Source: Acidobacteriaceae bacterium (GTDB taxonomy: Bacteria; Acidobacteriota; Terriglobia; Terriglobales; Acidobacteriaceae). From it: a DNA stretch of 46,293 bases. Below are positions 1-46,293 of this stretch, in pieces (position 1 is the stretch's first letter; each line of letters begins with the position of its first letter). The translations under genes and the position numbers were made by a program. Below the pieces are notes generated by a model that was not told the DNA's origin, searched no databases, and saw nothing but the letters and a program-made list of their open reading frames with translations. The stretch spans positions 1 through 46,293 of the forward strand of contig JANXUR010000099.1 of the NCBI GenBank assembly GCA_025356095.1. Reading direction: 5' to 3'.

Positions 1-3
1 GTG

Positions 4-147
4 CTTCGCCCGCTTAAGCGGGCTCAGAATGACAAACAAAAACGCTTGTGCGCCGCCGCCGCGCCCTGCAAGGTGCGAGGCGAGTTCCCGGTGAGGTAGG
101 GGTTCTTCGCCCGCTCAGGCGGGCTCAGAATGACGAACAAAAACGCT
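4..147. repeat. Pair of 43-bp direct repeats (4-46 and 105-147)
   Basis: Two near-identical 43-bp copies lie about 100 bases apart, differing at only a few positions. Each contains a short palindrome (CGCCCGCTTAAGCGGG in the first copy, CGCCCGCTCAGGCGGG in the second) followed by a shared CTCAGAATGAC tail and an A-rich end. A palindromic head with a constant tail is typical of dispersed intergenic repeats; that it is dispersed in this genome is inference. Confidence 0.7.
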
Positions 148-271
148 GAAGAGTGACGCCCGCCCCTGCCAAACTTCCTTGGAGTGTAACCCTTGCGCGC
201 CGCCGCCGCCCCAGCGCGGGGAACTCGCAAGCACTGACGACTCACAAGCGCTGACAAGCCGCGCAAAGTTC

Positions 272-300
272 TTGACAGCGCGCCCAAGCCACAATATTCT
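272..300 (+). promoter_or_regulatory. Sigma-70 type promoter for the GlsB-family gene
   Basis: A perfect TTGACA at 272-277 is followed after exactly 17 bases by TATTCT at 295-300, four of six matches to the -10 consensus. Transcription would begin near 307 and leave a 5' leader of about 135 bases before the start codon at 443. No other equally good match was noticed nearby. Confidence 0.55.
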
Positions 301-442
301 TGGCCGACCCCGAAGTTCCCGTTTTGGGAATGCATTCCGCTGAAGCTACACCCGTCATCAGTCAATGCTGAACCGGGGGGCAGGGTGGTAGTGTGGGCGA
401 CGTTTGCGCAGTTCCAATCCTCGTAGTTAGGGAGATACACAG

Positions 443-688
443 ATGAGCGGTTTGATTTGGTGGATCATCGTCGGAGTGGTGGCGGGCTGGCTGACCGGCA
501 AGATCATGAAGGGCTCGGGTTTTGGTTTTGTGATGGACTTGGTTGTCGGCATCGCTGGTGCGGTTCTCGGCGGCTTTCTAATGAATCTGTTGGGCTTCGC
601 CGGTTCCGGCGGCCTGATTTACACGATTCTGGTGGCGGTATTGGGGGCAGTCGTCCTCACCTGGATTGTGCGCAAGGTTAAAGGCTGA
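443..688 (+). CDS. GlsB/YeaQ/YmgE family stress-response membrane protein
   Basis: This 81-residue protein is almost wholly hydrophobic and glycine-rich, with three predicted membrane segments (about residues 4-16, 27-50 and 57-74) and a short basic tail. This is the pattern of the transglycosylase-associated GlsB/YeaQ family, small inner-membrane proteins linked to general stress. The family motif GxxAGWLTGKIMKGSG is visible near the N-terminus. The length is normal. GGGAG lies eight bases before the ATG and a strong promoter lies further upstream, so it is probably transcribed alone. The biochemical role of the family is not settled. Confidence 0.9.
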   Translation: MSGLIWWIIVGVVAGWLTGKIMKGSGFGFVMDLVVGIAGAVLGGFLMNLLGFAGSGGLIYTILVAVLGAVVLTWIVRKVKG

Positions 689-864
689 CGACGCGATCGG
701 CGTGGTGACTTCAGTTCTGGCGCGTTGGATTGCTTTCGTGTCTGCAGTGCCGGTCATCCCTACGGACAAGGCGGACGCCAACCGGTCGGCCATTGTTGTT
801 TTCGGAGTCTACCCCTTCTCGGTGCTCCCCTGCTTCAACCCCGCTCGGTTCGCGCCGCTCCCCG

Positions 865-2142
865 CTAGCACTCTAGCATCTCCCGCCGTAGCTTTAGGCC
901 AGAGAGGTTTCCTAAGACAGTGACGGCAACTTGTTCTGTCTTGAATAAGTCCTGCGCCATGGCTTGCACTTGTTCGGCAGTTACGGCGTCTATGCGGGCG
1001 ATGCGCTGGTCGAGTGCTTCATACGTACCGAAAAACATTTCAGCGCGGGCCAGGCTCGACATGCGCGCCCCGCTCGACTCCAACCCCAACATCATGCCAC
1101 CCTTCATCTGGGCTTTGGCGCGGTTCAACTCCTCTTCGCACAGCGGTTCGGTGCGCATCTTTTTGAACTCTTCCATGGTCAGCTGAATCGCCTTATTGGC
1201 ATTGGTCAGAGAGGTGCCAGCGTAAACGCTGTAGCACCCGGTGTCGCGATAGCTGGTGATGTCGCTGCCAATCGAGTAAGCCATGCCGCGCTGTTCACGG
1301 ATGTTCTGAAACAGCCGCGAGCTCATGCCGCCGCCCAGCACGGTGTTCAGCAGATAGCCCACGTAGCGGTCGCTGTGCGTGATGCCGTGTGCGGGCACGC
1401 CGAGGCAGATCTGCACCTGCTCCAAGCTTTTCTTGTTCTTCAGAATGATCTTCGGGTCCACCACCGGTGCTTTTTCGTAGTGGCCATCGGTTCCGGGCGC
1501 CAGATCTGCAAAATAGCGGCCCACCACGTCGGCAAAGGCCTTGTGGTCCACATTGCCGGCAGCGGCGATGATCATGTTGCTGGGGTGGAAGAACCGCTTG
1601 TACCACTCACGCACCACGGCGGGGTCAAACTTCTTCACCGTGTCGCGAGTGCCCAGAATTGGTTTGCCCAGCGGATGGTTCTTCCAGAAGTTGTCGGAAA
1701 AAATCTCAAAGACGAGGTAGTCGGGATTGTCCTCATCCATTTTGATCTCTTCCAGAATCACGCCGCGCTCTTTGGTGATGTCGTCCCCGGCAAAGGTGGG
1801 GCGCAGCACCATGTCGGCCAGCAGATCCATGGCAATGGGCAAGTGCTCATCGAGTACCTTGATGCTAAAACAGATGTACTCTTTGGAGGTGAAGGCGTCG
1901 AGGTTGCCGCCGATGGAATCCACTTCGCGGGCAATGGCCTCGGCGGAACGCGACTCGGTGCCCTTGAATACCATGTGCTCGATGAAGTGGGCGATGCCAT
2001 TCCGCGCAAGGTCTTCGTCGCGTGAGCCTGATTTAATCCAGATGCCGATGGAAATGGAGCGCAGATGGGTCATCTGCTCGGTGATAATGGTGAGACCGTT
2101 GGCCAGAGACTGGCGCTGAATATTGCGAATTTCTTGAACCAT
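865..2142 (-). CDS. M16 family zinc peptidase (insulinase/processing-peptidase type)
   Basis: A 425-residue single-unit M16 peptidase. With the start at 2142 the inverted zinc motif HxxEH is H52-F-I-E55-H56, and the third-ligand region (LEEIKMDEDNP) follows about 75 residues later. The C-terminal half has the conserved R...Y pair in a region reading SSRLFQNIREQRGMAYSI, which helps bind substrate. Length suits bacterial PqqL/YmxG-like processing peptidases. The frame stays open to a GTG at 2265, but that extension would translate a tandem duplication (2148-2184) and does not resemble the family, so 2142 is preferred. It is divergent from the DUF2867 gene. No signal peptide is seen with this start. 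Confidence 0.92.
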   Translation of the reverse strand: MVQEIRNIQRQSLANGLTIITEQMTHLRSISIGIWIKSGSRDEDLARNGIAHFIEHMVFKGTESRSAEAIAREVDSIGGNLDAFTSKEYICFSIKVLDEHLPIAMDLLADMVLRPTFAGDDITKERGVILEEIKMDEDNPDYLVFEIFSDNFWKNHPLGKPILGTRDTVKKFDPAVVREWYKRFFHPSNMIIAAAGNVDHKAFADVVGRYFADLAPGTDGHYEKAPVVDPKIILKNKKSLEQVQICLGVPAHGITHSDRYVGYLLNTVLGGGMSSRLFQNIREQRGMAYSIGSDITSYRDTGCYSVYAGTSLTNANKAIQLTMEEFKKMRTEPLCEEELNRAKAQMKGGMMLGLESSGARMSSLARAEMFFGTYEALDQRIARIDAVTAEQVQAMAQDLFKTEQVAVTVLGNLSGLKLRREMLEC

Positions 2143-2147
2143 AAGGG

Positions 2148-2184
2148 ATGACTTGTTCTGCAAAGGTATGACTTGTTCTGCAAA
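2148..2184. repeat. Tandem duplication, 17-bp identical core, period 20
   Basis: ATGACTTGTTCTGCAAA occurs at 2148-2164 and again at 2168-2184. It lies directly upstream of the chosen start of the M16 peptidase gene, in the divergent intergenic region. Confidence 0.9.
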
Positions 2185-2298
2185 AACCGACTGTATCTGC
2201 GCAACGGCTGGCCGGGTAGAGGGCTGGGTGGCTAGCTGGGTTACGCCTCTATTAGATTGTGGCACACTTGTGATGGGTGCAAGGCTAGTAAATGGTGA

Positions 2299-2943
2299 AT
2301 GAAATCAATGACTTACGGCGTTGACAAAGAATTGCGCACGGTGATGGAGGTGCCACCATACCTTACGGGGCTGGCGCAAAGGGCGTTGCCACGGCTGGAT
2401 TTTGCCGACGCATTTGCCATTTCGCTGCCTTTGGAGGCGAATCTGGACTTTACGCACGTGGCGATCGTGGGTTGGCAGGCCTGTCCGGGTTGGGTGCATC
2501 GGGCGATGCAGATTCGCGATGCCCTCGTGGGGCGGGTGGGGCTGAAGACAGGGCTGAAGACAGGGCCGATGACAGTGAAGCCTGTGGAGGCGGATGCCCT
2601 AATCAATCTGGAAGGTGACGAGATGGAGCGGGCTTTGCGTGCGCTGAATCCGCAATTTAGCGCCGACGGAGATGAGATGCTGGTGGGCATGGACGATATG
2701 CATTTGGATTTTCGGGTCTCGCTGTTGCGGCAGCGAGATGCCAGCGCCACGCGGTTCACAGTGACGACGCTGGTGCAGTTCCGCAATTGGCTGGGTCGAG
2801 CCTACTTTGTGCCGGTGGGGATTGGGCACAAATGGGTGGTGCGAGCCATGATGCGCGCGCTGCGAGAACGGCTGGTCGCGGAGTGCACAACCGATCCGCA
2901 CGATTCGCAGGGAGCGCTGGGTTTTTCGGGAGGCGTAAGATGA
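2299..2943 (+). CDS. DUF2867 domain protein
   Basis: A 214-residue protein with the layout of DUF2867: an N-terminal segment with DFADAFAI, a central LDFRVSLL strand, and the C-terminal VTTLVQFRNWLGRAYF helix-forming stretch. Function is unknown; in other genomes the domain sits alone or behind NAD-binding oxidoreductases. The gene ends in an ATGA overlap with rlmN, indicating translational coupling. Residues GLKTGLKTGPMT come from a 12-bp in-frame tandem repeat at 2539-2574. The start could be the ATG at 2299 or 2308; no strong ribosome site separates them. Confidence 0.75.
   Translation: MKSMTYGVDKELRTVMEVPPYLTGLAQRALPRLDFADAFAISLPLEANLDFTHVAIVGWQACPGWVHRAMQIRDALVGRVGLKTGLKTGPMTVKPVEADALINLEGDEMERALRALNPQFSADGDEMLVGMDDMHLDFRVSLLRQRDASATRFTVTTLVQFRNWLGRAYFVPVGIGHKWVVRAMMRALRERLVAECTTDPHDSQGALGFSGGVR
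2539..2574. repeat. 12-bp in-frame tandem repeat, three units
   Basis: GGGCTGAAGACA at 2539-2550 is repeated exactly at 2551-2562 and in altered form at 2563-2574. It lies inside the DUF2867 gene, giving the residues GLKT-GLKT-GPMT without shifting the frame. Confidence 0.9.
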
Positions 2944-4187
2944 CGACGATACAAGCGGCTCCTCGTGCGCTGCTAGGGATGGACCTAGCCGAACTCACCG
3001 CGCTCATGGCGGGTTTGGGCGAAAAGAGTTATCGCGCCAAGCAGCTATTCACCGGGCTTTACGTGCAGAAAGTGGATTCGCTAGAGGCGATCTCCACCCT
3101 GCCGAAGGAACTGCGGCAAAAGCTGACGGATGACGGTTGGGTGGTTGGTCTTCCGAAGCTGGCAAAGCGATTTGTGTCGGTGGATGGTACGGTGCGGTAT
3201 CTTGTGGAGCTGGCCGACGGCATGACGGTGGAAACCGTGTGGATGCCGGAAGGCGACGGCGGCGAGCAGGGGGACGGGAGCGAGGCCGCCCAAGAAGAAA
3301 GCACACTCGGCGACGAGGCCATTCTGCTGTTCGACGAGGCCGACCCGCTGTTGGGCAAGCGCAGCGAGGTGAAAGACGCTCGCGACCGTTATGCCGTCGC
3401 GGCTGCTCCGCCGCCGGCAAAGTCCTTTCGCCGCGCCACCATTTGTGTTTCCAGCCAAGTGGGGTGTGCGGTGGATTGCCAATTCTGCCTGACGGCGGCT
3501 CTGGGCGTGAAGCGCAACCTAACGGCAGGGGAGATTGCCGGGCAGGTGATTGCGGTGCTGAACGACCACGGCGTAGCGCCGCCGGAGACTCGCATCAATC
3601 TGGTCTTTATGGGCATGGGCGAGCCATTTCTGAACTACGCGAACTTTATGCAGTCGGTGCGGGTGATGGTTGAAGGTGTCGGTATACCAGCGTCGCGGAT
3701 GACGGTTTCCACCTCGGGCATTGTGCCGCGCATTGACGAGTTCAGCCGCGAAACCATCCGTCCCAAGCTGGCGATTTCGCTGAATGCATCGAATGAAGCC
3801 ACCCGCACCGCCATTATGCCCATCACCAAGAAGTGGACGGTGGAGATGCTGATTGCCGCAGCGCGGGCGTATCCGCTGAGGCCACGCGAGTGGGTGACCT
3901 TTGAATATGTTCTGCTGCGCGGCGTGAATGACACGCTAGAGCACGCCCGCGAAGTGGTGCAACTGGTCAAAGGCATCTACTGTAAGGTGAACTTAATCGC
4001 GCTGAATCCTGGGCCGGGGATTGCGTTTGCTACGCCCGAGCGCGAGGATGTGCTGGCATTTCAGCAGTTGCTCATCAAGGCCGGCATCCCCACCTACGTG
4101 CGCCGCCCACGCGGCCGCGACATCTACGCCGCCTGCGGGCAGTTGAAGCGGACTGAGGAATTGGTCGGCATCGAGAGCGCACAATAG
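2940..4187 (+). CDS. rlmN: Dual-specificity 23S rRNA/tRNA adenine C2-methyltransferase RlmN
   Basis: Radical-SAM enzyme that methylates A2503 of 23S rRNA and A37 of some tRNAs. The [4Fe-4S]-binding CxxxCxxC is C176-AVD-C180-QF-C183, and the C-terminal methyl-carrying cysteine is C399 in YAACGQL. FMGMGEP and NLIALNPGP are also typical. The ATG at 2940 overlaps the previous stop by four bases and gives MTTIQAAP, which fits family N-termini better than a longer upstream frame. At 415 residues it is longer than usual: residues about 106-161 form an acidic, Gly/Ala/Glu-rich insertion between the N-terminal accessory domain and the radical-SAM core. Confidence 0.95.
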   Translation: MTTIQAAPRALLGMDLAELTALMAGLGEKSYRAKQLFTGLYVQKVDSLEAISTLPKELRQKLTDDGWVVGLPKLAKRFVSVDGTVRYLVELADGMTVETVWMPEGDGGEQGDGSEAAQEESTLGDEAILLFDEADPLLGKRSEVKDARDRYAVAAAPPPAKSFRRATICVSSQVGCAVDCQFCLTAALGVKRNLTAGEIAGQVIAVLNDHGVAPPETRINLVFMGMGEPFLNYANFMQSVRVMVEGVGIPASRMTVSTSGIVPRIDEFSRETIRPKLAISLNASNEATRTAIMPITKKWTVEMLIAAARAYPLRPREWVTFEYVLLRGVNDTLEHAREVVQLVKGIYCKVNLIALNPGPGIAFATPEREDVLAFQQLLIKAGIPTYVRRPRGRDIYAACGQLKRTEELVGIESAQ

Positions 4188-4232
4188 ATATTACTTGCCC
4201 TCGTTGGGCCGAGCATTTAGTCTGACTGCGCT

Positions 4233-6443
4233 ATGAAAACCTCCTTCACGTTTCTTTCGTTCGCCGCTGCGTTCCTGTTGCAGATGGCAGGCTTTCTGTT
4301 TGCGCAATCGTTCACCCTGCAACAAGTGCTCAGTGCGCCGTTCCCCGACGGTCTGGTTGCGGCTGACACCGGTCGCATCGCATGGTTTGTAGACGCGAGG
4401 GGTGTGCGGAATATCTGGGTCGCCGACGGGCCGGACTACACGCTGGCAGGCGGACCCGGCGCAGCCCGACAGCTCACCCACTACACCGAAGACGACGGCC
4501 TGCCCATTGCCAGTCTGCGCATTACACCCGACGGCACAACGCTGGTTTATGTGCGCGGCTCAGAGGCAAGTGGAGAGGGTGTGATTGCGAATCCTCGCAA
4601 TCTCGCTCATGCGTTGAAGCAACAGGTGTTCGCCGTGACCGCAGCCGGTGGTGAGCCACGCTTGCTGGGAGAAATGGGCTGTCCGGAGGAGGGCTGCGAG
4701 GATGTACAGCTTTCTCCTGACGGCAAGTGGGCGGTATGGGCTGCAAAGAAGCAATTGTGGATCGCCTCGCTTCGAGGCGTTGCCGTTAAGGGGACCGCCC
4801 CAGCACTTAAGCAGTCTGCCGGTTTGGCGAAAGCGCTGACGGAGGTCCGTGGCGCGAACTCGCAGCCGAAATGGTCACCGGACGGCCGATATCTCGCATT
4901 CGTTTCAGACCGTGGCGATCATAGCTGGGTGGCCGTGCTCGAACTGCACCGACCTCGCGCCAAGAGCTCATCTGGCCCGGGCAGCGGCCCAGTCCGCTAT
5001 TTAGCCGCCACCACGGGCCGTGACGGTTCACCCCGGTGGTCGCCCGACGGCAGGTACATTGCCTTTATTCGTCTTGCCGGCAGCACGCGCGACGATGCGA
5101 TGATTCCGGTGATGCCACAGCCATGGGCCATTTGGCGAGCTGATGTCACTACGGGAGAGGGCAGGGAACTCTGGCACAGCGGTGACGCCGACCGCGATTC
5201 GCTCCCGGGCTGGACCGCCGATGGCTCGTTCTACTGGAGCGCCGATGACCGCATCGTTTTCGCCAGTGAGCAAGATGGGCAGAACCATGTTTACTCAATT
5301 GCCGCCGGGGGTGGCCCGCAAACGCTGCTGACTCCCGGCGCTTTTGATGTGGAGCAGGTCACACTTTCCCACGACCGCAAGACGGTGATTTACACATCGA
5401 ATCAGGACGACATCGAGCGCCGCCACATTTGGCGCGTGGCCGCAGCGGGAGGTGTTCCGCAAGCGGTGACAAAGGGCTTGTCCGCCGAGTGGAGCCCCAC
5501 CGAAGTTGTCAGCAACCACACGTCACAAATCATCTGCCTCGGCTCCACTGGGACGACGCCTGCAATGCCCTATGCAATTACCCCCAGCGGCGACCGCAAA
5601 CTGATTGCGGCGAGCAGTCTGCCCCGGAATTTTCCGGATGGCCTGGTCACGCCGCAGATTGTCACCTTTCCATCAGAAGATGGCCTCACGATTCATGGCC
5701 AGCTGTTTTTGCCGCCCCCGGGTAAGGGCAACGGTGCGGGACTCATCTTTACCCACGGCGGCCCGATTCGCCAGATGATGCCCGCATTCCATTACATGGA
5801 CTACTACCACAACGCCTACGCCATGAATCAATACCTGGCGAGCCGGGGCTACACCGTTTTGTCAGTGAACTATCGCCTTGGAATCATGTATGGCCGGGCC
5901 TTTCGCGAGGCAAGGAATGGCGGTTGGCGTGGCTCGTCGGAATACCAGGACGTGGTCGCCGGGGCGCGGTATTTGCAGCAGGTTCCGGGCGTGGATGCCA
6001 GAAAATTGGGCCTGTGGGGCGGATCGTATGGTGGCTTGTTGACTGCGCTGGGGTTGGCGCGCAACTCCAACATTTTTGCTGCGGGTGTGGATTTTCATGG
6101 CGTCCACGATTGGTCGGCGTACGTAGGAGCCGCACTGCGGCCCGATAGACCGGCAGCACCGGATGCCAAGAACGCTCGCGAACTGGCGCGTCAATCGTCG
6201 CCGGTTGCTGACGCGGATCACTGGCAGTCGCCGGTATTGTTCGTCCACGGAGATGACGACCGCAATGTGGAATTTAGTCAGACTGTGGACTTGGCTGAGC
6301 GGCTGCGCCGACGTCATGTGGCGTTTGAAGAGTTGATCTTTCCGGATGAAATTCACGGCTTTCTGCTTTACCAGAACTGGATCAAGGCCTATCTGGCGAC
6401 CGAGGATTTTTTTGACCGTAAGCTGTTGAGTAAACGACCTTAG
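4233..6443 (+). CDS. Secreted S9 family prolyl-oligopeptidase-like serine peptidase
   Basis: A 736-residue exported peptidase. Residues 1-25 are a signal peptide ending FLFAQ. Residues about 40-470 contain WSPDGRY(L/I)AF-type repeats of a TolB-like beta-propeller. Residues about 490-736 are the alpha/beta-hydrolase domain. The catalytic triad is visible: S598 in GGSYGG, D676 in HGDDDRNV, and H708 in DEIHGF. The substrate is probably short peptides in the periplasm or outside the cell. The gene stands 45 bases after rlmN. The architecture matches acylaminoacyl-peptidase/dipeptidyl-peptidase relatives; substrate preference cannot be read from the sequence. Confidence 0.93.
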   Translation: MKTSFTFLSFAAAFLLQMAGFLFAQSFTLQQVLSAPFPDGLVAADTGRIAWFVDARGVRNIWVADGPDYTLAGGPGAARQLTHYTEDDGLPIASLRITPDGTTLVYVRGSEASGEGVIANPRNLAHALKQQVFAVTAAGGEPRLLGEMGCPEEGCEDVQLSPDGKWAVWAAKKQLWIASLRGVAVKGTAPALKQSAGLAKALTEVRGANSQPKWSPDGRYLAFVSDRGDHSWVAVLELHRPRAKSSSGPGSGPVRYLAATTGRDGSPRWSPDGRYIAFIRLAGSTRDDAMIPVMPQPWAIWRADVTTGEGRELWHSGDADRDSLPGWTADGSFYWSADDRIVFASEQDGQNHVYSIAAGGGPQTLLTPGAFDVEQVTLSHDRKTVIYTSNQDDIERRHIWRVAAAGGVPQAVTKGLSAEWSPTEVVSNHTSQIICLGSTGTTPAMPYAITPSGDRKLIAASSLPRNFPDGLVTPQIVTFPSEDGLTIHGQLFLPPPGKGNGAGLIFTHGGPIRQMMPAFHYMDYYHNAYAMNQYLASRGYTVLSVNYRLGIMYGRAFREARNGGWRGSSEYQDVVAGARYLQQVPGVDARKLGLWGGSYGGLLTALGLARNSNIFAAGVDFHGVHDWSAYVGAALRPDRPAAPDAKNARELARQSSPVADADHWQSPVLFVHGDDDRNVEFSQTVDLAERLRRRHVAFEELIFPDEIHGFLLYQNWIKAYLATEDFFDRKLLSKRP

Positions 6444-6483
6444 GCACGGGCGTCGGGTTGTTCTTCCGTTCTGTGCCGGGAGT

Positions 6484-8334
6484 GTGCATAATAGTGGCAA
6501 GGTAACTCCGCTCTTGCAGACTCCGTCTTTCGTAAACCGATTCTTGTGGCGGTTGCGGGCTCCCGCGACCAAGGAAGAGGTTCGTCGCACGGAACGGGTA
6601 CTGGCGACGGCCCGGGTTTTTCTTGCCATCTCGCCGATTGTCACGTTCTTGTTCGAGCCGCAGGGATCGGGGCTGAATTCGCCATTCTCGCTCAATCTGT
6701 TTGGTGCACATGTCCGGCTGGTGTGGCTGCTGCTGGCGGTGTACATCGCGCACAGCGTGCTGGTGCTGCTGCTATTCCGCTTTCGGCATGATCCTGCCCC
6801 GCGGCTTATCTTCTTCATCCATGCGGCTGACGTCGCCTGGCCGGTGCTGATTACGCTGGTAGCGGGCGGCGAGAATGGCCCCTTCGCCCGGTTCTATGTA
6901 TTCGTGCTGCTGGAAGCCGCCTATCGGTGGGGGTTGCGCGAAACGCTGGCTACCGCCGGGGCGTGGATTGTACTGCTTTGGGGGGAAGGGTTGTGGCTGG
7001 GCAATATCCCCGCCTTTGCCCGCGAGTTTGCGGGCGTCGCGCTGCTGATTCGCTCGGCGTATCTGTTGGTAATGGCGATGCTCATCGGGTATCTGGCAGA
7101 GCACGAAAAGCGCTTCCGGGCGGAGCGGCTCGCGCAAAATCGCTTGTTGGCATCAGCGCGCGTGGAGCTAGGCCTGAGCGGAACCCTGCAGGCAGTGATG
7201 GGCGAAATCATGCAGTTGTTTGAGTCGCCGCGCGCGCTTCTGGCGGCGCAGGAAGCCCATAGCGTGCGGCTGTTTCTGGCCGATGTGCATTTGAGCCCCG
7301 GCGGGCGAGCGATTTTGAAGTGGCGGGAGGCTACTCCCGAGCAGCGCGACCGGATTCACTATCTGGAATGCGAGTCCTCCTGTAGCTTTGCTACGCGCAA
7401 AGACGATGGCACCTTCCCCAGCGTGGGTTTGGACGAAAGCCGTCGCCTGAAGCGGTTGGCTCCGGATGCCTCGCTGGAAGCAATCGCCAGCGAAGAGTCG
7501 GCAGAGTCGGTGGCAGCGGTCAGCATCCAGCTGGCAGAAGAGTGGCAGTGCCGCATCCTTCTATTTGATCCGCAAGGTCCCCTGCAGCAGGAAGAGGATC
7601 TGCGCTTTTTGCGCGACCTGATGGATCAGGTAGGGCCAGCGGTGTACAACGTCTTTCTGCTGCGCCGACTGCGCCAGCGCGCGGGTGCCGTGGAGCGTGC
7701 CCGGGTTGCCCGCGACCTGCACGATGGCGCGGTACAGTCGCTGATAGCAATGGAAATGAAAGTAGACCGGTTGCGGCGTCATTTGCCGGCAGAGGCGCAA
7801 GCGGGCCCGGTAAGCGCCGAGTTGAGTGGCATCCAGCAGCTTTTACGGGAAGAGGTGCTGAAGCTGCGAGAGATGATGCAGAACCTGAAATCGGTGGAAG
7901 CCGAACCAGACACACTGGTGGGACTCTGTGCCGATGCCAGCGAACGTTTTCAGCGAGAAACCGGCATTGCGACGCGCTTTGTAGCGCCCAACCGTGTGGT
8001 GGATCTGGAGGGCCGGGTGTGTCGCGAGCTATTACGCATTCTGCAGGAAGCGCTGGTAAACGTGCGCAAGCACAGCGGCGCACGCAATGTACTGATACGC
8101 TTGTTGGGACAGGATGGCCAACTGTGGAAGCTGATTGTGGAAGATGACGGTCAGGGTTTCGACTTCGAGGGTCGGCTCGAGATGGCCGCCCTCGATGAGC
8201 AGCGAAGTGGTCCCTTGGTCATAAAAGAACGCGTACGCCTTATCGCGGGGCAACTCGCGATAGAATCTACCCGCGGGAGCGGCTCACGTCTAGAAGTCAG
8301 CGTACACTCTCGCTCGGAACCCATCTATGGATAG
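6484..8334 (+). CDS. NarL-family membrane sensor histidine kinase
   Basis: A 616-residue kinase. The N-terminal ~200 residues carry five or six hydrophobic membrane segments, followed by a long GAF-like soluble region. The HisKA_3 dimerisation motif ARDLHDGAVQS has its phosphorylated histidine at H413. The HATPase domain shows the N-box (QEALVNVRKHSGARN) and VEDDGQGFDF. It overlaps the downstream response regulator by eight bases, so the two form one signalling unit. The start is uncertain: the GTG at 6484 has GGGAG only one base before it, and an extended -10-like TGTGCATAAT (6483-6492) overlaps it. A TTG at 6514 preceded by AAGG is an alternative. The signal sensed is unknown. Confidence 0.9.
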   Translation: MHNSGKVTPLLQTPSFVNRFLWRLRAPATKEEVRRTERVLATARVFLAISPIVTFLFEPQGSGLNSPFSLNLFGAHVRLVWLLLAVYIAHSVLVLLLFRFRHDPAPRLIFFIHAADVAWPVLITLVAGGENGPFARFYVFVLLEAAYRWGLRETLATAGAWIVLLWGEGLWLGNIPAFAREFAGVALLIRSAYLLVMAMLIGYLAEHEKRFRAERLAQNRLLASARVELGLSGTLQAVMGEIMQLFESPRALLAAQEAHSVRLFLADVHLSPGGRAILKWREATPEQRDRIHYLECESSCSFATRKDDGTFPSVGLDESRRLKRLAPDASLEAIASEESAESVAAVSIQLAEEWQCRILLFDPQGPLQQEEDLRFLRDLMDQVGPAVYNVFLLRRLRQRAGAVERARVARDLHDGAVQSLIAMEMKVDRLRRHLPAEAQAGPVSAELSGIQQLLREEVLKLREMMQNLKSVEAEPDTLVGLCADASERFQRETGIATRFVAPNRVVDLEGRVCRELLRILQEALVNVRKHSGARNVLIRLLGQDGQLWKLIVEDDGQGFDFEGRLEMAALDEQRSGPLVIKERVRLIAGQLAIESTRGSGSRLEVSVHSRSEPIYG

Positions 8335-9007
8335 AAATCAAGAACCAATTCGCATTCTGCTGGCCGATGATCACCCGATTTTTCGCGACGGCTTGCGCCG
8401 TCTTCTGGAAGATGATCCGCTGTTCAAGGTGATTGGCGAGGCCTCCGATGGGGCCGAGGCGATTCGTCTGGCCAAGCAGCTTAAGCCAGACTTGCTGTTG
8501 CTCGATCTCGCCATGCCGAAGATGCCGGGGCTCGAGGCGCTGAAGGAACTCGGCTCCATTAACAGCTCCATGCGCGTCATTCTGCTCACCGCCGTCGCTG
8601 AAAAGGCGCAGGTCGTAGAGGCCCTGCAGCTTGGCGCGCGCGGCGTGGTCATGAAGGACTCCGCCAGCCAGATGCTGATGAAGGCGATTCGCGCCGTGAT
8701 GTCGGGCGAGTATTGGGTGGGACGCGAAGTGGTCTCAAACCTGATGATGTATTTGCGGAACATGATGCAGCAGGAAAGCCAGGCTGCCAAACAGCGCAAA
8801 TTTGGCCTGACGCCCCGCGAGATTGAGATTGTGTCGGCCGTGGTGGCCGGCTTTGCCAATAAAGAGATCGCCGAGCACTTCAAGATCAGCGAAGATACGG
8901 TGAAACACCACCTCAGCAATATCTTCGACAAGCTGGGAGTCTCAACGCGTCTGGAACTGGCGCTGTTTGCCGTGAATCAGGCGCTGCCGCTGGTGCAGAT
9001 TCACTAG
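8327..9007 (+). CDS. NarL/FixJ-family response regulator
   Basis: A 226-residue regulator with a receiver domain (residues about 7-125) and a LuxR-type helix-turn-helix (about 160-220). The acidic pocket D14-D15 is visible, the phosphoacceptor is D60 in LLLLDLAMP, and the conserved lysine lies in VVMKDSA. The DNA-binding part reads LTPREIEIVSAV and later SEDTVKHHLSNIFDKLGV. It starts inside the last codons of the histidine kinase gene and is its evident partner. Targets are unknown, but two pilin genes follow directly on the same strand. Confidence 0.95.
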   Translation: MDRNQEPIRILLADDHPIFRDGLRRLLEDDPLFKVIGEASDGAEAIRLAKQLKPDLLLLDLAMPKMPGLEALKELGSINSSMRVILLTAVAEKAQVVEALQLGARGVVMKDSASQMLMKAIRAVMSGEYWVGREVVSNLMMYLRNMMQQESQAAKQRKFGLTPREIEIVSAVVAGFANKEIAEHFKISEDTVKHHLSNIFDKLGVSTRLELALFAVNQALPLVQIH

Positions 9008-9030
9008 TTTACGGTTCATTGCGGGAATTT

Positions 9031-9048
9031 ATGGCACTTTTGTGCCAT
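9031..9048 (+). promoter_or_regulatory. Palindrome downstream of the response regulator
   Basis: ATGGCAC-TTTT-GTGCCAT forms a 7-bp stem with a four-base loop, 23 bases after the regulator's stop. It may be an operator for the pilin genes or a weak terminator; there is no T-run after it. Confidence 0.3.
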
Positions 9049-9187
9049 GCCCTTCCCAATGGTGCTATTTGCAAACTGCCCCGGTGGACGTAGCCTTACT
9101 TCAGGAAAGTTCACCTGTGCGGCGACCACTAGCGCCATCCTTCGCGGATGATGCGGGCGGACGGAGGGTGGAACGAGGCCTTCGTAT

Positions 9188-9358
9188 ATGACCATTCAAT
9201 TTCGCAAGCTGTGGCAAGAAGATCAGGGTCAGGACATAGCTGAGTACGCGGTGATGCTGGCGGTGATTCTGGTGATTGTGATCGGCACCATCCGGCTGAT
9301 TGGCACCAGTGCCAACACCGTATTTTCTTCGGTCAACAGCTCGCTGCAGACGCAGTAG
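9188..9358 (+). CDS. Flp/Fap-type small pilin (first of two)
   Basis: A 56-residue protein. Its core DQG|QDIAEYAVMLAVI matches the Flp prepilin-peptidase site G/xxxxEY: cleavage after G14 would leave a mature pilin with Glu at +5 and Tyr at +6, followed by a hydrophobic helix. Length and layout are normal for Flp pilins of tight-adherence (Tad) pili. GAGG lies nine bases before the ATG. It follows the two-component pair after 180 bases and precedes a second pilin. No TadA, TadV/CpaA or secretin gene is in the window, so assembly genes must be elsewhere. Confidence 0.85.
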   Translation: MTIQFRKLWQEDQGQDIAEYAVMLAVILVIVIGTIRLIGTSANTVFSSVNSSLQTQ

Positions 9359-9513
9359 CATTCGGCGCTGTGCAGGCGCAACGACGATTCTCTTCCTTCC
9401 CCCGTAACTATTGCCCTCCGCCTTGATTGGCGAAGGTGACGTTGATCAGCAAGCGGCCACCTAGAGCTGCGCTGATGCCGTGGTGGTGTTTTTGTTCTTA
9501 AAGGGGTGTTCAC

Positions 9514-9678
9514 GTGCGTAAATTCATTTCGTTTATTTGGCAAGACGACGCAGGGCAGGATATCGCGGAATACGCCGTGATTACAGCTTCTATTCTAGTC
9601 GGGATATTTTCCGTGGCTCACTTTGTGGGACTAAGAACACATACAGTTTTTGCCGAAGTCGCCCGCCTGCTGCGCTAG
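9514..9678 (+). CDS. Flp/Fap-type small pilin (second of two)
   Basis: A 54-residue paralogue of the preceding pilin, starting at GTG with a clear AAGGGG ribosome site at 9501-9506. The peptidase site DAG|QDIAEYAVI again fits G/xxxxEY. The N-terminal ten residues and the cleavage region resemble the first copy, while the C-terminal half has diverged (more charged: LRTHTVFAEVARLLR), suggesting a minor or specialised subunit. The stop at 9676-9678 lies 22 bases from the end of the convergent thioesterase gene. Confidence 0.82.
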   Translation: MRKFISFIWQDDAGQDIAEYAVITASILVGIFSVAHFVGLRTHTVFAEVARLLR

Positions 9679-9700
9679 CGGCCAATTCCTGCTGCAGAGC

Positions 9701-10216
9701 CTAGCCTCGCGCCTGCTTCTGCAGATCTCGCTCTGCTTCCCGAATGCTTCGTCTGCGGGCCGCATCTTCGTAACGTCGCTGATCGTCGGGCGTCTCCGGC
9801 ACAATGGGCGGAACCCGCTGCCGTTTGCCCTCGGCATCAACCGCCACAAACGTCAGGTAGGCCGAACTAACGTGCCGCACCGTGTGCTCAATGTAGTCCT
9901 CTACAAAAACCTTCACGCCTACTTCCATGGAGGTGTTGAACGCTCGGTTCACCTGTGACCGTAACACCACCACGTCCCCCACCCGGCAAGAGACAAAGAA
10001 GTCCAAATGATCCACCGACGCGGTGACCACGTAGGCCCGTGCGTGCCGGTGTGCCGCGAGGGCACCCGCCATATCAATCCAGTGCATGAGGCGACCGCCC
10101 AACAGTTTTCGTAGAGGGTTGGTATCGTTAGGTAGCACAATCTCGGTCATGTCGGACCGCGACTCCGCCGTGGTGCGCGGGGCCAGAGAAATTTTCGGGC
10201 TAGCTGGGTTGACCAT
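9701..10216 (-). CDS. Acyl-CoA thioesterase, hotdog fold (YciA/BFIT type)
   Basis: A 171-residue protein with the signature LPNDTNPLRKLLGGRLMHWID of acyl-CoA hydrolases, where the Asn-Asp and the G-G-x-L-M-x-W-x-D helix form the active site and CoA pocket. The second half (VFVEDYIEHTVRHVSSAYLTFVAVD) is the rest of the hotdog sheet. It hydrolyses acyl-CoA to free acid and CoA in the cytoplasm. The TTAES...MTEIVLP lead-in is conserved in relatives, so the start at 10216 is preferred to an internal ATG at 10150. The C-terminus is an Arg/Glu-rich tail. It is divergent from the VCBS gene with only 23 bases between start codons. Confidence 0.88.
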   Translation of the reverse strand: MVNPASPKISLAPRTTAESRSDMTEIVLPNDTNPLRKLLGGRLMHWIDMAGALAAHRHARAYVVTASVDHLDFFVSCRVGDVVVLRSQVNRAFNTSMEVGVKVFVEDYIEHTVRHVSSAYLTFVAVDAEGKRQRVPPIVPETPDDQRRYEDAARRRSIREAERDLQKQARG

Positions 10217-10239
10217 ATACTTAGGTTCTACCGGATTTC

Positions 10240-12546
10240 ATGCCAATGCGCCACTTTTTGCTCGCCATCATCGGAGGCTGTTGGATGTGGGCAGCTACCG
10301 CCGCGGCGCAGCCCCCAAAGGCCGTTTCTGCCCCTGCTGACGCAAAACCTGGGGCACCAGCGTTCTATCAGTCTGCGGGAACCCGCAAAATGGCAGACCT
10401 GCTGCAGAAAATATTTCAGGCAAACGATTGGAAGACGGATTCCTTCAAAGAAGACGAGCGAGCCGCCTACTGGCGCAAGCAACTGGAAGGCGAACCCGAC
10501 ATTCGCACCGAGCTTAAGGCGCGCGTGGCGCTGGCGCAGAGTCTGCTAAAGCTGGGCGACAGTGCGGGTGCGGTGGAGCAGTTGGAACGAGTTCGCAAGC
10601 TGGGCCCGGAGCGCGGCGTTACCTTCGCACCCTATTTCGCGAAGGAAGTCCGCGACACCCTTGGCATTGCCTACCTGCGGCTTGGCGAACAAGAAAATTG
10701 CCTGAATTATCATGGACAGGATTCTTGCGTGTTCCCCATTAAGGGTGGTGGAGTGCATCAACTGACGCGAGGCGCGGAAGGTGCCGTGCGTGAATTCTCG
10801 TCAGCGCTGGAGCACGACCCCAAGGACGCCAAGGCACGGTGGCTTCTGAATGTCGCTTACATGACGCTAGGCCGATATCCGCAGGATGTGCCTAAGCAGT
10901 GGCTGATTCCAGAAGCTACGTTCGCCTCGGAATATAATCTCCCACGCTTTCTGGACGCGGCCCCTGCTGCGGGATTGAACATCAATGGCCACTCCGGTGG
11001 TGCCATCATGGAAGACTTCGATGGTGACGGGTTACTCGACATCATGGTTTCGTCGTCGGGGCCGCTCGATCAACTTCGCTTCTTCCACAACAACGGCGAC
11101 GGCAGCTTCAGCGAACACACACAAGCGGCTGGGCTTACTGGCGAGATGGGCGGGCTGAACATTACCGCGGCCGACTACAACAATGATGGTTGCGTGGATC
11201 TGGTGGTGCTGCGTGGCGGCTGGTTTGGACAGAATGGCAAATATCCATTTTCGTTGCTGAAGAACAATTGCAACGGTACCTTCGACGATGTTACGGAGGC
11301 GGCGGGAATGCTGTCCCTGCATCCTACGCAGACCGCCGCTTGGGCCGACTACGACAATGATGGTTGGCTCGACTTAGTCGTCGGACATGAAGCGAATACT
11401 ACGGAGTATCATCCGTCACAGCTATTCCATAACAATCATGATGGGACGTTTACAGAGGTTGCGGAACCCAGTGGGTTGGATAAGCTTGGATTCGTCAAGG
11501 GTGTGGCTTGGGGGGATTTTAACAACGATGGCCGTCCCGATTTATATGTTTCGGTGAAAGGCGGGGCAAACCGACTATTCCGCAACGACGGCCCGCAAGA
11601 TAGCGTGCACCCCGACCCCGCACACTGGAAGTTTAGCGATGTCACCGCGCAGGCAGGCGTTGCTGCTCCGATCCATAGCTTCCCCACATGGTTTTTCGAC
11701 TACGACAACGACGGCTGGCCCGATCTTTTTGTTGCTGGCTACTATGTGGATGACTTTAACGACATTGGCTCATTCGAGATGGGGTTACCCAACAAAGCCG
11801 AAACCCCGAGGCTCTACCACAATAATCGCGACGGCACATTTACCGATGTAACGAAAGCGATGCATCTGGATCGCGCGATTCTGGTGATGGGTGCCGGCTT
11901 TGGAGATCTGGATAATGATGGTTGGCTTGACGTGTACCTCGGAGACGGTGACCCCAACTATGAGTCTATTATTCCCAACCGCATGTTTCGCAACAACGAA
12001 GGAAAGTCATTTCAAGATGTGACTACGGCGGGTGGCTTTGGCGAGTTACAAAAAGGCCATGGCGTTGCCTTTGGAGACATTGATAATGACGGGGATGAAG
12101 ACGTCTTCGAAAAAATTGGTGGCGCTTATCCCGGCGATACCTATTTCAGTGTACTGTTTGAGAATCCCGGTACGGCGAATCATTGGATATCGTTGGAATT
12201 GCAAGGAGTAAGGAGTAATCGTTCGGCCATTGGTGCGCGGTTGGAAGTAACGCTGGTTACTCCACAAGGGCTGCGGCATATCTACCGGACCGTAGGCTAT
12301 GGTTCGAGTTTTGGCGGCAACCCGCTGCGGCAACATATAGGCATAGGTCTGGCCTCACGGATCGCAGGGATCGAAGTGAGGTGGCCCGCTTCCGGGTTGG
12401 TGCAGCATTTTAAAGATGTTGCCGTTGATCGTTTCTATAAGTTGGTGGAGGGAGCTTCTGCGCTCACTCCTATCGAGCACCAGCGCTTTCAACTGCCTCA
12501 CGTCCCCGAGTCGAGTAGCCCCCAACATATGCCGGCTCACAACTAG
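10240..12546 (+). CDS. Secreted VCBS/FG-GAP and ASPIC/UnbV repeat protein (CRTAC1-like)
   Basis: A 768-residue exported protein. A signal peptide covers residues 1-24 (cleavage near AAAQ). Residues about 80-215 contain TPR-like helices (AVEQLERVRKLG; AVREFSSALEHDP). Residues about 245-640 carry seven FG-GAP/VCBS units with calcium-binding DxDxDG loops, for example DFDGDG, DYDNDG and DLDNDG. Residues about 645-745 are an ASPIC/UnbV domain (NHWISLELQG ... IEVRWPASG). Such proteins form beta-propellers at the cell surface and are common in Acidobacteriota; their ligand is unknown. A small TPR gene follows 47 bases later and may act with it. A TATACT at 10216-10221 suggests a very short leader. 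Confidence 0.9.
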   Translation: MPMRHFLLAIIGGCWMWAATAAAQPPKAVSAPADAKPGAPAFYQSAGTRKMADLLQKIFQANDWKTDSFKEDERAAYWRKQLEGEPDIRTELKARVALAQSLLKLGDSAGAVEQLERVRKLGPERGVTFAPYFAKEVRDTLGIAYLRLGEQENCLNYHGQDSCVFPIKGGGVHQLTRGAEGAVREFSSALEHDPKDAKARWLLNVAYMTLGRYPQDVPKQWLIPEATFASEYNLPRFLDAAPAAGLNINGHSGGAIMEDFDGDGLLDIMVSSSGPLDQLRFFHNNGDGSFSEHTQAAGLTGEMGGLNITAADYNNDGCVDLVVLRGGWFGQNGKYPFSLLKNNCNGTFDDVTEAAGMLSLHPTQTAAWADYDNDGWLDLVVGHEANTTEYHPSQLFHNNHDGTFTEVAEPSGLDKLGFVKGVAWGDFNNDGRPDLYVSVKGGANRLFRNDGPQDSVHPDPAHWKFSDVTAQAGVAAPIHSFPTWFFDYDNDGWPDLFVAGYYVDDFNDIGSFEMGLPNKAETPRLYHNNRDGTFTDVTKAMHLDRAILVMGAGFGDLDNDGWLDVYLGDGDPNYESIIPNRMFRNNEGKSFQDVTTAGGFGELQKGHGVAFGDIDNDGDEDVFEKIGGAYPGDTYFSVLFENPGTANHWISLELQGVRSNRSAIGARLEVTLVTPQGLRHIYRTVGYGSSFGGNPLRQHIGIGLASRIAGIEVRWPASGLVQHFKDVAVDRFYKLVEGASALTPIEHQRFQLPHVPESSSPQHMPAHN

Positions 12547-12593
12547 AGTGCATTTGATTCAGTTCTTAAACCGCGAAAGAATGGTAAGTACTT

Positions 12594-12902
12594 ATGGAAC
12601 GAGTTGCGCAGCTTAAAGAAATTCTAACCCTAGATGCGAATAACGCATTTGCCCGCTATGGTTTGGCCATGGAGTACTCTAACGCAAATGAAGTTGAGCC
12701 TGCGCTGACAGAGTTTAACACTTTGATTCAGGCGCATCCCGAATATGCGGCTGGCTATTTTATGGCCGCGCAGATGTTGGCTCGAGTCAACCGGACGGAA
12801 GAAGCGCGGCAGTGGCTCGCGCAAGGGATCGCAGCGGCGAACCGCTCAGGCAATAGCCATGCCAGCGGCGAGATGGAAGCTATGTTGGCAGAACTAGGTT
12901 AA
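12594..12902 (+). CDS. Small TPR-repeat protein
   Basis: A 102-residue protein made of about two and a half tetratricopeptide repeats: ARYGLAMEYSNANEVEPAL and YFMAAQMLARVNRTEEARQWL show the A8-G-A20-P spacing. There is no signal peptide, so it probably acts in the cytoplasm as a protein-binding module. It follows the VCBS/TPR secreted protein and may be co-transcribed with it. Its last four bases overlap the end of the convergent SDR gene. Confidence 0.82.
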   Translation: MERVAQLKEILTLDANNAFARYGLAMEYSNANEVEPALTEFNTLIQAHPEYAAGYFMAAQMLARVNRTEEARQWLAQGIAAANRSGNSHASGEMEAMLAELG

Positions 12903-13729
12903 GGTGCTACCTTGCGAGCTTCGGCGCGGAGCCGTGCTTTACGCGCCATGCCAATCAGCACACGCTCCATCAAGCCGGGCAATAACTGATATGCCTTGAT
13001 GAACAGGTGATAGTGCGCCGGGACTACGACCTCGCGCTTGCGGCGCAGTATGCCGTGGAGAGTCGCGCTTGCGACTTCCTCTGCGGTTACTCCGCTCTGG
13101 TTCTCTCGCAGCTCAACAGGGTCGTTCCCGCGGATACGGTTCTTGCCGAACGCTGTATCTACATAGCCTGGACACACAGTAAGTACATGGATGCCGCTGC
13201 CGGACAACTCCATCCTCATTGCCTTGCCAATGGCGTTCATGGCGAACTTACTCGCGCTATAAGCTGCGCCATTCGGTAGCGGAATATGTCCCGCTACACT
13301 GGAGATATTCACGATGATCCCATTCCGCTGCACTTGCATCGCGGCAGCGGCGGCCTGCATTCCATGCACTGCTCCGAAAAAATTAGTCTCAAACAGATCC
13401 CGCCCTTGCTCAATATTCATCGCGCTCACGGTGTCACGTAATCCGTATCCCGCATTATTCACCCAAATATCAATGCAACCGAACCGACCGACCACCGCAT
13501 GCGCCAAGCGGTGCACCTCGCCCGCGTCGCGGACATCGCAAGTGGTGGCAAAAGTGCGCTCGGGCAAGCCGATGCGCCTCTGTGCCGCTTGCACCCGGTC
13601 GTCGTCGCGAGAGGTCATCACCACGGTCGCACCTTCCTGCGCCAAGAGTTGTGCGATCGCTTCGCCAAGTCCCATGGACGCCCCTGTGACTACTGCGACT
13701 TTGCCATGCAGACGTTCTGTCGTCTTCAT
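12899..13729 (-). CDS. Short-chain dehydrogenase/reductase (SDR)
   Basis: A 276-residue classical SDR. The cofactor motif TGxxxGxG is at residues 15-22 (TGASMGLG), the structural NNAG at 91-94, the catalytic serine in NISS at 141-144, and Y157/K161 in YSASK. The Arg at 41 after the second beta strand suggests NADP(H). The C-terminal tail is basic (RKARLRAEARK), as in SDRs that sit at the membrane. Substrate cannot be inferred. It converges on the TPR gene with a four-base overlap; the DNA upstream of its start holds a 13-bp tandem array. Confidence 0.9.
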   Translation of the reverse strand: MKTTERLHGKVAVVTGASMGLGEAIAQLLAQEGATVVMTSRDDDRVQAAQRRIGLPERTFATTCDVRDAGEVHRLAHAVVGRFGCIDIWVNNAGYGLRDTVSAMNIEQGRDLFETNFFGAVHGMQAAAAAMQVQRNGIIVNISSVAGHIPLPNGAAYSASKFAMNAIGKAMRMELSGSGIHVLTVCPGYVDTAFGKNRIRGNDPVELRENQSGVTAEEVASATLHGILRRKREVVVPAHYHLFIKAYQLLPGLMERVLIGMARKARLRAEARKVAP

Positions 13730-13825
13730 ATTCTGTGCCTTTCCGCGCGAAGCGGTAAGCCCGCACTAGAGGGATTGCGCTGCGGGCGTGTGCTGGTGGG
13801 CGCATGTCGAGATTCCGTCAGATGC

Positions 13826-13903
13826 TTCGAGACTATCATCCGAGACTATCATTCGAGACAATGATTCGAGACAATGATTCGAGGCAATGATTCGAGACCA
13901 TTA
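13826..13903. repeat. Six tandem 13-bp units
   Basis: Six contiguous units of TTCGAGACAATGA and variants occupy 13826-13838, 13839-13851, 13852-13864, 13865-13877, 13878-13890 and 13891-13903. Units 3 and 4 are identical; the outer units differ by one to three bases. The array lies between the divergent SDR and LON-domain genes, about 40 bases upstream of a -10-like TACAAT at 13944-13949. Confidence 0.92.
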
Positions 13904-13983
13904 ATGACGAGTGCGCTGGCGGAATAGTGGAGTGCAATCGGGGTACAATCAATCGTGAATGTGTGTCCGTCGCTGGAGGCGCC

Positions 13984-14592
13984 TTGTCTGCTCTGTTGCC
14001 ACTGTTCCCGCTCGATCTGGTGCTGCTGCCCGGAGTGCAGTTGCCGCTACATGTTTTTGAGCCCCGCTATCAGGAAATGATTGGCGAGTGTCTCGAATTG
14101 CAGCGTGCGTTTGGAGTAGTTCGAGCCGTGGAGGATGGCATCGCCAGAGTGGGATGCACTGCGCGCATTGTGGAAGTCAGCACCCGCTATGACGATGGAC
14201 GTTTGGATGTTGTAACCCAAGGCGTGCGCCGCTTTGAGTTAGTGCACGTGTCTGAGGAACGCAGCTTCTTGCAAGCCGAGGTGGTGTATCTGGTGGATAC
14301 TCCTGAGCAGCCGACCCATGCGGAAAGGGAACGGGCGGTGCAGTTCCAAATAGAGATACTCGCGCTCGCAGGCGAGCTTTCGCACACAAAGTCAATTGAC
14401 AATCCGTTGCTTTCTTTCGAACTCGCAGGTACGCTGCCGCTCGATCTCGACTTTAAGCAGACACTGCTGTCTTTGGATTCAGAAGCGCAACGTGTTCGTG
14501 CGCTGGTGCAATACTGTGATGAGATACTGCCCAAGCTGCGACGGGTAGTGCGAGCTCGAAAGAGTTCCACTGGCAATGGCCATGCGCACTAG
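13984..14592 (+). CDS. LON substrate-binding (N-terminal) domain protein
   Basis: A stand-alone LON N-terminal domain of about 202 residues, without the ATPase and protease parts. LPLFPLDLVLLPGVQLPLHVFEPRY is the family signature, followed by GVRRFELVHV. Such proteins are thought to bind unfolded or regulatory proteins, but their role is unproven. The frame is open from GTG at 13927, but a TACAAT -10 element at 13944-13949 suggests transcription starts later. The TTG at 13984 has GGAGG at 13975-13979 and gives the usual short N-terminus; GTG at 13963 is the alternative. It converges on holB. Confidence 0.85.
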   Translation: MSALLPLFPLDLVLLPGVQLPLHVFEPRYQEMIGECLELQRAFGVVRAVEDGIARVGCTARIVEVSTRYDDGRLDVVTQGVRRFELVHVSEERSFLQAEVVYLVDTPEQPTHAERERAVQFQIEILALAGELSHTKSIDNPLLSFELAGTLPLDLDFKQTLLSLDSEAQRVRALVQYCDEILPKLRRVVRARKSSTGNGHAH

Positions 14593-14597
14593 CAGGC

Positions 14598-14621
14598 GCC
14601 CTCTGAGTGTCAACTGAGGGC
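14598..14621. terminator. Possible bidirectional hairpin between LON-domain gene and holB
   Basis: GCCCTC at 14598-14603 can pair with GAGGGC at 14616-14621 in the short gap between two convergent genes. There is no clear T-run on either side, so this is only a weak terminator candidate. Confidence 0.3.
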
Positions 14622-14630
14622 TGTAAGTTA

Positions 14631-14667
14631 CTCCTGAACTACTCCTGAACTACTCCTGAGCTACTCC
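14631..14667. repeat. 11-bp tandem repeat overlapping the holB stop codon
   Basis: CTCCTGAACTA at 14631-14641 is repeated exactly at 14642-14652, with a one-base variant at 14653-14663 and a partial unit to 14667. The TAG stop of holB (minus strand, 14661-14663) lies inside the third unit. Confidence 0.9.
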
Positions 14668-16019
14668 AACGACGCGGCAAACGCATCCAGTGAGAGAGAA
14701 CGCAGCAGGTTACGTCGCATTCCACGGCGGACTTCACCCAGTCCGGTAGCAGCCCGTTCTACCCAGCCAAAGTTAGTCGCCGTCGCAAGCCTCTTGAGCT
14801 CACCTTGTATGTCAGTATTTCTAATCCGATGCGCAGCACCGTGTTGCAGAAATAGCAGGTCTTCGAGTATCGAGTACATTGCCGCCATTAGCTGTTCGGT
14901 CTTTTCGCGGCCATCTGCCCCGGCGCGGAATCGTTCGGTGGTTTGGAATAGCTGGGTATGCTCGCCGTCGGAAGTAGCGGACCGCAACACAGTAAGTGCG
15001 TCGGCGCGCGCGGCGGTGTAGGTTGCCAAATCAAAGCTGCGGGCGCGCCCAATCGCACCTTGCGCCAGCCGGGCCACCAGCGCGCGCTGCCGTGCATCCC
15101 ACTGCGGCTGCGAGTGGCTAAGGTCAGCTTCTAGCTGAGCTACGGTCAGTGGTGCTAGAGTCAGCGTTACGCAACGCGACCGAATCGTTGGCAATAGTTC
15201 GCTGGCATTTTCAGTGAGTAAGATAATAGTGGCATGGGCTGGCGGCTCCTCCAGTACCTTCAGCACGGAGTTAGCTGCCTCTTTGATAAAGCCCGAGGTG
15301 GTAAGGATGTAGACACGGCGTCCGCGTTCGGGAACAAAGCGCACACTCTCGATGATCCTGCGAATCTGATCTACCTTAATCAGCATCTGCGGCGGGTCGG
15401 GTGGCACAATGATCAAGTTGGGGTGCGGCTGTAGCAGAATTCGAGTTTCTTTCTTCTCTGAATCCTTCAAGGCCTCCCGCGCCTCAACTGCTTCGGCAAA
15501 GCGTGCGGCAAAGTCGTCGGCCAATCCAATTTGGCGGCAGGAGGGGCAAACGCCGCAAAAATCTGGCAAGCCATCAGGGTTGGGAACGTAGGCCGCAGCG
15601 GGTTCACTTATGTAGGCAGGCGAGGGCGCGGCAGAAACCTCGGCCTCAACTTGTTCTTCCTCTTCTGCAACGGGCGCAGGTGCCTCGGCTGGTTCGGGTG
15701 CCATGTCGCCAAACAGGCTGTCTCCGAACAAGCTCATAGCCACAGGCTCAGGCGGCTTCTGGGTTGTGGCTGGCTTCGCTGGCTTGGCCTTCTTGGCTGG
15801 GGCGGGCGTTGGCGGAGCTTGGGGCAATAGTGCACGAGCCGCAATTTCTGCCGCTTCGCAGTTCATCGTCTTGGCCAGCATGGTGGCCAGCAGATATTTG
15901 CCGGAGCCTTCCGGGCCGCTCAGGATGATTGCATGCGGCAACCGACCGGCTGCGAGCGTGCGCCGCAGCCGGGCAACTACCTCAGTGTTTCCCTGGAATA
16001 AGTCGAATCCCATCTCCAC
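14661..16019 (-). CDS. holB: DNA polymerase III delta-prime subunit (clamp loader)
   Basis: A 452-residue AAA+ clamp-loader subunit. Walker A is GPEGSGK at residues 35-41; the sensor-1 region is YILTTSGFIKEAANSVLKVLEEPP; the SRC motif is IRSRC. It loads the sliding clamp with the tau/gamma and delta subunits. The zinc module is C53 and C155-x2-C158-x2-C161. Between C53 and C155 lies an insertion of about 95 residues rich in Pro/Ala/Lys and then Glu, including SLFGDSLFGD. This makes the protein about 100 residues longer than usual. The gene lies 80 bases after homoserine dehydrogenase on the same strand. GTG at 16019 or ATG at 16013 could start it. Confidence 0.9.
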   Translation of the reverse strand: MEMGFDLFQGNTEVVARLRRTLAAGRLPHAIILSGPEGSGKYLLATMLAKTMNCEAAEIAARALLPQAPPTPAPAKKAKPAKPATTQKPPEPVAMSLFGDSLFGDMAPEPAEAPAPVAEEEEQVEAEVSAAPSPAYISEPAAAYVPNPDGLPDFCGVCPSCRQIGLADDFAARFAEAVEAREALKDSEKKETRILLQPHPNLIIVPPDPPQMLIKVDQIRRIIESVRFVPERGRRVYILTTSGFIKEAANSVLKVLEEPPAHATIILLTENASELLPTIRSRCVTLTLAPLTVAQLEADLSHSQPQWDARQRALVARLAQGAIGRARSFDLATYTAARADALTVLRSATSDGEHTQLFQTTERFRAGADGREKTEQLMAAMYSILEDLLFLQHGAAHRIRNTDIQGELKRLATATNFGWVERAATGLGEVRRGMRRNLLRSLSLDAFAASLE

Positions 16020-16099
16020 AACAGGCTAGCACGGCGGGCACAGAATTCTGCTGGCAGCCGCGTCATTGCGACCGCCTTCCCGGCCAGAAAGGATACGTA

Positions 16100-17380
16100 C
16101 TACACCTCAAGCAGCGGCAGTGACAAGGCGGGCTGGGTCACAAAGCTGAGTTTATTGATTTCCGCCAGCGCAGTTTCCATCAGTGAGTGCGCGCAGGGTT
16201 CGAGCGTAATCATGAAGGGCAGTTCGGCTTTCGAAAAGCCCGGCTTTTGCAGAATCGCGTCAATGCTAATGCCGTGTCGCGCCAGAATGGACGCGACCTC
16301 AACGATGATGCCGGGCTGGTCGTCCACAATCAGGCGAATGGCATAGCGCGAGGTGAAGTTGGCGTTCGCCGGGCGCAGCACCGGGGGCGCGCCCGGTACG
16401 GCGGGCACGGGGTTGGCGACGATGGCCAGCACGTCTGAAAGTATGGCAACGGCAGTAGGATTTCCGCCAGCACCGTGCCCTGCAAATACTGTATCGCCCC
16501 CATAGCGTCCGGTGGCCATTACCATATTTTGGCCGCCCTCCAGTTGCGCCAAGGGAGAGCTGAGCGGCACCAGTGCAGGTTGTACCCCAGCCAGCAGGGC
16601 ATCGCCCAAACGCTCGGCGCGAGAAATTTGGCGAATGGTGCAGCCCATTTCGCGCGCATATTCAAAATCAAAGGCCTGGATTGGGCGTATGGAGCGGCAG
16701 GCGATTTCGTCGAACTTTACGGCACTGCGCAAGCCCACACGCGCCAAAATGGCGAGCTTCGCAGCGGCATCGTAGCCATCCACGTCGTCGGTGGGGTCAT
16801 GTTCGGCATAGCCTAAACGCTGAGCCTCAGCCAGCGACTCGGCAAAACTGGCACCCTGTTCAATGTGGCTCAAAATAAAGTTGCAAGTGCCGTTCAGGAT
16901 GCCGTGAATCTTAAACAGTTCGTCACCGGCCAGCCCTTGCTGCAAACCAGAAATCACCGGGATGCCGCCAGCGACCGCTGCACCAAATAGCAGGTGGCGG
17001 CCCAGTTCGTGCGCCAGCGGAATCAGCACATCGCCGCGCCGGGCGATCAACTGCTTGTTGGCTGTTACCACGGACTTGCCTCCCGCCAGCGACCGCCGCA
17101 CCCAGTCTTCTGCGGGAGCCAGCCCGCCAATTACTTCCACTACAATGTCGGCGTCCGAGGCAAGAACCTCTTCAAAGTCTTCCGTCCAGCGGATGCTGGA
17201 AGGCAGGCAGCCACTCGCTGCTGCCGCTTGCTTGCGGGCCACATTGCGGTTGCAGACGTGGGTCAGCTCCAGGGCTGCGGGGTGCGAATCGCACAAGACG
17301 CGGGCCACCGAACTGCCTACTGAGCCAAAGCCCAGCAAGGCGACCTTGTGAATGCGCGGGTTTGGCGTGGCGGCTGACAT
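16100..17380 (-). CDS. hom: Homoserine dehydrogenase with ACT domain
   Basis: A 426-residue enzyme reducing aspartate semialdehyde to homoserine, the branch to threonine and methionine. The NAD(P)-binding loop GFGSVGSSVARVL is near the N-terminus. The catalytic domain shows GGIPVISGLQQGL, HGILNGTCNFIL and the DPTDDVDGYDAAAKLAILAR block. The C-terminal ~80 residues (RLIVDDQPGIIVEVASILA...) form an ACT regulatory domain, probably for threonine feedback. Length is normal. The ATG at 17380 is preferred; the frame is open to a GTG at 17431. No riboswitch was recognised upstream. It may be co-transcribed with holB. Confidence 0.95.
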   Translation of the reverse strand: MSAATPNPRIHKVALLGFGSVGSSVARVLCDSHPAALELTHVCNRNVARKQAAAASGCLPSSIRWTEDFEEVLASDADIVVEVIGGLAPAEDWVRRSLAGGKSVVTANKQLIARRGDVLIPLAHELGRHLLFGAAVAGGIPVISGLQQGLAGDELFKIHGILNGTCNFILSHIEQGASFAESLAEAQRLGYAEHDPTDDVDGYDAAAKLAILARVGLRSAVKFDEIACRSIRPIQAFDFEYAREMGCTIRQISRAERLGDALLAGVQPALVPLSSPLAQLEGGQNMVMATGRYGGDTVFAGHGAGGNPTAVAILSDVLAIVANPVPAVPGAPPVLRPANANFTSRYAIRLIVDDQPGIIVEVASILARHGISIDAILQKPGFSKAELPFMITLEPCAHSLMETALAEINKLSFVTQPALSLPLLEV

Positions 17381-17431
17381 AGGAACCAAATCTCGTGAAA
17401 GCAGATTTCCCCGGTGCTCTTGAAAAGTCAC

Positions 17432-17857
17432 CGCAGGGCTTTAAGTGTCTTTAACGATAGTAAATCGCCCAAGCGGATTAGGTGGGGGGGGTGTGCTGAA
17501 AAATGAATGACGCTTATGAAAATTCTCAATCGTATCAGCATCCACGCCCGGAGCGGCCGGAGCCGCAGCACAGGTCGGGTGGGTGACCATCCACTTTGCG
17601 TTGTTCCGCTCGCTGAGTGCTCAGCGTTTCAGCAGACCGTGGCGTCCAATCAGAGTGTGCAAGTGTGAAAATGCCTGCTGATACAAGGGCACTACAGCGA
17701 AATTTCTGGGATCGTCAGGCAGTTGCGTGATGGCGTATGGGTCGCAGAATCGCTACCTAGCGGAAGTTGCAGCGGCGGGCTTGAGCCAGCCGGAGGTCGG
17801 TTGCGTCACTGCACCTGCAAAAGTGCAAGTCGGGCAGAAGTTCCAAGCGTGAAATAA
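17432..17857. other. Gene-free stretch upstream of homoserine dehydrogenase
   Basis: No convincing open frame, tRNA or riboswitch was recognised in these ~430 bases. The base composition is mixed, with a G-run near 17485. It may hold the promoter of the minus-strand hom gene. Confidence 0.5.
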
Positions 17858-17893
17858 CGCCAACGGAGGCTGACATGTCAGCCTCCGTTGGCG
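17858..17893. terminator. Perfect 36-bp palindrome, terminator of the His/Ala-rich gene
   Basis: The 18 bases 17858-17875 are an exact reverse complement of 17876-17893, so RNA from either strand would fold into a near-continuous hairpin. It lies 19 bases beyond the stop of the minus-strand gene at 17913, and on that strand it is followed by TTATTTC, so a Rho-independent terminator is the likeliest role. The absence of any loop bases in the DNA palindrome is unusual. Confidence 0.7.
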
Positions 17894-17912
17894 ATTTTAG
17901 TTGGCAGTCAAA

Positions 17913-18119
17913 CTACTTGCGAGCGCCAGCTTTTTCCTCGGACATCTTTTGAGCCTTGCCCAACTGTTCATGGGCTTTGACCGATTGCTGATGAGCGGCA
18001 GTCGAACTCTGGTGAGCCGCTTGGTCGTCATTCCGGCCATGGGCTTCGGCCGCCGAACGATGGCCTTTTGCTGCATTCTCGTGCTGCTCTGCTGCTTGGT
18101 TGTGCGCGTCCTTAGCCAT
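17913..18119 (-). CDS. Small His/Ala-rich hydrophilic protein of unknown function
   Basis: A 68-residue, highly charged, cysteine-free protein with spaced histidines (AAEQHENAAKGHRSAAEAHG and later AAHQQSVKAHEQ) in an approximate A-x-x-H rhythm. It should form a single amphipathic helix or remain disordered. Similar small His/Ala/Lys/Glu proteins are seen in soil Proteobacteria and Acidobacteriota, with no known function; metal binding or stress protection are guesses. The call as a real gene rests on an excellent ribosome site (AAGGGAGAG just before the ATG), a strong terminator hairpin after the stop, and clear amino-acid periodicity. Confidence 0.75.
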   Translation of the reverse strand: MAKDAHNQAAEQHENAAKGHRSAAEAHGRNDDQAAHQSSTAAHQQSVKAHEQLGKAQKMSEEKAGARK

Positions 18120-18275
18120 GATTCTCTCCCTTAATTATTTCAATTTTTCGCCCGCTGCGTCAGGTGCATTCCTTTGTGGAGAGCGGCTATAGGCCTAGCT
18201 TTTCCACCCGGATTCGCATCACCCAACGTCGAGTTCTCAGCGTATTCCGGGCAACGGCAGCAGGTCTGTTCCATT

Positions 18276-18327
18276 GTGGACACGTGCGTGTGGACACGTG
18301 CGTGTGGACACGTGTGGACACGTGCGG
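18276..18327. repeat. 14-bp tandem array with a 10-bp short unit
   Basis: GTGGACACGTGCGT at 18276-18289 and 18290-18303 is followed by a shortened GTGGACACGT (18304-18313) and GTGGACACGTGCGG (18314-18327). Each full unit contains the palindrome CACGTG. Confidence 0.92.
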
Positions 18328-18360
18328 AATTCCGAGGCAATCTGTGCCCGCGGAATGAAC

Positions 18361-18400
18361 TTTTGCGTCCTTTTGCGTCCTTTTGCGTCCATTGGCGTCC
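18361..18400. repeat. 10-bp tandem array, three exact units plus one variant
   Basis: TTTTGCGTCC occurs three times without interruption at 18361-18390. It is followed by a variant unit ATTGGCGTCC at 18391-18400. Confidence 0.93.
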
Positions 18401-18733
18401 ATTTGACTTTAGGATAGCTTGCGATCGCGCCGACGAGGTAGCATTCCCCCCCGGCACTCGCCCAGCGAATTGAGAATGGTGCTTGCCTTAGCCTGCAACT
18501 TGCTGGATAATAGAGTTTTGCGTCTCTCTCTGAGCTGGAAGTGTGTTCGGGAAGAGCGCGAGCTGTAGCGAGCAGAATTTGCACGGGCGATCGAAAAACG
18601 AGCATTCGCTGGTAAGCAGTCTCTCAGGTACCTTGCTGTTATGCCCAGAGAAGGCGGAAGCTGTGGCCACGCGAGATGCGGACATTCGTAGAAGCGCTTG
18701 CAAAAGTTTTTTCAGGATAGGGAGCATAGTTTC

Positions 18734-18985
18734 GTGTTGATGATTCGTTTGGCGCGTGTAGGAACGCGCAAGAAGCCGTTTTATCGTGTGGTTTTGATCG
18801 AGAAAGAGCGTGCCCGCAACGGCAAGGCTCTGGAGATTCTTGGCCTGTACAATCCGCGGACCAATCCGGGCACATTCAACGTGCAGCGTGAGCGCGTGGA
18901 TTATTGGGTTTCCAAGGGCGCGCAGATGACCGACCGGATGAAAAAGCTGGTGGCGAAAGCTGCTGCGGCTCCGGTGGCTGCATAG
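18734..18985 (+). CDS. rpsP: 30S ribosomal protein S16
   Basis: An 83-residue small-subunit protein. MLMIRLARVGTRKKPFYRVV is the S16 signature, and LGLYNPRTNPGTFNV and RVDYWVSKGAQMTD complete the fold. The GTG at 18734 has GGGAG nine bases upstream and gives the MLMIRL start seen in many bacteria; the ATG at 18740 is possible. It opens the conserved rpsP-khpA-rimM-trmD-rplS operon. S16 helps assemble the 16S rRNA 5' domain. The C-terminus ends in a short Ala-rich tail. Confidence 0.96.
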   Translation: MLMIRLARVGTRKKPFYRVVLIEKERARNGKALEILGLYNPRTNPGTFNVQRERVDYWVSKGAQMTDRMKKLVAKAAAAPVAA

Positions 18986-19100
18986 TCTTCGGCTTCGGCA
19001 ACTGCAAGATTCACCGTTAGCGTTTTTGGTTACCGTTCCGTCCTGCAAGTGGCAGAGCGATCACTTCTGAAACAGGCTTTCGTAAAAGGACAAAGCGACC

Positions 19101-19355
19101 ATGGCGACTGAGCCCAAGGGCGATGCGCGGGCGTTAGTGGAGCATATTGCCCGCGCTCTGACGGAACATGCGGAACAGGTGCAAGTTACGGCTGTGCCCA
19201 AAGGGCGCGACACCTCGGTCGAGTTGACCGTCGCGGAAAGCGACATGGGACGGCTGATTGGCCGAGGCGGTCGCACGGTGAAAGCTTTTCGCCAAGTGTT
19301 ACGTGCTGCTGGCGATGCTGCAGGTCAGCGCTACGAGTTAGAGATTCTAGAGTAG
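19101..19355 (+). CDS. khpA: KH-domain RNA-binding protein
   Basis: An 84-residue single KH domain protein. The GRLIGRGGRT loop matches the GxxG RNA-binding motif and the surrounding VELTVAESDM and VKAFRQVLRAA give the helices and strands. Relatives (KhpA/YlqC) bind RNA as dimers, often with KhpB, and influence division and translation. It sits between rpsP and rimM, the usual place for this gene, with only three bases before rimM. Length is normal. Confidence 0.93.
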   Translation: MATEPKGDARALVEHIARALTEHAEQVQVTAVPKGRDTSVELTVAESDMGRLIGRGGRTVKAFRQVLRAAGDAAGQRYELEILE

Positions 19356-19358
19356 TGG

Positions 19359-20018
19359 ATGCCCTGCGTGGCTGAACACCAAGCTGCACACCAAGCTGAA
19401 CACCAAGTGGAAGAGTTCATCACCATCGCGCGGGTGGCCAAGACGCAAGGCAGAATTGGCGAAGTCGCCTGCGACCTGTACACCGACTTTCCAGAGAAGT
19501 TCGCCGAGCGCAAGCGGCTGTTCGCCATGCCCGGCGCCGGGTTGAAGCCGGGACAGCAGCGGCGCGAACTGCAACTGGAAAGTCATTGGCTCCACTCGAC
19601 TGTGAAAGCGGCTGGTGGAAAAGAGCGTGTCGTGCTGAAGTTCGCGGGTGTGGATTCCATCACCCAGGCTGAAGAGTTACTGGGCTGCGAAATTCAGATT
19701 CCAGCCAGCGAACGGGCTGAACTGGAGTCGGGCGCAGCGTATCTGAGCGATTTGGCAGGATGCGTGGTGCTGGAGAGTGGCCAGCGGGTTGGCGTGATTC
19801 GCGACTTGGAGTTTGGCGCCGGCGATGTGCCGGTTCTGGTGGTGGAAGGTAGCGAGGGGCAAGAAATTCTGATTCCCTGGGCCAACGAATTTGTGGAGCG
19901 GTTTGACCTCGCGGCGCGCGAAATGCACATGGTGCTTCCCGAAGGCTTGCTGGAGATTAACGCACCGGGCAAGAAGGAATCTGGCGACAAGCGGGAGAAA
20001 CCCCCCACCCAGGCGTAG
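19359..20018 (+). CDS. rimM: Ribosome maturation factor RimM
   Basis: A 219-residue protein that helps mature the 30S head and binds S19. The N-terminal barrel reads ITIARVAKTQGRIGEVACDLYTDFPEKF; the C-terminal PRC-like barrel is AYLSDLAGCVVLESG ... ILIPWANEFVERFD. The first ~20 residues are unusual: AEHQ-AAHQ-AEHQ derives from a 12-bp tandem repeat at 19371-19406. The C-terminal ~20 residues are a charged Lys/Glu tail. The start at 19359 gives tight spacing after khpA; a GTG at 19368 is also in frame. Confidence 0.94.
   Translation: MPCVAEHQAAHQAEHQVEEFITIARVAKTQGRIGEVACDLYTDFPEKFAERKRLFAMPGAGLKPGQQRRELQLESHWLHSTVKAAGGKERVVLKFAGVDSITQAEELLGCEIQIPASERAELESGAAYLSDLAGCVVLESGQRVGVIRDLEFGAGDVPVLVVEGSEGQEILIPWANEFVERFDLAAREMHMVLPEGLLEINAPGKKESGDKREKPPTQA
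19371..19406. repeat. 12-bp in-frame tandem repeat at the rimM 5' end
   Basis: GCTGAACACCAA at 19371-19382, a one-base variant at 19383-19394, and an exact copy at 19395-19406 encode AEHQ-AAHQ-AEHQ immediately after the start of rimM. Confidence 0.93.
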
Positions 20019-20079
20019 CTTGGAGGGGGCACCCGAAGCGAAACTGGAAGACTGAAGTAGAAGACCGGGGTCGAAGAAA

Positions 20080-20889
20080 GTGAAAGCAGAACTGATCACA
20101 ATCTTCCCCGAGTTCTTTCATGGTCCGCTGGAACACGGGATTATGCGCAAGGCGCAATTGGCCGGGCTCGTTGAGTACCGGGTTTGCGACCTGCGAGAGT
20201 TTACGCACGACCGGCATCGCACCGTGGATGACCGTCCTTTTGGGGGCGGGGAAGGCATGGTGCTAAAGCCAGAACCCATCTTCGAGTGTCTCGAAGCTCT
20301 GGATGTGGCATCGCGGGAACAGCGTATGCAGCCGGGTGCGCGGGAGTCGGTGATTCTGCTTTCCGCGCAAGGTCAGCGGTTCGACCAAAGCGTGGCGCAA
20401 GAGTTGGCCGCGCTTGACCGCTTGGTGCTGATTAGCGGTCGTTACGAAGGTGTGGATGAGCGGGTGGCAGAGCACTTAGCCGACCGCGAGCTTTCCATCG
20501 GCGACTTTGTGTTGAGTGGCGGTGAGCTGGGCGCGCTGGTGATTTTGGACGCGGTGACGCGGCTGATTCCCGGAGCGCTAGGCAACGAAGCCTCCGCCAA
20601 GCAAGAAAGCTTTAGTGCGCTAGAGCAAGATGCGGGCCAGCAAGCGAATTCCACCTGCGGGTCGGGCGGATTGCTGGATTATCCGCACTATACGCGGCCA
20701 GCAGAGTTTCGCGGATGGCCGGTGCCGGAAGTGCTTTCTTCCGGGAACCATGACTTGATCCGGCGTTGGCGCCGGCGCAAGGCGCTGGAAAAGACGGTGC
20801 GCAACCGTCCTGACCTGCTGGAGCGGGTGGTGCTAAGCGACGAAGACCGCGAGTTAGTGGAAGCGATTACGCGGCAGAATTTGCACTAG
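20080..20889 (+). CDS. trmD: tRNA (guanine-37-N1)-methyltransferase
   Basis: A 269-residue SPOUT methyltransferase that makes m1G37 and prevents frameshifting. Visible motifs: ITIFPEFF at the start; [17 protein letters not shown]; the trefoil-knot SAM site [17 protein letters not shown] and [21 protein letters not shown]; and the C-terminal [24 protein letters not shown]. The start is a GTG at 20080. It lies in the rpsP operon between rimM and rplS. A 15-bp tandem duplication includes its stop codon. Confidence 0.96.
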
Positions 20890-20904
20890 CAGAATTTGCA
20901 CTAG
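20875..20904. repeat. Exact 15-bp tandem duplication including the trmD stop codon
   Basis: CAGAATTTGCACTAG at 20875-20889 (the last five codons of trmD including TAG) is repeated without any change at 20890-20904. Confidence 0.95.
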
Positions 20905-20957
20905 TTGGAAACGCAGCACGCGTTACCAGATTTCGTTCAAAAGGAAAGAAGAGAGTC

Positions 20958-21329
20958 ATGTCGAGTCCCATTATTCACCGGCTTCTAGCCAAGACGCAGC
21001 GCACCGACCTCCCCAAGTTTGGCCCTGGCGATACCGTCAAGGTTCACGTCCGCATCAAAGAAGGCGAAAAAGAGCGCATCCAGATTTTTGAGGGCCTTGT
21101 GATTTCAATGTCTCAGGGATTGCAGAGCTCGTTCGTCGTCCGCAAGATGAGCTTTGGCACCGGCGTAGAGCGCATCTTCCCCTTCGCCTCCAAAGCCATT
21201 GACAAGGTGGAAAAAGTGCGGTCGTTCCAGATTCGCCGCGCCAAGCTGTACTACCTGCGCGGACTGCGTGGCAAGGCTGCCCGCTTGAAAGAAGTGGATA
21301 CCCGCATCAAGGCCAAGGCGAAAGCCTAG
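20958..21329 (+). CDS. rplS: 50S ribosomal protein L19
   Basis: A 123-residue protein at the subunit interface. The [26 protein letters not shown] segment and [20 protein letters not shown] are diagnostic, followed by the Arg/Lys-rich [20 protein letters not shown] tail. It ends the rpsP operon. The ribosome site GGAAAGAAGAG precedes the ATG. An 11-bp sequence starting at its stop codon is repeated in inverted form about 100 bases downstream. Confidence 0.96.
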
Positions 21330-21719
21330 GCTCTGCGGTCGGCGGGCTCGGCTTTGAGGCGATGTTGTCCGTGGTTGACGGGCGTTCTGCGTTCTCGCCG
21401 CCGATGCAAATGTGTTTAACAGGCTCCGCGCCCGCAGAGCCTGAACTCGATGCCTGCCAACCCCACATGGCAGTCTTGCCCTTTCCCGTTTCTTTGGGGC
21501 ACAACAGCGCAAATTTAGTTCGCGGCATTCGCTAGACTACCAAGTGCACAGAGGCATGAGTGGGTAGTGCGGGCAGCGCCGTACTCACCACAACCGACTC
21601 ACCACAACTTCTGCGGCAAGGCCGGGTTAAGACCCCTAAGCCGTGCTGTGCTCTTGCACAAAATCCCGGTCCTTTTGTTAACTGGTTGGCCGCTGTCGTC
21701 GAGTTTAAGGAGTTGTTGT
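21330..21719. other. Noncoding region between rplS and the phosphoesterase gene
   Basis: Nearly 400 bases without a credible gene. AGGCTCTGCGG at 21328-21338 is complementary to CCGCAGAGCCT at 21432-21442; the latter can instead form a local hairpin with AGGCTC at 21421-21426. A 14-bp tandem pair lies at 21583-21610. A ribosome site AAGGAG (21707-21712) for the next gene ends the region. Confidence 0.5.
21583..21610. repeat. 14-bp tandem pair
   Basis: ACTCACCACAACCG at 21583-21596 is followed by ACTCACCACAACTT at 21597-21610, identical over the first 12 bases. It lies in the leader of the phosphoesterase gene. Confidence 0.85.
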
Positions 21720-23315
21720 ATGCGCTTACAAGAAGGCTGCAAAAACCTGCCCGTGTGGTTGCTTACCGCAGTTGGATTTGCTTTGCTAACCGTGCTGGCA
21801 GCCTGTGGCGGCGGCAGTTCCACCACGCCTCCCCCCCCAGTCATCGCCGTGACGGTCACTCCGGCCGCCCCGACGCTCACCTCGGGACAATCGCAGCAGT
21901 TCACCGCTACCGTCACCGGCACTACCAACACTGCGGTCACGTGGTCCGCGAGCGGCGGTACGATTTCCACTGCGGGGCTGTTTACGGATACGGTCACTGC
22001 CACGACGACGGTCACGGTAACGGCCACGTCTGCGGCCGATTCCACGGCGAAAGGTACTGCAACGGTCACCGTGACCCCAGCCACCGTCGGCGACATTACT
22101 CAGATCAAGCACATCGTATTCATCATCAAAGAGAACCACAGCTTCGACAACTACTTCGGTAGCTATCCGGGGGCAGAGGGTGCGACCACCGGCGTGACCT
22201 CGACCGGGGCCGTGGTGCCGTTGACGCACGGAGCTGACCGACCGCCGTATGATGTTGGCCACGGATTCACCGACACGGTCCTTGCCATTCATGGCGGCAA
22301 GATGGATAAGTTTGACTTGATTAGCAAGGGTGACGTCAATGGAATGTTGCTGCCCTATACGCAGTACCTTCAGGCAGATATTCCTAACTACTGGACACTG
22401 GCGCAGAACTATGTGTTGGCAGACCACATGTTCTCGTCGCTCACCGGTCCTAGCTTCCCCAACCACCTCTATACAATCGCTGCCGATTCCGCCGGAGTCA
22501 CCGACAATCCAATAAACACTTCCTCCGACCCAACTCATACTATTAGCAATAAGTGGGGCTGTGATGCCTCGATGGGTTCGCCGGGAATTCCACCCTCCAC
22601 TGTAAAGCTGATTGACGCAGCTGGTAACCCGCTGACTCCAGTTTTCCCGTGCTTTGATTTCGCTGCTGGCACCCTGATGGATACGATGCAGACGGCCAAG
22701 ATTACCTGGAAGTATTACGCGCCGAGGCCGGGCACGTCCGGATATATTTGGAATGTTCTCGACGCTGTGCATCATATCCGCTGCGCGGACGCGATATTGC
22801 CTAACTGTACCGCCGACGGCACGCTGTGGACGACCAACGATGTGGTAGATACGCAGTTCGATATAGACGCTGCCGCAGGCAATTTGCCCGAAGTTAGTTA
22901 TGTAGTAACTCGCGGGGAAGATAGCGAACACCCAGTTTCCAGCGTATGTCAAGGTGAGAATCGGTCAATCGCCGAGATTGACGCTGTAATGAATGGGCCA
23001 GACTGGAACAGTACCGCGATCTTCTTACTGTGGGATGACCACGGTGGCTTCTACGATCATTTGGCTCCCCCCAAGAAGGACGCATGGGGTTTCGGGGTGC
23101 GGGTGCCGCTCATCATCATCTCGCCGTTCGCCAAGAAGGGCTACATCAGCAAGCAGGAGTATGAATTCAGTTCGCTGCTGGCATTTGTTGAAAAGCGCTA
23201 TAACTTGCCCTTTCTTACGGCGCGCGACGCTGCTGCCAACGACATGGAAGATGCATTCGACTTTACCCAGACTCCTCGCCTGCCAACACCGCTGCTGCAA
23301 AGAGTCTGCCCCTAG
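21720..23315 (+). CDS. Lipoprotein phosphoesterase (phospholipase C/acid phosphatase family) with Ig-like domain
   Basis: A 531-residue surface or periplasmic lipoprotein. The lipobox LAAC has its acylated cysteine at C29, followed by a GGGSSTTPPPP linker and a Thr/Val-rich Ig-like domain (about 45-125). The catalytic domain begins at DITQIKHIVFIIKENHSFDNYF: ENHSFD at residues 138-143 is the metal/substrate motif of bacterial phospholipase C and AcpA-type acid phosphatases. DDHGGFYDHLAPP and RVPLIIISPFAKKGYI are also typical. It cleaves phosphate mono- or diesters; the exact substrate is unclear. AAGGAG lies seven bases before the ATG at 21720; a longer frame to 21567 lacks support. A strong terminator follows. 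Confidence 0.9.
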   Translation: MRLQEGCKNLPVWLLTAVGFALLTVLAACGGGSSTTPPPPVIAVTVTPAAPTLTSGQSQQFTATVTGTTNTAVTWSASGGTISTAGLFTDTVTATTTVTVTATSAADSTAKGTATVTVTPATVGDITQIKHIVFIIKENHSFDNYFGSYPGAEGATTGVTSTGAVVPLTHGADRPPYDVGHGFTDTVLAIHGGKMDKFDLISKGDVNGMLLPYTQYLQADIPNYWTLAQNYVLADHMFSSLTGPSFPNHLYTIAADSAGVTDNPINTSSDPTHTISNKWGCDASMGSPGIPPSTVKLIDAAGNPLTPVFPCFDFAAGTLMDTMQTAKITWKYYAPRPGTSGYIWNVLDAVHHIRCADAILPNCTADGTLWTTNDVVDTQFDIDAAAGNLPEVSYVVTRGEDSEHPVSSVCQGENRSIAEIDAVMNGPDWNSTAIFLLWDDHGGFYDHLAPPKKDAWGFGVRVPLIIISPFAKKGYISKQEYEFSSLLAFVEKRYNLPFLTARDAAANDMEDAFDFTQTPRLPTPLLQRVCP

Positions 23316-23332
23316 CGGTCTGTGTGGAACAC

Positions 23333-23354
23333 TATAGGTAGAGTATAGGTAGAA
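23333..23354. repeat. 11-bp tandem pair
   Basis: TATAGGTAGAG at 23333-23343 is followed by TATAGGTAGAA at 23344-23354, directly between the phosphoesterase stop and its terminator stem. Confidence 0.85.
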
Positions 23355-23384
23355 TGAGCGGGGGGGGTGCTCCCCGCTCATTCT
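23351..23384 (+). terminator. Strong terminator hairpin after the phosphoesterase gene
   Basis: A 13-bp perfect stem pairs 23351-23363 with 23372-23384 around an eight-base loop. It is followed by a T-rich GTTGCTTTC. It should end phosphoesterase transcription, so rnhB needs its own promoter. Confidence 0.75.
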
Positions 23385-23535
23385 GTTGCTTTCAAACTGC
23401 ACATACGCTTTCAAATTTCGCCAAGGCTGCCCCAAGGCTGTCCCCAAGGCACCGCGAATAATTTCCACAGCAAGAGCCCACCATGTTCGTGCGATGATTC
23501 CAGCTATGGCGTTGGGCAGGGTACAGCCAACCGTG

Positions 23536-24216
23536 ATGCAGCCGGATTCCGCGAAGCCGCTTTCGCCCTCGGCGGCAAAACTGCGCCTCTTAAAGAAGCT
23601 GCGTTGCACCCTGCGGTATGAAAAGGAAGCTTGGGCGAGCGGCGCGCATTGCATTGCTGGTGTGGACGAAGTGGGGCGCGGCTGTTTGTTTGGGCCGGTG
23701 ACGGCTGCCGCCGTCGTTCTCGATCCACGGAGGCGTATTCGCGGCCTGCGCGACTCCAAGTTGCTGGATGCCGCCCGCCGTGAGGAATTGTCGCAGGAAG
23801 TTCGCTCCAAGGCTCTCGCCTACGCCATCGCTGAAGTAGATGCCGTTGAGATTGACCGCATCAACATCTATCAGGCGTCGCGGCTGGCGATGAAGCGGGC
23901 GGTGGAGCAACTCACACTAGCGCCGGATTTTCTTCTGGTGGATGCCATGCGCCTCGACCACCCATGCGCCCAACGTGGCATTATCCATGGCGACGCACTT
24001 TCGATTTCTATTGCTGCCGCTTCCATTATCGCCAAGGTGCATCGCGACCAGCGTATGCAGGAGCTCGATGCGCTGTATCCGCAATATGGCTTGGCTTCGC
24101 ACAAGGGCTACGCCACGCCCGAGCATCGCGAGGCCCTGCGCCGTCACGGGCCCACGCCGCTGCACCGCATGAGCTTCGCGCCGTGCGCGCAACTTGATCT
24201 TACCTGGGCCGAATGA
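23536..24216 (+). CDS. rnhB: Ribonuclease HII
   Basis: RNase HII cuts RNA in RNA-DNA hybrids and at single ribonucleotides. The catalytic residues are visible: D44/E45 in AGVDEVGRGCLFGPV, an aspartate in FLLVDAM, and another in ASIIAKVHRDQRM. HKGYATPEH is also typical. The start is uncertain: the frame is open from 23386, but that part overlaps the terminator and has no family character. ATG at 23536 gives 226 residues, a normal length; ATG at 23494 or 23506 are alternatives. rnhB often follows rplS directly; here the phosphoesterase gene lies between. Confidence 0.93.
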   Translation: MQPDSAKPLSPSAAKLRLLKKLRCTLRYEKEAWASGAHCIAGVDEVGRGCLFGPVTAAAVVLDPRRRIRGLRDSKLLDAARREELSQEVRSKALAYAIAEVDAVEIDRINIYQASRLAMKRAVEQLTLAPDFLLVDAMRLDHPCAQRGIIHGDALSISIAAASIIAKVHRDQRMQELDALYPQYGLASHKGYATPEHREALRRHGPTPLHRMSFAPCAQLDLTWAE

Positions 24217-24251
24217 GCAGGGAAGCTGCGCGCGTAATTTGTTTATTCGTT

Positions 24252-26141
24252 CTACTTCACCGCCACAATCGTATCTGTCAGCAAGTCTGGTTTAGACTCA
24301 TCGCGTACCAGATGCGGATATTTTTCGCCTTCGTGGTAGTCCAGCCTGTAAGTTTTGTAATATTCCGCATTTTCCACCAGCAATTCGATGGGCTCTTTGG
24401 AGGTGGTCGCCGATTGCAGCGCATCTTTTAACACTTGCTTGGAGAAACGGCGCCCGTTGACTGCGATGAGCATCATGCCCGGCCCCATCCCTGCCTTGGC
24501 AGCGACCATGCCTTCGATAGTATCTTGCACCCGGCCGTCCTTGCCCAAAACAAGCCCGAGTGAGTACACGCCCTCCGTAACCTGTTCCTTGTCCCGCATC
24601 TCGTTGGGTTCGGCGGTGTAGGTCAGCTTCCAGCCGCTGCTGCTGATGCCCGTGAGCGGTGCACCCGGGCCGTGATTGGTCAGGCGCTCGGTCCAAAAGC
24701 TGTTCCAGTCGTAAGGCGCTACATGATTCAACGCCGCCAGCACATCGCTGAATTCGTACCCCACCACCTGGGGGCCGGTGGTTACCCCGCCGTGGAAGAG
24801 TTTGCAGAAATCATCGAGTGATCTTTCGCCATGTGTTTGCTGGCGAATAATCACGTCCGCCCACAGCCAGTTCAGCTGATCTTCGCTATAGAAGTCGGTA
24901 CCGCGACGCCAAGATGACCACGACTCTGGTGAAAAATAAGATGCGGGCGCTGCGTCGGCTGTATCTTGCAGGTTGCGCCAGGAGCGGCCGGAGCGATGAT
25001 CCAGGTCGGCAGCCGACTCCGCGAGTTCGATGCGGTATTCTTCCGGAGTGAGCATAGCGGCGCGGGCACCCAGCACATTGCCGTAGTACTGCGTCAGGCC
25101 TTCATACACCCAGAGCAAATCACCCTGCATGGGCGTTTGATACTCCGGCGTGGCCAGCCGCGCCGGGCGCCGGTACTTGCCATTCCAAGAGTGGAAGTAT
25201 TCATGGCCCAGGAATCCGCCGACGTGCTTGCGTTGGTCTTCCTCCACAAAGGCGCGTTCTTCCAGTCGGCTGTCGTTTGACTCATGATGTTCTAGCCCAA
25301 AGTGGGCGACGTGATTGCTGAGCGTCATCAAGAAATGATAGTCACGGTAGTGCCGCGCCCCGCCAAATAGTTTACCCGCCTGCTCCACCAAGTGTTTATA
25401 GTCTTCGACAAAGTCTGCCTTGAGTGCGAGGGCAGCGGTGCTGTCAGCAACCAGATCAAGCTCATGCGGAATGGCATCACCGCCGGTTACATCAATGGCA
25501 CGAAAGTATTCTCCGGCGAGAAGAGGCGAATCCACCAGAGTGGTAAGCGACGTTGGTTTGAACTGAATGGTGTCGCTGTGTGAACCGCCTTGCGAGTCGA
25601 GCGGCAGCGCCGTGCCATACTTCCATCCCGCAGGCAGCCGGACGCTGGCCACATAGGTCAGTTCGTCGCTGCTGTAGCCCTTGGGATAGAGCACAAGCTG
25701 GTTCCAACTGATGACCGCGAGCTTTTCGGTGATGGAGGAGCCAGAGGAGAATCCGCCTTCCAACGAGGCAGGCGACAGGAAGTCTAAATCAATTTCCAGA
25801 TCGGTTGCACCCGCCGGAATCTCCACGTGGAAGGTGAACACGTCAGTCAGATCCCGCCGCCAGGCGACTTCCTTGCCGCCCGCGAAAAAATGCAGGCCTG
25901 CCATGTCATCCACGGGGCCATCGGGCGCGTGTTCGCCGGGAATCCACTTGGGGTAGTAGAGCGTCAGCGGGCCGGGGGCTACCGGTATGGAGAGGTGCGC
26001 ATGAAGAAGTTTGCGGGGCGCCTCGGTTGCGTCGAGCGTCACGATGATGGTGGGAGCAGCGGCAAAAGCCACGTCGGTGACCGTGCATAGCATGAGCACT
26101 GCAGGAGCAGCGAAATAGAACAAGCGGAAAAACCTCGACAT
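24252..26141 (-). CDS. Secreted M61 family glycyl aminopeptidase with PDZ domain
   Basis: A 629-residue exported metallopeptidase. Signal peptide residues 1-27 end FAAAP. The N-terminal beta domain (TLDATEAPRKLLHAHLSIPV) precedes the zinc-binding catalytic domain with HEYFH at residues 313-317 (G-H-E-Y-F-H-S-W-N), the M61 signature. The C-terminal ~100 residues are a PDZ domain (GMVAAKAGMGPGMMLIAVNGRRF). It removes N-terminal Gly/Ala from peptides. ATG at 26141 is preceded by GGAGA; a longer frame to 26213 has no ribosome site and hides the signal peptide. It is divergent from tmk. Confidence 0.93.
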   Translation of the reverse strand: MSRFFRLFYFAAPAVLMLCTVTDVAFAAAPTIIVTLDATEAPRKLLHAHLSIPVAPGPLTLYYPKWIPGEHAPDGPVDDMAGLHFFAGGKEVAWRRDLTDVFTFHVEIPAGATDLEIDLDFLSPASLEGGFSSGSSITEKLAVISWNQLVLYPKGYSSDELTYVASVRLPAGWKYGTALPLDSQGGSHSDTIQFKPTSLTTLVDSPLLAGEYFRAIDVTGGDAIPHELDLVADSTAALALKADFVEDYKHLVEQAGKLFGGARHYRDYHFLMTLSNHVAHFGLEHHESNDSRLEERAFVEEDQRKHVGGFLGHEYFHSWNGKYRRPARLATPEYQTPMQGDLLWVYEGLTQYYGNVLGARAAMLTPEEYRIELAESAADLDHRSGRSWRNLQDTADAAPASYFSPESWSSWRRGTDFYSEDQLNWLWADVIIRQQTHGERSLDDFCKLFHGGVTTGPQVVGYEFSDVLAALNHVAPYDWNSFWTERLTNHGPGAPLTGISSSGWKLTYTAEPNEMRDKEQVTEGVYSLGLVLGKDGRVQDTIEGMVAAKAGMGPGMMLIAVNGRRFSKQVLKDALQSATTSKEPIELLVENAEYYKTYRLDYHEGEKYPHLVRDESKPDLLTDTIVAVK

Positions 26142-26283
26142 AAACTCTCCGTTAGGCGTGGGGGTGCTGCGTTGCAACAATGCCATCTTACAACGATGCA
26201 AGAGCGCCAGCAATCTGGCATCGGAGACCGCGAGAGGCCGAAAAAGCAGCAGCCCAGTGGGACCGCTTTGTTATGATTCGACT

Positions 26284-26937
26284 ATGGGCGAGTCGCGCGG
26301 AAAGTTCATTACCATTGAGGGTTTAGATGGCTGCGGCAAGACAACGCAGCTACAGGCGCTGAGCGAGGAGCTTCGGTCGCGGGGCAGGCAGGTGGTGCTG
26401 ACACGCGAACCCGGCGGAACGTCGGTGGGGGAGAAAATCCGCTCCATTCTGGTGGATTCCGCGACGGTCGGTCTAGACCCGCTTGCGGAAATGGCCTTAA
26501 TGTTTGGGGCACGGGCGCAGCATGTGGCGCAGATTATTTTGCCCGCATTGGAGCGCGGCGCGTACGTGCTGTGCGATCGCTTTACTGACTCCACCGAAGC
26601 GTACCAGGGCTATGGCCGCGATTTAGGCAGTGAATGCGTGCTAACTTTGCACAAGATATTGTGTGCGGATATTCAGCCCGACCTAACGATTCTGATGGAC
26701 TCAGACTTGGGTGCGAGTCTGGCCAAGGCGCGACGGCGCAATCGTAATGTGAGCGGCGACGCGGTGAATGAAGATCGCTTTGAGCGCGAAAACCGGGCCT
26801 TTTTCGAGCGGGTGACCGACGGCTATCGCGCCATTGCCACACGGGAACCCGGGCGCGTCTTTGTGGTGGACGCGCGCAAACCCTTCGATCAGGTGCAGCC
26901 CGTGATTCTGCGGGAAGTGCGGCGAAGGTTTTTTTAG
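26284..26937 (+). CDS. tmk: Thymidylate kinase
   Basis: A 217-residue kinase making dTDP from dTMP. The P-loop is GLDGCGKT at residues 13-20 (after FITIE), the LTREPGGT motif follows, and the DR motif is CDRFTDST. The lid region is ARRRNRN. The ATG at 26284 has no Shine-Dalgarno. TATGAT at 26272-26277 ends just six bases before it, so transcription may start at or near the A of the ATG and the mRNA may be leaderless. An upstream open extension to 26158 lacks family character. tmk often neighbours holB but here it is 10 kb away. Confidence 0.95.
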   Translation: MGESRGKFITIEGLDGCGKTTQLQALSEELRSRGRQVVLTREPGGTSVGEKIRSILVDSATVGLDPLAEMALMFGARAQHVAQIILPALERGAYVLCDRFTDSTEAYQGYGRDLGSECVLTLHKILCADIQPDLTILMDSDLGASLAKARRRNRNVSGDAVNEDRFERENRAFFERVTDGYRAIATREPGRVFVVDARKPFDQVQPVILREVRRRFF

Positions 26938-27014
26938 AGCAGGTTCTAGTTTCAAGTGGTTTGCGCGGGGCGGGCGTCTCGCTGGGTCAGTCGGTGCGAG
27001 GCGTCGAAAGTTCT

Positions 27015-27719
27015 CTAACCCGCTGCTTCCAGAAATCGCAAAAGTTCTGCTGGCTCGGGACGCTTGGTGAAATCCTCGTCTACGGAACGCCACAACACGG
27101 TGCCGTCGCGGTCCAGCACAAACGTTGCCGGAATCGGTAACTCCCACCGTGCGGTGCCCTTTGGGTCGCCATTGGCAAACGGCAGATTGATGAAGACACT
27201 GCTGTAGAGTTGCTGCTGCTCCTGCGGAACGTGATAGACAATGCCGAACTGGCGCGCCAGTTCATTGGCAGAATCTGCAAGCACGGGAAAGCGCAGGTGG
27301 TGCTGGTCGCGCATTAGATAGTTCTGCTTGACCGTCTGCGGTGAGACTGCCACCAGCGTCGCGCCGAGATCGGCGAATGCAGGTGAAAGGAAGTTCATCG
27401 CCTCCATTTGGCCGACGCAGAAGGGGCACCAGCGTCCGCGGAAGAACATCAGCACCATGCGGCCATTTGCCAGCACGTCACGCGATGCCATCGGGTTGCC
27501 ATTCGCATCAGCCAGCACAAACTGCGGCGCGATTGCACCCACTGCCACCGCCTGCTGCGCCAGTCCAGAATCGCGCAACTGCTCAACTACGCCCGCATGT
27601 ACCGCACGAGTCGCTGCCGGAACGTAGCGCTCGGCCAACGCCTTGCGCTCGGCCAGTTGCTCGGCCAGCGGACGCGAATCAGCGTAAGGCCCGGATTCAG
27701 GCAGGCTGCGCCACTTCAT
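27015..27719 (-). CDS. AhpC/TSA-type peroxiredoxin-like protein
   Basis: A 234-residue protein with a thioredoxin fold. An N-terminal helical extension of about 60 residues is followed by the AhpC/TSA domain. The active site FRGRWCPFC holds C98 and C101 in a C-P-F-C arrangement typical of the peroxiredoxin-like AhpC/TSA subgroup. It is likely to reduce peroxides or act as a thiol oxidoreductase in the cytoplasm; no signal peptide is present. It begins one base after the DinB-like gene ends, so the two form an operon. Substrate is not known. Confidence 0.88.
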   Translation of the reverse strand: MKWRSLPESGPYADSRPLAEQLAERKALAERYVPAATRAVHAGVVEQLRDSGLAQQAVAVGAIAPQFVLADANGNPMASRDVLANGRMVLMFFRGRWCPFCVGQMEAMNFLSPAFADLGATLVAVSPQTVKQNYLMRDQHHLRFPVLADSANELARQFGIVYHVPQEQQQLYSSVFINLPFANGDPKGTARWELPIPATFVLDRDGTVLWRSVDEDFTKRPEPAELLRFLEAAG

Positions 27720-27720
27720 G

Positions 27721-28317
27721 CTACTTCTTCTCGTTGTTGGCTGGCTTCTTGTCTGCCGCAGCTTTGGGCTCTTCCGACCACGGGGGTGTTACGCCAACCA
27801 TGCGGGCATAAGCGATGGATTGGCCTAAATGCTCGGCGCAGTGCCGCGTCATAAACAGCAGGATGCCGCGATAGGTGTTCTTGCCACCAAACCAGTCAAG
27901 CTGCTTTTCCACGTCCGCGTCTGGCATGTTGGTGACCGCAGTGCGCACGTGCGCGAATGAATCCTTCAGCGCGGCGACGATCTTGGCCTTGTCGGTAGTG
28001 GTGGTGTCGTAACCCTTGCCGTTGAACCCGGCAGGCGGCGCCACGCCGAGAGCCTTGGGAATATTGAAGTTCGCTGCGGCGATGTGCAGGTAGACTTCTG
28101 CGATGGAACGCACGCCCGGTGCCGGACGCCACGAGTATTTGTCAGCGGGCACCGCTTCGGCCAGACCTACGATGCGCGACTCCAGCGTGCCGTACTCGCC
28201 GAGGAATTCGCCGCGCGGGCCGGCAGGAACCTTGGCCGTGGCTTGCCCCCACGCCACGCCAACCATAACTGAAAACAGCGCAAGGCCCACCACGAATGCA
28301 AGACGCGATTTGTACAC
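27721..28317 (-). CDS. Exported DinB-family protein
   Basis: A 198-residue protein. The start is the GTG at 28317 with a GGGGAGG ribosome site five bases upstream, which places a signal peptide (SRLAFVVGLALFSVMVGVAWGQ) at the N-terminus; the much longer open frame crosses a repeat array and is rejected. The rest is a four-helix DinB/YfiT-like domain: VPADKYSWRPAPGVRSIAEVYLHIAAANF, then RHCAEHLGQSIAYARM. Histidines at the family's metal positions are present. The function of exported DinB proteins is unknown. The C-terminus is Lys/Ala-rich. It is the first gene of an operon with the peroxiredoxin-like gene. Confidence 0.87.
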   Translation of the reverse strand: MYKSRLAFVVGLALFSVMVGVAWGQATAKVPAGPRGEFLGEYGTLESRIVGLAEAVPADKYSWRPAPGVRSIAEVYLHIAAANFNIPKALGVAPPAGFNGKGYDTTTTDKAKIVAALKDSFAHVRTAVTNMPDADVEKQLDWFGGKNTYRGILLFMTRHCAEHLGQSIAYARMVGVTPPWSEEPKAAADKKPANNEKK

Positions 28318-28457
28318 GGCAACCTCCCCTACGATGTTTGGAACGCCGCACCTGCGGCACCCGTTTAGCATACACCGCCGTTTCCAGGGAACTGCGCGGC
28401 CGTCGCGCCGCACATCCACAACAATTGAGCCTTGCGCTTCGATGCGCCACCAAACCA

Positions 28458-28493
28458 GCCCTGCGGGCGGCCCTGCGGGCGGCCCTGCGGGCT
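28458..28493. repeat. 12-bp tandem array, three units
   Basis: GCCCTGCGGGCG at 28458-28469 and 28470-28481 is followed by GCCCTGCGGGCT at 28482-28493. Confidence 0.93.
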
Positions 28494-28526
28494 GCACAAT
28501 ATCACGGCGCTTCACCCAGAGCTTGC

Positions 28527-28662
28527 GCCCCGGGCTAGGGACAGGGATCGCCGCTCCCCGGCTTGCATCTGCGTGAGCGGGAACCGACCGGTGTCCCATT
28601 CAAGCGCGCCTTTCGCTTGAGTGGGTTGGGAACGCCGCCTCGGCGATCCCGTTGCCCCGGGC
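28527..28662. repeat. Compound inverted repeat (nested hairpins)
   Basis: Outer arms share GCCCGGG and GGGATCGCCG (28527-28553) in reverse complement at 28641-28662. Inside them CCCATTCAAGCG (28595-28606) pairs with CGCTTGAGTGGG (28614-28625), a 12-bp stem with one G-U pair and a seven-base loop. This nested layout resembles mobile or dispersed intergenic palindromic elements. It may also fold in RNA upstream of the VCBS gene. Confidence 0.65.
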
Positions 28663-28774
28663 CTGCCCCTTCTGCTAGCCTCACCTGGTTCGCGCTCGAC
28701 TGCAACATTCCCCCTGGAACTCATTTTGTGCATCACCGGGCGAGCCGCCAGCGGACGCCCGTCTGGAGTCCGCC

Positions 28775-30208
28775 ATGACCACCATGACCTTTCGCTTCGC
28801 CGCCCTCGCCCTCAGCCTGCTAACCTTCGTCCTCGCCGCCCATGCGGCCACGCCGCAGCCGGGATACCCTGTGCCGCAGATCGTGGGGCCGACGCACCCT
28901 TCGGCGGTGCTGCCGGGCAGTCTGCACTTTACGCTCGAGGTCTATGGCGCCAACTTCATCAGCAGTTCGGTGGTGAACTGGAACGGTTCGGCTCGCACCA
29001 CCACATTTCTTTCTGGCCATCATCTGCGGGCGCAGATCAACGCGGCTGACGTAACAACGCAAACCTCGGGATTCATCACTGTCACCACCAACAGCCCCAA
29101 CGGCCCGCTCAAGAGTTCCTCCTACGCGCAAGTTCTGGTACATCAGCCAACCACCAGCTTAAATATCGTCCGGGCTAGCCGGGAGCTTAATATCGGCCCG
29201 CCGTACATGCTGGCCGACACGACCGGTACCAACCGGGTGGACGTCACCGGCATCGTGAACGAGGGTTTTCAGACGCAACTCGACAACGGCGACGGAACCT
29301 TCACCGGAGCGCCGATCTTCGTAGTCCGCTATCCGGGCTTCGGAGGCGCGGGTATGGGTGACTTCAACGGCGATGGCTACATGGACTTTGTCTTTCCAAA
29401 GGGCTACGCGCCGCCTGAACAAACTTCGTGGGAACAGAAGATTGCGCTCGGCGGTCCGGCAGCGGCATATGCGCTCGGCAATACCTACGCAACACTAGGC
29501 ACTACCCCGCAGCAGTACTTGGTAGGTGACTTCAATCAGGATGGGTTGCTCGATATTTACCAAGGCGTAGGCAGTGCGACAGGGACATCCGAGATCTTCA
29601 CTGGAAATGGTGACGGGACATTCAGCAGAGGCCCCTACGTCGCGGCGCAAGACTACTACGCGTTACTGGGCGATTTCAATAACGACGGGAAGCTTGATTT
29701 GATATCCCTCGATTTTTTCAATGGGGTGAATTGGGCGATACACTTGGATATTGGGAACGGCGACGGAACGTTTCAGAAGACGCGCACGATTAAGCAGAAC
29801 CCTAGTCTGCCGCTCGTGCCCGCTCTTTACTCGACTGATATGAATGGCGACGGAAATGCTGACCTGATTTATCCTGACGGGAATGGCCAACTCAACGTCC
29901 TTCTCGGCAATGGTGACGGAACCTTTAAGCCCTCAAAGCAAACCAGTCTAGACAATACGGCAACGCTCTACTTTGGCGACTTCAACTCGGATGGCAAGAT
30001 GGACATCCTTTCCGTGGGTTCAGGGGCGGTGACGCTACTGGCAGGAAACAGTGATGGCACCTTCATCCCCGGCCAGCTGATTGCGGTTCCGACGCTTCGC
30101 AATGGCGGACCGGCTTTCGTGGCTGATTTCAATAGCGACGGTCTGCTTGACTTGATCGCAGTCGGCCAGCCGAGAGCGGCATACGTTGTGTTTTTTCAAC
30201 AGCAATAG
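28775..30208 (+). CDS. Secreted FG-GAP/VCBS repeat protein with N-terminal Ig-like domain
   Basis: A 477-residue exported protein. The signal peptide (residues 1-24, ending AAHA) is followed by an IPT/TIG-like domain (about 35-125: VVGPTHPSAVLPGSLHFTLEV... style). Six FG-GAP/VCBS units follow, with calcium loops DFNGDG, DFNQDG, DFNNDG, DMNGDG, DFNSDG and DFNSDG. The units should form a beta-propeller. Such proteins are abundant in Acidobacteriota and bind unknown ligands at the cell surface. GGAG lies seven bases before the ATG. It converges on ffh; the last unit reaches almost to the C-terminus. Confidence 0.88.
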   Translation: MTTMTFRFAALALSLLTFVLAAHAATPQPGYPVPQIVGPTHPSAVLPGSLHFTLEVYGANFISSSVVNWNGSARTTTFLSGHHLRAQINAADVTTQTSGFITVTTNSPNGPLKSSSYAQVLVHQPTTSLNIVRASRELNIGPPYMLADTTGTNRVDVTGIVNEGFQTQLDNGDGTFTGAPIFVVRYPGFGGAGMGDFNGDGYMDFVFPKGYAPPEQTSWEQKIALGGPAAAYALGNTYATLGTTPQQYLVGDFNQDGLLDIYQGVGSATGTSEIFTGNGDGTFSRGPYVAAQDYYALLGDFNNDGKLDLISLDFFNGVNWAIHLDIGNGDGTFQKTRTIKQNPSLPLVPALYSTDMNGDGNADLIYPDGNGQLNVLLGNGDGTFKPSKQTSLDNTATLYFGDFNSDGKMDILSVGSGAVTLLAGNSDGTFIPGQLIAVPTLRNGGPAFVADFNSDGLLDLIAVGQPRAAYVVFFQQQ

Positions 30209-30248
30209 TTCTATCTTCGAGCTCGCTGCGGACCTGAGCGAAGGCATT

Positions 30249-30292
30249 TTCGGGGCATTCGTCCCGAAGACGGGCAGACGAGGCGTCTGCCC
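30249..30292. terminator. Double hairpin between convergent VCBS gene and ffh
   Basis: TTCGGG at 30249-30254 pairs with CCCGAA at 30263-30268, and GGGCAGACG at 30272-30280 pairs with CGTCTGCCC at 30284-30292 around a three-base loop. The position between two convergent genes suggests a bidirectional terminator, though T-runs are poor. Confidence 0.55.
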
Positions 30293-30315
30293 CCACATGG
30301 GCGATTGTCTTGCCA

Positions 30316-31683
30316 CTATCGGCCCGGCAGTTTCATCCCCGCCATGCGCCTTGCAAAGCTGGGTTTGCCGAAATCCTTGAACATCTTGCGCATCTGCACG
30401 TACTGCTTCAGCAAGTTGTTCACCTCTTGCACGCTGGTGCCGGAGCCCTTGGCGATGCGTTTGCGGCGGCTGCCGTTGATCAGTTCATGATGACGACGTT
30501 CCTTGTTGGTCATCGAGCCGATGATGGCTTCCACGTGCACGAGTTGTTTTTCGTCGAAACTGTCTTTTGCCTTTTGCAACCCCGCGAACGGTCCCACGCT
30601 CGGCAACATGCCTAGAATGCTTGAAAAGCTACCCATCTTGCGGACTTGCCGCAGTTGCTCGCGGAAGTCCTCCAGCGAAAATCCATCGCCGGCCAGCGCC
30701 TTGCTGGCAAATTCCGCTGCCTTCTTTTTGTCAATTTTTTCGTCAGCGCGCTCCAGTAGAGAAGCGATGTCGCCCATGCCCAACAGCCGCGACACAATGC
30801 GGTCAGGATGGAACGGTTCGAGCGCGTCGAACTTTTCGCCCACGCCGATGAACTTGATGGGCTGCCCCGTCACTTGCCGGATGGAAAGCGCCGCGCCGCC
30901 ACGGGCATCGCCGTCCAGCTTGGTCAGCACCACACCCGTCAGGGTCAGCTTCTTGTGGAACTCGTCGGCGGAACGAACCGCGTCCTGTCCGGTCATGGCG
31001 TCGGCCACGAACAGAATCTCCTGCGGGTTCAGCAGCTTCTTTAGCGACTGCATCTCATCCATCAGATCGTCATCAATGTGCAGACGGCCAGCGGTATCCA
31101 CGATGAGAACGTCGCAGCCATAGTTGGCCGCCTCGCGGCGGGCTTCTTTGGCAAGCCGCTCGACGGTTGCCGAATTCGCTTGGACACTTGAGTCAAGCGC
31201 CCCTTCGTAAATGCGGGCACCCACTTGTTGCGCTACAACCTTCAATTGCTCGCGTGCGGCCGGGCGGTAAACGTCTACCGAAACCAGCATGGGACGGTGC
31301 CCGCCCGCCTTCAGCCAGTGCGCCAGCTTGCCCGACGTGGTCGTTTTGCCCGACCCTTGCAGCCCTGCCATCAGCACCACCGTAGGCGGCTGCGAGGCGA
31401 ACTTGAACTTGGCCGTGTCCTTGCCCAGAATGTTTACCAGCTCGTCACGCACAATCTTGACGACCTGTTCCCCGGGCGAAAGTGAGGTCAGCACTTCCTG
31501 CCCCAGCGCCTTGGCCTGAATCTGCTCAATCAGATGCTTGACGACGCCAAGGTTGACGTCGGATTCGAGCAAAGCAAGGCGGATTTCGCGGAGTGCTTCC
31601 CCAATATTTTCTTCGGTAAGAGTGCCTTGGCCACGAAGATTCTTAAATGCGCGTTGTAGTTTTTCCTGAAGATTCTCAAACAT
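30316..31683 (-). CDS. ffh: Signal recognition particle protein Ffh (SRP54 GTPase)
   Basis: A 455-residue protein that targets nascent membrane and exported proteins with 4.5S RNA and FtsY. The N domain helices (residues 1-90) precede the G domain: G1 GLQGSGKT at 107-114, G3 DTAGRLHID, and G4 TKLDGDARGG. The C-terminal M domain is methionine-rich (MGSFSSILGMLPSVGPF; GSGTSVQEVNNLLKQYVQMRKM) and ends MAGMKLPGR. Length is normal. No clear ribosome site precedes the ATG. The 4.5S RNA gene was not seen in this window. Confidence 0.97.
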   Translation of the reverse strand: MFENLQEKLQRAFKNLRGQGTLTEENIGEALREIRLALLESDVNLGVVKHLIEQIQAKALGQEVLTSLSPGEQVVKIVRDELVNILGKDTAKFKFASQPPTVVLMAGLQGSGKTTTSGKLAHWLKAGGHRPMLVSVDVYRPAAREQLKVVAQQVGARIYEGALDSSVQANSATVERLAKEARREAANYGCDVLIVDTAGRLHIDDDLMDEMQSLKKLLNPQEILFVADAMTGQDAVRSADEFHKKLTLTGVVLTKLDGDARGGAALSIRQVTGQPIKFIGVGEKFDALEPFHPDRIVSRLLGMGDIASLLERADEKIDKKKAAEFASKALAGDGFSLEDFREQLRQVRKMGSFSSILGMLPSVGPFAGLQKAKDSFDEKQLVHVEAIIGSMTNKERRHHELINGSRRKRIAKGSGTSVQEVNNLLKQYVQMRKMFKDFGKPSFARRMAGMKLPGR

Positions 31684-31816
31684 AGGTGAGCTTCTAGTTT
31701 AGCAGCGCGCCAGCCAACCAGCCTTGCGATTCCGAACGCCGAGAGGAATCTGCGGTTGGCGGCAGCGAGACTGCTGCGCGCAGTTGGGAGCGCGCGGTGC
31801 AAACACGCAAGCTCGC

Positions 31817-32248
31817 CTATCGGGTGCGACCACTCTTGGCAGGAGCTTTGACCGTTACCCCAGGTTCCTTGGGCAAAATCACCGGACGGCGCAGCGGCAC
31901 GATCATCCCCTTGGCGGGGTCCGCGGCCGCGGTGGCGCGGGCCAGTACCTCTTGCTGAATGTACTTCACGAAATCCTGAATCTGCCGCTGCATCTCTTCC
32001 ATGCGCTCGCGCATTTGCAAAATAATGGCGATGCCGCTGATGTTCACGCCCAAGTCACGCGCCAGGTTGAGGATGAACTCCAGTCGCTGCAGGTCTTCTT
32101 CGGTGTAAAGCCGGGTGTTGCCCTCGGTGCGCGAGGGCAGCAGCAGTCCTTCGCGCTCGTACAAGCGCAGCGTCTGCGGATGGATGCCGTACATCTCCGC
32201 TACGGCGGAGATCATGTACGCGCCTTTCGATTTGCGTTTTTGTGCCAT
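31817..32248 (-). CDS. MerR-family regulator, HspR-like
   Basis: A 143-residue regulator. The N-terminal winged helix reads MISAVAEMYGIHPQTLRLYEREGLLLPSR, and NTRLYTEEDLQRLEFILNLARDLGVNISGIAIILQM matches HspR, the repressor of dnaK/clpB heat-shock genes, better than metal-sensing MerR proteins because no metal-binding cysteines follow. A coiled coil (about residues 80-100) and a basic tail complete it. It is not beside dnaK here, and no HAIR operator was found upstream. Start at 32248 or the internal ATG at 32215. Confidence 0.8.
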   Translation of the reverse strand: MAQKRKSKGAYMISAVAEMYGIHPQTLRLYEREGLLLPSRTEGNTRLYTEEDLQRLEFILNLARDLGVNISGIAIILQMRERMEEMQRQIQDFVKYIQQEVLARATAAADPAKGMIVPLRRPVILPKEPGVTVKAPAKSGRTR

Positions 32249-32459
32249 AGCAGTGTGCTTGCGGGCGCCTGACCCTTCAGCACTAGCCTACCTCATTGGG
32301 CGACTGGCGAAAAGTGGCAAAAGGCCATTGCTCACCGCAGAGTGCGCAAAATTCCAGCAGTTGCCCGCGCGGAACAGGCGTGACTTGTATCTCGCTTCCA
32401 AGGCTCACGCGACACGCGATAGCGTGGTGAACGGGGGCATGTAAGGTAAGCTGAAGAGC

Positions 32460-33617
32460 GTGGCCGAACTCATCCAAAGCGCACTGCATCGCCTCACCGT
32501 GCACCGGGAGTCGCTGACCCGCGACGAAGCGCGAGCCGTGATGGCGGAGGTTCTCGCCGGGTCGGCCAGCGAGGTGCAGATCGCCGCCCTGCTGGTCGCA
32601 CTTAGCATGAAGGGCGAAACGGTGGAAGAGATCGCCGGCTTTGCCGAAGCAATTCGCGCGGCCGCCGCGCCTTTCGCCACCCCGTTGGCGGCGCAGATCG
32701 CTTCCACCATCTCTGAGCCGAGTGTGGATGCATTGGCTGACATCAGTGGTACTGGTCGCGACGCACTCGAGGATTTAGCAGGTGAGGCGGAGGGCGGCAT
32801 TTATGCCGCTGCGCAGGGCGACGCGCTGGTAGATACCTGCGGCACCGGAGGCGACGCCAGCGGCACCTTCAACATCTCCACCGCAACGGCGCTGGTGGCG
32901 GCAGGCGCCGGCGTCCGCATCGCCAAGCACGGCAACCGCAGTGTTACATCCAAGTGCGGCTCGGCAGACGTGATGGAAGCGCTGGGCGTGAACCTTACTC
33001 TGCCCCCCATCCAAATGGCCGCCTGCCTACGCGAGGTCGGCATCGCCTTCCTGTACGCTCCGGTGTTGCATTCCGCGATGCGGCACGTGCAGCCAGTGCG
33101 GCGAGCGCTGCGCCTGCGCACCGTGTTTAATCTGCTCGGTCCGCTTACCAATCCTGCAGGCGCATCGGCGCAGGTGGTGGGCGTGTACTCTGACGCGCTA
33201 GTCGAAAAATTGGCCGCAGTGCTCTGCCTCTTGGGCGTGCGCCGCGCACTCGTGGTCCATGGCAGTGACGGCCTCGACGAAATCACCCTCAGCGGCCCCA
33301 CGCGCATTGGTGAAGTGCGCGACGGCTCCATTCGCACCTACGAGGTGACGCCCGAGGAGTTTGGCATCACTCGCGCGCCCTTGTCCGACCTAGCGGGCGG
33401 AGATGCGGAGGAGAACGCCGCCATCATCCGCAAGGTGCTGGCGGGCGAATCCGGCGCTCGTCGCGATGTAGTCGTCCTCAACGCAGCCGCTGCCCTGCTG
33501 GCGGCGGGGCGCGTCAACCATCTAAAAAATGGCATCGCCCTGGCGGCGCGAGCGATTGATTCCGGCGCCGCCAGCGCAAGACTAGATAGGTTGGTTCACT
33601 TTACGAACCAGAGGTAA
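32460..33617 (+). CDS. trpD: Anthranilate phosphoribosyltransferase
   Basis: A 385-residue enzyme joining anthranilate to PRPP in tryptophan synthesis. The PRPP loop is [17 protein letters not shown] (GTGGD at residues 128-132), then [21 protein letters not shown], and the anthranilate site motif [19 protein letters not shown]. The start is GTG at 32460. It is about 40 residues longer than usual: residues about 78-120 are an insertion before the PRPP loop, and it contains DISGTGRD (94-101), an imperfect echo of DTCGTGGD (125-132). Other trp genes are not nearby. Confidence 0.94.
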
Positions 33618-33737
33618 ACGCCTACGAGGTGACCGGACGCGAGCGGAAATTCCGGCACTATCGCCTTGCCGGTGAGCAACCCGCCGCAGGGGACATTTCA
33701 AGCGACAACATCGGTGGGCTAGGATGTACTCCGCTGA

Positions 33738-34244
33738 GATTTGACCTTACCGGAGTGTGTCCCCCGGATCCTCCAAATTAGAACGAGGGTACAAATGCAT
33801 AGAGCGCTAAACTATGCCGGTACATGTGTGTATCCCGTCGAACTGGGCCAAGCTTGCTCGCGCAATACGGGGAGCGAAGGCGACGGCGCAATTCAGCCAA
33901 GGTCACCAATATTCTGGAGCCCGCAAGGTGCCACATTTGTGTTTGCCGTGTATGTGCAGGGCAATCCCGGGCTTCGGCTTGTGCTCGCACAATTATCACC
34001 GACGGGTAGCGTGCAGCTTAGTTCAACTATGCAGCGCGACCATGGATTATGCGGTTCGTCCCCGTGTAGTCTATTGGGCATGCGACGGGTAACGTTCGTG
34101 GGTCACCCGGTGTCGAGCATTAAGGCAGTGATTCAGTTTGGGCGGAATTTGGTGGAAGGAGCACAAACTATGGACTACCCGCTTTCGTCGTTTGCCGCAG
34201 AACCAGCCATCAGCAGGGATGCGTCCCATGCAACAGCAAGGTGA
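33738..34244 (+). pseudogene. 5'-truncated remnant of an unknown secreted-protein family (C-terminal part)
   Basis: An open frame of about 167 residues with no signal peptide. It reads as the interior and end of a beta-rich protein (SPIFWSPQGATFVFAVYVQG; LRLVLAQLSPTGSVQ). Its codons at 33816-33893 align without gaps to the last 26 codons of the next gene (34974-35051): A-G, Y-P, N and A-I coincide, and D-L upstream also matches. This frame then continues for another ~115 residues that the neighbour lacks. I therefore read it as the C-terminal half of the same family, missing its 5' end. ATG at 33795 with GAGGG before it could still allow translation. The DNA is less GC-rich than its flanks. 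Confidence 0.5.
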
Positions 34245-34277
34245 TCGTAATCGGCGTCGTGAGAGGAGTGTACGACA

Positions 34278-35057
34278 GTGATCTCCCATGTACTCCATTT
34301 TGGACGGCGGATCACCTATATCATTGAAAGTGCAAGAGCGACCGCGATAGCGTTGACCACCGTGCTTCTATTACGGAATAGCAAGTGTCTTTGGTTAGTG
34401 CTCGTGGTTGGTGGAATATGCGTGCTATGGCCCCACTGCGCATGGTCGCAAACGGGTGACGGTTCCGGTCATCCGCAGCTTGAATTGCAAGCTGTGAAAT
34501 ATGTGCGTGGTGGGTCGCAAGAGAAAATGTCGGACGAGTCTGCCGTGTTCAAGGTGATGCTAGGGTCCTCGAGACATTGCACGGAAGCATTGAGCGGTGA
34601 GTGTTTCGACTTTCGGGTTGTGGCCAAGCGAACGCAGGGAGTAACAACGTTTCGTCTAGCAAATGAGACCGCGCAAGTTGAGTCATTAAGTATTGTCGGC
34701 CACTCGCAACTACTTATTGTGGGGCGGCCGCAGACCAATTTGGCAATTGTTACACTTGTCAGCCTCCCTCTGGGGAAGGAGATTGATCGCATTGTGTGTA
34801 ACAAGTCCAGCCTCTCTCTTGACAGACAATTTGTTGTGTTTCTGAAGTTCACCCCAGCACACCCGGGCTATAACTGGTCTCCTAGCGAAGAGTATGTGGT
34901 GTACGATTTGGCGTCGTCGCCGCAGGAGAATCGGACGCCACCCAATCGCAGCCGCTCTTTAGAGCCTTATGACGCAGGATGGCCGATCTATCCAGAAGAT
35001 GCAACTAATTTGCCCGGTGACAACATGCTTGAGGGGAGAAACAACGCCATTAGTTGA
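34278..35057 (+). CDS. Secreted protein of unknown family, probably 3'-truncated
   Basis: A 259-residue protein with a hydrophobic export segment near residues 38-58 (LVLVVGGICVLWPHCAWSQ, signal-peptide-like). The mature part has WSPSEEYVVYDLASSP and ends YPEDATNLPGDNMLEGRNNAIS. I do not recognise the family. The last 26 codons are collinear with a segment in the preceding remnant, after which that remnant runs on (PRSPIFWSP...). Here the frame stops one codon later, and the minus-strand beta-CASP gene ends 58 bases beyond, so the 3' part seems deleted. The GTG start has AGGAG nine bases upstream. Base composition differs from neighbours. Confidence 0.5.
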   Translation: MISHVLHFGRRITYIIESARATAIALTTVLLLRNSKCLWLVLVVGGICVLWPHCAWSQTGDGSGHPQLELQAVKYVRGGSQEKMSDESAVFKVMLGSSRHCTEALSGECFDFRVVAKRTQGVTTFRLANETAQVESLSIVGHSQLLIVGRPQTNLAIVTLVSLPLGKEIDRIVCNKSSLSLDRQFVVFLKFTPAHPGYNWSPSEEYVVYDLASSPQENRTPPNRSRSLEPYDAGWPIYPEDATNLPGDNMLEGRNNAIS

Positions 35058-35114
35058 TGCGGACCCGCGCTCGAGTTCGCGTGTGTCCGGTATCCGCTCC
35101 CGAAACTGCACCGA

Positions 35115-36590
35115 CTACACTTCCACCTTTTCCATCCACTGCGCCACCTGCACGTTCCAGCTTAGCTCTTTCTGCATCGCGGCCTGTAACTGGCTCGCCG
35201 CGTCCGGCTCGCCGTGGACTAAGTAGGTTACCTGCGGCGCGCTGGGGAAGGTGTGCAGCCACTCGAGTAGTTCGCGCGTGTCGGCGTGGTCGCTGAACTG
35301 CTCCAGCGCAGCGACCTGCGCCCGGATCGGCACCGGTGCCGAATAGATACTGACCTCCGGCGCGCCGCTCTTGATGATCGCCCCCCGCGTGCCGGGCGAC
35401 TGGAAGCCAATAAACAGCACTAAGTTGCGCGGGTCTGGCAGTCGCTGCGCCAGGTGATGCAGTACGCGCCCGCCCGTCACCATGCCGCTCGACGAAACGA
35501 TAATCTGCGGCACATGCGAATCATTGATCTGCTTGGATTCCTGAATCGAAGTGGCGAAGTGGAAGCCCGGCCAGTTCACTGGCGATCCATACTGCGCAAT
35601 CATGCGGGTAGTTTCTTCGGAATACTCCTCTTTATGTTTGACGAAAATTTCTACCGCTTTAATCGCCATGGGAGAATCGCAGAACACCGGCACGCGCGGC
35701 ACTTGCCCAGTTTCCATCAGGTCCTTCAACATAAAGAGAAACTTCTGGGTGCGCTCCACGGCAAACGCGGGCACAATCACCGTGCCGCCGCGCTTCACCG
35801 TATCGCTGATCAGCTTTGCCATCTCTGGCCGAGGGTCGGTGGTAGGATGCTCGCGATTTCCGTAGGTAGACTCCATCACCACCACGTCGGCTGACTCGTT
35901 TTCCTGCGGGCCAGCGTACAGCACTTTGCCGGGAGCGGTGTGCTGGCTGCGTACGCGGCCAATGTCGCCGCTAAACAGCAGGCGCCGCGTCGCGCCATTT
36001 GTTTTCAACGCAACCTCCACCATTGACGAACCTAGAATGTGCGCGGCCCGCACAAAACGGAAGCTCAACTCGGGGCTCAGCGCGTGCGACTCGAAAAAAC
36101 CCACCGGCTGAAACTGTTTCAGGCATGCCTGCGCGTCCTCTTCTGTGTAGAGCGGCAGCGCGGGGTCGTGTTTTGACGTTCTGAACTTGTTATGGAAGTC
36201 GGCTTCTTCCTCTTGCAGATGGCCGGAATCCGGCAGAATGATGCCGCACAAATCAATGGTAGCGGGCGTGGCGAAGATCGGCCCGCGAAAGCCCTCTTTC
36301 ACTAATCGCGGCAGCAGCCCGCAATGGTCCAGATGCGCGTGTGTCAGAATCACGGCGTCAATTTCTGCGGCGGGGATCGGGCTTGGCTGCCAGTTGCGTT
36401 CTCGCCATTCCTTCTTGCCTTGGAACAAACCGCAATCAATCAGACACTGGAATCCCGACTTGCCGTCGCTGTCGCTAGTATTTATACCGGTATTCGTGCC
36501 GGTGCTCGCGCTGCCCATCGCACCGGTGTTGATGAGGTGCTTCGATCCGGTAACCGTACCGGCTGCGCCAAGAAACTGAATGTATGCCAT
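35115..36590 (-). CDS. Beta-CASP metallo-beta-lactamase-fold RNA hydrolase
   Basis: A 491-residue protein. The metal motif HxHxDH is H84-A-H86-L-D88-H89, and the beta-CASP domain shows ESTYGNREHP, GTVIVPAFAVERTQK, FCDSPMA and the C-terminal ISSGMVTGGRVLHHL and VHGEPDAA motifs. This places it with RNA-processing exonucleases of the CPSF/YsH1 type. AGGAG lies seven bases before the ATG at 36590; a longer frame to 36674 is not supported. Residues 25-46 are a Ser/Thr/Gly/Asn-rich insertion inside the first strands, built from a 12-bp repeat (36480-36503). Confidence 0.92.
   Translation of the reverse strand: MAYIQFLGAAGTVTGSKHLINTGAMGSASTGTNTGINTSDSDGKSGFQCLIDCGLFQGKKEWRERNWQPSPIPAAEIDAVILTHAHLDHCGLLPRLVKEGFRGPIFATPATIDLCGIILPDSGHLQEEEADFHNKFRTSKHDPALPLYTEEDAQACLKQFQPVGFFESHALSPELSFRFVRAAHILGSSMVEVALKTNGATRRLLFSGDIGRVRSQHTAPGKVLYAGPQENESADVVVMESTYGNREHPTTDPRPEMAKLISDTVKRGGTVIVPAFAVERTQKFLFMLKDLMETGQVPRVPVFCDSPMAIKAVEIFVKHKEEYSEETTRMIAQYGSPVNWPGFHFATSIQESKQINDSHVPQIIVSSSGMVTGGRVLHHLAQRLPDPRNLVLFIGFQSPGTRGAIIKSGAPEVSIYSAPVPIRAQVAALEQFSDHADTRELLEWLHTFPSAPQVTYLVHGEPDAASQLQAAMQKELSWNVQVAQWMEKVEV
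36480..36503. repeat. Diverged 12-bp in-frame tandem pair
   Basis: ATTTATACCGGT at 36480-36491 and ATTCGTGCCGGT at 36492-36503 encode T-G-T-N / T-G-I-N in the insertion of the beta-CASP hydrolase. Confidence 0.7.
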
Positions 36591-36683
36591 GGAGTGACTC
36601 CTGAGCCCCGTTGAGTGCGGCCTTAGGATACTCCAGAGACTGCCGGGGTGCCCAGCGTCTTGCGGGGGCCGCATTTTCCACGA

Positions 36684-38411
36684 TTAGTGCAAATCCACCT
36701 TCACGTCCATCCGATTGTTGCTAATGTCGCTTTCGGGTATGCTGCCATCGTTCACAATCACCTGCAACGGCAAGAATGGCACTTCAATGCGCACCACCGC
36801 CTTGGACTTTGCCCGTACTTCCAGCCGCTGCTGCACGTCGCCTTTGTCGGTATGGATGATGACCGGCACTTCGGCACCCGCGGTGCCGATATTCTCTAGC
36901 GAGACGGCGACGATGTAAGTGCCGTTGAGTGTGATGCGCGGGCTGGCCGATTCAATGCGAAAATCGGGCAACCCGCGCTCGCGGTAAATCCAGTCGTCGA
37001 AAAGCCACTCCAAGTCGCGAGTCGTCTGCTTGGCAATCACCGATTGCAGATAGCTGGGGTCATGGTCGTCTGCGGCGCGATATTGCTTTAGCGCTGCCAG
37101 CAGCTTTTCCTCGCCAATCATGTCGCGCAACATGGTGAGCACGGCCAGCGACTTCAGCCGCAGAGTGACGTCATCGGTGGCGCGGACCAGCGGCGCAGCG
37201 CTGGCCGCGTCCAAGCTCTTTTCAGCCTCCACCAAAGGTGGCAGAAGTCTGCTCAACTGCGCGGGCACCGTGGCGGTGGCGCTTTGCTGACGCTGCCAAA
37301 GCAACTCCACCAGACTCGCCACGCCTTCGGCGAGCCACGGCCGGTTGCTGGCGAAAACGGTATGGCCCAGCGAGTGCGCCAGAATCGCGTCGCGATGCGC
37401 ATTGCGGTCACCACCAAACGGCAGAAACAGCATGGTGCCGCTCTCCCATGGCGCCGATCCTGCTTCGGGCAATTCCACCAGTTCCAATTTGCTGTTAAAC
37501 GCCGAAAAGATCGCCCGCACCTTGAGGGCCAAGTCCTCAACATTTTCGCTAAGCACCGCTGCCGCGCCCGCATCGTCAGAAAAATAATCCACCACAGAGT
37601 TGGCTTTGCTGCTGGAGTCGTACTCACCCACGGCAAAGGCTGGCACCGTGTTGCCCAGCGAAGCATACTCACAAACTCCGGTTGCGCCCGATCCGGGCGC
37701 GTTGCAAATGGCGCGATACTGTGCACCCACGGGCGTTATCAGCGTGAAGCTGGCTTTCAACTGCGATTCCGTGTGGCGCCCTTTCCATGCCGCGATCGCC
37801 GCAAACACCGCGTTACCGTCAGAAAGGCTTACTGCCTCGAGTGAAACCGGGTACCAAGCCACATATCCCAGACCGCGCATTGCGCCGCCGTGCGTGCCGA
37901 GCGCATCCCAGTCGCTGCGGGTAGCCAGATCGGCGGGCAGGGCAAGGCGGGTGAGCCGCGTCGCATCTCGATGCACGTTGCCTTCATACGCCACGTTCAG
38001 ATCCACGGTGCCCTGCGGCGGCACTTCTGCAGGCAGATTCACCACCGCCTGATTCAGCGCGCCGGTGTGGTCAATGTCTGATGGGTAACCGATAGCGGTG
38101 TAGGCGAGTTGTTTATCGTCGGCGGGGGTGGTGCCCGCCAGCCGAATCGCGCGCCATTGCAACGACGACGAAATTTGCAGCACGGCAGTCTTCTGCGGTG
38201 TGGGCGAATCGTTGCGCAGTGTGATCTTGCCGCGTATGCTCAGCCGCTCTTGCTCCGGCTCAATGCGCACTGCAAGATCGTAGCGAGTGAAGGTGAAAGC
38301 GTTGCGATCTAGCGCCAGGGCGGGCGTAGCACAAACCGGGCAGGCGAGCAGCGCCAAGAAAGCCATAGGGATGCATTGCGCACACCGGTTTGCAAGGTTG
38401 GCAAGTCGCAT
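36684..38411 (-). CDS. Secreted M1-like peptidase homologue with degenerate zinc motif
   Basis: A 575-residue exported protein (signal peptide about residues 1-34, ending ALAL). The N-terminal beta domain (YDLAVRIEPEQERLSIRGKITLRN) and the helical C-terminal part resemble M1 aminopeptidases. At the expected HExxH site the sequence is H346-S-L-G-H350: both histidines remain but the catalytic glutamate is serine. The third ligand appears as E362 in WLAEGVASLVE, but only 11 residues separate it from H350 instead of the usual 18. It is probably inactive or altered. A terminal beta-sandwich domain (about 475-575) follows. It lies between rlmB (28 bases upstream) and the beta-CASP gene. Confidence 0.82.
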   Translation of the reverse strand: MRLANLANRCAQCIPMAFLALLACPVCATPALALDRNAFTFTRYDLAVRIEPEQERLSIRGKITLRNDSPTPQKTAVLQISSSLQWRAIRLAGTTPADDKQLAYTAIGYPSDIDHTGALNQAVVNLPAEVPPQGTVDLNVAYEGNVHRDATRLTRLALPADLATRSDWDALGTHGGAMRGLGYVAWYPVSLEAVSLSDGNAVFAAIAAWKGRHTESQLKASFTLITPVGAQYRAICNAPGSGATGVCEYASLGNTVPAFAVGEYDSSSKANSVVDYFSDDAGAAAVLSENVEDLALKVRAIFSAFNSKLELVELPEAGSAPWESGTMLFLPFGGDRNAHRDAILAHSLGHTVFASNRPWLAEGVASLVELLWQRQQSATATVPAQLSRLLPPLVEAEKSLDAASAAPLVRATDDVTLRLKSLAVLTMLRDMIGEEKLLAALKQYRAADDHDPSYLQSVIAKQTTRDLEWLFDDWIYRERGLPDFRIESASPRITLNGTYIVAVSLENIGTAGAEVPVIIHTDKGDVQQRLEVRAKSKAVVRIEVPFLPLQVIVNDGSIPESDISNNRMDVKVDLH

Positions 38412-38439
38412 GAATGGGCTTCCGCTCGACGTTCTGATT

Positions 38440-39288
38440 TTACTTCTTGCGGCGAGGCTTTTTAATGGCGACCAGCGGATCGCCTTCGGTCACCGAAGGC
38501 TGATTCATCGCGGCGGCCGCCCGTGCCAGCTTCGATGCCTTGCGGTTGGATGCATCGCCAGCCAGTCGGCGTTGCCGTACTGCCTCATATAAAACCACGC
38601 CTGCGGCCACCGACACATTCAGCGACGAAACGCCGCCGAGCATCGGGATTTTCACCAGAAAATCGCAACCCCGTGCCACCAAATCGTGCAGCCCGCCACC
38701 TTCGCCGCCCATCACAATGGCGCAATCCATGTTGTAGTCAATCTCATCGTAGGTGCGGTCGCCGCGTTCATCCAGGCCCACCACCCAGATGTTCTTGGCT
38801 TTCAGTTCCTCCACCGAGCGGGCGATATTCGTGACCCGCGCCACGGGCATGTACTCAATGGCACCAGCCGAAACCTTGGCTACCACGCCGGTAACGCCAG
38901 CAGCTCTGCGCTCGGGAATCACCACGCCATCGGCTCCGGCACCATCCGCTGTACGCACAATGGCCCCCAAATTGTGCGGGTCTTCCACGCCATCGAGCAC
39001 TACGATCAGCGAATGCTCGCCGCGCTTGTTTTCCACCAAGTCTTCCAAATGCGAATACTGTTTGGCCGAGGTGACGGCGACCAGCCCTTGATGCGCACTG
39101 GTGCCAGCAAGCTGATCGAGGTCGCGTACCATGACAAAGCGCACTGGCACGCCGATCTTGCGGCACTCTTCAATCGCCTTTTGGGTGCGCAGGTCGCTGC
39201 GCTCTTTGGCGACCGCGATATAAGAAAACGCCCGCCCATTCGCCTTCAGGGCTTCCACAACAGTATTGATTCCGTAGAGAATATGCAC
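38440..39288 (-). CDS. rlmB: 23S rRNA 2'-O-ribose methyltransferase RlmB (TrmH family)
   Basis: A 282-residue SPOUT enzyme methylating G2251. The N-terminal substrate-binding domain starts LYGINTVVEALKANGR; the knot motifs are LDGVEDPHNLGAIVRTADG, VMGGEGGGLHDLV and IPMLGGVSSLNVSVAAGVVLYEAVRQR. A Lys/Arg-rich C-terminal extension of about 40 residues ends KKPRRKK. The start is a GTG at 39288 with no Shine-Dalgarno; a -10-like TACACT lies six bases before it on the same strand, so a leaderless mRNA is possible. It may head an operon with the M1-like and beta-CASP genes. Confidence 0.94.
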   Translation of the reverse strand: MHILYGINTVVEALKANGRAFSYIAVAKERSDLRTQKAIEECRKIGVPVRFVMVRDLDQLAGTSAHQGLVAVTSAKQYSHLEDLVENKRGEHSLIVVLDGVEDPHNLGAIVRTADGAGADGVVIPERRAAGVTGVVAKVSAGAIEYMPVARVTNIARSVEELKAKNIWVVGLDERGDRTYDEIDYNMDCAIVMGGEGGGLHDLVARGCDFLVKIPMLGGVSSLNVSVAAGVVLYEAVRQRRLAGDASNRKASKLARAAAAMNQPSVTEGDPLVAIKKPRRKK

Positions 39289-39316
39289 GTTATCAGTGTA
39301 GCGCGGAGTGGCGTGA

Positions 39317-39346
39317 GGCGGGAGCGCCCTTGGCCGCTCCCCCGCC
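39317..39346. promoter_or_regulatory. GC-rich inverted repeat between divergent rlmB and LytTR genes
   Basis: GGCGGGAGCG at 39317-39326 pairs with CGCTCC-CCCGCC at 39335-39346 with one or two bulged bases. It lies in the shared promoter region of two divergent genes; an operator or simple hairpin are both possible. Confidence 0.3.
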
Positions 39347-39404
39347 GCTCTCCCCGCCCAACCCGCGCCTCTTATATACTTCTTTCCAGCCTCAGGAGTG
39401 GCCC

Positions 39405-40226
39405 ATGCCTCTTTCCGCCGTCATTGTGGATGATGAACAGCTTGCTCGCGACGAGCTCGCCTACTTGCTAAAAAGCGTGGGCGACGTGGACGTGGTTGCC
39501 CAAGGCAAGAATGGTCTAGAGGCGGTCAACCTGATCCGCGAACACAGCCCTGATCTGGTGTTTCTCGACGTACAGATGCCCGGTCTGGATGGGTTTGGCG
39601 TCATCAAAAAGCTGATGGCGGGCAAAATTTCTCTACCGCGCATCATATTTGCCACCGCGTTTGACCAATATGCGGTGAAGGCGTTTGAAGTGAATGCTGT
39701 GGACTACCTGCTCAAGCCGTTCGACAAAAAGCGGGTGGCGCAAGCCGTGGAAAGGGCGCGGCAAAGCGTGGACGCGGCCGCCGGGAATGCTGGTTCGGCA
39801 AACCTGCCTACTATCGCCGGCTCGGCGAATGACGACCGGCTCGAACAACTGATGCGCATGGTCGAGAGCCAGAAGGTGCAGCCCGCCAAAACGCTGCTGA
39901 AGGCGGCGGGGCGCCTGTTTTTGGTGGATCAGAAGGACATTTGTTACGCCTCCATTGAAGATGGCATCATTTCGGTTACGACGGCGGGGCCAAACGGCAT
40001 CGAGGGGCACTCCAACTGCCGCACGCTGGAGGAGTTGCTGGGCTCGCTTGACGGCAATACCTTTTGGCGGGCGCACCGCTCCTATCTCGTGAACATCAAC
40101 CACATTAAGGAAGTAGTGCCGTGGTTTAAGAGTTCGTATCAGCTGCGTATGGGTGACAAAAAGCAGACCGGTATTCCGGTGAGCCGCGCACAAACCAAGC
40201 GCTTACGCGAGCTGTTCGGGCTATAG
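39405..40226 (+). CDS. LytTR-family response regulator
   Basis: A 273-residue regulator. The receiver domain has D9-D10, the phosphoacceptor D55 in LVFLDVQMPG, and the lysine in YLLKPFDKKRV. A Gly/Ala/Ser linker (about residues 130-150) leads to a LytTR DNA-binding domain (LLKAAGRLFLVDQKDICYASIEDG; RTLEELLGSLD; FWRAHRSYLVNINHIKEVVPWFKSSY). AGGAG at 39394-39398 precedes the ATG at 39405, and TATACT at 39375-39380 is a likely -10 element. No histidine kinase partner is adjacent, so it is an orphan regulator here. Confidence 0.94.
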   Translation: MPLSAVIVDDEQLARDELAYLLKSVGDVDVVAQGKNGLEAVNLIREHSPDLVFLDVQMPGLDGFGVIKKLMAGKISLPRIIFATAFDQYAVKAFEVNAVDYLLKPFDKKRVAQAVERARQSVDAAAGNAGSANLPTIAGSANDDRLEQLMRMVESQKVQPAKTLLKAAGRLFLVDQKDICYASIEDGIISVTTAGPNGIEGHSNCRTLEELLGSLDGNTFWRAHRSYLVNINHIKEVVPWFKSSYQLRMGDKKQTGIPVSRAQTKRLRELFGL

Positions 40227-40409
40227 CGCCTCCTTGTGAGCCGAGCTGGTGAAGCCAAGTTAAAACCGGCGAACCGGAGATGTGCTTGAGGAGAGGAGGC
40301 TTCTTACTCCCCGATTCGCCGTCCTTATCGGTGTGGGTCCCACCGATCTTGCTCGTCGCGGCCCGCTTGCTGTGGGCGCGGACGAAATTCCGAAAATCTT
40401 GCGATTCTG

Positions 40410-41192
40410 CTATTGCGCCAGCGCCTCCAGTGCGGGCACATTACGGATCACCATGGTGGATCCGTGCAGTTCCAGTACGTCGCTGCGGCGAAGGTCGCCT
40501 AACAGGCGGGTCACAGTTTCGCGCGACGCACCAATCATCTGCGCCATTTCTTCATGGGTAAACTTTGTGCGCAACTGCACCGGCTGAATCGAGCCAATGG
40601 TGGATCCGCCCTTCGTCGGCAGGTTCAAACAGCCAGATTCGGGTGGCGTCCACGAAAGCAGCAGCCGCGCCAGTTTGCCGATGGAAGAAGGTGCCAACAC
40701 GATATCGTGAAGTTCCTGAAACGCGGCCAGATATTCGCGGCCCAGTTCACGCGCGGCATGCATGCCGCCTTCGCCCTCCTGGTTTAGGAACCCGGTCAGC
40801 GCGTCCCGGTCTACAAACTTCACGTGGCAGGCTGTCTCGGCTTCAGCCGTCAATTCATAAGGACGGTCGAGTGTGACAGCGCTTAAACCCAACACTGCGC
40901 CAGGCTCAGCCATCTTTAGAATCAGTCCTTTGCCGCGAATTGACACGGTAGAAAGTTTGACCCGTCCCTGGCACAACACAAACACTCCACGCCCGGGCTG
41001 GCCTTCCATAAACAGGATGGCTCCCTGGGGATAGATCATCAGGTGGCCCAAGCTGCTGAAGTGGCGCAAGGTCTCGGTAGAGAAGTGACAAAACATATGG
41101 GGCCTGCGGAGGGGGCATTCGACGCAACTGGCAATCGGCACAAGTCCGCGCATTTGCAATGCGGCTTTGCCCCGGGTCTGACTGAATGCCAT
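40410..41192 (-). CDS. Crp/Fnr-family transcriptional regulator with N-terminal cysteine cluster
   Basis: A 260-residue regulator. An N-terminal cluster C23-x2-C26-x8-C35 precedes the cyclic-nucleotide-binding-like beta barrel (about 45-165; MIYPQGAILFMEGQPGRGVFVLCQGRVKLS), and a further cysteine (TACHVKF) lies in the barrel. The C-terminal Crp-type helix-turn-helix is FTHEEMAQMIGASRETVTRLLGDLRR. The cysteine arrangement recalls FNR (C-x2-C-x5-C plus one more), suggesting an iron-sulfur oxygen sensor, but the last spacing is longer. ATG at 41192 has AAGG seven bases upstream; the frame is open to 41228. Targets are unknown. Confidence 0.9.
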   Translation of the reverse strand: MAFSQTRGKAALQMRGLVPIASCVECPLRRPHMFCHFSTETLRHFSSLGHLMIYPQGAILFMEGQPGRGVFVLCQGRVKLSTVSIRGKGLILKMAEPGAVLGLSAVTLDRPYELTAEAETACHVKFVDRDALTGFLNQEGEGGMHAARELGREYLAAFQELHDIVLAPSSIGKLARLLLSWTPPESGCLNLPTKGGSTIGSIQPVQLRTKFTHEEMAQMIGASRETVTRLLGDLRRSDVLELHGSTMVIRNVPALEALAQ

Positions 41193-41398
41193 GTGCGGCC
41201 TTCTCTCCTCAGCAGAAGATGAAAGCACGTTAGGGGCCGAACCTCTGGATTAACGAAAATCGTCGAAAATTGTGGTTTTGGTTCCGGGTTGGAACGCGAC
41301 GGTTCCGTTGCGGAACTAGGGGCGAGCGCCGACTCTGCCCAAGTGACGAAAGTTGTCACATTCCGGCAGCAGTTTTGGGCAGTTGGCCCTGGGCGCCT

Positions 41399-41434
41399 CT
41401 CGAAGTACCGCTCGAAGTACCGCTGGAAGTGCCG
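41399..41434. repeat. 12-bp tandem array, three units
   Basis: CTCGAAGTACCG at 41399-41410 and 41411-41422 is followed by the variant CTGGAAGTGCCG at 41423-41434, between the end of uppS and the start of the Crp/Fnr gene. Confidence 0.93.
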
Positions 41435-41484
41435 CTCTGGCCGATTGTGCCTCGGCAAGGACTGGGATCGGGCTGGCGGTCCTA

Positions 41485-42309
41485 CTACTTTTTCTTGGAG
41501 GTCTTCTTGGTGTCGCTTGCCTTATCCGCCGGGCCTAAGCCGCCGTATCTGCGCTCGCGCTTTTGGAATTCGGCGATGCTGGCGAGTAGGTTTTCGCCAC
41601 GAAAGTCCGGCCAGAGGGTGGGTGTCACCAGAATTTCGGCATAGGCCAGTTGCCAGAGCAGGAAGTTCGAGAGGCGCATCTCGCCGCTGGTCCGGATCAC
41701 CATGTCAGGGTCGGGCAGGGCGCTGGTGTAGAGATTTTCGTTGATGGTGGCTTCGTCAATATCGTCGAGCTTGAGGTGCGTGAAGCCGCCATTTCGCTGC
41801 GCCTTGCTGACGATCGCGCGGAAGGCGTCTACCAGTTCGCTGCGTCCACTGTAGTTGAGCGCGAGGGTAAGCACCATGCCCGTGCATTTCGCGGTAGCAC
41901 CACGGACCTCTTCCATGCGCTGCTGCACGTCTGCGGGCAGTTCCTGCTGGCGGCCGATGTATTCCAGGCGAACGTTATTTTGCAGCAGTGTGGGCAGTTC
42001 GAGCTTGAGGTAGCGCCAGAGCAGGCGCATCAAGAAGGTGACTTCGCCTTTGGGGCGCTTCCAGTTTTCTTCCGAAAAAGCGTAAAGCGTGAGCGCGGGG
42101 ATGCCGATGCGGGCGGCAGTTTCGAGCGTGGAACGCACGGCGGCGACTCCGGCGCGGTGTCCGGCGACGCGCGGCAAATGCCGCTGGCGCGCCCAACGTC
42201 CGTTGCCGTCCATTATGATGGCGATGTGTCGAGGAAGCTGGCCTGAATCGAGCAGGGCGAAGAGTTTCGCCTCGTCGCGGCTCAGACCCGCGGGAACTTT
42301 GGCCTGCAA
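41485..42309 (-). CDS. uppS: Undecaprenyl diphosphate synthase
   Basis: A 274-residue cis-prenyltransferase making the C55 lipid carrier for cell-wall synthesis. The catalytic D34 lies in IIMDGNGRWA, followed by GHRAGVAAVRSTLETAARIGIPALTLYAFSEENWKRP; the C-terminal DPDMVIRTSGEMRLSNFLLWQLAYAEI and LWPDF are diagnostic. The start is a TTG at 42309 with AAAGGGG five bases before it. The tail is Lys/Ser-rich. Its usual partner cdsA is not next to it. Confidence 0.95.
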   Translation of the reverse strand: MQAKVPAGLSRDEAKLFALLDSGQLPRHIAIIMDGNGRWARQRHLPRVAGHRAGVAAVRSTLETAARIGIPALTLYAFSEENWKRPKGEVTFLMRLLWRYLKLELPTLLQNNVRLEYIGRQQELPADVQQRMEEVRGATAKCTGMVLTLALNYSGRSELVDAFRAIVSKAQRNGGFTHLKLDDIDEATINENLYTSALPDPDMVIRTSGEMRLSNFLLWQLAYAEILVTPTLWPDFRGENLLASIAEFQKRERRYGGLGPADKASDTKKTSKKK

Positions 42310-42448
42310 ACGTAACCCCTTTGTACTGCAAAAAGGATATTACACCCGCAAGGCTTGGGGAAAGGGCGGCGGGAGAGGCCGTGTACCCAAGGGTGCAAGC
42401 CCACCTAAATCCCGGAAAACGTGCGGAATACAGGTGGCACCGGTGGGG

Positions 42449-44857
42449 TTATTTTTTCACCACCATTGTCGCGCCTGCATATGCGACGGCTCTGTCGGCA
42501 GCGGTGGTGGCTTCGCCGCCCGTGCCGTGGTTTGCGCTGACGATCACCACGTGGAAGGTGCGGGTTTTCATCATGCCAGTGAAGGTGCCTTTTCGCTCGC
42601 CGATGGTTAGCGTTTGGGACTTGTCATCCCACGTGAGCGGGATGGTGGCGTAGGCACCTTGCTCGTAGCGGTAGCTGTCGCCCTCGTCTTCGTAGAGGGT
42701 GAAATGGCCGTCGGCACCGGGATAGATGCGCAGTTCGACGATGTTATCGGCGTCTGCCACCTTCTGGCTGGTGTACTCGATGCCCGGACCCATGGGCACA
42801 ATAGAACCGGCCCGGACGTACAGCGGCATACGATCGAGCGGTGCAGGAGCATCGAGCGTGTGGCCACCTTCGAGGGAGGCTCCGGTGTAGAAGTCGTACC
42901 AAGTGGTGTTGGGCAGATATAGGTGACGGGTCGTGGCACCCGGCTCGGTTACGGGATTCACTAGAAACGCCGGGCCGTACAGGAACTGGTCGCCCAAGCT
43001 GAGTACGCGCGGGTCGCTAGGAAAGTCCATCACGAGGGGTCGCATGGGTGTGTAGCTGTTGCTGGTGACCTGCCACGCCAGAGAATAGATGTAGGGCATC
43101 AGGCGGTAGCGCAGGCGGTCGTAAGTGACCAATATCTTCTGCACATCCGGGCCGTACGACCAGAGTTCATTCTGGTTGGTGGTGCGGGTGCCGTGGACGC
43201 GGAAGATGGGACAAAACGTGCCGAACTGGAACCAGCGGCTAAAGAGTTCGCGGTAAGCAGGGTCGTCGGGATTGCCAGAGACGAAGCCTCCGATGTCGGT
43301 CGTCCAATAGGGGATGCCGGAGAGCGCGAAGTTGAGCCCTGCAGGCACTTGGCGTTTGTAGCTTTCCCAGTCGGAATTGATGTCGCCCGACCATGCGGTG
43401 ACTCCGTTGCGCTGGCTGCCAGCAAAGGCGCTCCGCGAAAGGATGAACACACGCTTGTCGCTACTTGTCGTGCGCTGGCCTTCATAGACGGCGGCGGTGG
43501 TGTTCAGCGGAAATAAGTTGACGTAGCGGTCGCCGCTACCGATGGCCAATTGATGATGCAGCTGGATGTTGTCCTCTTGGCCTTCAGTCTCGGGTTCTGT
43601 CGTGTCCATCCACCAGGCGTCCACGCCGTTGCCATTGGTGCCCAGGCCGAAGAGCGCCTTTTCCATCAAGTGCCAATAATACTTGCGAGCTTCGGGATTG
43701 CTGGCGTCGTATACGGCCATCTGGTCAGCATGGTAGGGCGGCTTGGGCATCTTGGTCTTGTCAATGAACCAGCCGCGCGAATCCATCTCGGCGTATTCCT
43801 TCGAGCCGGGTTCGAAGAACGGCCACACGGAAAGCATCAGGTGAAAGTTTTCGGCGTGCAGGGTGTCGAGCATGGCGCCGGGGTCAGGATAGTGCGAATT
43901 AAACACGTGCTCGCCCTTGCGATTCCACCAGAACCAATCCTGGACGATGTTGTCCACTGGAATGTGCAGATCGCGATACTTCTTGGCGACAGCGAGTATT
44001 TCTTCTTGCGACGAATAGCGATTCTTGCACTGCCAAAATCCGTAGGCCCACTTGCCAAACATCGGCGCTTGCCCAGTCAACTCGCGGTAGCTGGCGACGA
44101 CGTGGTCAAGTTCGGGGCCATAAAGAAAGTAGTAGTCAACCTCGTCGGCGACCTCTGACGAGAGGTAAAGGTAGTGCAGAAAGCGATTGTTCATGCGGCT
44201 GCGCGAGGTGTTGTTCCAATAGACTCCCCATCCCTTGCTCGACACCAGCAGCGGCACGGCGATGTTGGTGTTGTCCTGTGAGATGTCCACCGACTCGCCG
44301 CGATAGTTGAAGACGCCAGCTTGGTGCTGGCCGAGTCCGTAAAGCGCTTCGGGAGAACCATAAATGTTGAGAAAGCTTTCGGCGCGGTAGGTGTACTCGC
44401 CGTTGACCTCGACGGGCGTAAGGCTGCGTCCGCCATCGAGAAGCAGCTGCTGGTTCGCGTTGTCGCGATAGGTGATGGTGCCGTCGGTGCGATGCACGCT
44501 GATGGTGAGCTTGGCGGTGGTCAGGGTGATTTCATCGTTGGCAAAGTGCATCTGCCACGGAGTGGCGGGCCACGATTGCTTGATGATCACATAGTGGGGC
44601 TTTTCGCTAAATTTCTCCGACGCGGAATAGCGCACCCGAATGATGGAGTCCGAGCACACCTGCAGTTGCATTGTGCCCCTCGCCATGTGGAAGGTGATGC
44701 CGTTGGCATCGCGGTCGAAGCTGGAGACCGGATTGAGCGACTGCCATTGCGCGGACGCGGGCGTGATTGCGCCCAACAAAAGGACAAACAAGAGGGCGAA
44801 CAAGAGGGCGACCACGGCGGAAGAGAAGACGCGGATACTTCTGGGGCGTGGGCACAT
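42449..44857 (-). CDS. Secreted GH31 glycosidase (alpha-xylosidase/alpha-glucosidase-like)
   Basis: An 802-residue exported enzyme. The signal peptide (about 1-36, ending ASAQ) contains ALLF-ALLF-VLLL from a 12-bp repeat. An N-terminal galactose-mutarotase-like domain precedes the (beta/alpha)8 barrel. The nucleophile is D418 in DAWWMDTTEPE and the acid/base D492 in WSGDINSDW. The C-terminal beta domains include a DUF5110-like segment (RIYPGADGHFTLYEDEGDSYRYEQG). The DAWWMD-T-TEP form is seen in alpha-xylosidases acting on xyloglucan fragments, but alpha-glucosidase activity cannot be excluded. It is divergent from the cyclase gene, with an operator-like palindrome 21 bases before its start. 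Confidence 0.92.
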   Translation of the reverse strand: MCPRPRSIRVFSSAVVALLFALLFVLLLGAITPASAQWQSLNPVSSFDRDANGITFHMARGTMQLQVCSDSIIRVRYSASEKFSEKPHYVIIKQSWPATPWQMHFANDEITLTTAKLTISVHRTDGTITYRDNANQQLLLDGGRSLTPVEVNGEYTYRAESFLNIYGSPEALYGLGQHQAGVFNYRGESVDISQDNTNIAVPLLVSSKGWGVYWNNTSRSRMNNRFLHYLYLSSEVADEVDYYFLYGPELDHVVASYRELTGQAPMFGKWAYGFWQCKNRYSSQEEILAVAKKYRDLHIPVDNIVQDWFWWNRKGEHVFNSHYPDPGAMLDTLHAENFHLMLSVWPFFEPGSKEYAEMDSRGWFIDKTKMPKPPYHADQMAVYDASNPEARKYYWHLMEKALFGLGTNGNGVDAWWMDTTEPETEGQEDNIQLHHQLAIGSGDRYVNLFPLNTTAAVYEGQRTTSSDKRVFILSRSAFAGSQRNGVTAWSGDINSDWESYKRQVPAGLNFALSGIPYWTTDIGGFVSGNPDDPAYRELFSRWFQFGTFCPIFRVHGTRTTNQNELWSYGPDVQKILVTYDRLRYRLMPYIYSLAWQVTSNSYTPMRPLVMDFPSDPRVLSLGDQFLYGPAFLVNPVTEPGATTRHLYLPNTTWYDFYTGASLEGGHTLDAPAPLDRMPLYVRAGSIVPMGPGIEYTSQKVADADNIVELRIYPGADGHFTLYEDEGDSYRYEQGAYATIPLTWDDKSQTLTIGERKGTFTGMMKTRTFHVVIVSANHGTGGEATTAADRAVAYAGATMVVKK
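44781..44816. repeat. 12-bp in-frame tandem array in the GH31 signal peptide
   Basis: AGGACAAACAAG (44781-44792), AGGGCGAACAAG (44793-44804) and AGGGCGACCACG (44805-44816) encode, on the minus strand, repeated leucine-rich units of the signal-peptide core. Confidence 0.8.
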
Positions 44858-44878
44858 GGGGGCAGCTCTCCGGGTAAC

Positions 44879-44901
44879 GGCAAAGTAAAGGTTTACTTGC
44901 C
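44879..44901. promoter_or_regulatory. Operator-like inverted repeat upstream of the GH31 gene
   Basis: AAGTAAA-GG-TTTACTT (44883-44898) is a 16-bp palindrome that extends to GGCAA...TTGCC with one bulged base. It lies between the divergent GH31 and cyclase genes. Its TAAA(G/C)GTTTA core resembles LacI-family operators, which often control glycosidases; no LacI-family gene is in the window. Confidence 0.45.
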
Positions 44902-44991
44902 AGCGATTTTAGCGCAAGTAGCGGCCGCCGTTAGCATAAGATGCTTGGCGAAGGCTAAATCAAAATTTTAAGCGGACGGCTGGGGAGAAAT

Positions 44992-45759
44992 ATGGCGAAG
45001 TGGGGATGCGTTCACGGATTGTCTTTGGGACTGGCGCTGCTGGCGGGCACTGCGGCGACGGCGCAGAACATGCAGGACATGCGCGACAAGCACGACAAGC
45101 GCGACAAGCGCGACAAGCACGACAAGTGGATTGACGTAACCGCGCCGCTCGATCCGGCGACGTTGCCGGTCTACACCGGCGACGTGCCGCTTACCATGGA
45201 GTTCAAGCTGGATATGCGTAAGGGCGACAAGGTTACCTACTCCACCATGGAGACGGGCATCCATTCGGGTACGCACATTGATGCGCCGATGCACTTCATC
45301 CGCGACGGCAAGAGCATTGACCAGATTCCGCTTACCACCTTCATGGGGCCGGTGCGGGTGATTGACATTGCGGCGGATGCCCCTGCGGTGACGGCGGCGG
45401 AGTTGAACAAACACACGTGGAAGGGTGCCACGCGCATCTTCTTCCGAACCGGCAACAGCCACGGCGGCGGCATGGCCGACGTCCACTTCAACCAGCAGTT
45501 TGTGTACATTGCGCCTGACGCGGCGCAACTGCTAGCCGATGCGGGCGTGGAACTGGTGGGAATTGACTACAACTCGGCGGAGAAGTTCCACTCTGACGTG
45601 CCGCGTACGCACCAGATTCTACTCGGCAAGGGAATTCCGATTGTCGAAGGGCTGGATCTGCGGGCAGTGACCGGCGGCGACTATGAGTTGCTGATGTTGC
45701 CCATCCCGATCATCGGACACGAGGCCGCGCCGGTACGGGCGCTGATGCGCAAGAAGTAG
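44992..45759 (+). CDS. Secreted cyclase-family protein (KynB-like metal hydrolase)
   Basis: A 255-residue exported protein. The signal peptide (about 1-24) ends TAATAQ. The family motif HSGTHIDAPMHF provides metal ligands H91, H95 and D97, as in bacterial arylformamidase (KynB) and isatin hydrolase. Later H-G-G-G and IDYNSAEKFHSDVPRTHQILL complete the site. Export argues against a role in cytoplasmic kynurenine breakdown; the substrate is unknown. Residues 31-45 are RDK-HDK-RDK-RDK-HDK, the product of a 9-bp tandem array. A GGGGAGAAAT ribosome site precedes the ATG. Confidence 0.9.
   Translation: MAKWGCVHGLSLGLALLAGTAATAQNMQDMRDKHDKRDKRDKHDKWIDVTAPLDPATLPVYTGDVPLTMEFKLDMRKGDKVTYSTMETGIHSGTHIDAPMHFIRDGKSIDQIPLTTFMGPVRVIDIAADAPAVTAAELNKHTWKGATRIFFRTGNSHGGGMADVHFNQQFVYIAPDAAQLLADAGVELVGIDYNSAEKFHSDVPRTHQILLGKGIPIVEGLDLRAVTGGDYELLMLPIPIIGHEAAPVRALMRKK
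45082..45126. repeat. 9-bp in-frame tandem array, five units
   Basis: Units CGCGACAAG and CACGACAAG alternate at 45082-45090, 45091-45099, 45100-45108, 45109-45117 and 45118-45126, coding for the charged linker just after the signal peptide of the cyclase-family protein. Confidence 0.93.
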
Positions 45760-45779
45760 GTCGGCGTTCTGTGGGCAGA

Positions 45780-45830
45780 CTTGCACCGCAGTCTTGTACT
45801 GCGGTCTTACACCGCAGTCATACACCAGCG
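45780..45830. repeat. 13-bp tandem array, three and a half units
   Basis: CTTGCACCGCAGT (45780-45792), CTTGTACTGCGGT (45793-45805), CTTACACCGCAGT (45806-45818) and a related partial unit to 45830 lie between the cyclase-family gene and the RHS fragment. Confidence 0.88.
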
Positions 45831-45833
45831 CTG

Positions 45834-46293
45834 CCTTGGGGCAACATGACCCAGACCGGCTCCTACAGCGGCCGGACCAACCACGAGAGTCTGAGCACCT
45901 CGGCGAGCACGAATAACCAGATGCTGGGTTTCACCTACGAAGCCGCGGGGAAACATGACCGCGAACGGCACCATCACTTACACTTACGATGCCGAGAACC
46001 GCATCACCGCGACCAGCGGAGCGACTTACGTGTATGATGGCGACGGCAGTCGGGTGAAGAAGTTGGGGGCGAACCCCAAGCTATACTGGCGAGGCACGGG
46101 CATGGACGAGCTGGCCGAGAGCGACCTTAGCGGCAACATGCTGGAGGAGTACGTCTTCTTCGGAGGCAAGCGCATCGCCCGGCGCGACGTGAGCGTGACG
46201 CCGCAGGTGGTGCATTATTACTACTCTGACCATTTAGGGACGGCAAGCGCGGTGAGTGACAGTGTCGGCACGCTAAGCACGATGGAACAGTGT
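45834..46293 (+). pseudogene. Truncated, frameshifted RHS/YD-repeat protein fragment (continues beyond window)
   Basis: The first part, in the frame of the ATG at 45846, reads GNMTQTGSYSGRTNHES ... LGFTYEAAG. After GGGGAAACATG (45947-45957) the same family continues one frame over, from 45955: TYTYDAENRITATSG, YVYDGDGSRVKKLG, LEEYVFFGGKRIARRD and YYYSDHLGTASAVSD, open to the window end. These are YD repeats and the RHS core-end motif. One extra A explains the shift. The start of an RHS protein, normally over a thousand residues, is missing, so this is a 5'-truncated remnant. Confidence 0.8.

Follow-up and report, generated by a model that had tools for sequence, protein, structure and literature searches.

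A genome-wide excess of short tandem arrays, many of them multi-copy, in an Acidobacteriaceae bacterium

Tandem arrays at the locus

The window, by which we mean the whole 46,293-nt stretch of DNA analysed, comes from the draft genome of an Acidobacteriaceae bacterium and carries 42 called genes, four of which have a match of at least 50% identity in the sampled loci of relatives (synteny comparison). Short head-to-tail arrays lie between, beside and within these genes (Table 1). An earlier note, made from the letters of the window, had listed 17 such arrays; Tandem Repeats Finder (TRF), run at a minimum score of 30, recovers 15 of them in place, and the two that it does not call (21583 and 36480, both weak) were read directly. 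Exact tracts, with at least two copies of a 9-15 bp unit, number 11 in the window, against a mean, over 20 shuffled versions made under a dinucleotide model, of 0.55 for units of 9-11 bp and 0 for longer ones; for 7-8 bp units the corresponding figures are 8 and 4.25.

Table 1. Short tandem arrays of the window (positions in nt; source is the method by which each array was called or placed).
Position	Strand	Unit and copies	Context	Source
2143..2184	.	20 bp, 2.1 copies	overlaps start side of minus-strand ORF 865-2265	TRF, ORFs
2539..2575	.	12 bp, 3.1 copies; multiple of 3	within DUF2867 gene 2308-2943	TRF
13822..13898	.	13 bp, 5.9 copies; some divergence between copies	intergenic	TRF
14629..14667	.	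11 bp, 3.5 copies	intergenic, up to stop side of minus-strand ORF 14661-16019	TRF, ORFs
18275..18328	.	14 bp, 2.9 copies, then overlapping 10 bp, 2.8 copies	intergenic	TRF
18360..18405	.	10 bp, 4.6 copies	intergenic	TRF
19371..19407	.	12 bp, 3.1 copies	5' end of RimM ORF 19359-20018	TRF, ORFs
20874..20904	.	exact 15 bp, 2.1 copies	spans TrmD stop codon (gene 20080-20889)	TRF, exact tracts
21583		two 14-bp copies, 12/14 alike by eye		read directly; not in TRF list
23333..23353	.	11 bp, 1.9 copies	intergenic (home-made gene calls)	TRF
23421..23450	.	11/12 bp, looser, with indel		TRF
28458..28492	.	exact 12 bp, 2.9 copies	upstream of called DinB_2 gene 27721-28317, within longer ORF 27721-28599	TRF, ORFs, exact tracts
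36480		loose 12-bp pattern		read directly; not in TRF list
41399..41437	.	12 bp, 3.2 copies	intergenic (home-made gene calls)	TRF
44775..44811	.	12 bp, 3.1 copies; multiple of 3	start side of minus-strand family-31 glycosidase gene 42449-44815	TRF
45063..45126	.	9 bp, 7.1 copies; multiple of 3	close to start of cyclase-family gene 45025-45759	
45775..45826	.	13 bp, 4.0 copies, 76% match	intergenic, 16 bp beyond gene end 45759	TRF

Density across the genome and frame within genes

Our wider sample comprises 1,022,684 bases (29%) of the 3.53 Mb genome, shuffled once as a set, and was compared with 26 relatives (11-140 kb each, sampled in part around genes searched for), 19 further MutS loci (classed as Acidobacteriota from MutS rank and record titles; one of them, L145, is titled Nevskia soli) and 61 loci from other phyla. 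Intergenic DNA, as delimited by home-made gene calls based on dicodon scores, holds 96 exact tracts of 10-20 bp units in 126,223 nt (76 per 100 kb), compared with 14 in 146,904 nt (9.5 per 100 kb) in the relatives, 4 in 25,703 nt (16 per 100 kb) in the 19 loci, which are mostly Acidobacteriota, and 6 in 95,664 nt (6 per 100 kb) in the other phyla. TRF (period 9-16, score 50, a setting blind to two exact copies shorter than 13 bp) gives 14.7 arrays per 100 kb here versus 0.1 in the shuffled copy, and 2.9, 4.9 and 1.3 in the relatives, the 19 loci and the other phyla, respectively; arrays of 1-6 bp units are very rare, though no scarcer here than elsewhere, with 4 in the 1.02 Mb of this genome (0.4 per 100 kb), 1 in the 1.41 Mb of the relatives, and none in either the 19 loci (0.31 Mb) or the other phyla (1.16 Mb). 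The excess of short tandem arrays is real and genome-wide: the unusual abundance read from the window is borne out well beyond it by TRF and exact tracts alike (1.02 Mb), density is higher than in both shuffled sequence and other Acidobacteriota, and the intergenic over-representation holds against shuffles and other genomes.

A longer-unit excess in intergenic DNA, likewise genome-wide, has been described for Methanococcus voltae, M. aeolicus and Natrialba magadii, in which 6-11 bp tandem repeats are over-represented (PMC4060949); in the portion of that paper drawn upon here, units reach at most 11 bp and coding DNA has no excess, whereas our arrays have units of mainly 10-15 bp and are found, in frame, in genes too.

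Within genes, the unit is a multiple of three in 33 of the 36 arrays of 10-20 bp, against 28 of the 78 intergenic ones (p = 1.3e-8), a contrast that confirms the frame preservation proposed from the window and supports the accompanying suggestion of selection against frame-breaking events. The proposed concentration at gene ends is also confirmed: of the 73 genic arrays with 9-20 bp units, 30 fall within the outermost tenth of the gene at either end (p = 4.6e-5), gene starts being uncertain because the gene calls are home-made. Genic 9-bp repeats are special in one respect but not in another: multi-copy examples number 21 here and 6 in relatives, while two-copy ones are unremarkable (16 in the 0.90 Mb of genes here versus 31 in the relatives’ 1.55 Mb).

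Comparison with a relative was possible for 4 of 86 genic tracts; two of these, which belong to a single array of one gene, oppose a gap in the sole covering relative, and a third has no gap in its sole relative. The fourth, a 9-bp repeat in Ku, was considered as an in-gene duplication and rejected: none of 30 alignments with relatives is gapped there, so the repeat is not an insertion. We also reject longer proteins as a footprint, since the surplus in protein alignments (99 insertions versus 65 deletions) is mild and inside the spread of other genomes; tandem-like insertions make up 3 of the 99 (two of them one site against two relatives), compared with 12 of the relatives’ 864 insertions and 9 of 963 control positions.

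That the arrays are an assembly artefact or ordinary background seems to us very improbable. The genome is a 120-contig draft, and some excess over shuffles is seen in other bacteria too, but the frame filter in genes and the diverged copies within arrays would be hard to obtain from assembly errors, and intergenic density is about 5-8 times that of the Acidobacteriota sets (2.5 times by TRF against the small 19-locus set).

Placement, relatedness and length of the units

Across loci, counts of the 78 intergenic arrays with 10-20 bp units fit a Poisson distribution (chi2/df 0.99, 60 df), with no preference among convergent, divergent and co-directional gaps (p = 0.67, for the 71 arrays lying between two called genes) and no clustering within gaps (five gaps with at least two arrays, 5.9 expected); such random placement argues for a mutational process and against an element. 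The earlier view that a process, not a single repeat family, is at work is also supported by the units themselves, of which only 16 of 9453 pairs have a common 10-mer (11 of the 15 pairs printed sit in one single locus), and which do not, therefore, form a shared-unit family of the STRR or TAACTGA type. Short intergenic direct repeats are similarly plentiful in Beggiatoaceae, where, in the part of the source cited, they have the heptamer TAACTGA as one common unit (PMC4679880), whereas here units are unrelated and varied in length.

These observations bear on two alternatives. Arrays that selection maintains for a regulatory or structural role might be expected where ours lie, in intergenic DNA and near the ends of genes, much as arrays of binding sites could be, and a spacing near one turn would bring the sites onto the same face of the helix; set against unrelated units, random placement and no dependence on gene orientation, we regard this as distinctly unlikely. 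Target-site duplications of 9-14 bp are known in some transposon families, and the arrays could be such duplications left over as ‘footprints’ of excision, but unit length is continuous, copies often exceed two, and a search of the genome for one transposase family, DDE_Tnp_1, returned none; this is the least credible explanation that we considered.

Intergenic unit lengths form a single hump, chiefly 10-15 bp with a maximum at 11-12 bp (exact units being mostly 9-18 bp), in keeping with the ‘about one helical turn’ first suggested from the window. The density of intergenic 7-bp tracts does not exceed that of the relatives (27 in 126 kb versus 37 in 147 kb), and 8-bp tracts have only about twice the relatives’ density (10 in 126 kb versus 6 in 147 kb). 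Judged by eye, the relatives’ 14-bp peak consists in good part of period-7 repeats.

Seeding, growth and candidate genes

What seems to set this genome apart is that its arrays grow to at least three copies; seeding is seen in relatives too. At least 2.5 copies are present in 63 of the 78 intergenic arrays here versus 4 of 17 in the relatives and 19-locus set (mean copies 3.80 versus 2.56), and the share of TRF arrays (period 9-16) with at least 2.8 copies is 115/150 here, 16/41 among the relatives and 5/15 for each of the other two sets; the exact-pair requirement biases toward multi-copy arrays after copy decay, and does so equally in all sets. Units of 11-12 bp, a class picked only after the spectrum was known, make up 36 of the 63 multi-copy but 2 of the 15 two-copy intergenic arrays here (p = 0.003). 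Variants are common to adjacent copies, and two- or three-unit blocks occur (e.g. at L131:1587, L274:1847 and L027:19047), the pattern expected from repeated slippage.

Relatives also carry duplications of 10-17 bp, most of which have two copies and most of which lack flanking homology. Among the 24 arrays of 2-3 copies in the relatives and 19-locus set, extra homology amounts to at most 2 bp in 17; it reaches at least 4 bp in 6 of 24 arrays of relatives, which is above expectation, so that seeding is not purely homology-free. In this genome remainder lengths are broad, which could mean either homology-driven seeding or decayed third copies.

Taking these results together, we favour, with a probability of roughly 0.55, a two-step mutational process acting across the genome, seeding followed by unusually active or little-corrected growth through slippage. 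In the ‘seeding’ step, a head-to-tail duplication of about 10-18 bp of arbitrary sequence would occasionally arise, mostly without flanking homology, and would do so at a lower level in related genomes as well; in the ‘growth’ step, strand slippage in replication or repair would add units to the initial two copies, sometimes two or three at once, with units near one helical turn (11-12 bp) growing best. Growth would be unusually active, or rarely corrected, in this lineage, and selection would purge frame-breaking events from genes, such that arrays remain at gene ends and between genes. The replication slippage of the earlier note stands as a process but is refined into these two steps, the first found in relatives too and the second special here. 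Judging from one genome of the genus, slippage is the probable source of the added copies; a high rate, rather than weak purging, would probably account for the excess, and the helical turn may be the physical reason for the 11-12 bp preference.

The mechanism by which tandem repeats first arise from non-repeating sequence is described as unknown in the cited part of PMC6954433. The 150 arrays (TRF, period 9-16) in the 29% sampled, with far fewer in relatives, amount to a natural experiment, in which one genome yields length spectrum, homology requirement and growth preference together, with few candidate genes. They point to a lineage where small duplications readily expand into arrays; should further genomes bear it out, a growth optimum at 11-12 bp would link slippage to the helical repeat of DNA. 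More tentatively, we entertain a natural, lineage-wide tandem-array mutator, i.e. a heritable change in the genus that would let duplications of about one turn grow into chromosome-wide arrays; if so, slippage would be tuned by the helical repeat, and gene ends and intergenic regions would be steadily lengthening. Candidates for such a change are an apparent insertion in RecJ, topoisomerase I and the loss of Ku.

Mismatch-repair mutators, which also form more indels, chiefly affect homopolymer runs, by single bases, or microsatellites, by di- or trinucleotides, according to the portion of PMC6954433 used here. Such mutators have lost mutS or mutL, unlike this genome, where both are present with open frames; mismatch-repair loss is thus not supported. 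Error-prone repair at staggered nicks, whether as end joining or as fill-in (by Ku/LigD or in gap-repair patches), would duplicate the stretch between the nicks, and could draw on the relatives’ seeds, mostly without flanking homology, and on the LigD polymerase domain present here. We nevertheless consider it unlikely: Ku is frameshifted in this genome, being split between two frames (the sole such case among 33 genomes with a Ku match), which does not support active Ku end joining; three relatives lacking both Ku and LigD polymerase (G008, G012 and G020, 99-100% complete) have 3.1-5.7 tracts per 100 kb and are not raised to the level seen here, compared with 1.2-5.0 in five Ku-bearing relatives (at least 80 kb sampled each) and 16.0 in this genome; and growth to 4-9 copies would be left unexplained. 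With array density independent of its presence or absence, Ku was rejected as the cause. Two further losses were rejected, that of the Pol I flap nuclease (polA domain present here, in all 28 of the genomes with a completeness of 90% or more and in 38 of 41 overall) and that of the exonuclease VII large subunit (xseA, present here and found in 26 of 26).

By analogy with the E. coli topA R168C mutant, an altered topoisomerase I could cause both seeding and growth, although we find this doubtful. The mutant makes de novo tandem duplications of 2-19 bp, independent of existing repeats (PMC6954433, in the part cited), and these resemble the seeds here in being short and head-to-tail, with the same upper length range; in their lack of homology they are like most seeds of the relatives and 19-locus set (17 of 24), remainder lengths in this genome being broad. 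One turn of B-DNA corresponds to one linking number, and an optimum at 11 bp would agree with that. Against this, R168C is a laboratory allele for which the cited part of PMC6954433 mentions neither an 11-bp optimum nor multi-copy arrays, and its duplications begin at 2 bp, whereas here 7-bp tracts are not raised and 8-bp tracts only about twofold. TopA itself (contig 72) is a single-copy, 887-aa open frame with no stops, and its family score of 418.7 bits is ordinary (375-446 for the other model-spanning matches). RecJ, for its part, apparently has 47 extra residues in this genome.

A genome-level excess of tandem arrays

At the level of the whole genome, G000 (the Acidobacteriaceae genome under study; 3,529,705 bases in 120 contigs) has an excess of multi-copy arrays, with units mainly of 10-15 bp; this array richness is not peculiar to the window. 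The window, contig 103 of the assembly, is an ordinary-looking chromosomal stretch according to a scan of ten proteins, which include an RlmN-like protein, RimM, TrmD, a family-31 glycosidase and a cyclase-family protein. Tandem Repeats Finder (TRF) returned 29 rows for it, which cover 15 of the 17 arrays listed in the earlier note; the other two, at 21583 and 36480, are visible in the sequence yet weak, and are missing from the TRF rows. The window also holds 11 exact tracts (at least two copies, unit 9-15 bp); 20 shuffled versions gave a mean of 0.55 tracts with a unit of 9-11 bp and none with a longer unit.

We sampled G000 as the window plus 61 stretches from 41 other contigs (1,022,684 bases, 29% of the genome), for comparison with 26 related genomes, a further 19 loci that MutS similarity placed with the Acidobacteriota, and 61 loci from other phyla. 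TRF rates (score 50, periods 9-16) point in the same direction as the exact-tract counts; measured against the small 19-locus set, the intergenic TRF rate is only 2.5-fold higher, and one shuffled copy of the G000 sample gave a single TRF array of period 9-16. Relatives were sampled at 11-140 kb per genome, so that single-genome values rest on few tracts (the 54 per 100 kb of relative G009 is two tracts only). The earlier note would have abandoned its observation had density been no higher than in shuffled sequence or other Acidobacteriota; it is higher than in both, and the observation is real.

Tandem repeats in G000 and comparison sets (exact tracts, unit 10-20 bp; TRF arrays per 100 kb)
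Set	Exact intergenic tracts	Intergenic tracts per 100 kb	Exact genic tracts	TRF, intergenic	TRF, genes
G000	96 in 126,223 nt	76	42 in 896,461 nt	76.8	5.9
26 relatives	14 in 146,904 nt	9.5	12 in 1,266,063 nt	16.3	1.3
19-locus set	4 in 25,703 nt	15.6	0 in 283,403 nt	31.1	2.5
61 other-phyla loci	6 in 95,664 nt	6.3	8 in 1,065,219 nt	8.4	0.7

Unit length, reading frame and distribution

Exact intergenic tracts in G000 number 8, 16, 25, 20, 12, 12 and 7 for units of 9 to 15 bp respectively, with two each at 16 and 18 bp. The 8-bp units (10 tracts vs 6 in relatives) are about twice as dense as in relatives, and 7-bp units (27 tracts) do not exceed the density in the 26 relatives (37 tracts in 146,904 nt). 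Relatives carry intergenic arrays whose period of 7 bp is sometimes called as 14 or 21 bp, and in some of them a single position alternates between C and T; by eye, some resemble the TAACTGA-type heptamers of other phyla.

Genic tracts fall at 9 bp (42), 12 bp (31) and 15 bp (8), and three have some other unit length in the 10-20 bp range. The suggestion that arrays inside genes preserve the frame holds across the sample, the unit being a multiple of three in 33/36 genic vs 28/78 intergenic arrays of 10-20 bp (p = 1.3e-8), as does their concentration at gene ends: the outer tenth at either end of the gene accounts for 30 of the 73 genic arrays with units of 9-20 bp (p = 4.6e-5). This frame filter, along with diverged copies within arrays, is a reason to take the arrays as real and as old enough for selection to have acted on them.

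A process rather than one repeat family, as first proposed, is borne out by units that are unrelated in sequence: among 9453 unit pairs, 16 have a 10-mer in common, and of the 15 such pairs listed, 11 come from one single locus. Over loci, intergenic arrays with units of 10-20 bp (78 in all) follow a Poisson distribution (chi2/df 0.99). Among the 71 lying between two called genes we found no preference for gap orientation (convergent 78.8, co-directional 59.2 and divergent 68.7 per 100 kb; p = 0.67) and no clustering, with five gaps holding at least two arrays and 5.9 expected.

Proposed seeding and growth of arrays

We suggest a two-step model, in which occasional duplications would seed arrays and slippage would then lengthen them. 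In arrays of 2-3 copies from relatives and the 19-locus set, homology beyond the unit is 0-2 bp in 17/24 and at least 4 bp in 6/24; since homology-free duplication would predict 0-2 bp in about 23/24 (by arithmetic from matching probability), most, but not all, of these seeds look homology-free. Intergenic arrays with at least 2.5 copies make up 63/78 in G000 vs 4/17 in relatives and the 19-locus set, a comparison in which the requirement for one exact pair favours multi-copy arrays as copies decay, in all sets, and from which older G000 arrays would gain more. TRF arrays of period 9-16 with at least 2.8 copies number 115/150 in G000, 16/41 in relatives and 5/15 in both the 19-locus set and other phyla. 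Array growth prefers units of 11-12 bp (36/63 multi-copy vs 2/15 two-copy intergenic arrays in G000, p = 0.003, and p = 0.003 too with two-copy arrays of relatives added; the class was picked post hoc from the spectrum). This much of the proposed link to a helical turn stands; the turn itself as the meaning of the preference is something we would only infer.

Runs of copies with a common variant, and multi-unit blocks, are the usual trace of repeated slippage, and three arrays display them (table below). Slippage that lengthens occasional duplications offers the best explanation of the multi-copy excess. Against this growth reading stands the comparison with relatives, which covered 4 of the 86 genic tracts in G000: two (one array, one relative) face a gap in the relative, one faces none, and the fourth, in Ku, faces no gap in any of 30 relative alignments. 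Conserved proteins of G000 are not unusual in insertion richness, with 99 insertions vs 65 deletions of at least three residues (ratio 1.5; 0.26 to 2.8 in other genomes), and tandem-looking insertions are few (3/99, two being one site seen twice; 12/864 in relatives, 9/963 at control positions). Judging by this ordinary load, the process acts mainly outside conserved protein cores, or is filtered there.

Two intergenic arrays of 8-10 copies have the same few positions alternating between copies, by eye more regularly than simple decay would suggest.

Features and their coordinates (L numbers are sampled loci, as locus:position)
Feature	Location	Strand	Detail
Ku, G000	L072:9440-10301, contig 106		frame change near L072:9850
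RecJ, G000	contig 61, 57789-59522	minus	some 47 additional residues around profile position 150
12-bp array, ExoVII large subunit open frame	L278:16298-16375		6.5 copies; upstream of family match
Two diverged 12-bp arrays, mutS open frame	L034:11155-11301		5' part of frame
Arrays with variant-sharing successive copies	L027:19047, L131:1587, L274:1847		blocks of two or three units
Alternating intergenic arrays	L275:8323, L128:6228
7-bp-period arrays, relatives	L106:6950, L220:15983, L148:3370, L237:12112, L238:18500, L133:15732

Candidate genes

Of the mismatch-repair and nonhomologous-repair genes to which the earlier note pointed, MutS, MutL and the LigD polymerase domain are present in G000, as are the Pol I 5'-3' exonuclease domain, the ExoVII large subunit and TopA. 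Ku is split between two frames, apparently by a single additional base within a run of T. Ku matches in 33/41 genomes, lying in one frame in the 32 others, and the split looks like a fresh pseudogene or a draft-sequence error. Ku loss alone offers no explanation, because three Ku-less relatives (99-100% completeness) are not elevated to the level of G000.

RecJ and ExoVII stabilise tandem repeats in E. coli, and a literature search found no paper on exactly that. RecJ of G000 gives a two-piece family match, with 141 in-frame bases between the pieces, in one open frame of 630 aa; among 26 genomes, 23 have a RecJ match, with one other in two pieces (G027, near the C terminus). The arrays in the mutS frame lie for the most part upstream of the point at which MutS from the 19 loci starts matching (query residues 55-102).

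The strongest literature lead on a candidate cause is E. coli topA R168C, with which tandem duplications of 2-19 bp arise de novo and do not depend on repeats already present (PMC6954433).
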